From Ardenticatenaceae bacterium (lineage in GTDB: Bacteria; Chloroflexota; Anaerolineae; Promineifilales; Promineifilaceae): a stretch of DNA of 64,000 nucleotides. Positions within the stretch are counted from its first letter, which is position 1. Each line of letters starts with the position of its first letter. Under the pieces are notes generated by a model. The model did no database searches and had not been told where the DNA came from. It saw nothing but the letters and a program-made list of their open reading frames with translations. The DNA lies in contig JACKBR010000007.1 in NCBI GenBank assembly GCA_020634495.1, positions 75,705-139,704 on the forward strand, written 5' to 3'. The position numbers were made by a program, and so were the translations under genes. Positions 1 through 64,000 of the stretch are shown in pieces.

Positions 1-3000
1 GTGGCTATCATCGCGTTGAGATCGCCATAGTTTGGCCACAGCCTGGCAGTGTTGTCAGCGCTGCCAGATAGCAAGTGTTTGCCATCTGGAGAAATGCTTA
101 AGCTCAAAACATCCCCTTTGTGCTCGTTAATGATAACGAGATTTCTGCCGGTTGTATCCCAAATGCGAATTGTGTCATCGTTGCTGGCGGTAATAATTTG
201 GTCACCGTTGGTATCAAAGGCAATGGCATTGACCTGGAGCAAATGACCATCAAGATCAAACAGCCATTCGCCCTCGGTGTCCCAAATCCTTACCTTGCCA
301 TTGTCGTGGGCTGTGGCAATGTAGTCACCTTGCGGTGAGTAGGATGCAAAAATGACATCGTTGTCAAAGGAGCCTTCTACCAGGGTGATTCTATCTCTTT
401 CATCCCAATTATTGGGTGTACTGCTTTCTTGCCAGATGTAAGCTTGCCCTTCCCAGGTAACGGTTAAAATCTGGTTGGCTATCGGCGAAAACTCGACATA
501 ACGAACAATGCTGTCGTGTTCAAGCATATCGGCGACTGTGCCACCAACGTCTCTAATGAAAACGGTGCCATCATTGATAGCTAATTGGGCAAAGAGATCT
601 GAACGATAATTATCGAGGGGGCCATATATAAAATTGATGTCTTTATCTGACGAAAATGAGCTGTCACTTTCGTTTAGGGGGCCGACGGTAACGTCATCTG
701 CGGGCAAGCCACGGTTGTTCCAGAGGGTAAAACCAGTGATTGCATCGCTGCGGTTAGACTCATCTCTGGCGTTGGTTTCAAATGTAATGATATATTCGCC
801 ATCATCACTGAAGTAGGCACCCGCTAAAAAGTTTTCGGATGATAAGCTGGCGACAAAATCACCATTCATATTCCAGATACGAGCTTCTTCCCCATTATAA
901 GTAATAAATTGGTTGCCAACTGGGCTGAAGATGACCTGGGAGATGGGGGATGAATGTCCTTCGTACACGTTGATCGATTTTCCATCGTGATCCCACAGGT
1001 AGGAAATGCCGCTGATGGTTGTGGTGAGGATGTGGCCATTGTTGTTGTCAAATACGGCCGTATTCACCCCACTTGAATGTTCCATGATGCTAATCAGGGT
1101 TCCTTCTTTGTCCCACAGTCGGGCTGTCCCGTCATCCCCGGCGGTAAGGATGCGCTCACCGTCTATGCTAAAAATGATGGAATTTATTTGATTGGCGTGA
1201 TCCAATACGTTTACGGTTTCACCGGCTACTGTCCACAAGGTGGCCGAGTAGTCGTTGTTTAGCGTCAATATAAAGTTGCCATCGGGGCTGAAAATGGCTG
1301 ATTTGATATCTTCGGTATGGAGAAATGTTTGCCTGAATTCTCCTGTGCGAGACCAGAGGCGGGCGGAGTTATCGTCGCTGGCCGTCAAGATATGGTTTCC
1401 ATCTGCAGAAAAAACGGCCGAATTCACCAGATCATCATGGCCAAGCTCGGCGATTAACGTCCCGTCTAAATTCCAGAGGCGGGCAAAGTTGTCCTGACTG
1501 GTTGTTAAAATAAGCGCGGTTTGAGAGTCGAAAACGGCCGTTTTCACCGCGTCGTCATGCCGGAATGATTCAAGTTTACTCCCGTCACTGGACCAGAGGT
1601 AGGCAAAGCGATCATCGCTGGCTGTAAGAATGTAACGGCCGTCCCGGCTAAAGTGGGCCGAGTTCACGCTGTCATCATGGGACAGCTCCATAAGCATTTC
1701 GCCTGTGGTAGAAGACCACAGGCGGGCAATCCCATCATCGCTGGCGGTCAAGATTAACTCTCCACTTGGGCTAAACTCGGCAGAACTCATCTGGCTAACC
1801 TCATCTGAGGCAGATCCACCAAACAGGGTCTTTTTAGGCTCGCCAATGAGGGTCATCACAGGTAGCCCCGCTGCGTTCCACAGCCGAGCCGTACCGTCTG
1901 CCCCAGCGGTTAAAAGCAGGCTGCCGTCGGGGGAGAATTGGCCACTGTTTGCACTACCGACATGACCGGCAAGCACGCCTTGACTCCAAAGTTTGAGCGT
2001 GTTGTAAAGGGCGCTGTACGCCTGTTCCGACAAACTTTCATCCAGTGAAGAAGTTGTGTTTGCTGCCTGGTAGGCTGTTATTAAATCTTCTACCGGATTA
2101 CCGCTTATTTGCAGGTTAAGTTCAATTAGGCGCAAGCGACTGTCTGCCAGGTCTCTATCGGCAATGGCTGTCGCCGCCAATGATTCATTTTCTGAAGCCA
2201 ATGATCTGGAGCTTAACCCTAAAATGATGGCAATGAAAACGGCCGCTGCCAGGACGGCAGACAGTGCAATTAGCCGCAAAGTGACTTTTCTGGCTTTAAC
2301 TTTCTCTTCTCGCTCTTTGCGCTCTGCCTCCTCCCTACTTTTGACAATAAACGCTATTTCGCCAGACCGGATCATTTGGCGATTATTTTTTAAATATTCC
2401 AGGGCAATGGCCAGATAGGCACCGCTCAATAAATAGCTTGGGTCTTCGTTATTCGTCTGCCATTGTTTCAGATCTGTACGGAGACGATCTTGCCAGGCGC
2501 GGAACTCGCGATGGGTGTTCATCCAGATTTGCAGCAGTTCCCAGCGTTGAATGAGCGCTTCATGGATGACTTCAGCGGTGTCGTGGCTGCTCTCGTCCCG
2601 GTCGGTGACCAGTAAGCGATTATCTGAACCGGCCAATTTTTGCACGAGTGGCCAGTTAGCCTGGCCTAATTCCTCTTTGGTGGCCAGGCGACGGGTGTCT
2701 TCGGCCCCTGCCCCAGGATGCACGAGCTGAACAAAAATGCGCTCAACCAGAGTTTTTTCTTCAACGGTCAGATTGTTGTAAACGTTGTCGGCGTGGCGGG
2801 CCAGTGCGCCGTGTACCTGGCCAATGCGCTCGTAGGCGCTGTGAATGAGGCGGCGATTGCTTTGCTGCTGCCACAGTTCAGTCAGAGCAAATTCTAGCAG
2901 GGGGAGATTACGGCCGTCTGTCCCAACATCATCTAAAATGCGCTCAACCAACCCTTCTTCAAAATGCACGTTGGCCCGCTTCGCTGGTTCCACAATGACC

Positions 3001-3923
3001 CGGCGCAGCTCATCGGGCGTCATGGGCCCTAGCTTAATGTCGTCGGTTTGCAGGGCGGTGACCAGCGCGGGGTAATTTAGCGCCTGCCCCATGAAATCGG
3101 CGCGCAAGGTGAAAACCATGTGCATGTTGTCGGGCTGAGACTCAGACTCGGCCTCATCTATGGTTTGGTTGAGAAGCAAACGCAAAAAGCTGTGACGTGT
3201 TTCCGGCTCAGTACAAAGAGTGAACAGTTCTTCAAACTGGTCGGCAATGAGCAGGAGGCGGCTGCCTGGCGGTTGTTGCCCCAAGATGCCGAGTATCATT
3301 TGGTTGAGGGCAACTTCGCCATTTTTAAGCTGTTTTTCTAGCTTATTTGTTTCGGCAAGCTGGTCAACTTTGCTCAGGGTTGGGTCAAAATGGGGCAGGA
3401 GGACAGCAACCAGGGAGCGAAACGGCCGTTCCCCCGGTCGAAAATTGATCACCAGCCAGTTACCCAGTTGGCGCAGGGTGGGCACCAACCCGGCAAACAC
3501 AACGGAAGATTTGCCGCTGCCAGAGGGGCCGATAACGGTGGTTAACGGGCGGGCCAGGACAAACTCAGCCAGCTCTTTGGAAAATGCTTCACGGCCAAAA
3601 AAGAGATGTTCATCTTCTTCGCGGAAGGCAAAAAGGCCGCGATAGGGGCAGGGTTGGTCAGGCAGGGGGCCGGTTGGCCAATCATAGCTGGGGGCTGCTT
3701 CGGCACAGGCCGCGATAAGATTATCCAGGTCGTTTTGGCTGTCGGCGTGTTCGATGATCTTGCGGATAACGGCCGTTTTTCCCTGAGCCTCCCCACCAAA
3801 CTTGTCAAAATCATACTCAAGATCAAAACAAAGCGTACGCAAGCCATCCAGGTTAAAAGCTAAATCCATTAACCGGCGTAACTCGGCGTTTTGTCTTGGT
3901 TCAGGCTGGGGTGCGTCGATCAT
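1..3923 (-). CDS. EAD-nSTAND NTPase with WD40 repeats (3' end beyond window)
   Basis: Open from an ATG at 3923 to the window edge, giving 1307 visible residues without a stop; the C-terminus is missing. Residues ~12-80 form a small helical domain (LCFDLEYDFDKF...KIIEHADSQNDLDNLI) of the effector-associated (EAD1-like, death-like adaptor) type. A P-loop GPSGSGKS lies at 132-139 after the nSTAND-typical PYRGLFAFREEDEHLFFGR. One membrane segment lies near 546-569. From ~645 onward there are many WD40 units (repeated LTASDD.ARLW and HDD.VNSAVFS patterns). Known for the family: STAND NTPases are switch-like sensors; WD40 blades sense and the EAD recruits an effector carrying a matching EAD. A matching EAD is present at the C-terminus of the 8632-10797 protein. 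Reading direction, frame and domains are clear; the stimulus is unknown. Confidence 0.9.
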   Translation of the reverse strand, partial: MIDAPQPEPRQNAELRRLMDLAFNLDGLRTLCFDLEYDFDKFGGEAQGKTAVIRKIIEHADSQNDLDNLIAACAEAAPSYDWPTGPLPDQPCPYRGLFAFREEDEHLFFGREAFSKELAEFVLARPLTTVIGPSGSGKSSVVFAGLVPTLRQLGNWLVINFRPGERPFRSLVAVLLPHFDPTLSKVDQLAETNKLEKQLKNGEVALNQMILGILGQQPPGSRLLLIADQFEELFTLCTEPETRHSFLRLLLNQTIDEAESESQPDNMHMVFTLRADFMGQALNYPALVTALQTDDIKLGPMTPDELRRVIVEPAKRANVHFEEGLVERILDDVGTDGRNLPLLEFALTELWQQQSNRRLIHSAYERIGQVHGALARHADNVYNNLTVEEKTLVERIFVQLVHPGAGAEDTRRLATKEELGQANWPLVQKLAGSDNRLLVTDRDESSHDTAEVIHEALIQRWELLQIWMNTHREFRAWQDRLRTDLKQWQTNNEDPSYLLSGAYLAIALEYLKNNRQMIRSGEIAFIVKSREEAERKEREEKVKARKVTLRLIALSAVLAAAVFIAIILGLSSRSLASENESLAATAIADRDLADSRLRLIELNLQISGNPVEDLITAYQAANTTSSLDESLSEQAYSALYNTLKLWSQGVLAGHVGSANSGQFSPDGSLLLTAGADGTARLWNAAGLPVMTLIGEPKKTLFGGSASDEVSQMSSAEFSPSGELILTASDDGIARLWSSTTGEMLMELSHDDSVNSAHFSRDGRYILTASDDRFAYLWSSDGSKLESFRHDDAVKTAVFDSQTALILTTSQDNFARLWNLDGTLIAELGHDDLVNSAVFSADGNHILTASDDNSARLWSRTGEFRQTFLHTEDIKSAIFSPDGNFILTLNNDYSATLWTVAGETVNVLDHANQINSIIFSIDGERILTAGDDGTARLWDKEGTLISIMEHSSGVNTAVFDNNNGHILTTTISGISYLWDHDGKSINVYEGHSSPISQVIFSPVGNQFITYNGEEARIWNMNGDFVASLSSENFLAGAYFSDDGEYIITFETNARDESNRSDAITGFTLWNNRGLPADDVTVGPLNESDSSFSSDKDINFIYGPLDNYRSDLFAQLAINDGTVFIRDVGGTVADMLEHDSIVRYVEFSPIANQILTVTWEGQAYIWQESSTPNNWDERDRITLVEGSFDNDVIFASYSPQGDYIATAHDNGKVRIWDTEGEWLFDLDGHLLQVNAIAFDTNGDQIITASNDDTIRIWDTTGRNLVIINEHKGDVLSLSISPDGKHLLSGSADNTARLWPNYGDLNAMIA

Positions 3924-3955
3924 CGTTTTATTGGATTCTGTTTTTACTGTTACTG

Positions 3956-4013
3956 AAAAAGCTACAGAGGGAGAAAAGGAGATAAATCGGCTCTGCCCCT
4001 TTGTAGCCTAAAA
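3956..4013. repeat. Degenerate CACAGAG-type intergenic repeat (copy C)
   Basis: AAAAGCTACAGAGGGAGAAA followed by CTCTGCCCCTTTGTAGCC forms an imperfect inverted repeat. It resembles, with several changes, the elements at 18915-18993 and 56297-56396. It lies in the divergent region between the STAND gene and the sigma factor gene. The match is by eye and this copy is the weakest of the three. Confidence 0.5.
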
Positions 4014-4158
4014 TGTAAAGAATGTAGAAATTCTTAATATATTTTGCCGGAAAAGGAGCAATCTGCCCACTCATTTTGCTTTTTCACGCGAATTTGCATC
4101 CTTTTTCCGCAAATCCCGTTACTCTTGGTAAGGATGTTGATCAGCAACCCTAAAAAAT

Positions 4159-4719
4159 ATGGAAAAACACGCAGTGGAAGATGATTTAAGACTGGTAACC
4201 CAGGCGCAGTCAGGCAACATAGAAGCAGTTGGGCATTTGTTCGACAAACATTACCGCTCAATGTTTCGCTACTTTTTTGCCCGTGTGGGGCAGCGGCAGC
4301 AGGCCGAAGACCTGGCTGGTGAGCTGTTTACCCGGATGGTGCATCATTTGCCTTCTTTCAAACCGTCTGGCGTGCCGTTTCGGGCCTGGCTGTTTCGCAT
4401 TGCCTATAACCTGACGATGGATCATTTTCGCGTGAGCAATGGCCAGGAGCTGACATCGTTGGATCAGGCAGCGCCCATTGCCCAGCCGGAACAAAATCCG
4501 GTGCGCCAGGTGGAACAGCAAATGACCCATGAGATGTTGCACACGATGCTAGAAACGTTGGTGCCAGAGCAGCGGCAGGTCATTATTTTGCGCTTTTTGG
4601 TGGGGCTGTCTTTGCAGGAAACGGCCGATGTCATGGAACGATCGCTTTCGGCCGTGAAGGCAATGCAGCACCGGGGCTTAAAAACAATGCGGGCTGCGCT
4701 GGCCCAGGTTGAATTGTAA
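4159..4719 (+). CDS. ECF-type RNA polymerase sigma factor
   Basis: 186 residues, the usual length for an extracytoplasmic-function sigma-70 factor. Region 2 is at ~10-95 (LFDKHYRSMFRYFFARVG, AEDLAGELFTRM, FRAWLFRIAYNLTMDHFR). Region 4 is at ~127-180 (LVPEQRQVIILRFLVGLSLQETADVM, then SLSAVKAMQHRGLKTMR, the HTH that contacts the -35 element). It directs RNA polymerase to its own promoters. The next gene, whose ATG lies 19 bases past this stop, encodes a membrane FecR-like protein and is the probable anti-sigma or regulatory partner. No strong Shine-Dalgarno precedes the ATG. Target promoters cannot be read from this window. Confidence 0.93.
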   Translation: MEKHAVEDDLRLVTQAQSGNIEAVGHLFDKHYRSMFRYFFARVGQRQQAEDLAGELFTRMVHHLPSFKPSGVPFRAWLFRIAYNLTMDHFRVSNGQELTSLDQAAPIAQPEQNPVRQVEQQMTHEMLHTMLETLVPEQRQVIILRFLVGLSLQETADVMERSLSAVKAMQHRGLKTMRAALAQVEL

Positions 4720-4738
4720 TGAACACAGGACATTTACG

Positions 4739-7273
4739 ATGAACGATTATGATGAAATTCTACAGGCGCGAGTAGCCCGGCTGGAAGCGGGGGAGCCATT
4801 GACCACCGCTGGGGCGGATTTGCCGGAAGAAACGGCCGTTGCTCTAAACCTCGCCGCCGAATTACAAAACCTCACTTTGCCGGAACCGGAGGAAACGGCC
4901 GTTCAGCATCATCGCGCAGCGGCCATTCGGGCAGCGCAGCAGCAGTTTGCCGCAGCAAAGCCGGTGCCTGCTCCCGCTTCACCCGGATGGTATGCCGCTT
5001 TCACCGCCTGGCTGCGCGGCCATCGTGGCTTTGCGGCCGGAGCGGTGGCCTTTGCCGCCGTTTTGCTGGTTCTGTTTGCCTTTGCCAGCGGCTGGCTGGA
5101 TCGGGGTTCGCGCCCTGGCCCAACCGTGCTGGAAGCGGATGAAGCCAATCCTGCCCAGGCTGATGAGGGTGATTCTGGCAGCACGTTCTTCGACCAGTTG
5201 TTTGGCAACGATGACGAAGTTGCTGAATCGGCCGGGGCTGAAAATCCAGCTGAGGTTGCCGATTTGCCAGCGGCCAGTGAAGATGAGAACGAAGCGAATG
5301 CCGCAGCGACGGCAGAAGCGGCCTCGAGCATGTTTGTGCCTTTTTTGAGCGCCCCGCTGCAAATTGGCCCGCAAACGGCCGTTTTAGGCGATCTCCAAGG
5401 GGTTGTTTCTGTCCAAACGGCGGATGGCAGTTGGCAGCAAGTTAGCTCGCTCAGCAGCGTGGCTGCGGGCAGCCGAGTGCGCATAGGCACGCTCTCCAAA
5501 GCCAGCCTTACCTTTTTTGATGGCAGCGTGGCCAAACTTGGCCCAGACAGCGAACTTTCAATTGATACCCTAAATGCCTTGCCTGCCGAACAAGGCTTTC
5601 GCACCGTTGTCCTAACCCAATGGCGCGGCGACAGCAGCCATGAGGTTGCCTTCCGCAACGACGGCGGTTCACGCTACGAAGTGCAATCCCCCAGCGGCAC
5701 GGGTGTGGCCCGCGGCACTGTTTTCCAGGTGTCCGTATTGCCCGATCTCACCAGCCGCTACACCGTTTTGCACGGCCGTGTGGATGTGACCAGCATCAGC
5801 GTAACGGTTTCGGTGATGGCCGGGCAGCTCAGCACCATCCTGGCCGATCAGCCACCTGCGCCCCCTGTTTTCCAGGTCAGTGGTGAAGGGGAAGTGACGG
5901 AAATGGGCGAAAGCTGGACGATTGGCGGCCAGACGTTTGCCACGGACGAACAAACGGTGATTGTGGGCAATCCGCAGCTGGGCGACTGGGTCAAGGTGCT
6001 GGGGCATTTGCTGGATGACGGAACGAAGGTGGCGGATCAGATTGTGCTGGTGCGCCAGGTGCCGCAAGATTTGTTTACCCTTACGGCCGTTGTCACCGAA
6101 ATGGGTGAAGAACAGTGGTTGTTGGGCGATGTGGTTATTTTGCTCGATGGGGAAACGGCCGTTGCCCCCGACATTGAATTGGGTGACCGGGTGCGGGTGA
6201 GCGGGCTGGTGCAGGCAGATGGCAGCCTGCTGGCCCGGCGCATTCTGGCCCACTCAGACGACGAGTCGCCATTTGAGTTTACCGGCGTGGTGCAAGCCAT
6301 TGGCGATGAGCGCTGGTTCATTTCTGGGATTGAGGTGGCGGTGAACGGCCGTACCGAAATCAAAGAGTCCCCAGAAGTGGGTGATGTGGTCAAAGTGGAA
6401 GGGCACATCACCTCAGACGGCCTCTGGCTGGCTGACGAGATCAAAGCGGCCGACGATGATGAGGAGCACGGCGCAAAGTTTGAGTTCACTGGCCTAGTAG
6501 AAACCATCGATCCCTGGCTGGTAGCTGGTGTTTCGCTTAGCATAGACGACTGGACCGAGATTGATACGGCCGTGGAGCCGGGCAGCCTGGTAAAAGTAGC
6601 AGGCATCATTTTGCCAGATGGCACCTGGCTGGCCGAAGAAATCAAGCTGCTTGATGACCAGGCGGATGACAAAACCATCCTCATCTTCACGGGCGTTGTA
6701 GAAAGCACCGATCCGTGGATGGTGAACGGCATCACGCTGCTGGCCACAGACGAATCGCACATTGCCGCTGGCCTGATGGAAGGCAGCCTGGTGCGGGTCG
6801 CGGCGCGTCTGTCTGTGGATGGCGACTGGGAGATTTTGTGGATACGGCCGTTGCTGCCCCCCACTCTTGGCTGCTTCACAGTTCACACCCGCATTGCTAC
6901 CATCAATGGCTCCCAAATTACCCTGGCCAACTGGCCCACCGTCGCCCTGGATGACGCGGTGCAGGTAGAAGGCAACCTGGTACCCAACAGCACCGTTGCC
7001 CTCACCATTTGCCTGGGGCATGATGGCACAATTGTGGTGGTCAATATCATTGTGATTCAGGTCGTCATTAACCCAACGCCGGGTTCAGATGGGGATGGGC
7101 ATGACGATGACGGTAACGACAATGGCGGCGGCAATCGGGTAACAATTTGCCACAAAGACCGGAATACATTGACCATCTCAGAGTCTGGACTCAATGGCCA
7201 TCTTGGGCATGGCGACACGCTTGGCGCGTGCGGCCAGGGAGATGACCACGACGACGATGACGACGACGATTAG
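4739..7273 (+). CDS. FecR-domain, DUF5666-repeat membrane protein (putative anti-sigma)
   Basis: The start is taken at ATG 4739 (ACAGGA upstream) rather than a TTG at 4709 that overlaps the sigma gene; this gives 844 residues. A cytoplasmic N-terminus (~1-95) precedes one membrane helix (~97-118, AAGAVAFAAVLLVLFAFA). An acidic linker and a FecR-like domain follow (GDLQGVVSVQTADGSW..., RGTVFQVSV). About six DUF5666-like OB-fold repeats lie at ~380-760 (FEFTGVVQAIG...GDVVKVEG). Then comes a VTICHK...GHLGHGDTLG motif near 800 and a poly-Asp tail. FecR proteins transmit envelope signals to ECF sigma factors, and the coupling to the preceding sigma gene supports that role. The D-rich end may bind cations (inference). 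Confidence 0.85.
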   Translation: MNDYDEILQARVARLEAGEPLTTAGADLPEETAVALNLAAELQNLTLPEPEETAVQHHRAAAIRAAQQQFAAAKPVPAPASPGWYAAFTAWLRGHRGFAAGAVAFAAVLLVLFAFASGWLDRGSRPGPTVLEADEANPAQADEGDSGSTFFDQLFGNDDEVAESAGAENPAEVADLPAASEDENEANAAATAEAASSMFVPFLSAPLQIGPQTAVLGDLQGVVSVQTADGSWQQVSSLSSVAAGSRVRIGTLSKASLTFFDGSVAKLGPDSELSIDTLNALPAEQGFRTVVLTQWRGDSSHEVAFRNDGGSRYEVQSPSGTGVARGTVFQVSVLPDLTSRYTVLHGRVDVTSISVTVSVMAGQLSTILADQPPAPPVFQVSGEGEVTEMGESWTIGGQTFATDEQTVIVGNPQLGDWVKVLGHLLDDGTKVADQIVLVRQVPQDLFTLTAVVTEMGEEQWLLGDVVILLDGETAVAPDIELGDRVRVSGLVQADGSLLARRILAHSDDESPFEFTGVVQAIGDERWFISGIEVAVNGRTEIKESPEVGDVVKVEGHITSDGLWLADEIKAADDDEEHGAKFEFTGLVETIDPWLVAGVSLSIDDWTEIDTAVEPGSLVKVAGIILPDGTWLAEEIKLLDDQADDKTILIFTGVVESTDPWMVNGITLLATDESHIAAGLMEGSLVRVAARLSVDGDWEILWIRPLLPPTLGCFTVHTRIATINGSQITLANWPTVALDDAVQVEGNLVPNSTVALTICLGHDGTIVVVNIIVIQVVINPTPGSDGDGHDDDGNDNGGGNRVTICHKDRNTLTISESGLNGHLGHGDTLGACGQGDDHDDDDDDD

Positions 7274-7306
7274 GTAAGCGCTTATTCATCCCTTGTTTTG
7301 GGCGAG

Positions 7307-7348
7307 CGCCCTCTGGCCTATCCTGGGTCAGAGGGCGTTTTGCTTTTT
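7307..7348 (+). terminator. Rho-independent terminator after the FecR/DUF5666 gene
   Basis: CGCCCTCTG (7307-7315) pairs with CAGAGGGCG (7329-7337), followed by TTTTGCTTTTT. It lies 34 bases after the stop codon and closes the sigma/FecR operon. Confidence 0.85.
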
Positions 7349-7458
7349 GGTAGCCTCCTGGAGTACGCGCAATTCCCAAATCGTTGGATGGGCCTTTCGC
7401 AAGCTTGCCTGGCAGAAAAACCGGGTATGCGAATAGCCAAGATAGTCCCAACGGCCGT

Positions 7459-7487
7459 TTGGTTCACCTGCATAACTTTGTTACAAT
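7459..7487 (+). promoter_or_regulatory. Putative sigma-70 promoter for the ridA-family gene
   Basis: TTGGTT (7459-7464), 17 bases, then TACAAT (7482-7487). The -10 is good and the -35 moderate. It lies in the 354-base gap 7274-7627, which otherwise holds only the terminator. Confidence 0.35.
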
Positions 7488-7627
7488 CTTTTCACCCGCC
7501 CACAACAACAAAGCCAGGCACAGTCTGTTCAATCATACAATTTGTCTGGCCGTAGAATGTTTAAATCCTGATAGAACATCTTGCCACTTTTACCCAGAAA
7601 CACATGAAGGTTTGAAAGGAGAAGGTC

Positions 7628-8032
7628 ATGAAACGAATGAACATTTCCAGCGGTGCCCCTTGGGAGTCGATTGTTGGGTACTCACGCGCTGTGCGGGTGG
7701 GGCCTTATGTGCATGTGGCTGGCACAACGGCCGTAAACGGCGCTGGCGAACTGGTAAGCGCAGATGACCCTTATAACCAAACTGTGTTCATCTTAAAGAA
7801 AATAGAGACGGCGCTACAGCAAGCCGGAGCCGAATTAACAGATGTGGTGCGCACGCGCATTTACGTGACTGATGTTACCGATTGGGATGAAGTGGGGCGG
7901 GCACATGGCGAGGTGTTTGGCAATATTCGCCCAGCGGCAACGCTGGTAGAGGTAACCTCGTTGTTGGAGCCTGAAATGCTGGTAGAAATTGAAGCAGATG
8001 CTATTTGTGCAGAGGGGACAGCTTTTAGCTGA
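7628..8032 (+). CDS. RidA/YjgF/UK114-family protein
   Basis: 134 residues, the full length of the family. Family-type motifs are VRVGPYVHVAGTTAV at the N-terminal strand, QTVFILKKIETALQQAGAELTDVVRTRIYVTD, and the C-terminal RPAATLVEVTSLLEPEMLVEIEADAI. RidA proteins are trimers; archetypes deaminate reactive enamine/imine intermediates, and the conserved Arg in the RPAATLVEV segment (equivalent of E. coli RidA Arg105) is present. A good Shine-Dalgarno (AAGGAGAAGG) precedes the ATG. It is monocistronic by its own promoter and flanking hairpins. The exact RidA subgroup cannot be assigned by eye. Confidence 0.9.
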   Translation: MKRMNISSGAPWESIVGYSRAVRVGPYVHVAGTTAVNGAGELVSADDPYNQTVFILKKIETALQQAGAELTDVVRTRIYVTDVTDWDEVGRAHGEVFGNIRPAATLVEVTSLLEPEMLVEIEADAICAEGTAFS

Positions 8033-8053
8033 AATTGGGGAAACGCCATCCGC

Positions 8054-8098
8054 CCCCGGCAATCTGTTTGGGAAATTTGCTCAGAAACAGCGCCGGGG
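8054..8098 (+). other. GC-rich hairpin downstream of the ridA-family gene
   Basis: CCCCGGC (8054-8060) pairs with GCCGGGG (8092-8098), and inside it CTGTTT (8064-8069) pairs with AAACAG (8085-8090). No U-tract follows, so this is a transcript-end stabiliser or weak terminator at best. Confidence 0.45.
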
Positions 8099-8183
8099 AT
8101 AAGACGTTGTGATTGACCTTTTAACGATTCAATCGGTTGTGCTAAGCGAGCTGCTTTCTTTGGTTTGCGTCACTGGGCAAAAA

Positions 8184-8357
8184 CTAGAAGCTAGCCTGGT
8201 TGATAATCAAAGATAGAACCATGCTGAGCACAATAAGAATGCCCATAACCAGTAAAAACTTTTCGGCAAAAGTTCGCTTACGGTTATAAATTCTATTCCT
8301 TTCTGAAATCTGCGGCGGTTTCTTTTTTGGCTGACGCCGTTTTCTTACTTTGGCCAT
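8184..8357 (-). CDS. Small basic single-pass membrane protein, 57 aa
   Basis: The ATG at 8357 is preceded by AGGAG at good spacing, and the frame ends at TAG (8184). The N-terminal ~30 residues are very basic (MAKVRKRRQPKKKPPQ, then RNRIYNRKRTFAE). A single hydrophobic helix follows (FLLVMGILIVLSMVLSLII), and the protein ends in NQASF. It looks like a short type II membrane protein with a cytoplasmic positive arm. I do not recognise the family and assign no function. It is convergent with the ridA-family gene. The region 8358-8631 upstream holds no other gene that I can see. Confidence 0.6.
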   Translation of the reverse strand: MAKVRKRRQPKKKPPQISERNRIYNRKRTFAEKFLLVMGILIVLSMVLSLIINQASF

Positions 8358-8631
8358 CTGAATTGACTCCTTACTAATAATAACTAACCTGAATTGCGCC
8401 CCTCAGTATAGCATAAATGGCCGGTAGTGTGAAAAATAGAGTGTGGTTCAGAAGGTAAATCATCGCCAGGAAAAGGCTAAAGGTTGCCAGTTTCGACGTA
8501 GTGATTGGCTAAACAAGCCACCCCAAAAGCCAACATTTTAGGTGATGGGGTCGTTTTGAGGTTATCCAAGACTTATATTCGTTAGCTAACGTCGTTGTAT
8601 CGCAACAATCATTTCGTCCAGATACGGATCA

Positions 8632-10797
8632 TCAAAACTGTAAGTTGTTCCAATCGCGAAGCGGCCGTTCACGTTCGCAATGCTCGATTAAGGTGTTAAT
8701 GATTTCGTGCCGAATACAATATTTAACCAGTTCTACCGCTTTTCTTTTTTTATTCTCACCAGAGAGATTTTCATAGTCAACATCAATTTCATGGCACAGT
8801 TCAATTAGTTCATCTTGATTAAACGCTTCATCAATTTCATCATGCAAAAATTTTCTGGGGTGTGCTTCTTCAAATGAGGTAGGCGTTTTTTGCTTTAATG
8901 TGTTCTCGCCCTGGTCGGTTGCCGGAGGCAACGTTTCATTTGGGGAAGGTGTTGGTGAAAAATCGATTAAGTTTACTTCAAGCTCTCTGTTTTCAACAGT
9001 ATGATAAGCCAGACAAGCGACCAGAAAAGCAACCTGTTTCGGAACGGGTGCTTTATTTTCGGGGGAATCTAAGTTTGAAAATTTTAAAGCACCAAGCATA
9101 TATAAACATAAGCCAAGATAATAGTTTTTATATTTTTGCTCCTGCGCACCAGCCATTATGTCAAATGCGTGTTGCCGAATTTGTCTTAATATACTAAAGG
9201 GGATGGATAAATCTATTTCGTTGTTATGGAGATTAGACACGTTGCCAAAATCATGAATAGATTTGAAGAATGACACAATTTTTCTAATCTGTTTTACCAA
9301 AGCTGATTCATTGCTTGATTCAATATGGGGTATTCTCCACGGAATTAGGTACAGCCAAACATTGGTTTCTAAACGTAGTAAATCATGAATATTTTGGGCT
9401 TTTCTAGTTTTACCAAAGTCTATAACTGAAATGTCGTGCCCTTGTGAACCTTTGCGAATTAAAATATTCTCTAAATTCATGTCACCATGTACAGTGGTAA
9501 CTTTTATAGAAGATATGTCGGTTTTTAAAATAGTTGGCAGTTGTTGCAACGGGTTTTCTAAAGCAAGATTATTTAACCCAGGTAAAATAACTTGTTCCTC
9601 ATTTAGACCAACTAATTGATTATTAAATGCCCTGACTACTATTTGTTTCAGAAAAGTAATGCGGTCGTTTATTATACGGCCGTAGATAGGGCTTCCTATC
9701 GCTTCTCCTACTTTGAACTGCTTAATGTTCTCGATGTTACGCAGCCGAATTCTTAACCTGTCATCCCGATATTCAGATGGCAAGTCAATCATTACTTCGC
9801 CCTTATCCTCATCGGTTTCGCTTACAATAAATGATTGTGACTCAGAGGAAGTTGGTTGAATACATACAATTGCGTCAAGATAGTCACTACTAGCTAATAG
9901 CTCAAAAATATCATCCGGGCTGATGGTAGCAATTTCAGAGCCACCGGAGACTTGCTCAACTTCTATAATGAAGTTTGGAGGTAATAACCAGTCATAGCTT
10001 AATAAAGGAAAATCTCGCTTTGTTTCTCCTTCAATCCATGCGCCATTCCAATCGGTTATAAGTGTAGTAATTGGATTTAAAGCTTCTTGGACACTTGTGC
10101 AGGCACGCCAATAAGATTTTATGCTTTCAACATCAAACTTGCCGCCCCCGGCAAGCTGGTAAGCAAAACATGCGTAAGGCACTTGCGGCAGTTCGAGAAT
10201 ATCATTTTCTAAAGAAACGCATTTCTCGAAACGCTGGTTGATGTAATTTAAATAATTATTAACCTCTTCTTGTAGCTTGTTGAGCTTATCAAATTTAACC
10301 ACAATCGGAGAAAGAAGCTCGCCATTCGCGTTTTTTCTAGTAACCAGAAACACTTTTGCCCCGCTAAAACCAGCCCCAAATTCGTGTTTAACCGTAACCT
10401 CTTTCAATGAATGGCACAAAGATTTTAGCAAACGAATGTAATATTTTTTTTCTGTCTCTTCAATTCCTGCTACTTTCCAACGAACGATGGGATATTCTTG
10501 TGGTGAAGGCAGAGGAGGAGGTGGGGGATCTACAGTTTGATTTGATGGTGGCGGAAAAGGTTGGGGGAGAACGGCCGTTTCCTCCCGCCATTCCCTCAAC
10601 TGATCCCGCACAACTTGCCACTCACTCCCCTTGGTTTCTTGCTCATGCTCGTCAAGCCACTGTTGCAGAAAATATCGTTTTGCTCCAGCAAATTTCTTAT
10701 CATTTTCACAAGTATTTATCAGATTGCTCATATTTTGGGCAAAGGCTGAATCATTTTGAGCTGAATCCCCATTTTTAATAATGTCATTTAAAAGCAT
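8632..10797 (-). CDS. APH/kinase-fold protein with C-terminal effector-associated domain (TCAD9-like)
   Basis: 721 residues. A phosphotransferase core of the aminoglycoside-phosphotransferase type is visible: VHGDMNLEN (H437, D439, N444) is the Brenner-type catalytic loop and VIDFGK (D460) is the metal-binding DFG. Glycine- and lysine-bearing strands precede it (FGAGFSGAKVFLV, PIVVKFDK). I believe this matches the 'ternary complex associated domain 9' family described with EAD systems, but this is from memory. Residues ~650-715 form an EAD1-like domain (AFNQDELIELCHEIDVDYENL) similar to the N-terminus of the 1-3923 STAND protein. The first ~95 residues are unassigned. It overlaps the upstream HNH-like gene by 14 bases, so the two are translationally coupled. 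It is probably a signalling or effector partner of an EAD-STAND sensor. Confidence 0.8.
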   Translation of the reverse strand: MLLNDIIKNGDSAQNDSAFAQNMSNLINTCENDKKFAGAKRYFLQQWLDEHEQETKGSEWQVVRDQLREWREETAVLPQPFPPPSNQTVDPPPPPLPSPQEYPIVRWKVAGIEETEKKYYIRLLKSLCHSLKEVTVKHEFGAGFSGAKVFLVTRKNANGELLSPIVVKFDKLNKLQEEVNNYLNYINQRFEKCVSLENDILELPQVPYACFAYQLAGGGKFDVESIKSYWRACTSVQEALNPITTLITDWNGAWIEGETKRDFPLLSYDWLLPPNFIIEVEQVSGGSEIATISPDDIFELLASSDYLDAIVCIQPTSSESQSFIVSETDEDKGEVMIDLPSEYRDDRLRIRLRNIENIKQFKVGEAIGSPIYGRIINDRITFLKQIVVRAFNNQLVGLNEEQVILPGLNNLALENPLQQLPTILKTDISSIKVTTVHGDMNLENILIRKGSQGHDISVIDFGKTRKAQNIHDLLRLETNVWLYLIPWRIPHIESSNESALVKQIRKIVSFFKSIHDFGNVSNLHNNEIDLSIPFSILRQIRQHAFDIMAGAQEQKYKNYYLGLCLYMLGALKFSNLDSPENKAPVPKQVAFLVACLAYHTVENRELEVNLIDFSPTPSPNETLPPATDQGENTLKQKTPTSFEEAHPRKFLHDEIDEAFNQDELIELCHEIDVDYENLSGENKKRKAVELVKYCIRHEIINTLIEHCERERPLRDWNNLQF

Positions 10798-11452
10798 CGA
10801 GTGCTTGCTTTCTTGCCTTTCCTAACTCCTCCCGATCTAGCAGAAAGATAGCGATAGTAGCATTTGCCCGAAGATTATCTTCTACTGGAAATGGGACAAT
10901 CAATCCTTTTTCATTTTTACGATAGCCGAAAAACTTTTCTGGATTATCCCAACAGGGATCTAAGATAAGAGGGCTTTCAATCTGGTTAAGAAAAGACACG
11001 TCAAATAGTTGATTTAAGTCATGATCATTAATTTTGATGTGCCGTTTGTCCGGCAACAAAGGAAAAGACCTGGCTTTTTCACTGACGTTATAGTGACGAT
11101 AACATGTTTCACAAATCAAATAAATGTTTGGCCATTGCCAGCTTAGCCAAATATAGTTTGGTTTTATCTCTGGACTTAAGGTAAATGGGCGATATCGAAA
11201 CAATGAATAGTTCTGTTTCTTTAATTTCGTCTCGCAAAAAGCGCATTTTGAATGAAAAGTCTCAAAAATTGTACTCTGCAATATTGAATAAAAATTTTGG
11301 GATCGCTTTAAGGGGGGGATTGTTGGGTACGGACTTACTGAAGCATTATTTGATTTTTGACCGTGCAGCCATGTATCGATGCCATCTTGCACTTTGCGTG
11401 CCACCCCACTGGCAAAAATATCTGGACTGTTTGTTCGCTGGATAAGTATCAT
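10784..11452 (-). CDS. HNH-like (PtuB/TIGR02646-type) zinc protein, catalytic His apparently lost
   Basis: 222 residues from ATG 11452; a TTG at 11482 is an alternative start. CAFC (C70, C73) and CETC (C114, C117) frame a treble-clef zinc site, and YIWLSWQWPNIYLICETC matches the YxWLxxxWxNLxxxCxxC signature of PtuB-like HNH nucleases. The family's H-F-R-P-K is replaced by RYRP (86-89), so the usual first catalytic histidine is absent; H120 remains near the second knuckle. It could be an inactive, binding-only version or use a shifted residue. The position inside a kinase/EAD cluster and the overlap with the next gene suggest a conflict-type system. Family call moderate, activity unknown. Confidence 0.65.
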   Translation of the reverse strand: MILIQRTNSPDIFASGVARKVQDGIDTWLHGQKSNNASVSPYPTIPPLKRSQNFYSILQSTIFETFHSKCAFCETKLKKQNYSLFRYRPFTLSPEIKPNYIWLSWQWPNIYLICETCYRHYNVSEKARSFPLLPDKRHIKINDHDLNQLFDVSFLNQIESPLILDPCWDNPEKFFGYRKNEKGLIVPFPVEDNLRANATIAIFLLDREELGKARKQALDAFK

Positions 11453-11527
11453 GACTGTTTTATACGGTGATTGGTCTCTCAAACAAGATGACTTTTAACA
11501 GCATTTCCAAGAATTCGATTTCACTAT

Positions 11528-13987
11528 TTACTCTTCATACCCTGAAAGAATAGCCATTATTTCTTTGTCTAATTTCGACATATTTATACGGCCAATTAAG
11601 CTCTCTTGATAATCTTTATACTTCTCTTTGATTTCACGTAGAACTAATTCCAAAAATTCGATTTTATTTTCTAGCAGATCATTTTGCTTTTCCAAGGTAA
11701 TTTTTTGTTGCCTGATGTTAAAATCGGTGTCAGAGCTCAGCGGCAGGATTTTTTCATCAAGATCGCTCTTCTTATCTGCCTCCAAATCTATGCGAGCAAT
11801 TTGAAATCCCTTCCAAGAATCGTTCTCAAACTGCGCAAAAATCTCCCTCAATCGCTCCAGCCTTTTGCGAGCTAGTTTTGCAGGACCATTTTCTTTTGGA
11901 GCCTCAATCCGACTCTTACAAAATGGTAAATCCGGATCCATCCAGTCCAGTCTTGTAGTTAAATGTTTACGCCTGTGCATACAGGCCAGCACAAAGTGCA
12001 TTGTAAAAACAAACGCAGCCAAATTAAAATCCAAACTGGCACATAGCCTGCGCGCGCCCGGTACAAGTTGAGTAAATATATTCGTTACATTTCGAGCCCG
12101 TTCTCGTAAATCATCCTTCTCAGACTCTTCCCCATTACCTGATCCAGCTTCATCTGCCTGGATATCTCCAGAATATTTACTTGAGGGGTAGGGGCGTTTA
12201 GCAATATCAAAATTGATGCCTTCTTTACCGAGCTGCTCCTCAAGTTCAAGGCGCAAAGCATCTATATCTCGCCATATTAACTCGAAAAATTGAGGATTCG
12301 AAAGGTAAATAACCATCCTTCTGAAACTGTCTTCCAATTCTTTTTCATTTTGCTCTTGGGAATAATTTTCTTTCCCCAATTCGTCCATTTCTCTTGGCAG
12401 GATATTATCCTGCTTGCGCCGATATTTTTCCTCGGGATCAGTGTAACTATTCCGATAAATTGAATAGAGAATTAAAATTCCTAGGCTGTAGATGTCGGTC
12501 GCCGCAGACCATTGCTGCATTTCAATCGTTCGATCAGCCGGTAAATCTTCGGGAACATCTGTATGATCGTCCTGGCGCACAGCAATTCTGCCTTGAGACA
12601 TCTTTGACACGGCTCCATCGCAGGGCAGGATAAATAAACCGTCAATCTGTTGTTCAGTTCCTGTTAGTTGGAATATATAATCCTGAATACGAACACGGTC
12701 GCCTGCCTGAAGTCTGGCTTCTGAATCAACTTGTTGATCATCAACGACTGAAATGCCATCCTTGATAGTCATCTCCAAATTGTTAGAATCAATGGTTCGA
12801 CTTTTATTGACGGCCGTTTCAGCACTTTGTTTATTCAATTTCTTCTGCCAGCCAAGCACTACGTGCGTCACATATCCTTCAGGACTTTTCAAAATCACGG
12901 CGCGATTGGCGATCTCCCTTTCTTGCCCCTTGTAACGTTCAGGCGCATAAAACACAGAGGATCGTTCACCTTCAAATACAGGGCCTAACACTGTTTCGCC
13001 TGAATCTTCGCCCTTACCGCCATTTTGGGGCGAAAAAGCTAAACTTCCATAGTCTGCAAGTAAGTATTTTTTTAGATTATTCACGTCTGGATCGGTGTAA
13101 AGTATATTGGCCGGACGCACATCGGCATGAACGTACCCACGATTGTGAAGCTCTTCCAGGCCGGTACAAATATTGTACGCAAGCTGAAGATGCTCCATAG
13201 GGGTCCATTCTTTTTTGCCAATGTCAGCCTCAGAGCTTATGACTTCTTGCATTGTTCCATATGCCCAGGTGTAAATTACACTGGGGAGGCAGGTGTACCA
13301 GGTATCATCGGCCGGATTGATTGCTGCCGCAGTAATTTCATTGAATGGTAAATACTCAAAATTTCCAGATTTACCTAAAGAAGGTTTTTTAGCCAGGAAC
13401 ACCGTTTTTTTCCAAAATTCTTTTCCATTACTACTTTCCACAACGGTAAGATTTCTAATCTCATCGATGTTTAGATTGGAGATAAAGGTGCGGATCGTTG
13501 CGGAGCGTTCGTCATTTAGTTCTGGGAACAAGTTGCCATCTTTTTGCCGAACTAAAATAATTGGCGGCTTTCCAGCCTCAAATTTGGCAAAAATAAGGCC
13601 GTTGTTATAGTGTGACAATTTTTCTTTGCTTTGAAAGTGAAGTGGCCTTCGCAAAACTTCTGCTTGAATAACGCTTAAAAGACCAGAAGATTCAGCACGT
13701 CTTATTTTTGAAACGGTCTTTTCTTCTTGGAACATTAGGTCGTTTATGTAGGCGTTTTCCCGATGTGTTGAACCGATAAGCTTGGGAATTTTTAAGGCGG
13801 CGTATTCTTGTTCCTCATGGTTATCATTATAAAGTTTGATGACATATCCAAGTGCGCCTTCATAAGTATCTTTTGCCAGGACACGGCCATTTTCGTCAAA
13901 TCGACAGTAATAATCTTCTGTAATCCAAAGCTTATTATTCGTGTCAGCCTTATCTAGGGAATCGGTTTTGTTATCAATCTTTTCCAT
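11528..13987 (-). CDS. Divergent protein kinase with FHA-like insert in the activation segment
   Basis: 819 residues with a good Shine-Dalgarno (GAAGGAAG). Kinase landmarks: AALKIP (K66), YVHADVRPANIL (D289, N294), ADYG (312-314), YAPE (347-350), and ATDIYSLGILIL (D498) of subdomain IX. About 130 residues (~355-485) separate APE from subdomain IX, which are normally ~15-25 apart. The insert ends in LQAGDRVRIQDYIFQLTG, which looks like the last strands of an FHA domain (GDxIxIGxxxFxL). A long helical C-terminus ends in a likely coiled coil (~740-800). Catalytic residues are present, so it may be active. Downstream of it on the same strand lie the HNH-like and EAD-kinase genes. Confidence 0.8.
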   Translation of the reverse strand: MEKIDNKTDSLDKADTNNKLWITEDYYCRFDENGRVLAKDTYEGALGYVIKLYNDNHEEQEYAALKIPKLIGSTHRENAYINDLMFQEEKTVSKIRRAESSGLLSVIQAEVLRRPLHFQSKEKLSHYNNGLIFAKFEAGKPPIILVRQKDGNLFPELNDERSATIRTFISNLNIDEIRNLTVVESSNGKEFWKKTVFLAKKPSLGKSGNFEYLPFNEITAAAINPADDTWYTCLPSVIYTWAYGTMQEVISSEADIGKKEWTPMEHLQLAYNICTGLEELHNRGYVHADVRPANILYTDPDVNNLKKYLLADYGSLAFSPQNGGKGEDSGETVLGPVFEGERSSVFYAPERYKGQEREIANRAVILKSPEGYVTHVVLGWQKKLNKQSAETAVNKSRTIDSNNLEMTIKDGISVVDDQQVDSEARLQAGDRVRIQDYIFQLTGTEQQIDGLFILPCDGAVSKMSQGRIAVRQDDHTDVPEDLPADRTIEMQQWSAATDIYSLGILILYSIYRNSYTDPEEKYRRKQDNILPREMDELGKENYSQEQNEKELEDSFRRMVIYLSNPQFFELIWRDIDALRLELEEQLGKEGINFDIAKRPYPSSKYSGDIQADEAGSGNGEESEKDDLRERARNVTNIFTQLVPGARRLCASLDFNLAAFVFTMHFVLACMHRRKHLTTRLDWMDPDLPFCKSRIEAPKENGPAKLARKRLERLREIFAQFENDSWKGFQIARIDLEADKKSDLDEKILPLSSDTDFNIRQQKITLEKQNDLLENKIEFLELVLREIKEKYKDYQESLIGRINMSKLDKEIMAILSGYEE

Positions 13988-14077
13988 CTTAATACTTCCT
14001 TCTTCTCAAAAGTGTTTGTTTCTATTTGTAAATTAGGTTGTGTTGGCATTTCTATGCAACCGAACTAATGAACAAAA

Positions 14078-14791
14078 TTATGGAGGGCAAGTTAAACTAC
14101 AGCCGCAAACGTAATTATTTCCTTCCTGAATTAGCCCAATTGGAGACCATCCTGGCTTTTTGCCTTCAGCTTGAACAAAATACCAAGTCCATATTTGTCC
14201 GTTTTCCTCTACGGATTCTACCGGGCCCATTGATAATAATACCTGTAGGGTTTCACCCTTCTCTACACGAGCATCTTCCATTGCTGTACCGTTAGGAGTA
14301 GCCCTTATGGATACGCCGTTTTCATGGATGACGGTAAAAATACACATAGAATCCTCTTCAGCTTCTACTGTGTTTGAAGAAATTATTGTAGCGGTTGCAG
14401 AAGAAGTAGGTGTTGGCGTTACGGCCGTTGTCTCAGGTGGAGTGGTAGGGATTGGGGATGTGGTAGGGATTGGGGATAATGTAGGCGGAGTAACGGCCGT
14501 TGCTGTTGAAGTCTGAGTGGTTACCGAGATTCCTGAAAGGATCGCTGTGCCGATTGCCGTAGGCTGAGGAGTATGAGCCGCGGTTGTTGTTGGTAGCGCA
14601 GTCGTTTGGGATATATCTGGAGTTGACGGGTTTTCAGTCGTTAACGCTGCTGTTTGGGTTTTATCATTATTGCCTGATAAATAATTCACTGAAAGAATGA
14701 TTGCAGCAACAATTGCCAATAAAAGAACAAACCCTACGACAATAGTCGTAAGGCGAAAATATTTAAGCTGTTTCTTAATTCCATCTAGCAT
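14078..14791 (-). CDS. Membrane-anchored SH3b-like protein with Thr/Pro stalk
   Basis: 237 residues. A short cytoplasmic start is followed by one strong membrane helix (~16-38, TIVVGFVLLLAIVAAIIL). A low-complexity Thr/Pro/Ala stalk covers ~45-150. A globular end (~155-230) reads VIHENGVSIRATPNG, KGETLQVLLS, WTWYFVQAEGKKPGWSP, which fits a bacterial SH3 domain. Two cysteines close the chain (VCGCSLTC). It probably displays an SH3b module outside the membrane. It lies between the kinase and ATPase genes on the same strand. Ligand unknown. Confidence 0.7.
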   Translation of the reverse strand: MLDGIKKQLKYFRLTTIVVGFVLLLAIVAAIILSVNYLSGNNDKTQTAALTTENPSTPDISQTTALPTTTAAHTPQPTAIGTAILSGISVTTQTSTATAVTPPTLSPIPTTSPIPTTPPETTAVTPTPTSSATATIISSNTVEAEEDSMCIFTVIHENGVSIRATPNGTAMEDARVEKGETLQVLLSMGPVESVEENGQIWTWYFVQAEGKKPGWSPIGLIQEGNNYVCGCSLTCPP

Positions 14792-14812
14792 TTGTTAGCC
14801 TCATACAACTTA

Positions 14813-16189
14813 CTATACAGGTTTGCCTTCTGGGAAGAATTGGTAGCCACCTTCGGGTTTAGCGCGGTAGTTGATAATGTAGATTGGCTTGGCGGGATTA
14901 GGCTCAAGGCTGCGGTCAGGCGCGATTTTTCGTTTGCGCAAGTTGCTTACTTGCTTGGCAAGCGCCTGATCCGTTACGCCTTCGATGTTTTCTTCTTCGG
15001 TCCATACGGCCGTAATAATTTCCGTGTAGGTATGCCGTTTGTAAGGATTGCGAACAAAGAAGGTAAGCAGGGCAGCCTCGGTAGGGGGTAGATTGTCCAA
15101 CGGCCGTTTCCCTTGATACAATACGCCTGTCTCGTCCTCTTCCCAAATCATACCCCGGCTCAGCTTTCCAACGGCCGTAACATACCCTTGTAGCAAAGTT
15201 GAGCCAATACGCCACGAATCGCCATCCTGTAGCAGCAGCCCCTTCATCTGCAATGTACGCAGTTCCGCCGACGTACATGCTTCCCCAGAGGCTAACGAAA
15301 ATAAAATCATCTGCTCCTGCTGCGTCAATCCCTGCCAAATTTCAGCCAGCCGATACGTGACATTTTCATTCGTCAGCAAGGTTTGCCACTGTTCCAGGGC
15401 AAACCCGTCATCCACATATCGCTGGCAAACCGCTTTTAGCAGAGAAGGATAGCCCCCCGTCAGTGCATAGATTTGCTTCACCAAGTCTGGCTCTAGCTTT
15501 TCTTCGGCAATGAGCAGCTCTTCCGCGATAACTCGCTGACTGTCAGCCAAAGCCATTGGCCCCACCCAGCAAATATGCAAATCCAGAATCTCGTACAGTT
15601 CGCCCAAGGTCTCAGGATTGAGCAAATATTTGGGTGCTTGTCGCATTCCCACGACAAAACAGAGGCTGTCTTTGAAGCTGTCGCGCAGGCTGCGCAGCGT
15701 GTCTGTCATGCCTGGCACAGCCCGTTCCGTAAACCGGTCAAAGCGATCCATTACCAGCACAATGCGCATCTCACGAGCCTCAAAATGAAACAGCAGCGTC
15801 CGCAGCCCGCTTTGCGGCAAAAAGGGATCAGTGGCGGCATGGTTTTCCAAATATTGCTGGCTAATCAACGCCTGGGTCTCCTCATCAAACTGATGTTTCA
15901 TCTCAAAAAAGGAGCGCAGTAAAAGACGGAAGAATGTGTCCAGCGTATTTGTGGGCAGGCTGTTTAGATCAACAGGAATGGGAATTATTTTTTTAGCCAA
16001 TTCGCCAAGATAGGGGGCTAGAGCGTGGGGGGTGCGGCTTAAAAAGCCAAGAAAGTTTGATTTGCCGCAGCCAGCCATGCCAATGACGGCACAGCTTGCG
16101 CCGTTGGCTAACCATGGGGCCACAAGCACCATTTGCGGCGCGCGATAGTGAGGATGATAGCGAGACCAGCGACGGGCAGTGAGCACCAT
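14813..16189 (-). CDS. P-loop ATPase with OmpR-type winged-helix tail (transcription regulator)
   Basis: 458 residues; the start is supported by GGAGGG ahead of ATG 16189. Walker A is GMAGCGKS (37-44) and a Walker B-like strand RIVLVMDRFDRF lies near 140, with STAND/AAA-like helical regions after it. Residues ~352-455 form a winged helix of the Trans_reg_C type (LPPTEAALLTFFVRNP, YTEIITAVW, QALAKQVSNLRKRK, then a GGYQFF wing). Such ATPase-wHTH proteins are switch-type transcription regulators. It is the first gene of the minus-strand cluster and is divergent from the type VII secretion operon, so it may regulate one or both. Confidence 0.8.
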   Translation of the reverse strand: MVLTARRWSRYHPHYRAPQMVLVAPWLANGASCAVIGMAGCGKSNFLGFLSRTPHALAPYLGELAKKIIPIPVDLNSLPTNTLDTFFRLLLRSFFEMKHQFDEETQALISQQYLENHAATDPFLPQSGLRTLLFHFEAREMRIVLVMDRFDRFTERAVPGMTDTLRSLRDSFKDSLCFVVGMRQAPKYLLNPETLGELYEILDLHICWVGPMALADSQRVIAEELLIAEEKLEPDLVKQIYALTGGYPSLLKAVCQRYVDDGFALEQWQTLLTNENVTYRLAEIWQGLTQQEQMILFSLASGEACTSAELRTLQMKGLLLQDGDSWRIGSTLLQGYVTAVGKLSRGMIWEEDETGVLYQGKRPLDNLPPTEAALLTFFVRNPYKRHTYTEIITAVWTEEENIEGVTDQALAKQVSNLRKRKIAPDRSLEPNPAKPIYIINYRAKPEGGYQFFPEGKPV

Positions 16190-16572
16190 ATTTCCCTCCG
16201 CTCAACGGTTGCCTAAATAGAGAGTGATACCTGTAGCTGTTTTATTACCAATACGTTTCGATATTTTGCAAGAACAAGAAGTGAGAACCGTTGAATCATG
16301 TTTACCCAAAGCGAGGCTGCTCATACTGTAACAGTTTTCTAGAAACTTTCCAAATTAAGCAAACCACAGAAACTAGCTTGAAAAACGAGACGCAATTTCT
16401 CGGTGGTCTGCCAAGTAAAAGCCAAATTTTATGACCTCCTTTTTCGAATATCTTTTTGGCTTTTCCCTTTTTCAACAATTTTTCAATAAACCAGGATTGA
16501 ACTTTCAAGAAGCGTACGGCCGTTTCCATTAAGCTGGTCTCATTGGTTCACAAGATTAGCTGGAGGGCAATG
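16190..16572. other. Divergent intergenic region with candidate operator
   Basis: This A/T-rich gap of ~383 bases separates the ATPase-wHTH gene from the secretion operon and must hold the promoters of both. The only symmetric site I see is TTGAACTTTCAA (16497-16508), 5-bp arms around CT. One ACGGCCGT palindrome follows near 16516. A 75-residue minus-strand frame here shows no coding signs. Confidence 0.4.
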
Positions 16573-16953
16573 ATGAATGAGTTTCCGTTTCAAATCTCAG
16601 TTCGGCCGTTTCACATCAAGCGTCAGGGCATCTGCGGCGTTCGCATCAAAAACCAATGCGCCACCGCCACGACCTTTACCCTTTCTGGCCAGGCCAACGA
16701 TGAACAGATTCAGTTTGAAGCCATGCCGGCCCAAGTCACCATTCCCCAAGGGCAAAAAGGAGCTGTCTGTATACGCGTAAAACGCAAACGGCCGTTCCTT
16801 GGCTTTCGCCGCAAAATCAACTTTACCATCCAGGTGCAATCATCAAATGGCGTCCGGCAAACTGTTCCTGGACGTTTGGAGTACACACCACTCCTGGCAG
16901 TTTGGCAGCTAGCCTTGTTATTTCTAGCCACAGTTGGCGTTTTTCTAATTTAG
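16573..16953 (+). CDS. Small beta-sandwich protein with C-terminal membrane anchor
   Basis: The start is at ATG 16573 (or the ATG at 16570), seven bases after GGAGG; this gives 126 residues. Alternating strand patterns (FPFQISVRPFHIKRQGICGVRIKN, ATTFTLSG, QVTIPQGQKGAVCIRVKRKRP, NFTIQVQSS) look like one Ig-like (CARDB/NEW3-type) fold. One hydrophobic helix (~106-126, LAVWQLALLFLATVGVFLI) ends the chain. It is the first gene of the type VII secretion locus and 9 bases before the next gene. It may be a membrane component of the apparatus; no homologue is recognised. Confidence 0.65.
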   Translation: MNEFPFQISVRPFHIKRQGICGVRIKNQCATATTFTLSGQANDEQIQFEAMPAQVTIPQGQKGAVCIRVKRKRPFLGFRRKINFTIQVQSSNGVRQTVPGRLEYTPLLAVWQLALLFLATVGVFLI

Positions 16954-16962
16954 GAGGGTATT

Positions 16963-17301
16963 GTGACAGCACTAGAGTATGCACGGCTCATTTTGTTTGG
17001 GGGTGGAGCCGTCATCGGGCTGTTCATTTTATTGAAGATTGCGCATTTCATTTTTAGGCAAGTCATTCGCCTGATCAGATGCCTTTTGCGCCTGATTTAC
17101 CGAGGGGTTCCGCACCTGATTGTGGAGGTGCTCGCCGCCTTTCTAGCCTCGTTTATCACCGCCATCATAGCCGCCGTTATTGGTGTGCCTGTAGATGAAT
17201 TGTTGGCCCGTTTTGGCAGTTGGTTCGCCACGCAAGGTTCGGCGTACGTCACGTTTTTATCAGACCTGACAGCCCAAATCGGAACAACTTTAGTTTCATA
17301 A
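16963..17301 (+). CDS. Small polytopic membrane protein of the secretion locus
   Basis: 112 residues from a GTG start with TAGGAGGG upstream. There are two hydrophobic stretches: ~10-45 (LILFGGGAVIGLFILLKIAHFIF) and ~52-78 (VEVLAAFLASFITAIIAAVIGV), with basic residues between them. The C-terminal ~30 residues are amphipathic. Located between the anchored beta-sandwich gene and the WXG100 cluster. No family recognised; an inner-membrane part of the secretion machine is an inference from position only. Confidence 0.6.
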   Translation: MTALEYARLILFGGGAVIGLFILLKIAHFIFRQVIRLIRCLLRLIYRGVPHLIVEVLAAFLASFITAIIAAVIGVPVDELLARFGSWFATQGSAYVTFLSDLTAQIGTTLVS

Positions 17302-17370
17302 TCAACAAAACTCAGCAGGTCTCGCGTAGTACAAGATTTTGATCAGCGTTCACCTGCGTCCCATTTGCAT

Positions 17371-17385
17371 AAGGAGGGCATATGT
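17371..17385 (+). promoter_or_regulatory. Strong Shine-Dalgarno followed by a two-codon ORF (ATG TTG TAA)
   Basis: AAGGAGGGCAT precedes ATG-TTG-TAA, about 65 bases before the first WXG100 gene. It could be a minimal leader peptide or the remnant of a lost gene start. The rest of 17302-17448 shows no other feature. Confidence 0.3.
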
Positions 17386-17448
17386 TGTAACGGAAATCGC
17401 ATCACAAACCTATATTGGAAAAATTTAACAAAAGTGAGGTAATACACA

Positions 17449-17751
17449 ATGGCAGATTTAATCGAAGCCGATTACGGCAAATTGGAACAAGTTCATAAGC
17501 AGTTTAGCCGCCAGGCAGACACCATGAACAAAATGATCAAAGATATTCGCGCTCGCATGGCTCCGCTGCAGGATGGAGGCTGGAAGGGTGACGCCGCCGA
17601 TGCTTTCTTTAGCGAAATGCACGGCGAAGTGCTCCCCGCCTGCCTACGACTGAAGAAAGCGCTGCGTGAAGCAGCGTCTACCACCAAGCGCATTGGCAAA
17701 ACAGTACAAAAAGCAGAACAAGACGCCAAAAGCGCCTTCAAAATTTTCTAA
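17449..17751 (+). CDS. WXG100-family protein (ESAT-6/CFP-10-like), copy 1
   Basis: 100 residues, the canonical length, with the central W45-K46-G47 turn (LQDGGWKGDAADAFF) between two amphipathic helices (about 10-40 and 50-90). These are small helical-hairpin proteins exported as dimers by type VII secretion systems. SD AGTGAGGT upstream; the next WXG-type gene starts 15 bases after the stop. No YxxxD/E export motif is seen near the C-terminus, so a partner subunit may carry it. This is the clearest family member of the four. Confidence 0.9.
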   Translation: MADLIEADYGKLEQVHKQFSRQADTMNKMIKDIRARMAPLQDGGWKGDAADAFFSEMHGEVLPACLRLKKALREAASTTKRIGKTVQKAEQDAKSAFKIF

Positions 17752-17765
17752 AGGAGTAAAGAAAC

Positions 17766-18071
17766 ATGTCTAAGAATGACATCAAAAAGATGAATTACCC
17801 AATGGTAGAGCGCATGGCGCGAACCATGGATCAGAGCGCCAAGCGGCTGGAGAATTGCCTGGGCGACATGAACAAAGTTATTTCAACTTTGGAACAAGGC
17901 GGCTTACGCGGCGACGCAGGCGCAGCCTTTTCTGAGTCGGTTCGCGGGCCACTGAATGCCAGCCTGAAGCGGCTGCAGAACAAGTTTAACGAATTGAACA
18001 AAGATTTACGCAAAGCGGAACAGGATATGAAGCAGGCTGATAAAACGGCCGCTCGTGCCCACCGCAGCTAA
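17766..18071 (+). CDS. WXG100-like protein, copy 2 (W replaced by L)
   Basis: 101 residues with a helix-turn-helix hairpin like copy 1. The turn reads EQGGLRGDAGAAFSE: L47-R48-G49 stands in the place of W-x-G, while the GD.A..AF pattern after it is kept. SD AAAGGAG. It is adjacent to copy 1 and of the same length, so the pair may form the typical heterodimer (inference). The long charged C-terminal helix (ELNKDLRKAEQDMKQADK) is compatible with coiled-coil packing. Confidence 0.82.
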   Translation: MSKNDIKKMNYPMVERMARTMDQSAKRLENCLGDMNKVISTLEQGGLRGDAGAAFSESVRGPLNASLKRLQNKFNELNKDLRKAEQDMKQADKTAARAHRS

Positions 18072-18212
18072 ACATATAGCTGATTTTGAACCTGAGAAAA
18101 ATAAATCGGTAAACCTCTAAAATGCGCCTCAGGTTCATTTAAGCGATTCAGCAGCATATTCAATTACCGATCTATTTTATGAATCGCAATCATCAGCAAA
18201 GGAGATTTCAAA

Positions 18213-18563
18213 ATGGGACTTTTCGATTCAATTAACCCACTGGTAAAGATTGCTAAAAAGGTCGTCAACGGCGTGCGGCAAAGCTTGATGGGGCAAATTA
18301 ATTTGCTGGATACGGCCGTTAAAGCCCCCATCCAGATGATGGTTAAAGAAGTTGTCGGTGGTGTGTGGGTTGGCGACGGGGCCGACGCCTTTGTAGAACA
18401 GTGTACCCGAATGTTCATCCCCCAAACCGACTTCATCACCAACGGAGCGCGCTCCATGCATTCCTGCATCGGCAAAGCGCTGGACATCATGGAAGCCGCT
18501 GACAAAAAGTCGATGAGCTTTGTCAACAACCTCAGCGGCATTTTTGGCGGCATCTACAAATAA
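18213..18563 (+). CDS. WXG100-like protein, copy 3
   Basis: 116 residues. The central motif VGGVWVGDGADAFVEQ has W52-V53-G54 followed by the same GDxADAF pattern as copy 1. The first helix is shifted and starts with MGLFDSINPLVKIAKK. A glycine-rich hydrophobic end (FVNNLSGIFGGIYK) replaces the usual charged tail. SD AAAGGAGAT. The gap 18072-18212 before it holds no gene. Likely exported or structural substrate of the same machine. Confidence 0.82.
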   Translation: MGLFDSINPLVKIAKKVVNGVRQSLMGQINLLDTAVKAPIQMMVKEVVGGVWVGDGADAFVEQCTRMFIPQTDFITNGARSMHSCIGKALDIMEAADKKSMSFVNNLSGIFGGIYK

Positions 18564-18611
18564 CAGAGTCAGCGGCGCTTTTGCCAAAAGTGCGGCTAAA
18601 GGAGCAAACAA

Positions 18612-18911
18612 ATGGCACACAAAGAAATTAAAATGGACGTGCCCAAGGTCAAGAAAATGGGCAAAACGTTTGAAGATATTGGTGAAGTATTGAAAGGGAT
18701 CAGTAAAGTGCTGCAAATTTTGCTGAATACCCTGCGGGCCACAGCCTTTGTCGGCATGTTTGGTGGCTGGGCGCTGCAATCCTACATTGAACAGTACAAG
18801 CCAGTCATTGACCGCCTGGCCAAACAGTCGGAGGAAATTGGTCGAGATTTGGCCGTTTCTGCCAAGGCATACGAACGTGGCGATGCCGTAGGGAGTACTC
18901 GTTTCTACTAA
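18612..18911 (+). CDS. WXG100-like protein, copy 4 (YxxxD tail)
   Basis: 99 residues, with helix-turn-helix shape but a hydrophobic centre (ILLNTLRATAFVGMFGGWALQSYIE) in which the WXG turn is not canonical (W53-A54-L55). Near the C-terminus Y87-E-R-G-D91 fits the YxxxD/E export signal of type VII substrates. SD AAAGGAG. The last of four consecutive small genes; the hydrophobic centre could pass for a membrane segment, so WXG membership is less certain than for copies 1-3. Confidence 0.7.
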   Translation: MAHKEIKMDVPKVKKMGKTFEDIGEVLKGISKVLQILLNTLRATAFVGMFGGWALQSYIEQYKPVIDRLAKQSEEIGRDLAVSAKAYERGDAVGSTRFY

Positions 18912-18914
18912 AAA

Positions 18915-18993
18915 TCTATCCGCAAAAGCCACAGAGGGAAAAGAGTTGAGACCAATCTCAAGAATCTCTGTGGCTAATATTCAGATAGGTATT
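18915..18993 (+). repeat. CACAGAG-type dispersed intergenic repeat (copy A)
   Basis: It runs from TCTATCCGCAAAAGCCACAG to CTCTGTGGCTAATATTCAGA plus TAGGTATT. AGCCACAGAG and CTCTGTGGCT form an inverted repeat. The same element lies in reverse orientation at 56297-56396, with very similar outer ends. The remainder of the gap up to 19161 shows no gene. Confidence 0.8.
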
Positions 18994-19161
18994 AAGCCAA
19001 ATGCAGTTCGCACCATTTGGTAAGCCATAGTCACCGGTCCGTTTATCCAGTTTTTAACCCAACCGAATAGCCACACCCGGGCGTTTTAATTGCTCTTGGC
19101 GCTTCACGCCTGGGTGCTGGCTGCTCATTGCCTGAAATGTAATTAGAAGGAGGTTTAATCC

Positions 19162-21153
19162 ATGCGACGCTCTCATTTTATTTTTATTTGTGCTCTACTG
19201 TTGCTGCTTGGCGTGCCAGTGGCTTTTGCCCAAAACGATGCTGTGACGATTACGGCCGTTCACTCCACCAACTTCCCCACCGTCACCGTCGATTTTATTC
19301 TGGATACGGCCGTTCCCGACCCGCAATCTCCAGCCAGCTACAGCCTCACTGAAGATGGCCAGCCAGTAGACATTCAGTCCATCGAACCGGTTGAGCATCG
19401 CCAGCCGATCTCCCTGCTCATCGTAGTTGACCAGGGGCTTTACTCCGTTAGCCGCTACCGCCAGGATTATGATCTGGTAGAGCTTAAGCAGCTTTTTTAC
19501 ACGCTTGGCGAGGATTTTTTTCAAGAGGGCGATCAGATCGGTATCCTCACCGGTCGCTGGGACGAAGGCACAAACGGCCGTTTTCAAATTCAGCCACACC
19601 TGGAACTTACCAATGATTTTATGGCTTACACCCAGGCCATCGACACACTCGATATCGACTTGACCGCCAACGACATCAGCCTGGACAGCGTGCAGGCCAT
19701 CGAAACACCGCTGCTGCTCGAACCCGCCATCGAGCAAATGAACGGGGAGCCAAATGGCGTCATTCTCTACCTTTCGGCGCTCATTCATGCGCCTAACGAG
19801 CCTGGCCCTACACGTGCTCTTAACGCTGCTGAGCGCCTGGCGGCCGATGCCCAGGCAGCCAATTTGCAGCTTGTGGTTTTCCAGGCCGCAGCCAACACCA
19901 TCGATGATGATATTCGTGCGCCCATGAATAACCTGGCCGGGGAAAATCTTTATATCGAGTTAAAAACCAGTGTAGATAACCTGCGAGAAGTCACAACCGT
20001 TTACCAAGCCCTGTGGCAGTACGAAACCAGCTACACAGCCACCTACCGCAGCCGCAGCGCCAGCAGTGAGCCACGCATCGTCTCGCTGGCCCTGGCCGCA
20101 GCGCCAGACCGGGCCGATGAAGAAACCTACACGGTTACGCTTCAGTCACCTGTTTTGCTGGATGAAGAAGTATCCTGGGCCGAAGACGGCCGTTACCAAC
20201 TCACTGCCACCCTCAACTGGCCGGATTTGCTGCCACGAGAGCTGTCGGCTGTGCAAATCAACAGTCAGACGGTGACCGACTTCACCGTGAGCGAAAGCCA
20301 ACTCACTGCCACCTTCACCGCCAGCACAGACCATTTTGCCCAAATGGCCATCACCGACGAACTGGGGCTGAACAGCAGCAGTGAGCTAACGCTGCCAGAT
20401 CCGCCGAGCATCAGCGCAACGGCCGTTGCCACCACAGAGCCAGAAGAATCGACGACTACCCAGACAGCGCCCGCCGCACCCGGCACCCAACTGCTGCGCT
20501 GGCTGCCGTGGCTGGGTTTGCTCATCGCGCTGGGTTATATCGGCATCTTTCAGCGCCAAAAGCTGCCCCAGGTTGGCCGGCAAGTGCGGCACACCGCCCG
20601 CCGTCTCACCACCATTGTGGCTGGCAATGTCCGCCAACCTGTCATTGCCCATCTGCACATCGCCGCTGCCAGGGAAGATCTGGTAAACGAAACGATTGAT
20701 CTCATTACCGACATCACCACGTTGGGGCGCGATCCGCAGCTCTCTGACATTCAGCTTTATGCCGAAGATGAGCGTAGCTCAATTAGCGGCCAGCACTGCA
20801 CCATCCAGTTTGATCAGGGATGTTTTCACATCACAGATAACGGGTCGGCTAACGGAACGGCCGTTAACGGCAACCTCCTCCCAGCCGACGATCCTTACCC
20901 GCTCAACGACGGTGATGAAATTCAGCTGGGCCACAAAGCGCGGCGTGGTGCCACGCTCCGTTTTACGGTGGCTGAAGCCGTTAAGCGCCAGCAGCGGGCC
21001 ACCATCGCTGATGCCAACTTCCCTGGCAGCGCCCAGGCTGGAACGCCCACCCAAATCGATCTTGAACCAGCGCAAAACAATCTTACCGCCGCCCCCGACC
21101 GGCTGCCCGTGCCGGAAGATGACGACGATACCTGGTGGAAAAAATTGGAGTAA
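19162..21153 (+). CDS. Secreted VWA-like/FHA membrane protein of the secretion locus
   Basis: 663 residues. Signal peptide 1-23 (FIFICALLLLLGVPVAFA). A von Willebrand A-like domain begins near residue 80 (LLIVVDQGLYSVS), but the MIDAS D-x-S-x-S is not kept. A membrane helix (~440-462, WLPWLGLLIALGYIGIF) is followed by a cytoplasmic FHA domain (~518-614: TLGRDPQ, SSISGQHCTIQF, DNGSANGTAVNG, LNDGDEIQLG). The usual SRxH of FHA is SGQH here. The topology puts the VWA fold outside and the phosphothreonine reader inside, next to a kinase and phosphatase. SD AAGGAGG. The stop precedes the kinase ATG by five bases. Confidence 0.88.
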   Translation: MRRSHFIFICALLLLLGVPVAFAQNDAVTITAVHSTNFPTVTVDFILDTAVPDPQSPASYSLTEDGQPVDIQSIEPVEHRQPISLLIVVDQGLYSVSRYRQDYDLVELKQLFYTLGEDFFQEGDQIGILTGRWDEGTNGRFQIQPHLELTNDFMAYTQAIDTLDIDLTANDISLDSVQAIETPLLLEPAIEQMNGEPNGVILYLSALIHAPNEPGPTRALNAAERLAADAQAANLQLVVFQAAANTIDDDIRAPMNNLAGENLYIELKTSVDNLREVTTVYQALWQYETSYTATYRSRSASSEPRIVSLALAAAPDRADEETYTVTLQSPVLLDEEVSWAEDGRYQLTATLNWPDLLPRELSAVQINSQTVTDFTVSESQLTATFTASTDHFAQMAITDELGLNSSSELTLPDPPSISATAVATTEPEESTTTQTAPAAPGTQLLRWLPWLGLLIALGYIGIFQRQKLPQVGRQVRHTARRLTTIVAGNVRQPVIAHLHIAAAREDLVNETIDLITDITTLGRDPQLSDIQLYAEDERSSISGQHCTIQFDQGCFHITDNGSANGTAVNGNLLPADDPYPLNDGDEIQLGHKARRGATLRFTVAEAVKRQQRATIADANFPGSAQAGTPTQIDLEPAQNNLTAAPDRLPVPEDDDDTWWKKLE

Positions 21154-21158
21154 TCATC

Positions 21159-22124
21159 ATGCACTTAGCACCTGGCGACACGATAGGCCCTTACGTTATT
21201 GACCGGCCCCTTTCGCAGGGGGGCATGTCCTACATTTACCTGGCTTCGCCTTGTGAACGGCCGTATTACAAAGTCGTACTCAAGCTCAATGCCACCGAAA
21301 AGAGCACCTTTCAAGATTTGCTGCGGCGTGAAGCAGACCATTTGGCCGCCCTGCGCCATCCCGGCATCGTGCGCATTTACCCGCTGCGCCTGCCCAACGG
21401 TAAGCGCGTTGTCTACCAGGCACGCGCCAAAGATTATCCCAACCGGCCCTGGTATTTTGCTATGGAATATATCGCCGGGGGCGGTTTAGATGCCCATTTG
21501 CTGCCCATTACCCGATTGCCCATCAACTGGCGTATTGAACTGTTTTACCAACTACTGCTGGCCGTGCAATTTATGCACGATCACGGCTATGCCCATTGCG
21601 ACCTCAAGCCAGAAAACATTCTGCTGCGCGAGCGCCCGCGCCTGGACCGCGTGCCGCAGCCGGTGCTCATAGACCTGGGCAGCATTTCCAACATCAATAA
21701 GCGAGACAGGCTGACAAACACCCCCAACTATGCCCCGCCAGAACTCATCCAGGCGGCCAGTGAACCGCAAAACCAAACGCTGCAAGCGCCCGAACTGCTG
21801 CCACCGGGCAAGGGGGACATCTGGGCCTTAGGCGCTATTTTGTACGAGCTGTTGGCGGGCATTCCGCTGGTAAATGACGATGACCCAACGGCCGTTGCCG
21901 CCGCCATTCTAAAAGGGGAATGGGCCTCTATTCGCAGCCAGCAGCCAGATGTCCATGAATCATTAGAAATCATGGTAAGCATGATGCTTCATCGCAATCC
22001 GCATCGTCGCCCAGATATCGCTGAACTGATTGAAGCGATTGAAGAAAAAATCGCCTCTGTAGCTCCACCGCGTATTCCCAGCGACGAACGTGAGCTGCAC
22101 CAGGCAGGAGAACAAGCAAAATGA
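21159..22124 (+). CDS. Soluble eukaryote-like Ser/Thr protein kinase
   Basis: 321 residues from ATG 21159 (SD GGAG; an earlier in-frame GTG at 21135 overlaps the previous gene). PknB-type landmarks: glycine loop LSQGGMSYIY (18-27), VVLKLN (K42), HCDLKPEN (D148, N153), DLG in place of DFG (D172), YAPPEL, GDIWALGAILYELLAG. All catalytic residues are present. There is no membrane segment or sensor domain, unlike PknB. It overlaps the PP2C gene by four bases (ATGA), so kinase and phosphatase are co-translated. Likely targets are the FHA-bearing proteins' partners in this locus (inference). Confidence 0.9.
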   Translation: MHLAPGDTIGPYVIDRPLSQGGMSYIYLASPCERPYYKVVLKLNATEKSTFQDLLRREADHLAALRHPGIVRIYPLRLPNGKRVVYQARAKDYPNRPWYFAMEYIAGGGLDAHLLPITRLPINWRIELFYQLLLAVQFMHDHGYAHCDLKPENILLRERPRLDRVPQPVLIDLGSISNINKRDRLTNTPNYAPPELIQAASEPQNQTLQAPELLPPGKGDIWALGAILYELLAGIPLVNDDDPTAVAAAILKGEWASIRSQQPDVHESLEIMVSMMLHRNPHRRPDIAELIEAIEEKIASVAPPRIPSDERELHQAGEQAK

Positions 22125-23782
22125 CTGCTTTAATTACCGGATTCTTTTTTGATATTGGCAGCCGCGAGATTTATGAAGACCGTCTGGCGGTAACACAGCT
22201 CACCACGCGCAGCGGTTTGGAGCTGACCGTGGCGCTGGTGGCCGACGGCGTTGGCGGGGCCAACCGGGGCGAACGGGCTGCCCAGCTGGCCGTAGACAGG
22301 GTGTTGCATTATTTAGTGGAAGAAGGTTCCAGCCAATCTGTGCCCGAACTGCTTCAGCATGCCTTTATGGCGGCGAACGAAGCGGTTTGCGCCGAGGCTG
22401 TGCAGCTAGACGGCGGTAATACCACTCTGGCTGCGGCCGTTGTGCATAACGGCCGTTTATACATTGCCAACGTGGGTGACAGCCGCATCTATCTTTGCCG
22501 CAACGGCAAGCTAAACCAGCTCACCCTGGATCACACCTTTGCTGAAGTGATGCCCCAACTTGGCAAAATGAGCGCTGCTGCCGCTGCCGCCAATCCCCGC
22601 GCCGATGTGTTGGTGCGCTACGTAGGCAGCGGCCCGCGCTTCGCCGCCGATCTCGGTTTTTACGTAGAAACCAAAAATCCCAAAGTTGCCGAAAAACGCG
22701 GCCGCCAGGGGCTTCTGCTGAAGCCGGGTGACTCCGTGCTGCTTTGCTCTGACGGCCTGGTGAAAACGGCCGTTTCTGGCCAACCATTCACAACCACAGA
22801 AGAAATAATTCGCGTGCTGCAAACTCAAGAAGGAGACAAAGCCGCTCGCAGCCTGGTTTCCTTTGCCCTGGGGCGTAACGTCGATGACAACGTTTCTGTG
22901 GCCCTGCTGCAAACTCCAGACTCCCAACGCCGTCGCCGCGCCAGACGGCCGTATATCCGTGCCTTTTTACTCATCACCATTTTGCTACTGGTTGGATTTC
23001 TAACGTTGTACCAAAACTACCAGCAAGAAATTGCCCTGGCCCAGGCAGCCTTTACCAGCCAACAGGATGACCTTGCCCAAGAAGCGGCTGCCGCTGTGGA
23101 CGCCGTGGCTGCCACTGCCACAGCCGATCTGGTTGCTTTGCAGACGGATGCCGCGGCCACCGCTGCTGCTTTTGCGACCCAACAAGCCGATGCCGCCGCT
23201 ACGGCCGTTGCCTTCCAAACCCGCGCGGCTGCTGAACTCGCCTGCTCGCTTTCCGGCAATTACGACTATCGCATTGAAGAGTTAACGCTCAATCCAGAGC
23301 CTATTTATCGTCATGTTATTGGCAGTGAGCTGCCCGCAGATTTTGCGCTGGCGTTACGCTGGACGCTGACCAACACGGGTAGCTGCCCGCTGCCACCGCC
23401 CTTGCTAGAAAGCTACAGCGATGGCGTTCCTCAGCTTACTGCACAGTGGCAACAGGCAGGGCAACTACTTGATCTGTTGCCTGTAGACGAAACGGCCGTT
23501 CTCCACATCACCATCCCCATCAGCAGCGAACAACAGCTTATGGCTTGGCGTGATTACTTTGCCAGGAGCGATGTTGAATGGTGGCTCACCATCACCCCGG
23601 CGGGCGAGGAAAACCCTATCAACCTGCTGTCGCGCACACCGCTTACCCTGCACGATGGCCAGGCAGCAAGTTGGCTGCTGCTGGTGCAGCCGACGGCCAC
23701 CGCCACACCAACCGTACAAGAAACAGAAACGGCCGTTCCCAGTGAAACAGCGATACCCATTACACCAACAAACAGGCCCTAG
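22121..23782 (+). CDS. PP2C-type phosphatase with membrane helix and extracytoplasmic domain
   Basis: 553 residues. PP2C/PPM metal-binding motifs: VADGVGG (D42), NVGDSRIYL, LCSDGL, and GRNVDDNVSV. A membrane helix lies at ~284-302 (AFLLITILLLVGFLTLY). An Ala-rich coiled coil follows (~305-375), then a beta-rich domain (~380-520) and a Thr/Pro tail. The catalytic part is cytoplasmic; the rest projects outward. It should reverse phosphorylation by the overlapping upstream kinase. The outer beta domain resembles NBR1/CARDB-like Ig folds, a loose assignment. Confidence 0.88.
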   Translation: MTALITGFFFDIGSREIYEDRLAVTQLTTRSGLELTVALVADGVGGANRGERAAQLAVDRVLHYLVEEGSSQSVPELLQHAFMAANEAVCAEAVQLDGGNTTLAAAVVHNGRLYIANVGDSRIYLCRNGKLNQLTLDHTFAEVMPQLGKMSAAAAAANPRADVLVRYVGSGPRFAADLGFYVETKNPKVAEKRGRQGLLLKPGDSVLLCSDGLVKTAVSGQPFTTTEEIIRVLQTQEGDKAARSLVSFALGRNVDDNVSVALLQTPDSQRRRRARRPYIRAFLLITILLLVGFLTLYQNYQQEIALAQAAFTSQQDDLAQEAAAAVDAVAATATADLVALQTDAAATAAAFATQQADAAATAVAFQTRAAAELACSLSGNYDYRIEELTLNPEPIYRHVIGSELPADFALALRWTLTNTGSCPLPPPLLESYSDGVPQLTAQWQQAGQLLDLLPVDETAVLHITIPISSEQQLMAWRDYFARSDVEWWLTITPAGEENPINLLSRTPLTLHDGQAASWLLLVQPTATATPTVQETETAVPSETAIPITPTNRP

Positions 23783-23802
23783 GAAAATTTAGGAGAACTC
23801 AA

Positions 23803-26028
23803 ATGAAAAAAGCAACTTTGTTCATGACCTTATTTTTATTACTTTTCACAACCATTCTCACGGTTCAGGCGGCAACGCCTACGGCCGTACGCATTCAAAC
23901 CATCATTCAAGGCAGCCAGCCGCAGGACCCTGCTGTCGGCGGTATTCCCAGCAGCATTTATTACATTTTGGTGGATGAAAACGGCCGTCCCCTTACCGAT
24001 GTCTCCATTGAAGACAGCTCTGTTAGCGTGACGCTGGACGGTGTGCCGCAAGGGCCAGTCACCTCTGCCATCCCCAACACGCCGCTTTTTGTGGCTATGA
24101 CGCTGGACATCAGCACCAGTATGCAACCGTATCAGGAGGAGATGGGTGCGGCCGTAACCCAGGCCATCAACAGCGCCCCAGACATTGCCCGATTTGGCCT
24201 GCTCACCTTCGACCATGAAATCCATCCTCCAGATCGCTACCTGGCCGATCGTCACTTGCTACAGGACTCCCTCAGGGGCATCACCATCCCAGAATGGCGC
24301 GATACCTGCCTTTATGACGCTGCCAACGCCGCCGTTCTCTCACTGGCTGCCCAGATTGAGCAAATGCCAGAAATTCGCCGAGCCGTCATCTTGTTCACAG
24401 ATGGCAAGAACGAACCATCACAAAGCTCGCCGTGCCAATACGATGAAGCAGATGTGGCTGACATCATCACCTATGCCCAAGAACAACAAATCGCCATCTA
24501 CACCATCAGTTTTGGCAATAAGGCCGATGTTGTGCTGCTGGAAACTTTGGCTCAGGAAACGGGTGGCATTGCCTTTACTGGCGAAGGATCGATGGAGCAA
24601 AAATTTTCTGAAGTAATGCGCAGCCTGAACAATCAGCGCGTAGCCCACACCACCCTTTTCCCCGAAACGGCCGGAAAACACACCTTAACGCTAAATGTGC
24701 GCGTAAGCGGGGAAACACAAGAAACTGAAGCAATTGAAGCAGGTTCATTGGTCATTGAAACGGTGGCTTCACCAACCCTGGCGGCCACGCTGACGCTGGT
24801 TGAGCATGATTATGAGCCTGCACGTCAGCAGATTGCGGTCACCATAGAGGCAAAAAATGCAGATGCCATCGACTGCTTTATGGTGAAGCTGCGCGATATG
24901 GAAACGATGGAAACCATTGGCAATCGGCAAGTGTGTAATCCAGAGGAAGGCAGATCGGCCCACATTTTGGAAAATTTGCCAAAGCTAGTAGACGGCCGTT
25001 CCTATCGCCTGGAAGTTGACGCGCAGCAAAAAATTTGTCCTACAGAAGAGAGTGCCGGGGAGAACAATCCTTGTTTACGGCCGTTTACTGTTCGCCTAAA
25101 CACCATCCCCTTCAGCTTCGAAGTACAACCGCAGCCGGAACTGGGGCAGATCCAAGTAATGCTGCGAGAATTGGATATACAAGCATTTCCTTGGGTGGAA
25201 TACCACGCTACCATTTTGCAAGACGGGGTCACGCTGCCCCACCCGTTTGAAGGCGTGCTGAACGATCCCACCCAGCCCATTACGCTGCCCTACTATCCCG
25301 AAGCACAATCTGGCAGCGATGCACAAATTTCAAACTACAAAATTCAAATCACGCTGTCTACCAACGATGCCGAAGGGCAGGCCAGCCAAGAGGTGGCCAT
25401 AACGCTGCGCCAGCCGCCCGGCTTTTTTGCTCGGTTAGGGGATGGTCTGAACCAACGGCCGTTCCTTTCCACCACCCTCCTCTTTTTACTTATTGCCCTG
25501 CCGCTGCTCTACTTTGGGCGCGGCTGGTTGGAGCGGCAGCTGCCCGGCACGCGCTTCTTGTTTAGCCGAGGGGTAAACGGCCGTGCCACTTCGCCCATTA
25601 AACCAGTAACCCAACTGCCTACCACAGGTTGGACGCCGCCTGCACCACAGCCCAAACCTACGCCGCCAGCAAGCGACCCGCCTGCCAAAACAGCTGCACC
25701 GCCCATCCTACGTATCTTGCAAGCGCCAGCAAAAATCGAGAGCGAAACCGTTGCCGTTGCCCCGCTTCCTTTCCGCATTGGACGTGAAGGCTGTCACCTC
25801 ACCCTTGGCGATGACCGCACTTCCCGCACCCACGCCACCATCCAGCGCATTGGGCACCAATACTTTATCACCGACATGGGCAGCACCAATGGCACCTTCC
25901 TCAATGATGACCCCGATTGCCTGGCTCCCAACATGCGCTGGCCTTTGGCTCACGGCGACCACATCCGCCTGGGCACCACCATTGCGCTTGTCTTCACTAT
26001 CCCAGAACCCGCCCTTCACAGACCCTAA
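23803..26028 (+). CDS. Secreted VWA domain and cytoplasmic FHA membrane protein
   Basis: 741 residues. Signal peptide 1-23. The VWA domain starts near 96 with an intact MIDAS (LDISTSM, D102-S104-S106), plus FGLLTFD and VILFTDGKNE. A beta-rich region (~300-540) follows. A membrane helix (~552-572, TTLLFLLIALPLLYFG), a Pro-rich linker, and an FHA domain (~655-735: FRIGREGCHLTLGDDRTSRTHATI, DMGSTNGTFLN, GDHIRLG) end the chain. It has the same architecture as the 19162 protein, but with intact VWA and FHA signatures, suggesting duplication. SD TAGGAG. Its stop codon falls in the left arm of a CCCTAAGGG hairpin. Confidence 0.9.
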   Translation: MKKATLFMTLFLLLFTTILTVQAATPTAVRIQTIIQGSQPQDPAVGGIPSSIYYILVDENGRPLTDVSIEDSSVSVTLDGVPQGPVTSAIPNTPLFVAMTLDISTSMQPYQEEMGAAVTQAINSAPDIARFGLLTFDHEIHPPDRYLADRHLLQDSLRGITIPEWRDTCLYDAANAAVLSLAAQIEQMPEIRRAVILFTDGKNEPSQSSPCQYDEADVADIITYAQEQQIAIYTISFGNKADVVLLETLAQETGGIAFTGEGSMEQKFSEVMRSLNNQRVAHTTLFPETAGKHTLTLNVRVSGETQETEAIEAGSLVIETVASPTLAATLTLVEHDYEPARQQIAVTIEAKNADAIDCFMVKLRDMETMETIGNRQVCNPEEGRSAHILENLPKLVDGRSYRLEVDAQQKICPTEESAGENNPCLRPFTVRLNTIPFSFEVQPQPELGQIQVMLRELDIQAFPWVEYHATILQDGVTLPHPFEGVLNDPTQPITLPYYPEAQSGSDAQISNYKIQITLSTNDAEGQASQEVAITLRQPPGFFARLGDGLNQRPFLSTTLLFLLIALPLLYFGRGWLERQLPGTRFLFSRGVNGRATSPIKPVTQLPTTGWTPPAPQPKPTPPASDPPAKTAAPPILRILQAPAKIESETVAVAPLPFRIGREGCHLTLGDDRTSRTHATIQRIGHQYFITDMGSTNGTFLNDDPDCLAPNMRWPLAHGDHIRLGTTIALVFTIPEPALHRP

Positions 26029-26078
26029 GGGTTTGCTCTGGGGTATCTGACCAATTAGAGGGTAAACCCTTAGGGTTT
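26022..26078. repeat. CCCTAAGGG inverted repeat (copy 1)
   Basis: ACCCTAAGGGTTT (26022-26034) and AAACCCTTAGGGT (26064-26076) are perfect 13-base arms; TTT follows in the plus direction. It lies between the VWA-FHA gene and the giant ATPase gene. It may attenuate transcription inside the operon. A closely similar element lies at 41051-41109. Confidence 0.8.
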
Positions 26079-26117
26079 TACCAGAATTACCTAAACAGTT
26101 ATCACAGGAAGATCATT

Positions 26118-29100
26118 ATGAACCAGAATCGCACCTACATCGAACGGCCGCCCCGCATTCAGCCGGAGCTGCCCCAGGAAATAATCGACATCCCCAACCC
26201 GCCCGACCAGCGAGATGGCGGCATTGGTGAACTGATGCACATCGCCCTGCCTTTGCTGATGATTGTAGGCTACATCATGGTTGCCTTCATGGGCGACGGT
26301 AACAGCAATCCACTGCTCATCATTCCCATGGCCCTATCCATTGTCGCTTCCACTATCTTCTCCTGGATTTCTTACCGGGAAGAAAAACAGAAGCGGGCCG
26401 CCGAAACGGCCGTTTACCAGGAACAGCTCAACGACATGCGGCGCGACATGACCACCGCCCACGAGGCACAGCGTCATTTCTACCGGCACAATGCCCCTGA
26501 TGCTGCCCAAACGCTACAAATTGTGTTGGACACCGTGCAGCCGCCCAACGGCCGTACCAGCGAAACCCGCGCCGGAACCCGCCTGTGGGAACGTCGCCCC
26601 GATGACGATGATTTTGCCATACTGCGCCTGGGCATCGGCACTCGTCCCTCAACCGTGCTTTACAACGCTCCCCAGGCAGATGGCCTTCCCACCCAGTTGA
26701 GCCAGGAGGCCCAACGGCTGGCCGACGATTCCCAGTTTGTCAGCCAGATTCCCATCACCGTGCCGCTGCGCCGCCTGACAGAAAAAGAAGAGGATACGGC
26801 CGTTTCCCCCAACACAGACGACCTACCCGTTCCCCCCACCATTCACTCTTTGGGCATTTCTGGCGACCCGGCCGCCGTCTATCCTTTCGCCAACACGCTA
26901 ATTTCCCAATACACCACGCTCCATTCACCCCACGACGCCCGCCTGTTTATTCTGGGCAGCCACAGCCAACCGTGGGAATGGCTCCTGCCGCTGCCTCACG
27001 CCGAAGCGGATGACCAGGGGGACGCGCTTTGCTTTTTGGACTTGTTGCCAGAAACGGCCGTTACCACCCATGATGATGAAATTGGCCTGCCCCGCTACCT
27101 GGAACAACTGCGCAAACGGCTCACCGCCCGCCGCCTGCGCCTGAAAGATGAGAACAAAGAGGAGCAAGACGATCCGACACGGCCGTTCCTCCTCCTCGTG
27201 GTAGATTTGCTCAATCTCGCCGAAAACGCTCCCCTCAGCAATATTGAAGCTGAGGCCACCATCGCCATTTTGCAGCAGGCTGGGGCCGAACTGGGAGCAG
27301 CACTCATTTTTTTAGTCCCCCAGCGCAGCCAAATTCCGGCGGATTGTACGGCCGTTATCGAAATAGAGAACAGTGACGGCAACGCCTTCTTTCGCTATGC
27401 CGAGACGGGTGTCAACACCTTGCGCTATGTCGGCATTGCCGAAATGGCCAGCGACCTGCGCCAACTGCACGCCTTCAGCAGCGCCATGAGCCGTTGGGAC
27501 GTGCGCAAAAGCAGCAGCGGCAATCTCACCAAAGTGGTGCCCTTTCTGGAAATGCTGGATGAGAGCAATTTGCACACGCTGCGCGAAAGCGCCCGCCAAA
27601 ACTGGGCGCGCAGCACCCAGCCAGACCGCGTACAGCCGCTGCGGGTGCGAGTGGGCTACATGGCAGGTAACAAACCGCGTGCCCTGGTCTTTTCTGCCAA
27701 GCGAGACGGTGTGCATGGCATGGTGGCAGGCAGCACCGGCTCTGGCAAATCGGAACTGCTCATCTCCATGATTGCCGCCCTGGCTGTCAATTATGATCCG
27801 ACAATGCTCAATTTTGTACTAGTTGATTACAAGGGCGGCGGGGCGTTTCAGGAATTTGCCCAACTGCCCCACTGCGTTGATGTGATTACCAACTTGCAAA
27901 AAGCGGGCGTATCGCGCATGTTTACGGCCGTAAATGCCGAAATGAAGCGTCGTCAGCAGCTCAATGCCGCCACCGACACCAAAGACATCCTCGAATATCA
28001 TCGCAAAGGATACCATCTCACCCACGCGCCTTATCCCTACCTCTTCATCATCATCGACGAATTTGCCGAGATGATTGCGGGCAACAACCAGTTCAAAAAC
28101 GAGCTGGACATGATCACCCGGCTGGGACGGGCTCAAGGCATCTCCTTGCTGCTGGCGGCCCAGCGTCCCACCGGCATCACCGACCAGATGCGGGCCAACA
28201 TTAAGTTTCGCATTTGCCTGCGCGTGGAAACGCCTGGAGAAAGCCGCGAAATGCTGCGCCGCACCGACGCCGCCTACCTACCCGGTAACATTCCTGGTCG
28301 TGGCTACCTCCAAGTGGGCAACGAAGATATCGACCTGATTCAAGTGGCCTACGCAGGCGACAGCTATCGCAGCCCTACAGCCGTCGATGAACCAGACATT
28401 ATCTGGCCGCAGCGGCAGCCTGAGCTGCTAAATAACACCGCCCAGGAACCAGAACCGCCTAAACTTTTCCAGGCGGTGGTGAGCATGGTGCAGGCGCTGG
28501 CTAAAGAAGCAGACGTCGCACCGCAGCACGCTCCCTGGCCCGATGCGCTCATCCAGCCACAGACGCTCACAGAGCCGCTGCCCAGCACGGAATACCTGGC
28601 GCAATCTGCCCTGCTTACCGTGGCGGATGAATCTGATTCCACCAATGGAGCCATCTTAAATCCTTGGCTGCGCGGTTGGTTGAACGGCCGTTCCCAATGG
28701 CCCATGCTCAACTGGCGAGATCGCGTGATGCGCCCCGTCGTTGGCCTGGTAGATAACCCTTACGAAGCCCAACAACTGCCCTTGATCGTGAACTTGCGGC
28801 GTGGGCACGGCGTCCTGTTTGGCATGTCTGGTTGGGGCAAAACCGTCTTCATGCGCTCCCTGGTAGCCAGTCTGGCCGCCATCCATCCGCCCGATGCCCT
28901 GCACATTTACCTGCTCGATTTGGGCGGGCGCAATTTAGCCGCTCTAGCCAAACTGCCTCAGGTCGGGGCCGTCATCATGCCCGATGAAGAAGGCTTTGAG
29001 GAGCGGGTTGCTTACCTGCTGCGTGAGCTGACACACCTGGTGGAATCGCGCAAGCTGCTGCTAAACCAGCACGGCGTGGAAGACGTGTACCAGCTCAACG

Positions 29101-32100
29101 CGCTGCATCCAGAAGAAGCGTTGCCTGTGGTTTTGCTGGGCATCGACAACTTTGCTGAGTTTATTGAGCTGTTTGGCAACAGCCGCGACGATGTGACCAC
29201 CAATTTAGATCACCTGGTTACTCTGGCCCGCCAATCACGCCCTTATGGGGTGCATCTCATGGTAACTACTCGCCTGCCTGCCGATTTGCCCGGCAAATTG
29301 TCTAACCTCTTTGCTGAGCAGCTCACCCTGCGCCAGGCAGATGCCGCCATCTACCGCGAGATTTTGGGTACGGCCGTTCCTGACATCGAAGACGTAGAAG
29401 GGCGCGGTTTCCTAAAAGAAGGCAATCAGCCGCTGGCCTTCCAGGTGGGGCTGCTGGTGCCGCCACAAGAAAGCGCCAGCGGCGTCAATGCCGATCTGCA
29501 AGCCATTCATCAATTGGCTGAAGCGATGCAGGCTGCCGGGTCGTGGGATGAAACTGGCCCGATGTCGATTGGCGCGCTGCCCAAAACGGTTTCTTATATG
29601 CAGATGGCGGGTTTGGCCCGCCCCCGCGAAGGCGAAGGAGCCGTTCCCCCGCACCAGGAGCTACAGCAGCAAATGGCCCAAAACTGGGCACAAAGCCGCG
29701 ATCCAGAGCAGGCCGATTGGCTCTCGGCTACTTTAGGCATCATGGCCGGGAATCAGCCGCGTACCCTGCATTTTTCCGCCCCGCGAGATGGTGTGCACGG
29801 CATGATTGCAGGCGGCACCGGCTCCGGCAAGTCGGAAATGCTCATGACCCTTATTGTGGACATGGCCTTCAAACACGACCCGTCCATTCTCAACTTTGTC
29901 CTGGTTGATTACAAAGGGGGTGGTGCCTTTAAGCCGTTTGAAAAGCTGCCCCACGTGGTAGACAGCGTGACCAATTTGAACGGAGCGGCCGTTTCGCGCA
30001 TGTTTGTCGCCATCAATGCTGAAATGAAACGCCGCCAGCAGCTCAACGCCGACACGGGCGTCAAAGACATTGTTGATTACCGGCGCAAAGGGTACCACCT
30101 TAGCCAAGAACCGTATCCGCACCTGTTCATCATCATCGATGAATATGCGGAAATGATTGTAGATAAACCAGAGTTTAGCGAGGAGTTGGATCGCATTACC
30201 CGCGTTGGCCGTTCGCTGGGCATCTCGCTCATTCTGGCTTCGCAAAAGCCTGTGGGCGTCAGTGACCAGATGCGGGCCAATATCAAATTTCGCCTTTGCT
30301 TGCGCGTGGAAGGGGTAGACACCAGCCGCGAAATGCTGCGCCGCTCAGACGCTGCCTTTTTGCCCAACGGTATGCCGGGGCGCGGCTATCTGCAAATTGG
30401 CAACGACAATTTGGAGCTGATTCAGGTGGCGTACACGGGGGAAACAGTTTACCCTCGCGAAGGCGTGAGGGCCGTCTCTCCCGAAAATGAACCCACCACA
30501 CTGTATGCCCTGGCTGTAGACACTGCTCACCGGCTGATGGCTGACCAACCCTGGCCACAATGTCCCTGGCCACCCATGCTGCCAGACGGCCGTACGGCCA
30601 CCTTTGGCCTCACCAGCCCGCTCGATCCACACTACATTCCCGCCGGGCAGCAGCCACAGCTGCAAACAAATAACGCATCGGTTCTGATGCCCAACCCAGC
30701 CATTGCCGCCTGGCTGGATGGTCAAACCGGCTGGCCAGGTATCGATTGGGCACGGTTAGCTATGCGGCCTGTTATTGGTTTGGTGGACAATCCCCAACGG
30801 GCCCGCCAATTGCCACTGACGTTGAATTTGGCGCGGGGTCATCTGGCACTGCTAGGCGCGTCTGGCCTGGGCAAAACTACTGCGCTGCGCACCCTGGTTA
30901 CCAGTTTGGCCGCCACCCATTCCCCAGCAGAACTCAACATCATTATTCTGGATTTAGGTGGACGGCAGCTACGGCCGTTGCAAAACTTACCCCATGTTGG
31001 CTCTGTGCTGCTGCCCGATGAAGCAGGCTTTGCTGAACAGGTACGCCAACTGGTGCGCGAGCTGAATCATCTCGTGGAGCAGCGACAGCACAAACTTACT
31101 GAAAGGGGCGCGCCTGATCTGTTCCGCTACAACCAGCAGGCAGATGAACCGTTGCCCGCTGTTCTCATCCTCATCGACAACTACGCTGAATTTCAGGAGC
31201 TGTTTGCTGAAGGTGGTGAAACGGTGGAGCAAATGATGAGCGATCTTCATGCGCTGATCCGGCAGGCCCGCACCTACGGCCTTCATTTTGTCATTACCGC
31301 TTCAGACCCCAGCCACATTCCTGGCAAGCTGCTCAATTTGTTCAGCGAGCGGCTGGTGCTGCGGCTGGGTGGCGACGCCGATTACCAGAGTCTACTGGGG
31401 CAGCGCGTGGCAGAACTACCCGATGTGCCTGGACATGGCTACCTGTTGGTTGAGGATCAGCCATTGGCTTGCCAGGTAGCCCTGCCCCTGCCAGAAACGC
31501 CCGACGCGCCCACTCTCAAAACGCTGCAAGCCGCTCTGCAAGGCGGCCAATGGCAAGGCAACCCGCCGTTGAGCGTGGAGCCGCTGCCTCGCGCCAGTTT
31601 GTACCGTCCGCTACTGGCAGAGGTATTTGGTATGAATGAGGAACGGCCGTTCCTCGAAGAACTTGAACGCATCACCCTTAAAAACTGGGCCAACAGCATC
31701 GACCCAGAGCAGGCCGATTGGTTGACGGCGCTGCTGGGCGTAGCCTCTGGCAACCATCCCCGTAGCCTTCACTTTTCCGCGCCGGCCGACGGCGTGCATG
31801 GTCTGGTGGCTGGCGGCACCGGCTCCGGCAAATCAGAGCTGCTCACCACGCTCATTGCGGGCATGGCTGTGCAGTTTGATCCCAGCGTCCTGAACTTTGT
31901 TCTGGTTGATTACAAAGGGGGCGGTGCGTTCCAGCCGTTTGCCCAATTGCCCCACTGCGTAGACATCATCACCAACCTGAACCAGGCGGCCGTTTCCCGC
32001 ATGTTCACCGCCATCAACGCCGAAGTCAAACGCCGTCAGCAGCTAAACGCCGACACAGGTGTCAAAGACATCGTGGATTATCGCAAACGGGGTTATCACC

Positions 32101-34583
32101 TGAGCAAAGAGCCGTATCCGCATCTGTTCATCATCATCGACGAATACGCTGAGATGATTTCTGATAACCGGGATTATTTGCAGGAATTAGAAAGCATCAC
32201 CCGCGTTGGCCGGTCGCTGGGCATCTCGCTCATTTTGGCTTCGCAGCGCCCCACGGGTGTTACCGACCAGATGCGCTCTAATATCAAGTTCCGCATTTGC
32301 CTGCGTGTGGAAGGCGTAGACGAAAGCCGCGAACTGCTGCGCGTACCGGACGCTGCCTACTTGCCCAACGGTATGCCGGGGCGGGGGTATCTGCAAATTG
32401 GCAACGATGAGCTGCACCTGATGCAGGTGTCTTACACGGGCGACAGCTACCCAGAGGCCCAGCTGCCTGACGACACGGAACCCCCTAAATTGTTTGATCT
32501 AATCGTGCGGCTGGCCGACAAACTGGCACAGCGCCCCGATGCCCCAGAGCGACGCCCCCGCCCCTGGCCCGATTTTTTACCAGAAGCGTTTGGTTTGGCG
32601 GATGAACTAACGGCCGATTATTTGCAGCATGGGGGAACGGCCGTTTCTCTTCCATTCTTTCAATGCAGCCACAATCTCGCTGCCTGGCAGCAAGGTGAAC
32701 AAAAATCGTGGCCACCAACCGATTGGAACGCCAGCGCTTTTTCACCTGTGCTGGGGCTGGTTGATAATCCGTATCAGGCTTGCCAGCACCCCTTGCGGCT
32801 GCACCTGATGCGCGACCACCACCTGCTGTTTGGTGGTTCTGGCTTTGGCAAAACCAGCTTCCTGCGGGCGCTGATGGTCGATTTAGCGGCTAGCTACGCG
32901 CCGGAAGCGCTGCACATTTTTGTGCTGGACCTGGGCGGGCGCAGCTTCGGCAGCCTGCGCCACCTGCCCCATGTGGCCGACGTGATTATGCCCGATGATC
33001 TGGCTTATGAAGAGCGGCTGACGCGCTTGCTGGAGCGGCTCAATCGGGAGCTGCAACTGCGGAAGCAGCTGTTTAGCGAGGCCGATGCTCGTGACCTGAT
33101 TCAGTACAATGCGCAAAATTCGGAACGGCCGTTACCTCTCCAACTCATCCTCATCGACAACTTTGCCGAGCTAAAAGAAAACTTCGAGATGTTGATTGAT
33201 GAGCAACTTGTACCGCTGCTGCGCCAGGGACGGCCGTACGGCTTTTCATTTGTCATCACCGCCAATGCGCCTGGGGCAATTCCAGGCAAGCTGCACAATT
33301 TGCTGGGGCAGCGGCTTACCTTTACCCTGGCCGACGTGGGGCATTATTTGGACATTGTGGGGCGTGGCGCGCCACCGCTGGAGCCAGTGCCTGGTCGCGG
33401 ATTAGTGAAGGTGGGGAAACGGCCGTTAACCTTCCAGACAGCCTTGCCCTTTAGCGATTTGTCGCTGGGGGAAGGGGCACAACTGCGGAGGCTGGCCGAA
33501 ACATTAAAGACAAGCTGGACAGGCGCAACGCCACAGCCAACCCACATATTGCCCCGCGAGGTCTCGCTGCAAGCTGTGCTGGCCAAAATGCCAGAATCAG
33601 CGGCTGGCGATGTGCGCTTTGTTCTGGGGCTGGATAACGATTTGCAACCCGCCATAGGCAACCTGGAACGGTTTGGCCCACATTTTGGCATCGTTGGACC
33701 ACCGCTTTCTGGCAAAACAACGGCGCTAACCAACATTGCGCTGTCGCTGGCGGCTCGTCATTCACCGGAAGCGTTAGCCCTGATCTTCATCGATCTCAAC
33801 CGCAAGTTTGTGCAGAGCGGCGGTGATAAATCGCTGGCCGATCTGCCGCACCGGGTGGCTGCCCTGACAGATTTGGCCCAACTGCCTCAATTGGTCCAGC
33901 GCGTGACTGGCTATTGCCAACGCCTGGCTGCTGGAGAAAACGGCCGTCGCTTGTTCATCCTCATCGAAAATTTTGACGACCTGTGTGAAGAGATTGAAAA
34001 CGACCGGGAAGCGGAAGATGCGCTTGGTGAACTGGCGGTGCTGGCTGGACGGCATGGCGCTGACGGGCTGCACATTGTGCTGGCTGGGGCGCTGGAAGCT
34101 GCCCATCCCCTGAAGAAGCGGGTGTTGGCCAGCGGCTACGGGCTGGGGCTGCGGGATGCCGATTCTTTAACCACGCTGCGAGCCTACACGCGCGGTTTTG
34201 CCGATTTGCCAGCGGGGCGGGGCCATGTTGTAAGTGGTGGCCTGCCCACCAAAGTGCAGATTGCCCAGCCGTATCTTTTGCCACACGGCCGTACCGCTGG
34301 TTTGGCTGCATGGGTGGGGCAAATTCAAAGCCAGTTTGAAGCGTTTGGGCCGGAAGATTGGCTGGCTGGCGAGGCAAACGTTGATGATGGGGAAACGGCC
34401 GTTGCCAGCAGCGGAACTGCTGCCATTGACCAGGAAATTGGCACCCAGGCGTTGGCGCTGCTCAAAACAGCCATCGCTTACAAAAGTGAAGCAGACGGTT
34501 TGCCGTTAGAGAGCATTGGTCTGGATTTAGACACGTTGCCAGACGCAGACATCTTGCGCATGGCTGAAACCCATTTTGAATGA
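26118..34583 (+). CDS. Giant FtsK/SpoIIIE-type secretion ATPase (EccC/EssC-like), seven P-loop modules
   Basis: 2821 residues from ATG 26118 (SD AGGAAG). Two membrane helices (~38-82) precede a long linker and seven RecA-like modules. P-loops: GSTGSGKS 538, GMSGWGKT 902, GGTGSGKS 1232, GASGLGKT 1580, GGTGSGKS 1899, GGSGFGKT 2239, GPPLSGKT 2527. Modules 1, 3 and 5 are canonical (LVDYKGGGAF, FIIIDE[FY]AEM with catalytic Asp-Glu). Modules 2, 4 and 6 have Asp-Asn (IDNFAEF, IDNYAEF, IDNFAEL) and module 7 Glu-Asn (IENFDDL), so they probably bind but do not hydrolyse ATP. Known EccC has three or four modules. It powers export of WXG100 substrates through the membrane. The three canonical/degenerate pairs are alike in sequence but clearly diverged. 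Confidence 0.95.
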   Translation: MNQNRTYIERPPRIQPELPQEIIDIPNPPDQRDGGIGELMHIALPLLMIVGYIMVAFMGDGNSNPLLIIPMALSIVASTIFSWISYREEKQKRAAETAVYQEQLNDMRRDMTTAHEAQRHFYRHNAPDAAQTLQIVLDTVQPPNGRTSETRAGTRLWERRPDDDDFAILRLGIGTRPSTVLYNAPQADGLPTQLSQEAQRLADDSQFVSQIPITVPLRRLTEKEEDTAVSPNTDDLPVPPTIHSLGISGDPAAVYPFANTLISQYTTLHSPHDARLFILGSHSQPWEWLLPLPHAEADDQGDALCFLDLLPETAVTTHDDEIGLPRYLEQLRKRLTARRLRLKDENKEEQDDPTRPFLLLVVDLLNLAENAPLSNIEAEATIAILQQAGAELGAALIFLVPQRSQIPADCTAVIEIENSDGNAFFRYAETGVNTLRYVGIAEMASDLRQLHAFSSAMSRWDVRKSSSGNLTKVVPFLEMLDESNLHTLRESARQNWARSTQPDRVQPLRVRVGYMAGNKPRALVFSAKRDGVHGMVAGSTGSGKSELLISMIAALAVNYDPTMLNFVLVDYKGGGAFQEFAQLPHCVDVITNLQKAGVSRMFTAVNAEMKRRQQLNAATDTKDILEYHRKGYHLTHAPYPYLFIIIDEFAEMIAGNNQFKNELDMITRLGRAQGISLLLAAQRPTGITDQMRANIKFRICLRVETPGESREMLRRTDAAYLPGNIPGRGYLQVGNEDIDLIQVAYAGDSYRSPTAVDEPDIIWPQRQPELLNNTAQEPEPPKLFQAVVSMVQALAKEADVAPQHAPWPDALIQPQTLTEPLPSTEYLAQSALLTVADESDSTNGAILNPWLRGWLNGRSQWPMLNWRDRVMRPVVGLVDNPYEAQQLPLIVNLRRGHGVLFGMSGWGKTVFMRSLVASLAAIHPPDALHIYLLDLGGRNLAALAKLPQVGAVIMPDEEGFEERVAYLLRELTHLVESRKLLLNQHGVEDVYQLNALHPEEALPVVLLGIDNFAEFIELFGNSRDDVTTNLDHLVTLARQSRPYGVHLMVTTRLPADLPGKLSNLFAEQLTLRQADAAIYREILGTAVPDIEDVEGRGFLKEGNQPLAFQVGLLVPPQESASGVNADLQAIHQLAEAMQAAGSWDETGPMSIGALPKTVSYMQMAGLARPREGEGAVPPHQELQQQMAQNWAQSRDPEQADWLSATLGIMAGNQPRTLHFSAPRDGVHGMIAGGTGSGKSEMLMTLIVDMAFKHDPSILNFVLVDYKGGGAFKPFEKLPHVVDSVTNLNGAAVSRMFVAINAEMKRRQQLNADTGVKDIVDYRRKGYHLSQEPYPHLFIIIDEYAEMIVDKPEFSEELDRITRVGRSLGISLILASQKPVGVSDQMRANIKFRLCLRVEGVDTSREMLRRSDAAFLPNGMPGRGYLQIGNDNLELIQVAYTGETVYPREGVRAVSPENEPTTLYALAVDTAHRLMADQPWPQCPWPPMLPDGRTATFGLTSPLDPHYIPAGQQPQLQTNNASVLMPNPAIAAWLDGQTGWPGIDWARLAMRPVIGLVDNPQRARQLPLTLNLARGHLALLGASGLGKTTALRTLVTSLAATHSPAELNIIILDLGGRQLRPLQNLPHVGSVLLPDEAGFAEQVRQLVRELNHLVEQRQHKLTERGAPDLFRYNQQADEPLPAVLILIDNYAEFQELFAEGGETVEQMMSDLHALIRQARTYGLHFVITASDPSHIPGKLLNLFSERLVLRLGGDADYQSLLGQRVAELPDVPGHGYLLVEDQPLACQVALPLPETPDAPTLKTLQAALQGGQWQGNPPLSVEPLPRASLYRPLLAEVFGMNEERPFLEELERITLKNWANSIDPEQADWLTALLGVASGNHPRSLHFSAPADGVHGLVAGGTGSGKSELLTTLIAGMAVQFDPSVLNFVLVDYKGGGAFQPFAQLPHCVDIITNLNQAAVSRMFTAINAEVKRRQQLNADTGVKDIVDYRKRGYHLSKEPYPHLFIIIDEYAEMISDNRDYLQELESITRVGRSLGISLILASQRPTGVTDQMRSNIKFRICLRVEGVDESRELLRVPDAAYLPNGMPGRGYLQIGNDELHLMQVSYTGDSYPEAQLPDDTEPPKLFDLIVRLADKLAQRPDAPERRPRPWPDFLPEAFGLADELTADYLQHGGTAVSLPFFQCSHNLAAWQQGEQKSWPPTDWNASAFSPVLGLVDNPYQACQHPLRLHLMRDHHLLFGGSGFGKTSFLRALMVDLAASYAPEALHIFVLDLGGRSFGSLRHLPHVADVIMPDDLAYEERLTRLLERLNRELQLRKQLFSEADARDLIQYNAQNSERPLPLQLILIDNFAELKENFEMLIDEQLVPLLRQGRPYGFSFVITANAPGAIPGKLHNLLGQRLTFTLADVGHYLDIVGRGAPPLEPVPGRGLVKVGKRPLTFQTALPFSDLSLGEGAQLRRLAETLKTSWTGATPQPTHILPREVSLQAVLAKMPESAAGDVRFVLGLDNDLQPAIGNLERFGPHFGIVGPPLSGKTTALTNIALSLAARHSPEALALIFIDLNRKFVQSGGDKSLADLPHRVAALTDLAQLPQLVQRVTGYCQRLAAGENGRRLFILIENFDDLCEEIENDREAEDALGELAVLAGRHGADGLHIVLAGALEAAHPLKKRVLASGYGLGLRDADSLTTLRAYTRGFADLPAGRGHVVSGGLPTKVQIAQPYLLPHGRTAGLAAWVGQIQSQFEAFGPEDWLAGEANVDDGETAVASSGTAAIDQEIGTQALALLKTAIAYKSEADGLPLESIGLDLDTLPDADILRMAETHFE

Positions 34584-34603
34584 CGAATACTGGAGTTAGA
34601 AAA

Positions 34604-35269
34604 ATGAAACGAATAACATTTGAGATTGATTTTTTAGGTGTCAGCATGGAGGTGGCCCAAGTGCGTTCAGAAGTAACCATCGGCCAGCTCGTTCAGGAAA
34701 TTTTGGTGGAATTTGCCCTGGAACATCCGTTTTTGAACCAGCACCAGCCGCAAAATTATGTGCTGCGAACGGCCGTTGACAGTATTGACCTCCCGCCAGA
34801 TCAGGCGATTCACCAGATTGGCAAACGAAGCAAGCTGTTTTTTCGGGAAAAAGAGGTAATTGTGCCAGAAACGGCCGTGTCCATCGATCAGCCTTTTTAC
34901 CTGCGCTATCGGTCTCATGTTTTCAAAATTGGCTGGACACCTGCCCTCATCGGCAGGCCCATCCCCGGCGATACGGATAATGCCCGGCTGGCTGTCGATT
35001 TGGAACCGTTTAGCCTGGCGGTTTCGCGGCGGCAGGCAGAGATTGTGTGGGCAGACGGCCGTTTTGCCATCCGCGGCCTGAGTGAGAACCCGATGTTGAT
35101 CAATGGCGTTTTGCTTCCCTTTGGGCGGGACTCAATAGATTCGCTAACTCAACTGCAAAATGGTGACACGATTTTGCTCCAGCGCAGTGGCATTGCCCTG
35201 ACTTGTTTGCAACCAGACTGTTTGTCCCACGGTCGGGCCGCACAGCCTGCCACTGGAGGTGCCTCATGA
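34604..35269 (+). CDS. Ubiquitin-like (EsaB/EccD N-terminal-like) plus FHA domain protein
   Basis: 221 residues from ATG 34604 (SD TGGAG; an in-frame ATG at 34580 is less likely). Residues 1-85 look like a beta-grasp fold: MKRITFEIDF, VTIGQLVQEILVEFAL, YVLRTAVDSIDLPPDQAIHQIG, SKLFF, as in YukD/EsaB and the EccD N-terminus. Residues ~105-210 form an FHA-like domain (IGRPIPGD, LAVSRRQAEIVWADGRFAIRGL, NGVLLPFG, LQNGDTILLQ). No membrane helix. It starts just after the ATPase stop and overlaps the next gene by four bases. It probably docks on the ATPase or membrane complex and couples it to the kinase-phosphatase pair. Confidence 0.78.
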   Translation: MKRITFEIDFLGVSMEVAQVRSEVTIGQLVQEILVEFALEHPFLNQHQPQNYVLRTAVDSIDLPPDQAIHQIGKRSKLFFREKEVIVPETAVSIDQPFYLRYRSHVFKIGWTPALIGRPIPGDTDNARLAVDLEPFSLAVSRRQAEIVWADGRFAIRGLSENPMLINGVLLPFGRDSIDSLTQLQNGDTILLQRSGIALTCLQPDCLSHGRAAQPATGGAS

Positions 35270-36252
35270 AACAATGTTCATTTTGTGCCCACACACGTGC
35301 AGATGACAATTTATGGTGCCAGCAATCTATTTGCCCGGCAGAAAACACGGTTAAGCGCCTGCGCCCTGGTGATTTTGTTGGTGAATTGGCCATTGAAAAA
35401 TGGGTGGCCACGTTGCCCACAGCCACTGTTTACCGGGCAATGCGCGGCAAGGAGCCGGTGCTGTTGAAGGTGGCCCATCCCGGCTTTGAAGAAAAACTCA
35501 AACGGGAAGCACGGTTTTTGCAAACGCACAGTCATCCTGGGCTTCCCCAGCTTTTAGCGGCTCATTCGGATACGGCCGTTGCCGAGCATCCGTACGGCCG
35601 TATCACTATTCATGGCCAGCTTTTCACCTATTTGTTGCTGGCCGACAGTGCGGGACGCACGTTAGAAGAATGGCTCACCCGCAACCCGCAGCCCTGGCAA
35701 AAGCACGTTGGTTGGATTATGAGTACACTCACGGACACTGTTGCCTTTTATCATGATTGCGGTTTTTATCATCTGACCCTGTCTTCTAGCATCGTGCTGC
35801 TCCGCTTTGATAATCAGCAAATCCCTCGCCCCATTTTGTTGGATCTTGGTTTATGTGCCACTTTTGAAGATATTGGCCGTTATTGGCAGCCAGAAGGTGC
35901 CGATCCGCGTTATTTGGCACCAGAACTGCGCTTACGCCAGCCAATCAGCCAACAAACCGATCTATACGGGCTGGGCATGATATTGCAGGTCATGCTGACT
36001 GGATTAACTAACGCTTTGGCTATTCCCAGGGATGATTTGAGAGCGCTTCCGGAATTAGCACAATGGGCGACAAGGGTAACAATGGCGGAACGGCCGTTAA
36101 ATTGCCTGGAGTTTGCCGATCAGCTGTTGGCCAGCACACCCCATTTGCCTTCGGAGGTCAGGAAGCCATCAATACAAGACTATTTGCCTAGGATATTGGC
36201 TGTGTTCATTCTGCTAACGGCTGCGTTTTTGTTATTGGCGCTATTGGCCTGA
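35266..36252 (+). CDS. Zinc-ribbon pseudokinase with C-terminal membrane anchor (EssB-like)
   Basis: 328 residues from ATG 35266 (SD GGAGG), overlapping the previous gene as ATGA. An N-terminal zinc knuckle (C4, C7, C18, C23) precedes a kinase fold with VLLKVA (K68). The catalytic loop reads FYHLTLSSSIVL: the HRD Asp is Thr171 and the loop Asn is Ser. LDLG (D193) and a degenerate YLAPEL remain. A C-terminal membrane helix (~306-327, ILAVFILLTAAFLLLALLA) ends the chain. EssB/YukC of Firmicute type VII systems is likewise a pseudokinase with a membrane helix, though it continues outside. It is the last gene of the secretion operon. The EssB link is structural analogy, not shown homology. Confidence 0.8.
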   Translation: MKQCSFCAHTRADDNLWCQQSICPAENTVKRLRPGDFVGELAIEKWVATLPTATVYRAMRGKEPVLLKVAHPGFEEKLKREARFLQTHSHPGLPQLLAAHSDTAVAEHPYGRITIHGQLFTYLLLADSAGRTLEEWLTRNPQPWQKHVGWIMSTLTDTVAFYHDCGFYHLTLSSSIVLLRFDNQQIPRPILLDLGLCATFEDIGRYWQPEGADPRYLAPELRLRQPISQQTDLYGLGMILQVMLTGLTNALAIPRDDLRALPELAQWATRVTMAERPLNCLEFADQLLASTPHLPSEVRKPSIQDYLPRILAVFILLTAAFLLLALLA

Positions 36253-36289
36253 ATTAGAATTTACTTGTGTTCCGAAATGAGTCTGGCTG

Positions 36290-36754
36290 TCAGGCAGCGG
36301 GTAGGCGCTTCATCATGCCTAAGGCCCATTTCATACATTTGTGGAAGGGATCAAAAAACATCATGGGGCAGCCACCAGCAATCACTTTGATACCGTTTTC
36401 CCGGCAAACGGCCGTTCCCTCATCAGACACGCTAGAAGGCATAAACGTATTGTTGTGCATCCACACACGCGGCACGCCCGCTGCCACACAATCCTGTACC
36501 ACCTGGGTGCTTTGTTCTGGCGTTGTCACCAAAATCGCGCCATCCACCCCGCCGGGAATTGCCTGCATGTTGGCGTAGCAAGGATCATTTTCTACAGTGT
36601 CTGCATGGGGATTGACGGCAAAAACCTGGTACCCTTTGTCACGCAGGGTACGGTAAATGCCATTGGCAGCTTCTGATTCGTTCCGGGAGACACCGGCTAC
36701 GGCTATCCGTTTTTGTGCCAAAAATTCTTTTGCTAACTCATCAAACTGACTCAT
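36290..36754 (-). CDS. CoA-binding (YccU-type) Rossmann protein
   Basis: 154 residues from ATG 36754 (AAGGAAA upstream; an in-frame ATG at 36784 lacks one). It matches the CoA_binding_2 fold: KRIAVAGVSRNESEAANGIYRTLRDKGY, VFAVNPHADTVEND, CYANMQAIPGGVDGAILVTTPEQ, VVQDCVAAGVPRVWMH, and NGIKVIAGGCPMMFF. The family binds CoA in a nucleotide-binding groove; its physiological role is unsettled. It is convergent with the secretion operon and carries no operon partner. Confidence 0.9.
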   Translation of the reverse strand: MSQFDELAKEFLAQKRIAVAGVSRNESEAANGIYRTLRDKGYQVFAVNPHADTVENDPCYANMQAIPGGVDGAILVTTPEQSTQVVQDCVAAGVPRVWMHNNTFMPSSVSDEGTAVCRENGIKVIAGGCPMMFFDPFHKCMKWALGMMKRLPAA

Positions 36755-36911
36755 TTTCCATTTCCTTTGCCAAGGTATCATCAAAGCATTGATAATGCCT
36801 GCTCGAAATCACCAAATTTACCATTCTAGATCGTTATATGTTCGTCGTGGAGGGGCTAGTGAGGGTTGGAGCAAATTTTGATGATATTTGTCATGACACA
36901 TTTCTGCTACG

Positions 36912-36939
36912 TTGACGCTCCCTCTGGCTTTTGTATAAT
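36912..36939 (+). promoter_or_regulatory. Sigma-70 promoter of the riboswitch transcript
   Basis: TTGACG (36912-36917), 16 bases, TATAAT (36934-36939). The predicted start near 36946 is about 15 bases before the riboswitch. Good consensus. The rest of 36755-36911 shows no gene. Confidence 0.75.
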
Positions 36940-36960
36940 CAACTGCACAAGAAAATAAAT

Positions 36961-37120
36961 ACCTTCGGGGCAGGGTGCGGGCGCAACCTTTTGCGCTCAA
37001 TTCCCGACCGGCGGTGAGGTCTGCGCAGACCAAGCCCGCGAACGGCGATTAAGCAATTGCAAATCGCTGTTGATCTGGTGAGACTCCAGAGCCGACAGTA
37101 TAGTCTGGATGGGAGAAGGT
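36961..37120 (+). ncRNA. FMN riboswitch (RFN element)
   Basis: Conserved blocks appear in order: CTTCGGGGCAGGGTG, TTCCCGACCGGCGGTGA, AAGCCCGCGA, CTGGTGAGACTCCAG, AGCCGACAGTATAGTC, and GGATGGGAGAAGGT closing P1 with ACCTTC. It senses flavin mononucleotide and represses when FMN is high. A terminator hairpin follows at 37165-37189, so control is probably by transcription attenuation. It precedes a three-gene ABC transporter. Confidence 0.97.
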
Positions 37121-37164
37121 AAACGAGACGCGCTGCGTTTTTGTTTGTCATGCCGTGTTAACTG

Positions 37165-37189
37165 CCCCACAGTGATTGTGGGGTTTTTT
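37165..37189 (+). terminator. Riboswitch-controlled terminator
   Basis: CCCCACA (37165-37171) pairs with TGTGGGG (37177-37183), followed by TTTTTT. It sits 45 bases past the FMN aptamer and 103 before the permease start, so it is the likely expression platform. Confidence 0.85.
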
Positions 37190-37291
37190 GTTGGGTTGGC
37201 AAACGGCCGTTACCGTTTGGTAGTAGCTGGCGCTGCATCGTTCCTCGCGTGGATTTTTCCCTTGCCCCACATTTTTTAGAGAGGATGTTTT

Positions 37292-38062
37292 ATGGTTTGG
37301 CTGCGTCGGCAGCCCGCTTCTGTGACGGCTGCGGCTTCCTTTGCCTTGCTGTTGCTGCTGTGGCAGACGGTGGTTTGGCTGGGGGCTTACGATAAATTTA
37401 TTTTGCCTGGCCCGATGGATGTGGTGCGGCAGCTGGGTGTGGTGTTGGCAGACGGCCGTTTGCTGCGCCACAGCCTCATCACCATCAGCGAACTTGTTCC
37501 TGGCCTGCTCATTGGCTCGCTCATTGCCCTGCCGTTGGGTTATTTGCTGGCCAAATCAGCCCTGGCAGAACGGCTCATTTCACCTTACCTCATTGCCTCC
37601 CAGGCAATCCCGGTTATTGCCATTGCCCCACTGCTTACCATCTGGATTCGCTCTACTTTTTGGGCGCGGGTGTTGGTTGCTGTCCTGGTTGTCTTCTTTC
37701 CCGTGCTTATCAACATTATTGCTGGCTTGCGCTCCGTACCGCGTGAGCTGTATGAACTCATGGCCTCATTGCAGGCCACACGCTGGCAAATATTTCGTAA
37801 GCTAGAGGTGCCTGCGGCGCTGCCGATTATGTTGGCTGGGCTAAAGTTGGGGGCTACGCTTAGCGTCATTGGGGCGCTGGTGGGGGAGTTTGTTCAGCCC
37901 AAGACAGAAGGATTGGGCTATTTGCTCATTACTGCTCGCTACCAGTTCAAAACAGATTTGGTTTTTGTGGTGCTGTTTACGTTGGCCGCCATTGCTTTGA
38001 GTTTGTACGGTCTGGTGAGCCTGGCAGAAAAACGGCTGCTGCGCTGGCAAATTAATCAATAG
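37292..38062 (+). CDS. ribX: ABC transporter permease, riboflavin-type (RibX-like)
   Basis: 256 residues, a BPD_transp_1 permease of the SsuC/TauC/ThiX group, with six predicted membrane helices (for example AAASFALLLLLWQTVVWLG, VLVAVLVVFFPVLINIIAGL). The EAA loop that docks the ATPase is at ELYELMASLQATRWQIFRKL. SD AGAGAGGA. It follows an FMN riboswitch, which in Chloroflexota marks RibXY riboflavin or flavin uptake systems. The symbol rests on that regulation; without it the family could import thiamine precursors or sulfonates. Confidence 0.82.
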   Translation: MVWLRRQPASVTAAASFALLLLLWQTVVWLGAYDKFILPGPMDVVRQLGVVLADGRLLRHSLITISELVPGLLIGSLIALPLGYLLAKSALAERLISPYLIASQAIPVIAIAPLLTIWIRSTFWARVLVAVLVVFFPVLINIIAGLRSVPRELYELMASLQATRWQIFRKLEVPAALPIMLAGLKLGATLSVIGALVGEFVQPKTEGLGYLLITARYQFKTDLVFVVLFTLAAIALSLYGLVSLAEKRLLRWQINQ

Positions 38063-38068
38063 GGGAAA

Positions 38069-39064
38069 ATGATGATCAATAAAAAACTTCGCATATTCAT
38101 TTACGTGTGGTTAATCACGCTGCTTTTGGCTGGCTGCGCTTCTGCGGCCGAGCCGCAGGCTGAGGCTGAACAGATGGCGATTCGCTTGCCGATGGGCTAC
38201 GTGGCCGATCCCCAGTTTGCCCCGTTTTATGTGGCGCAGGAAAAGGGGTATTTTGCCGACGCCGGGTTTGCGGTGGAATTTGATTACAGTTTTGAGACGG
38301 ATGGCGTTTCTTTGGTGGGGGCCAATGAGCTGCCCTTTGCCATTGTGAGCGGGGAGCAGGTGCTGCTGGCGCGGGCGCAGGATGTGCCGGTGGTTTACGT
38401 GATGGAATGGTTCCAAAAGTTTCCCATTGCCGTGGTAAGTTTGGCTGAAGCCAATATCGTAACCCCGGCGGATTTGCACGGCCGTTCCCTTGGGCTGCCT
38501 GGCTTTTTTGGGGCCAGTTATGTGGGCTATCTTGGCTTGCTTTCGGCCAATGGCATACAGCCCGAAGAAGTTGCGGCCAACGATATTGGTTTTAATCAAA
38601 TTGAATCCCTGCTGAGTGGCCAATCTGAGGCGGTGGTGGGTTACGCTAACAATGAGCCGGTGCAGCTGGCCGGGCAGGGTGAAGCGGTAAACGTGTTGCA
38701 GGTGTCGGACTACATCGACATGGTGGCCAATGGCCTTATCACCAACGAGACCACCATTGCCGAAAATCCTGAGATGGTGACGCGCTTTGTGGGCGCGGCG
38801 CTGCGCGGCCTGGCCGATACGCTGGCAGACCCGGATGGCGCGTTTGAGATCAGTAAAAAGTATGTAGAAGAGCTGGAAGACGGCCGTAAACCCGTCCTGG
38901 AAGCGTCGTTGCCTTTGTGGCAGGCGGATACCCTGGGACTGTCTGATCTGGCCTCGTGGCAAAACACGCAGCAGGTGCTGCTGGATGCTGGTTTGCTGGA
39001 TGCACCGTTGGCGGATTTAACGGCCGTTTTCAGCAACCAGTTTGTCCAGGCGAATGAAGAGTAA
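38069..39064 (+). CDS. ribY: ABC transporter substrate-binding lipoprotein (NMT1/THI5-like, RibY-like)
   Basis: 331 residues. Lipoprotein signal peptide with lipobox LLAGC, so it is anchored outside by Cys. NMT1/THI5-type periplasmic fold: LPMGYVADPQFAPFYVAQEKGYF near the N-terminus, then DYSFETDGVSLVGANELPFAIVSGEQV, and a GRSLGLPGFFGASYVG loop. It delivers the ligand to the RibX-like permease. Six bases separate it from the permease gene. In FMN-riboswitch contexts this family binds riboflavin; the ligand here is inferred from that. Confidence 0.82.
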   Translation: MMINKKLRIFIYVWLITLLLAGCASAAEPQAEAEQMAIRLPMGYVADPQFAPFYVAQEKGYFADAGFAVEFDYSFETDGVSLVGANELPFAIVSGEQVLLARAQDVPVVYVMEWFQKFPIAVVSLAEANIVTPADLHGRSLGLPGFFGASYVGYLGLLSANGIQPEEVAANDIGFNQIESLLSGQSEAVVGYANNEPVQLAGQGEAVNVLQVSDYIDMVANGLITNETTIAENPEMVTRFVGAALRGLADTLADPDGAFEISKKYVEELEDGRKPVLEASLPLWQADTLGLSDLASWQNTQQVLLDAGLLDAPLADLTAVFSNQFVQANEE

Positions 39065-39067
39065 CAA

Positions 39068-39126
39068 TGTAATTGGGTAATGATTTAGATCATTTAATTA
39101 CCCGGTTACCCAGTTACTCAATTACC
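39068..39126. repeat. GTAATTGGGTAAT-type intergenic repeat
   Basis: GTAATTGGGTAAT is followed by imperfect inverted copies (AATTACCCGG, GTTACCCAGTTACTCAATTAC). It separates the binding-protein and ATPase genes and resembles the modular intergenic repeats further right. Confidence 0.5.
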
Positions 39127-39909
39127 ATGTCATCAAACAGGCAATCTCCCGCCTTCCTCACCGTGCAGAACGTCAGCCACGTTTTTGGCGATAAGCAAAA
39201 AGTGCTGGCAAACCTATCATTTTCCCTGCCTGCGGGCGGCTTTACGGCGCTGGTGGGGCCATCGGGGGTGGGCAAATCGACCCTGGTGCGTTTGTTGGCG
39301 GGCTTGTTACGGCCGTCTTCCGGCCAGATTCAGTACGCCAACCAGGCGCAGAACCAAACGCCCTCCATCGGGCTGATGTTCCAAAAAGACAACCTCATGC
39401 CCTGGCGCACCGCCTACGAGAATGTGCGCCTGCCGCTGGAAATTCAGGGCGTGTCGTTGGCCGAGGCGGATACGGCCGTAACAGACATGTTGAACCTGGT
39501 AGGTCTGGCCGGGTATGAGAACAGCTATCCGGCCCAGCTTTCTGGGGGCATGGCCCAGCGGGTGGCTCTGGCGCGGGCGCTGGTGCATCGTCCCTTGCTG
39601 CTGCTGTTGGACGAGCCGTTTGGGGCGTTGGATGCCCTGACGCGGGAGCGCATGGGCCAGGAGCTGCTGCGCATTTGGGCGGCGCTGCCAGTGACGGTAT
39701 TCATGGTGACCCACAGCATTCAAGAAGCCGTACTGCTAGCAGATGACGTGGTGGTGATGGGTGGTCAGCCCGCCACGATTACCGAGCGCATTCAGATTGG
39801 CCTGCCCAGGCCGCGCTCCATCGAGATGCAAGGGTCAGCTCAGTTTCAAAAATGTTCGGGGGCGGTGCGGCAAGCAATTGAGAAGATTCAAAATGGGGGG
39901 GTGCCATAA
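39127..39909 (+). CDS. ABC transporter ATP-binding protein of the riboflavin-type system
   Basis: 260 residues from ATG 39127; a TTG at 39073 would add 18 residues encoded by a repeat-like spacer and is less likely. Walker A GPSGVGKST, Q-loop FQKDNLMPW, signature LSGGMAQRVA, Walker B LLLLLDEPFGALD, H-loop VTHS. SsuB/TauB/ThiZ-like. It energises the permease; FMN-controlled RibXY loci often lack a dedicated ATPase, so its presence here is useful. It ends before a bidirectional hairpin. Confidence 0.9.
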   Translation: MSSNRQSPAFLTVQNVSHVFGDKQKVLANLSFSLPAGGFTALVGPSGVGKSTLVRLLAGLLRPSSGQIQYANQAQNQTPSIGLMFQKDNLMPWRTAYENVRLPLEIQGVSLAEADTAVTDMLNLVGLAGYENSYPAQLSGGMAQRVALARALVHRPLLLLLDEPFGALDALTRERMGQELLRIWAALPVTVFMVTHSIQEAVLLADDVVVMGGQPATITERIQIGLPRPRSIEMQGSAQFQKCSGAVRQAIEKIQNGGVP

Positions 39910-39910
39910 A

Positions 39911-39964
39911 ACCTCCCGGAGGTTTTTGCTTAAAGCATCTTTATAAGCGGAGCCTCCGGGAGGT
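39911..39964. terminator. Bidirectional hairpin between convergent genes
   Basis: ACCTCCCGGAGG (39911-39922) and CCTCCGGGAGGT (39953-39964) are perfect 12-base arms. Inside, GCTTAAAG and CTTTATAAGC also nearly pair. It lies between the ABC ATPase gene and the convergent DUF4349 gene. Confidence 0.65.
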
Positions 39965-39978
39965 TGAATATTTAATAG

Positions 39979-40962
39979 CTACTCGTTGGAAACGGCCGTT
40001 TCCGTTTGTACTGGGGTGCGCCGACGCTGCCAGCGTCGCCAGATGAAGCGGCCCACCAGCCACAGCGGAATCCCAACGATGAGCAGCAAAGGCAGCAGGT
40101 AAATGGCGAACCAAATGCCAAACTCAGCCACATCTTGCAGCGCTTCCACCAAAGAATCCACGGCATTGCGGAAGACAACCGCTGGCCGCCAATTGCTTGG
40201 CTCGATGGGCTGGGCCACAATGTCTGGCGTCAGGTCTACGGTGATGGTGGAGAAGGAGGCGGATTGGCTCAGGTATTGCAAGCGCCCTTTCATCGCCTCA
40301 ATGTCGCTTTCCAAACGGCTCAGTTCTTGATTAACCGCCAGCGCTTCTTCTACATTTCTGGCATCTTCCAGAAAGGCACGGACTCGTTCGGCCGTAGCTT
40401 CCAAATTTTCCAATCGGGCAGAAACATCCACAAACTCTTCGGTTACGTCCTGGCCGGAGGTACTTTCATTGCGAACCTCAACAGCTAGACCGCGCAGCGC
40501 TTCCAGGGCGCTGTTAAACCCAGAGGAGGGCACCCGAATGGTGATATTGCCCGTTTTGGCATTTTCGTTGTACTGGAAGACGGAGCTGTTCACGACCCAG
40601 CCGCCGTTTTCCTCAGCCATTTTGCTGATGGTGGCCATTGCTTCTTCCGTGTTGGCCACAACCAAACTCATGTTGGCCGTGCGAATGATGAGCCGCTCCT
40701 GGAAAGGTTGAACGGCGGAACTCTGGTTGCTGGTGGTGCTGACGCCAAAGCTGCCATCAGCTTCGCCGGCTACCATTTCAGCATCCATAGCTTCTTCCAC
40801 GGCAAAGTCGCCAAAATCGGCCGTGTCGCGGGCGGTAGCATTTTGAACAGAAGGCGCGGAAGCCGGTTCAGAAATGATTGCTTCACCTAAAGAAGGCTGA
40901 CAGGCAGCCAAAAGAAGAAAGAAGAAAGTTGCTGCAATAACTAACAATTTGTTGCGGGTCAT
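39979..40962 (-). CDS. DUF4349 lipoprotein
   Basis: 327 residues from ATG 40962 (SD AGGAG; an in-frame upstream start at 41040 reaches into a repeat and is unlikely). Signal peptide with lipobox LLAAC. A DUF4349 core follows: IRTANMSLVVANTEEAMATISKMAEENGGWV, TIRVPSSGFNSALEAL, then a coiled-coil region (VSARLENLEATAERVRAFL...LSRLESDIEAM). A C-terminal membrane helix (~280-302) and a basic tail end it. Role not known for the family; an envelope protein. Confidence 0.85.
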   Translation of the reverse strand: MTRNKLLVIAATFFFLLLAACQPSLGEAIISEPASAPSVQNATARDTADFGDFAVEEAMDAEMVAGEADGSFGVSTTSNQSSAVQPFQERLIIRTANMSLVVANTEEAMATISKMAEENGGWVVNSSVFQYNENAKTGNITIRVPSSGFNSALEALRGLAVEVRNESTSGQDVTEEFVDVSARLENLEATAERVRAFLEDARNVEEALAVNQELSRLESDIEAMKGRLQYLSQSASFSTITVDLTPDIVAQPIEPSNWRPAVVFRNAVDSLVEALQDVAEFGIWFAIYLLPLLLIVGIPLWLVGRFIWRRWQRRRTPVQTETAVSNE

Positions 40963-41050
40963 GATTATGCTCTCCTGAATAAATAAACAATTTGTGCTTC
41001 TAGAGAGTAAAACGCAGGAGCATTGTGAAAAGTTCCCCACGCCGCAGAGT

Positions 41051-41109
41051 AGACCCTAAGGGTTTGGTCTCGAATAGAAAAATTGATAAAGAGCAAACCC
41101 TTAGGGTCT
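41051..41109. repeat. CCCTAAGGG inverted repeat (copy 2), perfect 16-bp arms
   Basis: AGACCCTAAGGGTTTG (41051-41066) and CAAACCCTTAGGGTCT (41094-41109) are exact inverse copies around 27 bases. It lies after the phosphoesterase gene (minus) and before the DUF4349 gene. No U-tract follows on the minus strand, so its role as a terminator is uncertain. Confidence 0.85.
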
Positions 41110-41131
41110 GCGCGTCTGAAAGGGATTGAAT

Positions 41132-41878
41132 TTAGATGCCGTAGGCCAGGCGGTTTACCAGCCGCTTGGGCATACCAAATTTTTCCATACGTTCTTGCAC
41201 TTCATGGATGGCGTAGGGAACGCGCTGGTAAGACCAGGTCATGGCTTCGGTGTCTAGCAGGGCATAGGCGGCACGCGGGTCGGAGTCTCGTGGTTGTCCC
41301 ACGCTGCCGGGGTTGATGATGAGGCGCTCTGGCCCTAGATAGAGGGCATTGCTTCGCCCACGGCCGTAACTGGGTGGAAGCACGTTTACTTTGCGGAAAC
41401 CGTTTAGCCGTTCTTCAAAGATGACCGGCACGTGCGTGTGCCCTACCAGGCAAAATTCCGTTTCAAACCAGTTAAAGTTTTCTGAGGCTGTGAGGGGGTC
41501 TAAAATATATTCCCAAACGGGATGACGGGGACTGGCATGGGCCAGTGTAAAATCCCCTTCAATCTGCTTGGAAGGGAGACATTCAAGGTAGCTGCGTGTC
41601 TCGGCGCTTATGGTTTCTTGTGTCCAGTTGATGGCGAATTTTGCTTCACGGTTAAATGATTTAATGTCCAGATTGCCTAAAACAGCCTGGTCGTGGTTGC
41701 CAGAAAGGGCAATGTGGTTGTATTTTTGTAATTCCTGTACACATTCATTGGGGTCTGGCCCATAACCAACCAGATCGCCCAGGAACCAAATAATATCCCA
41801 TTTGTCTTGGGTGTGTTCTAATACCGCCTTAAAAGCAGTGAGGTTGGCATGTATGTCTGATATTATGAGGATTCGCAT
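41132..41878 (-). CDS. Calcineurin-like metallophosphoesterase (YfcE/MJ0936-type)
   Basis: 248 residues. Metal-binding motifs in order: ISDIHAN (D-x-H), FLGDLVGYG (GD), LSGNHDQ (GNHD), LAHASPRHP, and VGHTHVP (GHTH). Family members hydrolyse phosphodiesters or phosphomonoesters with a di-metal centre; VGYGPDPNECV is typical of a subgroup widespread in environmental bacteria. No signal peptide, so cytosolic. Monocistronic; substrate unknown. Confidence 0.92.
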   Translation of the reverse strand: MRILIISDIHANLTAFKAVLEHTQDKWDIIWFLGDLVGYGPDPNECVQELQKYNHIALSGNHDQAVLGNLDIKSFNREAKFAINWTQETISAETRSYLECLPSKQIEGDFTLAHASPRHPVWEYILDPLTASENFNWFETEFCLVGHTHVPVIFEERLNGFRKVNVLPPSYGRGRSNALYLGPERLIINPGSVGQPRDSDPRAAYALLDTEAMTWSYQRVPYAIHEVQERMEKFGMPKRLVNRLAYGI

Positions 41879-41991
41879 GAATTGTTAGCTCAGTCAGTAT
41901 TTTTGCCTCATTTGAGGCACTGGTTATGATACCATGATCGAGGGTAGAGGGTATAATAAATCAGCCGTGAATTTAAGCGGCAGGTGACTAA

Positions 41992-42492
41992 ATGGCTATT
42001 TTGGATCGCTGGACGATTGATTTTGTAAGCAGCAGTGTGGAGCAAACGATTCGGCTGGGTGTGCGGCTGGGCGAATTGTTGCAGGTGCATGATTTGGTTT
42101 GCTTGTCTGGTGAGTTGGGCGCAGGCAAAACAGCCCTGGCCCAGGGAATTGGCCGGGGGTGGGGCACGGGGTTGCGGGTGACCAGCCCTACATTTACTTT
42201 GGTGAACGAATATCCTCGGCTGGCGGACGGCCGTATCCTATACCACATTGATTGTTACCGCCTGGAAGAAACGGCCGATCAGCTAACGGTGGGCCTGGAA
42301 GATATTTTGTACGACGCCGGGACGGTGATGGTGGAATGGCCGGAGCGTATTGAAAACATGCTGCCAGAAGACCGGCTGTGGATTGGGCTCAGCTACGTCA
42401 GCGAGACGCGACGCAAGCTGCGCATTACGGCAAGCGGCGAACGCTCTGCCGAACTGCTGGAAGATTTTAAGAAGAGCGCTTTTGGAGTTTAG
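41992..42492 (+). CDS. tsaE: tRNA threonylcarbamoyladenosine biosynthesis ATPase TsaE
   Basis: 166 residues. P-loop LSGELGAGKTALAQGIG, then VTSPTFTLVNEYP, LYHIDCYRLEE, and MVEWPERIENMLPED, all TsaE hallmarks. TsaE drives the TsaB-TsaD complex that makes t6A37 in ANN-decoding tRNAs. It is followed after 3 bases by tsaB; tsaD is not in the window. AGGTGA precedes the ATG. Confidence 0.95.
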   Translation: MAILDRWTIDFVSSSVEQTIRLGVRLGELLQVHDLVCLSGELGAGKTALAQGIGRGWGTGLRVTSPTFTLVNEYPRLADGRILYHIDCYRLEETADQLTVGLEDILYDAGTVMVEWPERIENMLPEDRLWIGLSYVSETRRKLRITASGERSAELLEDFKKSAFGV

Positions 42493-42495
42493 GTA

Positions 42496-43161
42496 ATGAT
42501 TTTAGCAATTGATACCGCTACCCGTTGGTTGGGCCTGGCGCTGCATGATGGAACGGCCGTTGTGGCCGAATTGGGCTGGCGCTGCCTGAATAATCACACC
42601 ATTGAGCTTACGCCAAATTTGCAAAAAATGATGCAGCGGGCCAACGTTTCTGCAGCGGATTTGACGGGCATTGCCGTGGCGGTGGGGCCAGGTTCCTACA
42701 CCGGCTTGCGGGTGGGGCTGGCAATGGCTAAAGGGTTGGCGTTGGCCAACCAGACGCCACTTTTGGGCATTGGCACGCTGGACATTGTGGCGGCGGCGTT
42801 TGGTCCATTCCCTGGGCAGCTCTGGCTGGTGGCCGAGGCGGGGCGTACCCGTATTTGTACAGCGCCGTATGAGTGGGAAAACGGCCGTGGCTGGCAAACT
42901 CAGGAAACGCCCACCATTGAAAGCTGGGATGAGCTTTTGCCCAAATTGGAAGGTCGGGTGACCTTTGCTGGTGAAATTTCGGCACAGGCCGCCAAGAAAA
43001 TCAAGACGGTGAACAAGGCGTTCCAGATTGCGCCTGCGGCCGTTTCTGTGCGGCGGGCGGGTTATTTGGCAGAGCTGGGTTGGCGGCGCTTGCGAGCCGA
43101 TGACCTGGATGATGCCCAAACGTTGGCACCGATTTACCTGCGAGACCCGGCTGGCAACTAG
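42496..43161 (+). CDS. tsaB: tRNA threonylcarbamoyladenosine biosynthesis protein TsaB
   Basis: 221 residues, ASKHA fold. ILAIDTATRWLGLAL at the N-terminus, HTIELTPNLQKMM, and VGPGSYTGLRVGLAMAKGLA match TsaB. It is a scaffold that dimerises with TsaD for t6A synthesis. It is coupled to tsaE upstream and a rimI-type acetyltransferase downstream, a classic arrangement. Confidence 0.94.
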   Translation: MILAIDTATRWLGLALHDGTAVVAELGWRCLNNHTIELTPNLQKMMQRANVSAADLTGIAVAVGPGSYTGLRVGLAMAKGLALANQTPLLGIGTLDIVAAAFGPFPGQLWLVAEAGRTRICTAPYEWENGRGWQTQETPTIESWDELLPKLEGRVTFAGEISAQAAKKIKTVNKAFQIAPAAVSVRRAGYLAELGWRRLRADDLDDAQTLAPIYLRDPAGN

Positions 43162-43177
43162 TGTTGTTTTACTCCCC

Positions 43178-43723
43178 ATGATGATTCCCCAAACATTATT
43201 TTGGCTGCGCCCGATGACAATGGCAGACTTGCCTGGCGTGCGTGAGGTGGATCGGCTTTCTTTCCCTACGCCAGCGCGGGCAGGGTTGTTTGAGCATGAG
43301 TTGGCGCAAAATGATATGGCGTATTATCAGGTATTGGGGCTGGGTGAAGACGGCCGTTCTGCACAAATCATTGGCTTTTCTGGCTTTTGGCTCATTGCCG
43401 ATGAAATTCACATCAGCACCATTGCCAGCCATCCCCAATGGCGCGGGCGGGGCCTGGGAGAACTTCTGCTGCTCAATTTGCTGTTCCAAGCGTACACCCT
43501 TCCCGCAAACATGGTGACACTAGAGGTGCGACGCAGCAACGCTGTCGCCCAGGCGCTCTACGAAAAGTACCAATTTAAGGAAGTGGGCATCCGGCCGCGC
43601 TATTACCGCGACACGGGGGAAGATGCCTTGCTCATGACAATGGCGGCGCTGAATGCCCGGTACCATCATTTCCTGGAAAACCAGCAAAATGTTTTGTACC
43701 AACGGCTGCAAAGTGAGGCTTAA
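43178..43723 (+). CDS. GNAT acetyltransferase, RimI-like
   Basis: 181 residues from ATG 43178 (or 43181); an earlier in-frame start lies inside tsaB and is unlikely. GNAT motifs: LRPMTMADLPGVREVDRLSF, EIHISTIASHPQWRGRGLGELLL (acetyl-CoA loop R-x-x-G-x-G), and TLEVRRSNAVAQALYEKYQF. Its place after tsaB points to the RimI group that N-acetylates ribosomal or other N-termini. Longer than E. coli RimI (148) by C-terminal residues. Confidence 0.88.
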   Translation: MMIPQTLFWLRPMTMADLPGVREVDRLSFPTPARAGLFEHELAQNDMAYYQVLGLGEDGRSAQIIGFSGFWLIADEIHISTIASHPQWRGRGLGELLLLNLLFQAYTLPANMVTLEVRRSNAVAQALYEKYQFKEVGIRPRYYRDTGEDALLMTMAALNARYHHFLENQQNVLYQRLQSEA

Positions 43724-43825
43724 GTTTTTCTGCCTTGTATATGTTAGCGTAAGCAGGCTGCTTAATAAATTGAGATGAGCCAGGAATTAGCTCCCCTCTT
43801 TAACTTGAACAATTAGGAAGATGCT

Positions 43826-44845
43826 ATGAAATTATTTATTACGGGTGGTGCGGGCTTTATTGGCTGCAACAGCGCCGACTATTTTTTACGGCAAGGGCAC
43901 GATGTGGTTGTGTTCGATAATTTGTCGCGCAAGGGAGGGCCAACGAACCTGGAATGGCTGCAAACCCGGCATAGTGAGCGGTTTCAGTTTGTGCCTGGCG
44001 ATATTCGTAATTATGATTCGCTGGCCGCGGCAATTGGTGGGGCAGACGCGGTGCTGCATTTGGCCAGCCAGGTGGCGGTAACGACTTCGGTGCAAAACCC
44101 GCGGGAAGATTTTGAAATCAATGCCTTGGGGACGTTTAATGTGCTGGAGGCGGTGCGGCATGTTTGCCCAGATGCGGCCGTTTTGTATGCGTCAACCAAT
44201 AAGGTGTACGGGGGTATGGAAGGGGCCAGGGTGGAACTGCGTAACGGCCGTTACCAATATGCCAATTTCCCAAATGGTATTCCTGAAACGTATCCGCTCG
44301 ATTTTCATTCGCCATATGGCTGCTCCAAGGGGGCTGGCGACCAATACATGCTGGATTACGGCCGTATCTACGGCCTCAAAACAATGGTGTTTCGCCAATC
44401 GTGCATTTATGGGCAGCGTCAGTTTGGCATTGAAGACCAGGGCTGGGTGGCACATTTTGTCATTGCCACCGTCTTGAACCGTCCCATTACCATTTATGGC
44501 GATGGCAAACAGGTGCGCGATTTGCTGCATGTGCAAGATTTAGTACATGCCTATGAGCTGGGCATCCAAAACATAGATGCCTTTGCTGGAGACGTGTTTA
44601 ACGTTGGGGGTGGTGCGAACAATACTTTGTCCGTTTGGACAGAATTTGGCCCGCTCCTGGCGCAATTATCTGGCCAAGAGCCACCGGTTACGCGGGCCGA
44701 CTGGCGACCCGGTGACCAGCGTGTTTTTATTGCTGATATTGGCAAAATTACCCGGCAGCTCGGCTGGCAGCCAACGATTACGCCTCAGCAAGGCATCCAA
44801 GATTTATATGATTGGGTGTCGTCGAACCCAGGTCTTTTTCAATAA
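43826..44845 (+). CDS. NAD-dependent epimerase/dehydratase, CDP-paratose 2-epimerase-like
   Basis: 339 residues, extended SDR. Cofactor loop TGGAGFIG, LHLASQVAVTTSVQNP, and the catalytic YGCSK (Tyr-x3-Lys), with FRQSCIYGQRQFGIEDQGWVAHF, a stretch typical of RfbE/tyvelose epimerases. It would interconvert a nucleotide-linked sugar for surface glycans. No other glycan genes are next to it, so the substrate is unproven. SD TAGGAAG. Confidence 0.88.
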   Translation: MKLFITGGAGFIGCNSADYFLRQGHDVVVFDNLSRKGGPTNLEWLQTRHSERFQFVPGDIRNYDSLAAAIGGADAVLHLASQVAVTTSVQNPREDFEINALGTFNVLEAVRHVCPDAAVLYASTNKVYGGMEGARVELRNGRYQYANFPNGIPETYPLDFHSPYGCSKGAGDQYMLDYGRIYGLKTMVFRQSCIYGQRQFGIEDQGWVAHFVIATVLNRPITIYGDGKQVRDLLHVQDLVHAYELGIQNIDAFAGDVFNVGGGANNTLSVWTEFGPLLAQLSGQEPPVTRADWRPGDQRVFIADIGKITRQLGWQPTITPQQGIQDLYDWVSSNPGLFQ

Positions 44846-44938
44846 GCAAGCCATTGCCCGTGAAAAAGAAGGTAAATTTTTCCTGTTTACCCATATTTCC
44901 CATATGAACCCAATCCTCAATAACCATATTATTATGGT

Positions 44939-46243
44939 ATGGGCCACAGATTAGAAGGTATCGAGCTTTTAGATTACGTTTTGCGTGTCAGCCGTGACAT
45001 GGCAGAAGCGCATTCGCTGGCCCCGCTATTGGCATATACGATTGACAAGGTTTTAACGTTGGTTGGTGCCGAGCGGGGTTATATTGCGCTGAAAAAGCAA
45101 GATGGTTCAATTGAGTTTAGCATCCGGCGAGATAATAAGGGCAATGACCTGAAGGGTTTGGCGGATGAGGTGAGCTATTCCATTTTGCAAGAGGTTGTGC
45201 AATCTGGCGACTCTGTTGTGCTTAGCGACGCCATGCAAGACCCGCAGTTTGGCCAGGCGAAGAGCGTTATGGCTTTGCGGCTGCGTTCGATTATGTGCGT
45301 GCCTTTAATTACGCGGAACCAAACGATTGGTGCAATTTATGTGGAAAATCGCTCTATCCGCGGCCGTTTTCGGGAAACAGATTTGGCTCCGTTGCAGCTT
45401 TTTGCTAATCAGGCGGCCATTGCTATTGAAAATACTGAACTGATTGAGAATCTAAAGATTGCCAATGATCATCTGACGGAGTTAGATGAGTTAAAGAACA
45501 ATTTCATTATTTTGGTTTCGCATGAGCTAAAGACGCCGCTAACGGCCGTTTCTACCTATGCCCAAATGATGAATATGATCGTTGAAAAAGCTGGCCTGGA
45601 GGGCGACCCGATGTTGAGCCGTACGGCCGCAAATTTGGATAAAGCCACCAACCGGATGAAGCATGTCATTGATGAAATTGTGCAATTCTTTCGGATTGTT
45701 TCTGGGCAGCTTGAGATGGTTTTTCATGAAGTTCGGCTAAAAGATGTCATTTTACCAATTGTCAATGGCTTAACGGCCGTTTGCCAGGAGCGTAACTTAA
45801 CTATCCAGGTTCTTGATCTGCAAACGCTGCCGCTGGTAATAGCCGACGCCCAAAGGCTGAAAGTGGTATTCCAAAACATCATCGGCAATGCCGTTAAGTA
45901 CACGCCAGATGGCGGCCAGATTAGCATTCAGGCTGTCTGCAAAGATGATCATCTTCTGGAGATTTTGGTAAAAGATACCGGCATTGGTATTCCAAAAGAT
46001 GAACAGAAGCGCGTGTTTGATATGTTCCACGTTTTAGGTTCTATCCATACCCACTCAACGAGCAAAAGCGCTTTTCGGGGTGGGGGATTTGGCCTTGGTT
46101 TGCCCATTGCCAAAGGCATTTTGGAGGCGCACAAAGGTGACATTCATTTAGAAAGCAGCGGTTTTGATGAAGCGCTGCTGCCTGGGACAGTGTGTCGGGT
46201 AACCCTGCCATATGTGGCGGAAATGGTGCCTGAGGCTGCCTAA
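44939..46243 (+). CDS. GAF-domain sensor histidine kinase
   Basis: 434 residues without membrane segments. GAF domain at ~20-170 (LVGAERGYIAL, SIMCVPLITRNQTIGAIYVEN, LQLFANQAAIAIEN). HisKA has SHELKTPL with the phospho-His. HATPase_c has N box NIIGNAVKY, G1 DTGIGIP, and G2 GGGFGLGLPIAKG. A soluble two-component sensor; no response regulator is adjacent, so it is an orphan. A terminator built of two palindrome copies follows. Confidence 0.92.
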   Translation: MGHRLEGIELLDYVLRVSRDMAEAHSLAPLLAYTIDKVLTLVGAERGYIALKKQDGSIEFSIRRDNKGNDLKGLADEVSYSILQEVVQSGDSVVLSDAMQDPQFGQAKSVMALRLRSIMCVPLITRNQTIGAIYVENRSIRGRFRETDLAPLQLFANQAAIAIENTELIENLKIANDHLTELDELKNNFIILVSHELKTPLTAVSTYAQMMNMIVEKAGLEGDPMLSRTAANLDKATNRMKHVIDEIVQFFRIVSGQLEMVFHEVRLKDVILPIVNGLTAVCQERNLTIQVLDLQTLPLVIADAQRLKVVFQNIIGNAVKYTPDGGQISIQAVCKDDHLLEILVKDTGIGIPKDEQKRVFDMFHVLGSIHTHSTSKSAFRGGGFGLGLPIAKGILEAHKGDIHLESSGFDEALLPGTVCRVTLPYVAEMVPEAA

Positions 46244-46273
46244 GGGAAAGCACCACATCATTTTTATTTTGCC

Positions 46274-46309
46274 AACGGCCGTTACCCGCGTAACGGCCGT
46301 TTTTTTTTA
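46274..46309 (+). terminator. Terminator formed by two AACGGCCGTT palindromes
   Basis: AACGGCCGTTA (46274-46284) and TAACGGCCGTT (46291-46301) pair around CCCGCG, then eight or more T follow. It ends the histidine kinase transcript. The rest of the gap to 46534 shows a GAATCTA/TAGATTC inverted repeat (46461-46487) and no gene. Confidence 0.88.
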
Positions 46310-46534
46310 CAAATCAGCGTCGTCCAGGTTTGCTCAAGCATGGATTTGGGTAACTTGAAGGATTTCCCCACTTTTACATGGTACTTTGGTTCTAGTAAGG
46401 TGGTTTGTAAGGAAATGTAACAATTTACGTAAGGCCAGTTAATTACTCTGAAATCGCAAGGAATCTACTTTTATCCTTAATAGATTCTACGTATTGTAAT
46501 TGGGGATGTATCGAATTAACTTAGGAGAGCCATC

Positions 46535-49500
46535 ATGAACCGGGGAGCCATACGTGAAAAACGTACCCGTTTCGTAGCCATCTCACTCATCATATTCGCA
46601 TTTGCTGTAGCGGTTGTTGCCCTTTCTGGGGGAACGGCCGTAGCCAATGCAGACATTACAGAGAGTGCTATGCAAAAGCTAGAGCCAGCTTTGCAAGCGA
46701 TGATTACGGAACAATATTCCAAAACGATACCCGTTATTGTCCAAAAAGCAGGCGATAGTGACCAGGCAGAGCAGTTACTGGCAGCATTGGGTGGAACCGT
46801 AAGCTACGATTTAACCATTATCAATGCGTTTGCCACCGAACTAGAGAGCGAGGCGCTTTTACAATTAGCCAGCTCCCCCTCAGTTGCCTACATTAGCCTG
46901 GATGCTTTGGTTGAAAATAGCGATACGGATGATTCTAGCAGCCCCCTAAACCTGCTAGAAAATCCAGGTTTTGAATCTGGGTTTTCAGGCTGGAATGTTT
47001 CAGGTGAAGCGCTTATTTCTGGTGAGTCTTACACCGGGTCTAATGCCTTAATAACGAGTGGTGAAGCTTACCAAAACATTCCTGTTACCCCCGGTGAAAC
47101 AATTACCTTTTCCTTGTGGGCAAAAGAGCTAAATAATAATGGTTGGGCCGAAGCTCGACTGGAATTCTACAATGTGAATGGGTACCTCATTGCCGATAAC
47201 TGGGTAGAAATTGTTCATACGCAATACACCCAATACGATATGAAACAAAAAGTGCCAGCCCAGGCATATTATGCTGTTGTTCGCATTGCCACTGGTTCTG
47301 GCCAGAATAGCTCTGTTTTAGTTGATGATGCTTCTGTCATAAGCACCAGCGATGCGTATGTTCCCAGCAGCGCCAACTTGCTAGAAAATAATGGTTTTGA
47401 GTCAGGAACCAGCAGCTGGCACACCGAGGGCGTTGCCCGCTGGACAAGTTACAGCAGGAATGTCTACAGCGGCAGCCGGGCGGTGGAATTAGCGTGGGGT
47501 TACAGCTCAATTGACCAGTGGGCCACCATTCAACCGGGGCAGGCCTATAACCTGACGGGCTGGTATAAAATGTCCTCTGGCATTTACTGGGGATCGGTTT
47601 GGGTTGGTTATTATGATGCCAACTGGGACTATTTAACGGCCGTTGGCACCGACCTGCAATACAGTAAATCATATGCTCCCTTTGAGATTAATAGTGTGGC
47701 TCCCGCTCAGGCACGTTACATTGTGGTTTGGCTAGGTAAAGATGGCTCAGGCAGACTGTATGCTGATGATATGGACTTGCGCGTGCAAACGGCCGCTTCC
47801 AGTTCAGTCAACATGCTAGACAACGGCGACTTCAATAATGGCGATAAGTATTGGGGAACCTGGGGCAGCAGCAACGCCACCAGCATCGTTACCGACTCTC
47901 CTATAGACAACACCAGCTTAAAAATAGATGGTAATTGGAATGGTAATGGCGTTTGGCAGCAAGTATTGGCCAGCGAAAGTCAGGCTTATACCTATTCTGG
48001 TTGGCTTAAGTCTGTAGAATTTCATAATTCTTGGCGCAGCTGGGACAATGGTTGGATTATGGTGTCGTTGGACTTTCAGGACGCTGATCAGAACTTCATT
48101 TCAGCCATTACCCATGAGATTTACGTCGATAATGTCTGGATGCCCTTCAAAATATCGAGCATTGCTCCCGAAGGCACAGCCTACGTAACCGCCATCGCCT
48201 GGGTGTCTGATTGTGACAGTTGTGATTTGTATGTGGACAATCTTTCCCTGGCGGCGGCCACAACAGAACCCCAGCTAAATGATTATCTGCAAGCCACTGG
48301 CGCGGATCAACTGCATGATATGGGGATCGATGGCGCTGGCGTAGGGATTGCCGTGCTTGATTCTGGGGTAAACACAAATGCGCTGCGCAAATTAACCACG
48401 GCAGTGTTTAACGTTGATGAAAATTTATTGGATGGCGATAGCAACGGCCACGGAACATTTATGGCTGGCCTGATAGCGGGTGGAGCAACCGACGCCCATG
48501 GCAACCCCATTGCTGTAGCGCCTGGCGCAGAAATTATCAGCGTGCAGGTTCTAGACAATCAAGGCCGAGGAAATAGTTCCAGCGTAATTGCCGGGCTAGA
48601 CTGGATTCTCAACAACAAAGATCAATATAACATTCGCATTGTCAATATGTCATTGTCTGGCGCTGTAACGGATGCCTACTGGAACAATCCGATTAATCAG
48701 GCTGTAGAGCAGCTTTGGGCCAATGGGGTGGTTGTTGTAGCTGCGGCGGGCAACACGGGGCCAGATGCGGGTTCCATAACCACACCCGGCAATGATCCCT
48801 TTGTGATTACGGTTGGGGCGTTTACAGATAATTACACGCCACTCTATTTAAATGATGATTATGTGCCACCTTTTAGCGCATCTGGGCCTTCAGAGGCGGG
48901 CTTCATTAAGCCAGATGTTTTGGCTCCTGGGGCGCATCTGTTGATGTATGTTGGTGAAGACAGTGACTACGCTACAACATATCCGCAGCTAAGCCGGGCA
49001 GGTGGTTGGTATCAGGGGTCTGGCACTTCGGCGGCAACGGCCGTTACTTCCGGTGTTGTGGCGCTGATGCTGCAAGAGCACCCAGAACTTACGCCCGACC
49101 AGGTGAAATACCGCCTGATGGTGACGGCGCGTCCGGCCGTGAACAGTGATGGCACGCTGGCCGTTAGCATCTTCCAGCAAGGTGCAGGGCGCATTTGGGC
49201 AACCGATGCCGTGCTGGGTGATCACCAGGGCGAAGCGAATGGTGGCATGATCCCTGGCGAAGCGTATGTTGGCCCAGTCGTTTACGACGAAGAACGCGGC
49301 GGCTATGCCATTGTTGATGCAGAACGGAATTTGCTGCCAGAAGGCGAAGATTTTTTCTGGGACGGCGGTAATTTCTGGGCTGGCGGCAACTTTTGGGCAG
49401 GCGGTAATTTCTGGGCCGGTGGCAACTTCTGGGCTGGCGGCAACTTCTGGGCAGGCGGTAATTTCTGGGCCGGTGGCAACTTCTGGGCTGGCACCTACTT

Positions 49501-49597
49501 TGATAATGCCAACTATTATTGGAATACGTCTACTTACGCCCAGGAAAACTCATCAACAAGTCTGTATCAGATTGGTTTCCTGGCACAGCAACCATAA
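46535..49597 (+). CDS. Secreted subtilase (S8) with carbohydrate-binding-like domains and GGNFWA repeats, no. 1
   Basis: 1020 residues. N-terminal signal sequence (~15-35), an I9-like prodomain (~55-125), three similar beta-sandwich repeats of CBM type (~140-570; NLLENPGFESG, NLLENNGFESG, NMLDNGDFNNG), then the S8 domain. Catalytic residues: D609 (VLDSG), H639 (NGHGTFMAG), N740 (AAAGNTG), S832 (GTSAATAV). The end carries seven tandem GGNFWA hexapeptides (nt 49369-49494) and a short Tyr/Asn-rich tail. It is probably an extracellular protease held at or near the surface. SD TAGGAGAG. Confidence 0.9.
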   Translation: MNRGAIREKRTRFVAISLIIFAFAVAVVALSGGTAVANADITESAMQKLEPALQAMITEQYSKTIPVIVQKAGDSDQAEQLLAALGGTVSYDLTIINAFATELESEALLQLASSPSVAYISLDALVENSDTDDSSSPLNLLENPGFESGFSGWNVSGEALISGESYTGSNALITSGEAYQNIPVTPGETITFSLWAKELNNNGWAEARLEFYNVNGYLIADNWVEIVHTQYTQYDMKQKVPAQAYYAVVRIATGSGQNSSVLVDDASVISTSDAYVPSSANLLENNGFESGTSSWHTEGVARWTSYSRNVYSGSRAVELAWGYSSIDQWATIQPGQAYNLTGWYKMSSGIYWGSVWVGYYDANWDYLTAVGTDLQYSKSYAPFEINSVAPAQARYIVVWLGKDGSGRLYADDMDLRVQTAASSSVNMLDNGDFNNGDKYWGTWGSSNATSIVTDSPIDNTSLKIDGNWNGNGVWQQVLASESQAYTYSGWLKSVEFHNSWRSWDNGWIMVSLDFQDADQNFISAITHEIYVDNVWMPFKISSIAPEGTAYVTAIAWVSDCDSCDLYVDNLSLAAATTEPQLNDYLQATGADQLHDMGIDGAGVGIAVLDSGVNTNALRKLTTAVFNVDENLLDGDSNGHGTFMAGLIAGGATDAHGNPIAVAPGAEIISVQVLDNQGRGNSSSVIAGLDWILNNKDQYNIRIVNMSLSGAVTDAYWNNPINQAVEQLWANGVVVVAAAGNTGPDAGSITTPGNDPFVITVGAFTDNYTPLYLNDDYVPPFSASGPSEAGFIKPDVLAPGAHLLMYVGEDSDYATTYPQLSRAGGWYQGSGTSAATAVTSGVVALMLQEHPELTPDQVKYRLMVTARPAVNSDGTLAVSIFQQGAGRIWATDAVLGDHQGEANGGMIPGEAYVGPVVYDEERGGYAIVDAERNLLPEGEDFFWDGGNFWAGGNFWAGGNFWAGGNFWAGGNFWAGGNFWAGGNFWAGTYFDNANYYWNTSTYAQENSSTSLYQIGFLAQQP
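49369..49494 (+). repeat. Tandem 18-bp coding repeat (7 x GGNFWA)
   Basis: Seven in-frame copies with silent changes (GGCGGTAATTTCTGGGCT type). They alternate between synonymous versions, so repeat expansion by unequal exchange is likely. Confidence 0.95.
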
Positions 49598-49620
49598 AGT
49601 TATCTAACTGTGATAATTGA

Positions 49621-49656
49621 CCCAACCGTCTTGGCTAAACAAGACGGTTGGGTTTT
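49621..49656 (+). terminator. Strong terminator after subtilase no. 1
   Basis: CCCAACCGTCTT (49621-49632) pairs with AAGACGGTTGGG (49641-49652), loop GGCTAAAC-like, then TTTT. It lies 38 bases before the next subtilase start. Confidence 0.92.
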
Positions 49657-49694
49657 CATAAAAGCCGCATTTTGTACGTTGATCGGGGGATCCA

Positions 49695-52468
49695 ATGAAC
49701 AAAAATTTATCCAACACTATCCGAAGGCCATTTTTCTTTCTGCTTTTTTTCTGTTCACTGATGTTTGCTGTATTGGCAGCGCCAGCAAGCAGCACGGCCG
49801 TATCCCAAAATGCACCCGCCGCCAGCTATATTGTTCAAGCGGTTGATATGGAAACGGCCGTTGCCAAAGTTACTCAGGTTGGCGGCACCATTACCCACGA
49901 ACTGGGCATCATCAACGCCGTAGGCGCTGACCTGACACCTGCCCAATTTGCGGTTCTGGAAAACAACAAAGCCATTCTGTTGCTCCAGGAAAATCACCAG
50001 GTGCAAATGAGTAACACCGCGAGCCAGGAAGTTGAGGTGCGCGTGAGCAGCGATGCAGACGATGCGGAAGAATCACCCTCTGGCAACATGTACTTGAACA
50101 GCTCAGATTTAGAGCTGGTGTACGATGATTACAACGGGGGAACGCAGCTTGTAGGCATGCGCTTCCGCTCTTTAGCGATTCCCCAGGGAGCGACGATCAC
50201 CCACGCCAAGATTGAGTTTGAGGTAGACGAAACAGATTATACGTCTACCTCGTTGGTGATTCAGGCGGAAGCTGTAGACAATGCGGCCGTTTTCACCACA
50301 GCCGACAACAACATTAGCAGCCGCCCCCGAACCATCGCGACCGTGAACTGGACAAATATTCCTGCCTGGAATCAGACCAGTGAAAAACAGCAGACGCCGG
50401 ATATTTCCGCTGTGATTCAAGAAATCGTGTCGCGCAGCGGTTGGAACAACGGTAATGACCTCGTTCTCATCATAACGGGGTCTGGCACGCGCACGGCTGA
50501 ATCGCATGATGGAGAAAGCAGCAACGCTCCCCTACTCACCATCGAGTACACCACGGGATCAGAAAGCGCTGAAGGATCGTCCGGCGGCAACACCGTCTGG
50601 ACGGTGCGCGATGAATTTAACGCTGTTTCCTACAGTGGTAACGACGGCACGGCCAATTGGAATGGGGATTGGGTTGAATTTGGCGAAAATGACGGCCCTT
50701 CACACGGCCGTATCGAAGTAGATGACAGCTCCCGCTGCGCCTCTGGCTACTGCCTGGAAATGGGGGGCGATGAGGTAAACATGTACGGCCGTGGCGTTTT
50801 CCGCGCTGTTAATCTGAGCGGTGTCACCTCGGCCGAGCTGACCTTTAGCTACCGCCGCAGTGGTGATGAGGATGGCAGCATCAGCCTGCAAGTGAGCAGC
50901 GATGGCAGCGATTGGACGACCCTGGAAACCTATTCTATGTCGCGTAGCGATTCGCAGCAGATAGCCCAAAATTTTGACATTACCCCCTTTGCTACCGCCA
51001 ATACGCAGATTCGCTTCGTGGGCAACAGGGGCGAAGTTGAAGGCTACATGCGCATCGATGATGTCGCCATCACGTACGTCACCGAAGGGATGATTCCAGA
51101 CGTCGCCCATACCGAAATAGTTCATGCCAGTTCACTGCACGATGCAGGTTACACGGGCGAGGGTATCACCGTTGCCGTAATGGATACAGGTTTTTTGGCT
51201 GATGGGCGCTGACCACAAAAAGCAACGGCTCTGCCCGCAACATCGTGCAGTATGATGCCATTTCTGACCAGGAATATCTAGAAACTATTTCCGACGATGA
51301 TAGCGGGCATGGCAGCCACGTCACCAGCGTTATTGCCAGCAACGATGAAGACAGCGACGGCGATCACGCCGGGGTGGCCCCAGACGTTGATCTGGTCTCT
51401 GTAAAAGCTTTCGACCACGACGGAGAAGGGAGTTATCTGGACGTTATTCGCGGCATGGATTGGATTGTGGCTCACAAAGATGCACATAATATTCGCGTCG
51501 TGAACCTCTCATTTAGCGCCCCGCCCCAATCTTACTATTGGGATGATCCTTTGAACCAGGCCGTAATGGCCGCCTGGGATGCTGGCATTGTGGTGGTGGC
51601 AGCTGGAAACGGGGGGCCAGCTCCAATGACGATTGGCGTACCAGGTAATGTTCCCTACATCATTACCGTTGGGGCCATGTCAGATAATTACACTGTTGCA
51701 GATCGAACGGATGATATTTTGACATCTTTTTCAGCAGCTGGGCCAACTGTAGAAGGTTTTGTGAAGCCAGAAGTTGTCGCTCCCGGTGGCCATATTTTGG
51801 GAGTTATGCCACCTTATGCCCAAATTGCCCTGGACTATCCAGAATTTCATGATAATGGAAACTACTTTACGATGTCTGGAACCTCGCAGGCAACGGCCGT
51901 TACCAGTGGTGTGGTTGCACTCATGCTGCAAAACGAGCCTACATTGACGCCAGATGTTGTTAAATGTCGCCTGATGATGACGGCTCAGCCAGCCATTGAA
52001 GCAGATAACACCCTTACTTACAGCTTGTTCCAGCAAGGTGCAGGACTCATAAACGCGGATGCAGCAATTGTTAGTTCTGAAAGCGGCTGTGCCAACCAAG
52101 GAATGGATATTCAAACCGATATTGATGGCAGCCAACATTACGGCGGCCCGGCCAGCTACGATGAAACCACCGATAGCTACAATTTAGTCGATGCCGAAGG
52201 TAACTTCATTGGCGATGCTTATGCCTGGGGCGGTGCCTATTACAGAACCGATGGCAACTTCTGGGCTGGCGGCAACTTTTGGAGTGGCGGAAATTTCTGG
52301 TCTGGTGGCAACTTCTGGAGCGGCGGTAATTTCTGGTCTGGCGGCAACTTCTGGAGCGGTGGCAATTTCTGGTCTGGCGGTAACTTCTGGTCTGGCAGCT
52401 TCGCCCCGGAGGCAAACGTTAACATGAACTCAGCCATGTCTATTAATGCCTGGGTACCTCAGGAATAA
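49695..52468 (+). pseudogene. Subtilase (S8) no. 2, interrupted by a one-base frameshift
   Basis: The frame from ATG 49695 runs to TGA 51210-51212 just past the catalytic Asp (VMDTGFLADGR stop). The rest reads on in another frame (ALTTKSNGSARNIVQYDA) to 52468, with SGHGSHV, AAGNGG, and SGTSQATAV intact. One base is missing between 51201 and 51210. Before the break: signal peptide, I9-like prodomain (YIVQAVDMETAV), a DNRLRE-like beta domain (~120-280, QGATITHAKIEFEV), and a MAM/LamG-like domain. The end has eight GNFW(S/A) repeats and a tail ending WVPQE as in no. 3. It could be a real disruption, a programmed shift or a sequencing error; everything downstream still looks under selection. Confidence 0.88.
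52252..52398 (+). repeat. Tandem 18-bp coding repeat (8 x G[GD]NFW[SA])
   Basis: Eight hexapeptide-coding units before the conserved SFAPEANVNMN tail of subtilase no. 2, with synonymous variation like the other two arrays. Confidence 0.95.
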
Positions 52469-52561
52469 ATTTTTCTCACGATTGACTTTGACTTGCTCAA
52501 TTTAGCGTAAGCAGCTTTGGCTACGGCCTACTGACCGTAGATTGCTGAGGAAACAATTCTC

Positions 52562-54388
52562 ATGAGTACAATTCTTCACCAACTTTTCCCAAAAGGGATT
52601 GAAACCACTGCTCAACGGCAGCTTAAGCGCCTGCCGGAAATGATGCACCCGCTGCTTATGGCGGCGGCCGTAGCTGGAACGAAGATCGATGCGGCTCTCA
52701 TGAGCCAGCTAATTAACCAACTTGGGTATCCTTTTCACCTGGATGAGTGGCTTGTTCAAACGGTTTCAGCGGCGATTCTGGAAATGGATCAAGGTCAGAG
52801 CCGCTTTGCCGATGAGGCTCTACGCCTGGCGCTGGTAGATACCCTCAGCGAGCCGGAGAGGATTCGCTGGCATGAACAAATTGCCGCGGCTTTGGAACTG
52901 GTTTGTGTGGACAATTTAGCTTACGCGGCTGTCCTGGCTTACCATTGGCAGCAGGTGGGCAATGTTAAAAAAGAACAACAATATGCCCGTTTGGCTGGGG
53001 AGTATGCCTACCAGCAGTATGAGTATGATACGGCCGTTCACTATCTAACCCGCGCGTTTACGTTAACTGCTGAAGCAGAGTTGGCTGAGCAATATCACCT
53101 GCTGCTGGCCCGGGAACGCATTTACCACATTCAGGGTGACCGCGATGCCCAAAAAGATGACCTGACACAGCTGGCAGAGCTTGCCGATTTGCTCCTGGCG
53201 GAGAGCGGCCAGGAATGGCGTACAGAAGTGGCCTTGCGCTTAGGCACATTTGCCGAGGCCACCGGGGAATATACGGCCGCTATCGTGGCGGCCACAGAAG
53301 CCCTAAGGTTAGCCAAATCCACCCAGACACCGGCCCACGAGGCTGCCAGCCATCTGTTATGGGGACAGGCGCTGTTGCGTCAGGGCAAGTATGAAGAAAC
53401 GAAAGAAAAATTGCAGATGAGCCAGATGCAGGCCAGACAGCACCATCTGCCGCACATTGAGGCCGATAGTTTACGTTTTTCGGGGGTGTGTGCCGCAGAC
53501 ATGGGCCAATTTGACCAGGCAAGGGAATCTTATGAGGCAGCGTTAGCCCTCTACCATGATTTGCAAGATAAGCGGGGAGAAAGCGCGGTGTTGAACAATC
53601 TTAGCATTGTGTCATATTCCCAAAATCAGTTAGTAACAGCCATGGAATATTGGGAGCAAGCTCGTCTGATTCATGAGTCCATTGGCGATAAAGAAGGCAC
53701 TGCTCGCGTTCTCTCTAATCTCAGTTCGGTTTGCATGGATTTAGGGGAGTATGAGCAGGGACGAGCTTTTAGCCAGAAGGCATTGACCATTTGCCGCGAA
53801 ACTGATTTGCGGTTTGGCCAGGGCATGAACCTGATCAATCTCAGCCTTTTCAATTTATTTTTGCAAGATGAGCCGCAGGCAGAAATTTTGAGTCTGGCGG
53901 CGCTGGATTTGGCACAGGAAATGGAAAGTGTGCCGCTAGAAGGTCTGGCTTTGAAAGACCGGGCTTATTTGTTGGCGCACCAGCAGCGCTGGGCTGAGGC
54001 TGCGCAAGTATACGGGCAGGCTTTGGCTATTTGGCAAGAAGTGTCCCAACCTTTGCAGATGCTGGAGGCCCAGGCCGGGTTGGCAAAGGTGGCCTGTGGG
54101 CAAGGCGATTTGGCGCAGGCCCAAGAGTATCTCCAGCCGGTGCTGGCCCATTTGCAGGCGGGTCATTCATTGCAGGGAACATCACGGCCGTTTTACATTT
54201 ACCTGGTTTGTTATGAAGTTTTAGCCGCCAATAATGATTCCGAGGCCGCCACACTCTTGCAGCAGGCACACGATGCGCTGACGCTTTTGGCTGAGAAGAT
54301 TGACGATGAAACGCGGCAGCACGCTTTCTGGCACAATGTGCATGAGCACCGCCAGATTCATTTGCTTGTTCATCAGGGCAACAATTAG
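52562..54388 (+). CDS. TPR-repeat protein, short paralogue of the 56478-59951 kinase
   Basis: 608 residues with a good SD (GAGGAA). It begins LFPKGIETTAQRQLKRLPEM, the same point as LFPQGIQTIIQRRLARVPQE in the middle of the large kinase-AAA-TPR protein. It follows it to the end (AVHYLTRAFTLT, LYHDLQDKRGESAVLNNLSIV, GTSRPFYIYLVCYEVLA). So it keeps the linker and ~10 TPR-like repeats but lacks kinase and ATPase domains. It may be a decoy or adaptor, or a decayed copy that kept an open frame. It lies between two subtilase genes on the same strand; function unknown. Confidence 0.85.
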   Translation: MSTILHQLFPKGIETTAQRQLKRLPEMMHPLLMAAAVAGTKIDAALMSQLINQLGYPFHLDEWLVQTVSAAILEMDQGQSRFADEALRLALVDTLSEPERIRWHEQIAAALELVCVDNLAYAAVLAYHWQQVGNVKKEQQYARLAGEYAYQQYEYDTAVHYLTRAFTLTAEAELAEQYHLLLARERIYHIQGDRDAQKDDLTQLAELADLLLAESGQEWRTEVALRLGTFAEATGEYTAAIVAATEALRLAKSTQTPAHEAASHLLWGQALLRQGKYEETKEKLQMSQMQARQHHLPHIEADSLRFSGVCAADMGQFDQARESYEAALALYHDLQDKRGESAVLNNLSIVSYSQNQLVTAMEYWEQARLIHESIGDKEGTARVLSNLSSVCMDLGEYEQGRAFSQKALTICRETDLRFGQGMNLINLSLFNLFLQDEPQAEILSLAALDLAQEMESVPLEGLALKDRAYLLAHQQRWAEAAQVYGQALAIWQEVSQPLQMLEAQAGLAKVACGQGDLAQAQEYLQPVLAHLQAGHSLQGTSRPFYIYLVCYEVLAANNDSEAATLLQQAHDALTLLAEKIDDETRQHAFWHNVHEHRQIHLLVHQGNN

Positions 54389-54580
54389 GCCAAAACCAGG
54401 CTGGCCAAGAGCCGGTACTTCTGGCCCAATTTGGCAGCTTAACCGCGCATTAAACAGTTTTCGTAAGGTGCCCTTATAAACTAGATTGTACGGAGTTTGA
54501 GCCAACTCCAGTTTGAAAGTAATAGGGGATTGTTTTAACAAGAGATGGCGTTAGGTCTGACTAGCGCATCGGGGGAACCG

Positions 54581-56290
54581 ATGAATGCCAATGTAATATC
54601 CCATAAGATGGGCCGGGCAACGGCCGTATTTTCACTCATACTGCTTGTTCTTATTCTGCTGATTGCCGCGTCTGGCAGCACGGCCGTATCCCAGAGTGAC
54701 CCCACCGCCAGCTATATTGTTCAAGCGGTTGATATGGAAACGGCCGTTACGGCCGTGCAGCAAGTGGGTGGCACAATTACCCACAAGCTGGGCGTAATCA
54801 ACGCCGTTGGCGCAAACCTGACCATCCAGCAGCACCAACTGCTGGAAAACGATACGCATGTAGCCCGCATTTATGACAATCACCAAATCTCATTGAGCGG
54901 TGGCAATAATGGGAGCAGTTCTTCCGCCGTTGTGCTGGACACGTATGTTCCAACAATCATTGAGGCAGATTTGCTGCACAATTTAAAAGGCGGCAAAAAC
55001 GTTGTGAAAATTCGTGGCACAGGCGTTACGGTTGCCGTACTGGACACGGGCATCATGAACGACAGTTTTCTATTAACAACGTCCACTGGTGAAAGCCGAC
55101 CCGTTGTGCATTATGATGCAGTTGCGGACAAATTCACGACTACTCCTGGCAACACCGATGGCAGCGGGCATGGTTCCCATGTGTCTAGCATCACCCTGAG
55201 CAGCGGTGCCTTAAATGGGCTCTACAATGGCGTTGCCCCGGATGCCAATCTGGTTATGGTAAAAGCGTTTAACGATCAGGGGGTTGGCACCTACCTGGAC
55301 GTGATTCGGGGCATGAACTGGATCTTAGACAACAAAGACGCCTTCAACATTCGGGTGGTCAATCTTTCCTTCAGCGCGCCACCGCAATCTTACTATTGGG
55401 ATGATCCATTGAACCAGGCAGTGATGCGTGCCTGGCAGGCTGGCATTGTGGTGGTGGCTGCGGCTGGTAACGGTGGGCCAGACCCCATGACCATCGGTGT
55501 GCCTGGCAACGTTCCTTACATTATTACCGTGGGCGCTTTTTCCGATAACTACACGCCCCTGGATGATGACGACGATTTCCTGACCACCTTTTCCGCCGCT
55601 GGCCCTACCTATGAAGGGTTTGTTAAGCCAGAGATTATTGCTCCTGGCGGCCATGTGCTGGGTTTGATGAAAAATGGCACCTATCTGGCAGTCAACTACC
55701 CGGAATTTCATATAGAAGACCGTTACTTCATCATGTCTGGTACGTCGCAGGCAACGGCCGTTGTCAGCGGGGTGGCGGCCCTCATGCTGCAAAAAGACCC
55801 TGGCCTGACGCCCGATGACGTAAAGTGCCGGATGATGCTTACGGCGCGACCCGCTCTGGCAGATAACCAGGCTCTGGCTTACAGCATTTTGCAGCAGGGA
55901 GCAGGCCGGGTAAATGCCTGGGACGCCACATTTAGTACCGATACTGGTTGCGCCAACCAGGGGATGGATATTAGCCTGGATTTGTCTGGTGCAGCTCACT
56001 ACCAGGGCAATGTTGGGAAGGATGAAAATGGCAACTTCTACCTTTTGGATAAAGAAGGCTATGTCTGGAACGAAGGCAACTTCTGGAGCGGTGGCAACTT
56101 TTGGAGTGGCGGCAATTTCTGGTCTGGCGGCAACTTTTGGAGTGGTGGTAACTTCTGGAGCGGCGGCAATTTCTGGTCTGGCGGCAACTTTTGGAGTGGT
56201 GGTAATTTCTGGTCTGGCAGCTTCGCCCCGGATGCGAACGTTGCCATGAACGCCGCCATGACCATCAACACCTGGGTGCCGCAGGAATAA
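54581..56290 (+). CDS. Secreted subtilase (S8) with GGNFWS repeats, no. 3
   Basis: 569 residues from ATG 54581; the upstream context TCGGGGGAACCG matches that of no. 2 (TCGGGGGATCCA), which favours it over ATG 54545. Signal sequence, I9-like prodomain (ASYIVQAVDMETAV), then S8: D155 (VLDTG), H197 (SGHGSHV), AAAGNGG, S389 (GTSQATAV). No extra beta domains. Eight GGNFWS repeats and a tail SFAPDANVAMN...WVPQE. It is the minimal, intact member of the family and shares most of its catalytic domain with no. 2 (for example NLSFSAPPQSYYWDDPLNQAV), so the two are a recent duplication. Confidence 0.92.
   Translation: MNANVISHKMGRATAVFSLILLVLILLIAASGSTAVSQSDPTASYIVQAVDMETAVTAVQQVGGTITHKLGVINAVGANLTIQQHQLLENDTHVARIYDNHQISLSGGNNGSSSSAVVLDTYVPTIIEADLLHNLKGGKNVVKIRGTGVTVAVLDTGIMNDSFLLTTSTGESRPVVHYDAVADKFTTTPGNTDGSGHGSHVSSITLSSGALNGLYNGVAPDANLVMVKAFNDQGVGTYLDVIRGMNWILDNKDAFNIRVVNLSFSAPPQSYYWDDPLNQAVMRAWQAGIVVVAAAGNGGPDPMTIGVPGNVPYIITVGAFSDNYTPLDDDDDFLTTFSAAGPTYEGFVKPEIIAPGGHVLGLMKNGTYLAVNYPEFHIEDRYFIMSGTSQATAVVSGVAALMLQKDPGLTPDDVKCRMMLTARPALADNQALAYSILQQGAGRVNAWDATFSTDTGCANQGMDISLDLSGAAHYQGNVGKDENGNFYLLDKEGYVWNEGNFWSGGNFWSGGNFWSGGNFWSGGNFWSGGNFWSGGNFWSGGNFWSGSFAPDANVAMNAAMTINTWVPQE
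56071..56214 (+). repeat. Tandem 18-bp coding repeat (8 x GGNFWS)
   Basis: Eight hexapeptide-coding units ahead of the conserved C-terminal tail of subtilase no. 3. Units alternate between AGC/AGT and TCT serine codons. Confidence 0.95.
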
Positions 56291-56296
56291 GAATTA

Positions 56297-56396
56297 AATA
56301 CCTATCCGAATATTAGCCACAGAGTTCACAGAGATTTTTGGGCTTAGGTGCAAAGCCGCTTGACTCTCTTTTTCCTCTGTGGCTTTTTCGGATAGA
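56297..56396 (-). repeat. CACAGAG-type dispersed intergenic repeat (copy B)
   Basis: In reverse complement it reads TCTATCCGAAAAAGCCACAG, then GAAAAAGAGAG, a variable centre, and CTCTGTGGCTAATATTCGGA plus TAGGTATT, nearly the same ends as 18915-18993. It lies between the convergent subtilase no. 3 and kinase genes. Confidence 0.85.
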
Positions 56397-56477
56397 TTTA
56401 AGTAGATGTACGTATTTTTGATGAGACCTGGCAGATTTTTTGAAAACGGTCTCGCATTCGTTGTGCTGCGATGGTTC

Positions 56478-59400
56478 TTATTGGGATTCATACAGAACGG
56501 CAATTTCTAGGTTAACGGGGACACGCTCCAGGAAGGAGTCACGCCGGTCGTCGTCGGTGATTTGGTTGGCCCAGCTTAAGAGACGGCCGTAAGCCATAGC
56601 CAGCACTTCATCGGCAAACGGATCGTTTAGCGAAGCCAGGACTTTGTAACTCAGCAGCAAAATGTAAAAGGGGCGAGAGGTGCCATCTAGCGTTTGCCCC
56701 TCTTGTAAATGGGTTACGATGGGGGCCAGATGGGTATGAACGGCCGTTTCATCCCCCCGGTTCAGCGCCAGCCAGGCCAGCCCGGCGCGGGCCTCCAAAA
56801 CCTGATCTGTTTGTGCCAGGTCGGCCAGGGCAGCCTGGTATGCCTCCTCAGCCTCAGCCAACCTTTCTTGGGCAACGAGCAAAAATCCGCGATCCTTCAA
56901 GGCCAAACCAAGCAAGAGCTTCCCGCCAAGCTTTTCCGCAACCAGGATCGCTTCCTGGCTATACATTTCTGCCTGTTCATCCTTACCCAAAAAATGAGCC
57001 GCTAAACTCAGATTAATTAGCACCAGACATTCGCCAAAAGGCACGTCAATTTCCCGGCATAAACTAAGACCTTCAGTGGCATACGATTCCACCAGGTCAA
57101 ACGCACCCAAATCCAAATACAAAGAACTTAAATTAGTTAAGATGCGAGCACGCCCCTCGCGGTCGCCAATTTCCTCATCAATTTTTTGTGCCTTTTCCAG
57201 CGACACCAAAGATTGTTCGATGTTTCCCTGGGAAAAAGCAACCACGCTAATGTTGTTGTAAACAGTGCTTACGCCTTGCTTGTTGTTAGATTTTTCATAA
57301 AGCGGCAGCGATTGTTCATAATATTGCAGAGCCTGTTCCAATTGGCCAGTATCGTAAGAGAGAACCCCCAGCGCCCGCAGGTTGTCTGCTTCTAAGCCGG
57401 TAAAGGCATGGCTGCGCGCCGCTTGCAGGCTGGTTTGAAAATTTATTTGGGCTTCTGCATAGGTTCCCTGCCGGTGCAAAGCCCGCCCCATCACCAGATA
57501 ACAAGCAGCTTCACTTTGCATCTCATTGTTTTCTTGAGCAACCTGGAGCGCTTGCTGGGCGGCGGCAATGGCTGTTGGGTAATCCCCGGTGGCCTCGGCA
57601 TAATTTGCCAAACGCAGCGCGACATCGGCTCGTTTGTCTAGCCCTTGCTGTGCAACCAAATCGGCCGCAATTTTGCCTAACCGGGTTAAAATTGTTTTCT
57701 GTTCTTCTCTCTTGCCCAATAAATGGTAAATTTGTTCACAGGCCAAATAGAGTTCAAACTGACCCACCAGATTGTCTGGGTTTGTGAGCGCCAGGGCACG
57801 ATCAAAATACTCCAACGCGGCTTCATTTAAAAACTGCTGCTGAGCATAAGTTCCTGCAATGTGTGCATAATGCCGCTCTTTCTCAAAATTTCCGGCATGA
57901 TGCCAGTGGTAAACCAGCGCTGCGGCTTGTTCTGGCTTGTTGGGGTGTACTTCTTCAATGTGTTGGGCAATGGTTTTGTGCCACTGCACCCGGCTGGTCT
58001 CGTTTACCGTTTCTAGAATGCCTGAGCGCAGTTTGTCGTGGGCAAAGCGCCAGTTGCCGTTGAACAGTTCCAAAACGGCCGCTTCTGCACAAGTAGATAA
58101 CCAGCTTTCTATAGGCATGGCCGTGTCTGCGCTGTGGGCCAGCAGGGGCAATAATTTTAGGTCTAATTGACGACCGGCAACGGCCGTTCCCAGCAAAAGC
58201 GGCATCGCCTCCTGAGGCACACGCGCCAAGCGCCGCTGAATAATTGTTTGAATGCCTTGCGGAAAAAGCTGCTCAGGCAGTGGCGTTTGCCCAATGGCGC
58301 TCAGACGCCCCGCGCCTTCCGCCAGCGCCCGCACCACTTCTACCAGAAAAAAAGCATTCCCTTCCGTTTCCCGTTGCAGCAACGACAACACTTCTGGCTT
58401 ACCCCCCACGCTCCCCAACATGCTGGTGCTAAGCTCCGCAATTTCGACGGATGACAGCCGGTTTAACACCAGTTCATTGGCCAACGGCAGCTGTTCGGCC
58501 AGCTGCGTTTGTTCATCATTGCGATAGCTGCCAATGATTAGCAGCGGCAGACGGGGTGCCAGACGAATAAGTTGCTGCAAGATTTCCAGGCCAGCCTCGG
58601 CCCAATGCAAATCTTCCAGAATAAGCAGAATCCAACGAGTCTGGCTGCTAAACAAATTTGTAATGGTACTGATTAAACGTTGGCGGGCAGACGTGGCATC
58701 CAGCGGCGGGGCGGGCACAACTTTGCGCTGGAGCAAACGCCCAATATCTGGAATGAGCGCCTGCAACACGCCAACGGCCAGATCGTCTAAGGTTGTGGCA
58801 AGCACCAACCGCCGCAAAGCGTCGCCCCATAATTGAAAAGGGGAGCCGCTTACATCTTCCACACCCTGGCCGCGCAGCACTAATGCGCCCTGCACCAATG
58901 CCTGCGTGCCAATCTCGTCTATCAGGCGCGACTTGCCCACGCCGCTTTCGCCACTCACCAGCCAGGTTGACCCCTGACCATTTTGAGCTTCTTCAAGGGC
59001 GTGAAGCAAATTTTCTTTTTCTGAAACGCGGCCAACAAAGGTAGCTGCCTGCAAGTAGCTCTCGCGAATGGCGCTGCTTTCGGCGGGGATGGGCTGGGCC
59101 ACTGCCTGGCTAAAGGCGGCGATGCAGGCTTCGGCGGAGGCGAAACGGCCTTCTTGGGTTTTGTCTATGAGCTGGCCAATAACGGCCGTTACTGCCGGGG
59201 AAGCATCAAGTAGGCTCAAATCTGGCGGATCGTCCAGCACCTGGTCAATAAAACGCTGGCTTTGAATGTCGAATGGATGGCGGCCAGCAAATAGCTCAAA
59301 AGCCATAATGCCCACGGCATACAGGTCGGCGGCCTCTGTGTGCGGCTGGTCTTCCCAAACTTCTGGCGCGATGTAGGGAATGCTGCCCGCGGCCTGCATG

Positions 59401-59951
59401 GTGCTTTTTTGGGTGGTGGCCAGACCAAAATCCAAAATGCGAACGGTGCGCGAGGTAACCAACACATTGGCCGGTTTGAGATCGCGGTGCAAAATGCCGC
59501 GCCGGTGCAGGTAGGCCAGCGCCTGGAGTATTTGTTGAATCAGGTTAACTTTACCCAATTCCTCCATCTCTGCCCCGGCAGCCAAAACCGTTTTGGCTCC
59601 GGTCATAAAATCCATAGTGAAGTACGGCCGTCTCTGTTCATCAAAGCCGTAATCCAAAACAGAAATAATGTTTGGGTGGCGCAAAGAGGCCAATACCTCA
59701 AACTCGTGGGCCAGCGCCAGGCGCAGCGCCTCTTCAATTTCACTTTCGGTTTCACTGTCTACATCGTAGTGCCAGGTGGGCACCACCACCTGCTTAAAGG
59801 CCAAAATATGCTCGGCCAGCCGGTCAGTGGCTCTGTAAACTGCCCCCATGCCACCTTCGCCAATTTTTTCATGGATGATGTAACGGCCGTTTACCGTTAA
59901 GGATTCTGCATCTGGGGAGGGGGAAAGTGTGGGCAGTAGTTGATTACTCAT
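56478..59951 (-). CDS. Ser/Thr kinase - AAA ATPase - TPR signalling protein
   Basis: 1157 residues. Kinase at ~22-285: GEGGMGAVY, AFKQV (K53), HRDLKPAN (D157, N162), DFG (174-176), IAPEVW. An AAA_16-type ATPase starts with FVGR at 305, Walker A GESGVGKS (334-341), Walker B LLILEDLHWAE. From ~690 there are TPR repeats (EYFDRALALT, QALQYYEQSLPLYEKSNNKQGVSTVYNNISVV). This kinase-STAND-TPR layout is a large one-protein sensor, as in Chloroflexota and myxobacteria. No membrane helix. The 52562 protein copies its last half. All catalytic residues are present. Confidence 0.92.
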   Translation of the reverse strand: MSNQLLPTLSPSPDAESLTVNGRYIIHEKIGEGGMGAVYRATDRLAEHILAFKQVVVPTWHYDVDSETESEIEEALRLALAHEFEVLASLRHPNIISVLDYGFDEQRRPYFTMDFMTGAKTVLAAGAEMEELGKVNLIQQILQALAYLHRRGILHRDLKPANVLVTSRTVRILDFGLATTQKSTMQAAGSIPYIAPEVWEDQPHTEAADLYAVGIMAFELFAGRHPFDIQSQRFIDQVLDDPPDLSLLDASPAVTAVIGQLIDKTQEGRFASAEACIAAFSQAVAQPIPAESSAIRESYLQAATFVGRVSEKENLLHALEEAQNGQGSTWLVSGESGVGKSRLIDEIGTQALVQGALVLRGQGVEDVSGSPFQLWGDALRRLVLATTLDDLAVGVLQALIPDIGRLLQRKVVPAPPLDATSARQRLISTITNLFSSQTRWILLILEDLHWAEAGLEILQQLIRLAPRLPLLIIGSYRNDEQTQLAEQLPLANELVLNRLSSVEIAELSTSMLGSVGGKPEVLSLLQRETEGNAFFLVEVVRALAEGAGRLSAIGQTPLPEQLFPQGIQTIIQRRLARVPQEAMPLLLGTAVAGRQLDLKLLPLLAHSADTAMPIESWLSTCAEAAVLELFNGNWRFAHDKLRSGILETVNETSRVQWHKTIAQHIEEVHPNKPEQAAALVYHWHHAGNFEKERHYAHIAGTYAQQQFLNEAALEYFDRALALTNPDNLVGQFELYLACEQIYHLLGKREEQKTILTRLGKIAADLVAQQGLDKRADVALRLANYAEATGDYPTAIAAAQQALQVAQENNEMQSEAACYLVMGRALHRQGTYAEAQINFQTSLQAARSHAFTGLEADNLRALGVLSYDTGQLEQALQYYEQSLPLYEKSNNKQGVSTVYNNISVVAFSQGNIEQSLVSLEKAQKIDEEIGDREGRARILTNLSSLYLDLGAFDLVESYATEGLSLCREIDVPFGECLVLINLSLAAHFLGKDEQAEMYSQEAILVAEKLGGKLLLGLALKDRGFLLVAQERLAEAEEAYQAALADLAQTDQVLEARAGLAWLALNRGDETAVHTHLAPIVTHLQEGQTLDGTSRPFYILLLSYKVLASLNDPFADEVLAMAYGRLLSWANQITDDDRRDSFLERVPVNLEIAVLYESQ

Positions 59952-60206
59952 CGAATCATGGATTTCAGAGAAAAAGCTGAATGGTGACTATGCTGAACGA
60001 ACATAAAACATGACCAAGTATAACATAAAGAAAAAGTTCCTAGAACAAAAATAGTGCACCTTTAGTACCGCCTCTTACCCCTGGGGAAAAGCGATTCATT
60101 TCCCAAAAATAAATAAATGGCCCAAACACTTTTGGGCAAATCTGGGCCGGGACGCGCCTGGCTGTGCTTGCTTGTCAGGGGGTGGGGGGAATGTTAAACT
60201 AGCGTC

Positions 60207-61856
60207 ATGTCCCAAGCCCTGTATCGTAAATGGCGGCCTGCCCGTTTTAATGATGTTATTGGCCAAGCGCATGTGACGCGCACGCTGCAAAACAGCGTGG
60301 CGGCAGATCGCCTGGGCCACGCTTATTTGTTTTGCGGGCCACGAGGTACCGGCAAAACCACCAGCGCCCGGCTGTTGGCCAAAGCGGTAAACTGCCTGCA
60401 TGAGGATTTGGCAGAACGGCCGTGTAACCAATGCTCCATTTGCCAATCCATTGCCAACGGCCGTTTCCTGGACCTGATCGAAATTGACGCCGCCTCCAAC
60501 ACCGGCGTAGACGATATTCGAGACCTGCGGGACAAAATTAACTTTTCTCCCAGCGAAGGCCGCTTCAAAGTGTACATCATCGACGAAGTTCACATGCTCT
60601 CCACCGCCGCCTTCAACGCCCTGCTCAAAACGCTGGAAGAGCCGCCGCCGCATGTAAAATTTGTGCTGGCCACCACCGAAGAACACAAAGTCCCTGTTAC
60701 CATTAAATCCCGTTGCCAGCAGTTCAACTTCCGCCTGCTAAACCAGGAAGAAATTAGCCAGCGGCTCACCTGGCTGGCAGATAAAGAAGGGTTCACCATT
60801 GAGCCAGAGGCGCTGCAAATGATTGCCCGCCAGGGCGCAGGCAGCCTGCGAGATGCCGAAAGCTTGCTGGATCAATTGGTGGTGGGCAAAGATGATGTGA
60901 TCACGGCCGAACGCACCCAAATGGTCTTAGGCACTGCCTCCAATGAGGCGGTTGCCCAGCTAACAGATGCCTGGCTAAGCCGGGATGGCGCAGGGGGGCT
61001 GTCACTCATCCACGAAGCGCTGGCTTCGGGCACCGATGCCCGCCAATTTTGCCGCCAAATGGTGGCTTACTTGCGGGAGCTGCTGCTGCTTCAGGCGGCT
61101 GGCAATGAGCTGCCGCTGGAGGCCACGCCCGAACAGCGGGCAGAAATGCAGGCCCAGGCGCAGCGTGCCCCACGGCAGGGTCTTATTGAGGCGATTAAAC
61201 GCTTTAATGAGGCGGCGCTTGTGGCGGCGGGCAGTTGGCAGCCACAGCTGCCTTTGGAAATGGCCTTCATTGAGCTGCTGCCAGATTCGCCTTTGCCAGC
61301 TGTGCCGGTAACGGCCGTTCCCACCGCAGCCCCACAGCCAAAGCCAGCCAAACCCAAGAAGCAAAAGAAAAAGGAACCGAAAGAGGAACCAGTGGTAGAG
61401 ACGGCCGTTCCGCCAGAGGCCGCAAAACCCAAAGCCAAATCGCAGCCGGAACCAACAAACGAGGAGCCGGGTGATGAGCCAGCGAAGCCAACACCCCCCA
61501 AAGTAGAAAAATCTGCATCCGCCCCGCTGACCGTGCGAGAAGTTCAGGCCATTTGGGCCAATTTGGTGGCGCAATCCGGCGAGAAAATTAAGAATTTGCC
61601 CGCCTTGCTCAACATGGGCAAGCCGCTCGCTGCCGAAGGCCGCACCCTGGTCATTGGCTTTGATTATCCACTGTTCAAAGATAAATTTGATAACCTGGCC
61701 GGAGCCGCCCCGTTGGTAAGCGACATTTTGACCGAGCTGCTGGGGCAGGCAACCACAGCCCGTGCCGTAATCACCAGCGAATACACCGTCCCTGTGCAGC
61801 CAGCCGATTTTCGCGCTTTGGCTGATGAGCTGGGTGGTACTGTGACTGAGGATTAA
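60207..61856 (+). CDS. dnaX: DNA polymerase III subunit gamma/tau
   Basis: 549 residues. SQALYRKWRPARFNDVIGQ at the start, Walker A GPRGTGKTTSARLL, a zinc-binding cysteine group (C..CNQCSICQ), DEVHMLS Walker B, and LEEPPPHVKFVLATTE. A Pro/Lys/Glu-rich linker (~385-435) precedes the tau-like C-terminal domain. It is the clamp-loader ATPase. ybaB and recR follow, the conserved bacterial order. The gap 59952-60206 upstream is a divergent promoter region with no gene. Confidence 0.96.
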   Translation: MSQALYRKWRPARFNDVIGQAHVTRTLQNSVAADRLGHAYLFCGPRGTGKTTSARLLAKAVNCLHEDLAERPCNQCSICQSIANGRFLDLIEIDAASNTGVDDIRDLRDKINFSPSEGRFKVYIIDEVHMLSTAAFNALLKTLEEPPPHVKFVLATTEEHKVPVTIKSRCQQFNFRLLNQEEISQRLTWLADKEGFTIEPEALQMIARQGAGSLRDAESLLDQLVVGKDDVITAERTQMVLGTASNEAVAQLTDAWLSRDGAGGLSLIHEALASGTDARQFCRQMVAYLRELLLLQAAGNELPLEATPEQRAEMQAQAQRAPRQGLIEAIKRFNEAALVAAGSWQPQLPLEMAFIELLPDSPLPAVPVTAVPTAAPQPKPAKPKKQKKKEPKEEPVVETAVPPEAAKPKAKSQPEPTNEEPGDEPAKPTPPKVEKSASAPLTVREVQAIWANLVAQSGEKIKNLPALLNMGKPLAAEGRTLVIGFDYPLFKDKFDNLAGAAPLVSDILTELLGQATTARAVITSEYTVPVQPADFRALADELGGTVTED

Positions 61857-61861
61857 TTTTA

Positions 61862-61918
61862 GTAAAAAGTGATAAGTGATAAGTAAAAAGTGATACTCTT
61901 CTTGCTTTTTACTCTAAA
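61862..61918. repeat. AAGTGATAAGTAAAAAGT modular intergenic repeat (copy 1)
   Basis: AGTAAAAAGTGATAAGTGAT followed by AAGTAAAAAGTGATA and the inverse GCTTTTTACTC. It sits between dnaX and ybaB; the same modules recur at 63185-63236. Confidence 0.7.
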
Positions 61919-61933
61919 AAGAAGGAGCAAACC

Positions 61934-62317
61934 ATGTCTAAACGATCATTTCGTGGTCGGCCAAAGCCGAAGAAAAATAAAATGCCCAGCGCAGGTGGCT
62001 TGATGTCTCAAATGCAGCAAATGCAGGAGCAGATGGCCAGCGCCCAGTCTGCCCTGGAAAATGAAACCCTTACCGTGACAGCGGGCGGTGGCGCTATCAG
62101 CATCGTCATTACGGGGCACCAGCGCATTGAGTCGATCAAAGTAGACCCAGAGTTGCTGACGCCAGAAGATGCTGAAATGCTGCAAGATATGCTCGTTGCG
62201 GGCGTAAATGCGGCCATTGAGCAGTCGCAGGCGATGGCCGCCGAGCGCATGGAAGGCATCACGGGTGGTTTGGGCGGCGGCCTGAACGATCTGCTGGGTG
62301 GCATGGGGTTAGGTTAA
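61934..62317 (+). CDS. YbaB/EbfC-family nucleoid-associated protein
   Basis: 127 residues, the usual size plus a basic N-terminus (SKRSFRGRPKPKKNK). Core: MSQMQQMQEQMASAQSALENETLTVTAGGGAISIVITGHQRIESIKVDPELL, MLQDMLVAGVNAAIEQSQ. A small DNA-binding dimer linked to recombination or nucleoid structure. SD AAGGAG. The stop codon abuts the recR ATG. Confidence 0.94.
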   Translation: MSKRSFRGRPKPKKNKMPSAGGLMSQMQQMQEQMASAQSALENETLTVTAGGGAISIVITGHQRIESIKVDPELLTPEDAEMLQDMLVAGVNAAIEQSQAMAAERMEGITGGLGGGLNDLLGGMGLG

Positions 62318-62920
62318 ATGGCCTCGGCTTTGCCCCAGCCGGTGCAGCGGCTCATCAATGAATTTGCCCGATTGCCGGGCATTGGCCCCAAATCGGCGGC
62401 GCGGCTGACGTTTTATTTGCTGCGCATGGCCGATGAGCAGGCGCTGGATTTATCGGCGGCGCTGCAAGAGATGAAGGAGCGCACCATTTTTTGCAGCCAC
62501 TGCTTCCACATCACGGAGGAAGATCCGTGCAGCCTGTGCAGTGACCCGGCGCGGGATGACAGGCTGCTGTGCGTGGTGGAGGAGCCACTGGATGTGTTGG
62601 CCATTGAACGGTCTCAGGCGTTTAACGGCCGTTACCACGTTCTGCATGGGGCAATTTCCCCGGTAGAAGGCGTTGGCCCAGAAGATTTAAAGATTGCCGA
62701 GCTGGTCAATCGTGTGCAGCAAAGCGATTTTCAGGAAATTATCCTGGCGACCAACCCAACATTAGAAGGGGAATCAACCGCGCTCTACCTCCAGCGGCGA
62801 TTGGCCGAAACGGGCGTGCGGCTTACCCGTTTGGCGCGGGGCCTGCCCGTTGGCGGGGACCTGGAATACACCGACGAAATTACGCTGGGGCGGGCGCTTG
62901 AGGGGCGGCAAGAGTTGTAA
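62318..62920 (+). CDS. recR: Recombination mediator RecR
   Basis: 200 residues. Helix-hairpin LINEFARLPGIGPKSAARL, zinc finger CSHCFHITEEDPCSLCSD, then a Toprim domain (LLCVVEEPLDVLAIE, EIILATNPTLEGESTALYL). It works with RecO in loading RecA at gaps. It begins directly after the ybaB stop (TAA ATG), so it is translationally coupled. Confidence 0.97.
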   Translation: MASALPQPVQRLINEFARLPGIGPKSAARLTFYLLRMADEQALDLSAALQEMKERTIFCSHCFHITEEDPCSLCSDPARDDRLLCVVEEPLDVLAIERSQAFNGRYHVLHGAISPVEGVGPEDLKIAELVNRVQQSDFQEIILATNPTLEGESTALYLQRRLAETGVRLTRLARGLPVGGDLEYTDEITLGRALEGRQEL

Positions 62921-62927
62921 GGTGTGG

Positions 62928-62977
62928 GAGATTGGAGACTGGAGATTATCAATCTCTAATCTCCAGTCTCCAATCTC
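62928..62977. terminator. Perfect 21-bp inverted repeat after recR
   Basis: The arms 62928-62948 and 62957-62977 are exact inverse copies (GAGATTGGAGACTGGAGATT plus A), with an 8-base loop. Only a weak T-run follows (CGTTTTCC), so it may be a mobile-type palindrome used as a terminator. Confidence 0.75.
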
Positions 62978-63019
62978 TAGCCTCCGTTTTCCTGGTAACC
63001 AAAATAAGCGTTCCCTTTC

Positions 63020-63048
63020 TTGTCATCCCCTGGTCATTGTGCTAACAT
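63020..63048 (+). promoter_or_regulatory. Promoter of tRNA-Gln
   Basis: TTGTCA (63020-63025), 17 bases, TAACAT (63043-63048). The predicted start is about 5 bases before the tRNA. Confidence 0.6.
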
Positions 63049-63059
63049 TTGCCCGTCTT

Positions 63060-63131
63060 TGCGGTGTCGCCAAGTGGTAAGGCAGCGGACTTTGAATCCG
63101 CCATTCCCTGGTTCGAATCCAGGCACCGCAG
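63060..63131 (+). tRNA. tRNA-Gln (anticodon TTG)
   Basis: Seven-pair acceptor stem TGCGGTG/CACCGCA, D arm GCCAAGTGGTAAGGC, anticodon stem GCGGA/TCCGC with loop CTTTGAA (anticodon TTG), T arm CCTGGTTCGAATCCAGG, discriminator G. The 3' CCA is not encoded (GCAG follows). A terminator comes after it. Confidence 0.97.
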
Positions 63132-63140
63132 CAGGTAAAG

Positions 63141-63169
63141 GGACTGGGTTTTGGCTCAGTCCTTTTTTT
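63141..63169 (+). terminator. Terminator of the tRNA-Gln transcript
   Basis: GGACTG (63141-63146) pairs with CAGTCC (63157-63162), followed by seven T. Confidence 0.85.
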
Positions 63170-63184
63170 ATCCCTAACAAAGCT

Positions 63185-63236
63185 AAGTGAAAAGTCATAA
63201 GTAAAAAGTAGCGACTTTTCACTTTTTACTTATCAC
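63185..63236. repeat. AAGTGATAAGTAAAAAGT modular intergenic repeat (copy 2)
   Basis: AAGTGAAAAGTCATAAGTAA and the inverse GACTTTTCACTTTTTACTTA plus TCAC form a hairpin made of the same modules as 61862-61918. It lies just ahead of glmU. Confidence 0.75.
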
Positions 63237-63242
63237 TTTCTT

Positions 63243-64000
63243 ATGACTCTAGCCATTGTAATTCTGGCGGCCGGGCAGGGCAGCCGGATGTTATCTAAAA
63301 AGCAAAAGATTTTGCATGAGGTGGGCGGCAAGCCGATGGTGCAGCATTTGTTCGACACGGCCGTTTCCCTCACACCCATTCCCCCAGTCCTCATTATTGG
63401 CCAGGGGGGTGATGGCGTGCGGCAGCTGTTTGGCAGCCGGGCGCAGTATGCGGTGCAAAGTGAGCAGCTAGGCACGGGCCACGCCACGCAAATGGCAAAA
63501 CCGCTGCTGGCAGGCATGGCCGAGCAACTCATTGTCACCTATGCCGACATGCCGCTGCTGCAAGCGGCGACGCTGCAAAAACTGGTTGATTTGCAGGCAG
63601 AAACAGGGTCAGCAGTGGCCATGCTCAGCGTCATGGGCAGCCCAGACTCTACGTTTGGCCGGGTGGTGCGGGATGCAAACGGCCGTGTCCTGGAAATTCT
63701 AGAAGTGGCCCAGGCCCAACGACGGCCCAACGCCGCTGAACTGCTGGCCATTTCTGAGCAAAACGTTGGGGTTTACTGTTTTGCCGCCGACTGGCTGTGG
63801 AACAACATCGATAAGCTCCCCTTGCGGCAGGCGCGCAGTGGGCCAGAATATTACCTCACCGACATGGTTGAACTGGCTGTGCAGCAGAACAAAGGCGTGG
63901 CCGCCACGGCCACAGAAGACGCCGATGAATGCCTGGGAGCGGGAACCCGGGCAGAGATGGTGGCTGTGGAAAAGGCGTTTCGCCGCCGAACCAACAATCG
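63243..64000 (+). CDS. glmU: Bifunctional UDP-GlcNAc pyrophosphorylase/GlcN-1-P acetyltransferase, 5' part
   Basis: 252 residues are visible before the window ends. The uridylyltransferase signature LAIVILAAGQGSRMLSKKQKILHEVGGKPMVQHL is at the N-terminus. EQLGTGHATQMA, VTYADMPLL (GDxP equivalent), FGRVVRDANGRVLEI, and ISEQNVGVYCF, ARSGPEYYLTDMVE follow, all as in GlmU. It makes UDP-GlcNAc for cell-wall and glycan synthesis. The G-D-x-P motif reads A-D-M-P here. The acetyltransferase half is beyond the window. No clear Shine-Dalgarno; the start is inside or next to the repeat above. Confidence 0.93.
   Translation, partial: MTLAIVILAAGQGSRMLSKKQKILHEVGGKPMVQHLFDTAVSLTPIPPVLIIGQGGDGVRQLFGSRAQYAVQSEQLGTGHATQMAKPLLAGMAEQLIVTYADMPLLQAATLQKLVDLQAETGSAVAMLSVMGSPDSTFGRVVRDANGRVLEILEVAQAQRRPNAAELLAISEQNVGVYCFAADWLWNNIDKLPLRQARSGPEYYLTDMVELAVQQNKGVAATATEDADECLGAGTRAEMVAVEKAFRRRTNN

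Follow-up and report, generated by a model that had tools for sequence, protein, structure and literature searches.

Among the described type VII secretion systems (T7SS), the actinobacterial type a (T7SSa, ESX) comprises EccB, EccC, EccD, EccE and mycosin, and the Firmicute type b (T7SSb) comprises EssC, EssB, EsaA and EsaB. As described in print, the ATPases EccC and EssC have three C-terminal P-loop domains in the order D1-D2-D3, one copy each. In T7SSb of S. aureus, the EssC-FHA2 domain was reported to be required for EssB binding (PMC9436818). T7SSc of Bacillota, according to its published description (PMC11217815), has a WXG100 protein, a ubiquitin-like protein (UbL), an ATPase without an N-terminal FHA domain, a membrane kinase, a vWA protein and a PPM phosphatase. 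For T7SSc-j, the same source already reports loci that contain kinase, phosphatase and FHA genes. WXG100 proteins of Chloroflexota (PMC3935865, PMC10765036) and the WXG-calpains of Herpetosiphon (PMC4631099) are also in print. Our search of titles and abstracts in the open PMC literature found neither a seven-domain EccC/EssC nor a Chloroflexota T7SS locus.

The window, a stretch of 64,000 nucleotides from an Ardenticatenaceae bacterium, had been interpreted in a sequence-only reading as containing an ESX-like locus. This locus is real and, judged by sequence, is a Chloroflexota variant with an unusual motor. The + strand carries its genes, close to the coordinates first assigned, with ATGA overlaps at 22121-22124, where the kinase and phosphatase genes meet as had been read, 34580-34583 and 35266-35269. 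The ATPase (26118..34583, 2,821 aa) likely starts at the ATG at 26118, which follows AGGA, and not at 25917. It scored 1507.7 bits with the EssC model TIGR03928 (cut-off 778.4) and 1035.7 bits with the EccC model TIGR03924 (cut-off 509.15), which bears out its earlier assignment as EccC/EssC-like; two of the four small WXG proteins also exceeded the WXG100 cut-off. The ATPase belongs to the FtsK/SpoIIIE superfamily, and a DNA pump (FtsK or a conjugation ATPase) might be misread as a T7SS on that ground. The FtsK and TraB models gave only 147 bits (cut-off 1566) and 109 bits (cut-off 800), far below the T7SS models, and a WXG quartet adjoins the gene. The model scores rule out such a pump for practical purposes.

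The sequence-only reading had overlooked that the ATPase contains seven FtsK/SpoIIIE P-loop domains in the order (D1-D2)x3-D3, whereas canonical EccC and EssC have three. Two predicted transmembrane (TM) helices near residues 39 and 66 precede module a (27519..29600; Walker A at residues 538 and 902), module b (29601..31601; residues 1232 and 1580), module c (31602..33515; residues 1899 and 2239) and D3 (33516..34298, end approximate; residue 2527), with module borders set by our own cutting rule. Since each domain type (D1, D2 and D3) is present, the protein is a variant of the EccC/EssC family in which the N-terminal TM region and D3 remain single. Among the matches listed (25 of 35 Pfam families) there was no FHA domain at its N-terminus, where the first TM helix at residue 39 leaves no room for one. 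The same domain order was found in all 120 homologues among the matches listed and in 33 locus proteins. The two sets overlap: for at least 8 of the 33, a stretch of 1000 aa is identical to one in a listed homologue. The complete genome of Herpetosiphon aurantiacus encodes seven domain matches within one 2,958-aa frame. These occurrences rule out an assembly or annotation artefact, which is scarcely conceivable despite one complete-looking frame with five P-loops (L037) that may stem from collapsed repeats. In 152-153 of the 153 proteins, each D1 copy retained Walker A and DE; D2 and D3 mostly had DN or EN. A plasmid search with the ATPase matched 817 records, all below 60% identity, and the 20 places among the matches listed each spanned less than 4 kb, the size of a three-domain protein.

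In phylogenetic analysis, the ATPase fell in a separate clade (SH-aLRT 100), to which neither the proteins named EccCa nor other EccC proteins belonged. Trees of the unrepeated N-terminal parts, partly with D1a included, placed one group (clade A) with three-domain proteins and the other (clade B) apart. Support for this split was 100 in one tree, from which L089 was left out as it had no anchor, and weaker in the other; the near-copies L015, L033 and L036 had been dropped from the N-terminal tree. A module tree was built from 18 chosen seven-domain and 8 chosen three-domain proteins, and AU tests on 16 of these rejected the pairing of like-named modules across the two clades. The trees point either to two triplications of the D1-D2 module within Chloroflexota or to a single one with subsequent gene conversion. 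A single ancestral triplication followed by conversion within proteins is rather unlikely: the N-terminal trees speak against it, whereas the rejected pairing is an outcome that conversion would yield as well, and in L035 modules b and c paired together (support 96), as conversion would produce.

Two N-terminal helices would hold the ATPase in the membrane, and export would be powered by ATP burnt in three D1 domains per chain, with a D2 after every D1 and one D3 shared between them. The domain order is read from the sequence, and ATP hydrolysis and substrate binding are transferred from EccC/EssC. EccC and EssC have been described as hexamers (PMC11154593), and there is about an even chance that this motor, too, is an ordinary assembly of six equal chains. 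The extra modules would then stack as further rings of a longer cytosolic barrel at unchanged stoichiometry, in keeping with the single N-terminal TM part and D3, although barrel length alone leaves the repeated finding of three modules unexplained. More speculatively, a three-in-one chain could have evolved twice as a new form of the motor. Two such chains would then suffice for a pseudo-hexameric ring whose subunits are specialised by position, and each chain would present three WXG-binding D2 pockets in a set order. We regard this arrangement as distinctly improbable; if true, the ring of a secretion motor would no longer consist of six equal parts.

Upstream of the ATPase, four WXG100-type genes had been proposed, and they proved to be four conserved families of unequal resemblance to WXG100. 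Family A (17449..17751) and family B (17766..18071, no WxG) exceeded the Pfam cut-off for PF06013 (4.6e-13 and 1.8e-12). Family D (18612..18911; no WxG, a hydrophobic hinge) fell below it (1e-4), and the longer family C (18213..18563), in which the alignment showed WxG, matched only at 0.13. For each window protein, the top-scoring HMM was that of its own family, made with the window left out (A 3e-40, B 6.6e-32, C 2.1e-39, D 1.9e-40; E-values computed for a set of 4 sequences). The four families were separate and stood in one kept order in 42 of 68 loci, a count that misses over-long ORFs such as in L046. WxG was present in 42/42 family C proteins, and a YxxxD/E motif near the C-terminus in 32/42 family D proteins, including that of the window. 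A C-terminal YxxxD/E is the export signal of T7SSa. We hypothesize that the quartet provides carrier or targeting subunits and that the family D motif may be used like the T7SSa signal. The window yielded no candidate effector with a fused WXG domain. The two + strand genes preceding the quartet are putative window-specific accessories: a small protein with one predicted C-terminal TM helix (16543..16953), perhaps Ig-like by weak Pfam matches below the cut-off, had no relative when sought in the other 67 loci, and a second small TM protein, so assigned by its hydrophobic stretches (16963..17301), had none among the other loci.

Downstream of the ATPase, the predicted ubiquitin-like protein (34580..35269) was confirmed by an AF2 model (pLDDT 91.3) with the strand and helix order of ubiquitin; the fold search returned archaeal ubiquitin 6fno at rank 50 (TMt 0.72). 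Its fusion to an FHA domain also held (1.1e-5), and the FHA phosphothreonine residues G, R, S, R and N were kept in 56, 56, 55, 55 and 53 of 56 proteins. The YukD profile gave no match in Pfam (E 1) or NCBIfam (E 0.1), and YukD was absent from the fold-search matches listed, in which FHA structures fill the lists. In viral contigs, 14 pattern matches contained no relative of the protein. The next gene (35266..36252) encodes a zinc-ribbon-like N-terminus, a kinase domain (Pkinase 1.1e-11) and a C-terminal TM helix. The catalytic Asp was lost in 48/48 of these pseudokinases, and the AF2 model (pLDDT 90.4) had a full PknB-like fold. Of the earlier label "EssB-like pseudokinase", the idea of a dead membrane kinase adjoining the ATPase stands, and the assignment to the EssB sequence family does not: EssB was absent from its Pfam/NCBIfam matches. 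The best 50 entries of each fold search were other kinases. UbL-FHA most likely docks on the ATPase via its UbL part, which would leave its FHA domain available for either the membrane pseudokinase or some phosphorylated partner.

Between the WXG quartet and the ATPase, the window encodes an active-type Ser/Thr kinase (21159..22124; Pkinase 1e-29; its ORF opens with GTG at 21135) and a PP2C phosphatase with one TM helix (22121..23782; PP2C_2 1.7e-16; Stp1 model 4.6e-41, below its own cut-off), both as predicted. Of two supposed signal peptide-VWA-TM-FHA proteins, V2 (23803..26028) has this architecture (signal peptide or anchor; VWA 1.1e-8; FHA 5.8e-15). V1 (19162..21153) shares the signal peptide or anchor, TM and FHA domain (6.4e-18), and its ectodomain has no detectable VWA: Pfam gave none at E 1, and a VWA HMM from 36 relatives, built without the window proteins, scored 1.5 bits for V1 vs 163 for V2. 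The reading of V1 as a VWA protein is not supported.

A survey covered 40 well-flanked loci (23 of clade A, 13 of the three-domain type and 4 of clade B), with gene counts that are lower bounds because flanks end at 10 kb. The quartet, the pseudokinase and UbL-FHA were found in 22, 23 and 22 of the clade A loci and in 12, 12 and 13 of the three-domain loci, respectively. Clade B kept the pseudokinase and UbL-FHA; within the 10 kb flanks of its 4 loci, no WXG quartet, membrane FHA gene, PP2C or further kinase was detected. Nearly every such ATPase was accompanied by UbL-FHA and a catalytically dead kinase, and by only these of the phospho-signalling parts. PP2C occurred in at least 9/23 and a further kinase in at least 13/23 clade A loci. 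Such patchiness would fit kinase, phosphatase and membrane FHA genes that lie next to the export genes but serve a separate function, such as cell-envelope sensing, and take no part in export gating. We consider this possible but not probable, given that the set lies inside an operon-like run in the window, that membrane FHA or VWA genes were present in 19/23 clade A and 13/13 three-domain loci, and that the flank limit hides genes. The sequence-only reading had suggested that export is gated by reversible Thr phosphorylation; with the FHA phosphothreonine residues kept but PP2C and the further kinase patchy, such gating stays a hypothesis. The active kinase, phosphatase and membrane FHA proteins would more likely adjust assembly in certain lineages than belong to the core.

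Compared with the described types, the locus shares with T7SSa an EccC-type ATPase without FHA, several WXG100 proteins and YxxxD/E on one of them. EccB and EccD were not found in 12 related Chloroflexota genomes (0/12), with the same models positive in a Streptomyces record; EccE was likewise 0/12, with a model that gave no control match either. Mycosin was the best model of three subtilases about 10 kb downstream in the window, with 133, 108 and 125 bits below the cut-off of 278.75. With T7SSb it shares, as a set, ATPase, UbL, FHA and membrane pseudokinase; in T7SSb the FHA is on the ATPase, whereas here it is on the UbL protein, and the pseudokinase model here has a full PknB-like fold. EssB and EsaA were also 0/12, and the B. 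subtilis control was positive. The earlier statements that EccB and EsaA are not recognisable and that the machine departs from types a and b agree with these searches. Other Chloroflexota EssC (Ktedonobacterales and others) share the phylum and the ATPase superfamily, but pattern matching gave them no more than three P-loops, and they fall in other clades.

A further close match is T7SSc, whose kinase, PPM phosphatase, vWA, UbL and FHA-less ATPase are all represented in the window, fused and multiplied differently. Going by the published descriptions (PMC11217815), the window is set apart by seven P-loops, UbL fused to FHA, a dead kinase adjoining the ATPase, VWA and FHA on a single membrane protein, where TscE is cytoplasmic, four WXG families against one in T7SSc, and the phylum, Chloroflexota instead of Bacillota. 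The claim that no system with this gene set had been described therefore holds in part: T7SSc already combines the parts named above, whereas neither a UbL fused to FHA nor a quartet of WXG proteins nor a tripled motor is known to us from its description. Taken together, we consider it probable (roughly 0.8) that the locus encodes a Chloroflexota-specific T7SS subtype with a three-D1 motor, WXG quartet carriers, UbL-FHA docking and kinase/phosphatase/FHA tuning.

T7SS have hardly been studied in Chloroflexota. Herpetosiphon, which the title of the paper on its genome terms predatory (PMC3368417), is among the holders of the seven-domain ATPase. It encodes many proteins in which WXG100 and toxin-like domains are fused, a hint at a role in antagonism or predation. 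That FHA sits on the ubiquitin-like protein instead of on the ATPase, and that four WXG100 families are fixed in one order, can help to separate core from accessory functions. Three D1-D2 modules across Chloroflexota, whether they arose twice or were held similar by gene conversion, are a natural experiment on the number of active sites that a T7SS motor needs and on the number of chains that build it.

The gene content proposed in the sequence-only reading was borne out by Pfam searches and transmembrane (TM) prediction. Positions 17449–36252 of the window encode, on the + strand, four WXG100-like proteins, a membrane FHA protein, a Ser/Thr kinase, a PP2C phosphatase with one TM helix, a VWA-TM-FHA protein, an EccC/EssC-type ATPase, a ubiquitin-like domain fused to FHA (UbL-FHA) and a kinase-like membrane protein, with ATGA overlaps at three gene junctions. 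The gap right before the ATPase gene (26024–26080) contains two palindromic stretches, CCCTAAGGG and CCCTTAGGG. For two small membrane genes at 16543–17301, none of the 67 further loci collected around related ATPases contained a relative.

Against the NCBIfam models, the ATPase scored 1508 bits for EssC and 1036 bits for EccCa; it has two TM helices at its N-terminus and seven FtsK/SpoIIIE stretches. Purpose-built HMMs ordered these as D1-D2-D1-D2-D1-D2-D3, that is, three D1-D2 modules (a, b and c; pairwise identity 49–55%) and a final D3. With the same HMMs, the identical order was found in 33 locus proteins including that of the window (one, in L001, with its start cut off) and in 120/120 listed homologues, the best 120 of 442 matches in a ranking that favours the seven-domain form. 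The P-loop GxxxxGKS/T and the hhhDE motif were each kept by D1 of modules a, b and c in 152, 153 and 153 of these 153 proteins, as determined by pattern counts; D2 and D3 had DN or EN in 140–149 and hhhDE in 1–10 of them. The complete genome of Herpetosiphon aurantiacus encodes all seven hits in a single 2,958-aa frame. The order D1-D2-D3 was found in 19 locus proteins (18 Chloroflexota loci and the Streptomyces reference). The 14 further locus proteins were the Enterococcus reference, 12 that begin or end at, or at most 64 bases from, a contig end, and that of locus L037. The latter (1437–8033), in clade B of the seven-domain ATPases, is a whole-looking frame of 2,198 aa with five P-loops, either a real two-module form or the product of repeats collapsed in assembly. 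In Oscillochloris fontis, the seven-domain ATPase is accompanied by another EccC frame, of three-domain size and interrupted by one TAA (G002:C51:78140-81706).

The EssC model matched 241 of 251 Chloroflexota genomes, mostly weakly (FtsK), and 52 of the 251 at E 1e-50 or better, as counted from the table; at least nine of those 52 contain frames of 2,874–2,972 aa. By title, the 67 relative loci belong to Chloroflexota groups, except L015 (Candidatus Melainabacteria) and L016 (‘bacterium’). The layout and lengths of the L015 locus agree with those of L004 (Chloroflexi 54-19), and L015 is probably misbinned. In an N-terminus tree, the window ATPase paired, with starred SH-aLRT support of 100, with that of L003, which we take to be Promineifilum. 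In a tree that also took in actinobacterial proteins named EccCa, EccC with FHA, an Enterococcus EssC and further Chloroflexota EccC, the Chloroflexota seven- and three-domain locus proteins formed one clade apart from these (14 rows; 100, starred).

Core and variable genes were counted in 40 well-flanked loci (a complete ATPase with 5 kb of upstream and 2 kb of downstream sequence); the counts are lower bounds, as flanks end at 10 kb. In clade A (n = 23), a WXG100-like quartet was present in 22, a pseudokinase in 23, UbL-FHA in 22, a membrane FHA/VWA protein in 19, a further kinase in 13 and PP2C in 9; the respective numbers for the three-domain type (n = 13) were 12, 12, 13, 13, 8 and 3. All four clade-B loci (L027, L031, L035 and L038) kept the ATPase, pseudokinase and UbL-FHA, and no quartet, membrane FHA/VWA protein, further kinase or PP2C was found within their flanks. 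The shared core is thus ATPase, UbL-FHA and pseudokinase, joined by the quartet except in clade B, whereas the presence of active phospho-signalling enzymes is variable. The N-terminus was hydrophobic in 39 of 51 long membrane FHA ORFs; a TM in the middle occurred in 48, and an FHA pattern downstream of it in 37.

Four WXG-like genes in a row, families A, B, C and D in fixed order, occurred in 42/68 loci, adjoining complete seven-domain (25), complete three-domain (12) or partial ATPases (5). Each window protein fitted its own family HMM best. WxG was present in family A (41/42) and C (42/42), but scarcely in B (1/42) or D (0/42), and YxxxD/E within the last 30 residues was a trait of D (32/42; A 3, B 2, C 1). 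In family D (window 18612–18911), a hydrophobic hinge, ATAFVGxxGG, replaces WxG and may be a membrane hairpin or a partner surface. Adjoining the core, several relatives have an extra WXG-A protein whose long tail is rich in glycine (e.g. L002 19473–20636, L014 19694–20908); no such protein was found in the window.

In a tree of 62 D1-D2 modules, one branch split off the 42 clade-A modules together and another set apart the 12 clade-B modules (both 100, starred); the copies are therefore more closely related within a clade than like-named modules are between clades. For 36 modules, the groupings a+a, b+b, c+c and b with c were all rejected by AU tests (p from 3e-4 to 5e-60). In a tree built from the N-terminus up to and including D2, clade A joined the three-domain proteins and clade B fell outside these (both 100, starred). 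The N-terminus-only tree, with long branches, agreed more weakly (89 for clade A with four three-domain rows, 46 for clade B itself). Two separate triplications fit these sequence relationships best. A single triplication followed by gene conversion, to which the pairing of modules b and c in L035 lends some weight (96, starred, module tree), is the less likely alternative.

That no such gene set had been described held in part. According to the accessible text of Garrett et al. 2024 (PMC11217815), T7SSc-j of Bacillota and Actinomycetota often occur with kinases, phosphatases, vWA or FHA proteins, so phospho-wiring as such has precedents. No description of the tripled motor, the UbL-FHA fusion or the WXG quartet was found in that text or among the open PMC papers listed by literature searches, and ‘Chloroflex’ is absent from the main text of Garrett et al. 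The four C-terminal NTPase domains it states per T7SSc-j ATPase include the DUF, as read together with passages of PMC11154593.

The surroundings of the cluster were also inspected. Three subtilases and a TPR protein lie at 46535–56290; mycosin was the best NCBIfam model for the subtilases, far below its cut-off. The − strand of 8632–16189 encodes a TCAD9/EAD7 protein, a PtuB-like HNH protein (below cut-off), a kinase-like 819-aa protein and an nSTAND-wHTH protein, and may be a neighbourhood for conflict or defence. Across the other loci, relatives were absent for four of its five genes, and matches to the remaining one were at kinase level only.

We propose that the three D1 sites would each hydrolyse ATP and that D2 would bind WXG C-termini, as in EccC/EssC. 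UbL would dock on the ATPase, by analogy with ESX-5, where the UbL domain of EccD contacts the first nucleotide-binding domain of EccC (PMC11217815, accessible text). The pseudokinase has lost its catalytic Asp and the FHA residues are retained; FHA would meet the pseudokinase, by analogy with Staphylococcus aureus, where EssC requires its FHA2 to bind EssB (passages of PMC9436818), or a phospho-Thr partner. The kinase and phosphatase would tune the system.

Many fusions of WXG100 to toxin-like or enzymatic C-termini are scattered across the H. aurantiacus genome (L025 20200–23544; L070–L082). Herpetosiphon gave 19 WXG100 matches, 15 in open frames of 342–459 aa (one with an internal stop). 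Pfam found a C-terminal domain over cut-off in 7 of 16 WXG-fused proteins (calpain in three, Ntox44, glutamine deamidase, VgrG3-like and PGAP1-like) and none in 9. A family of approximately 265 aa, represented by 18 ORFs across 13 loci once near-copies are set aside, lies near WXG-fused genes (e.g. L002 20693–21487, L008 21297–22085, L013 21185–21982); none of three members scanned had a Pfam match, and an immunity protein or chaperone is possible. No WXG-fused toxin-like protein was found within the 64-kb window, so a delivery role there is read from its kin. By analogy with these, the system most likely delivers toxic or digestive enzymes to other cells.
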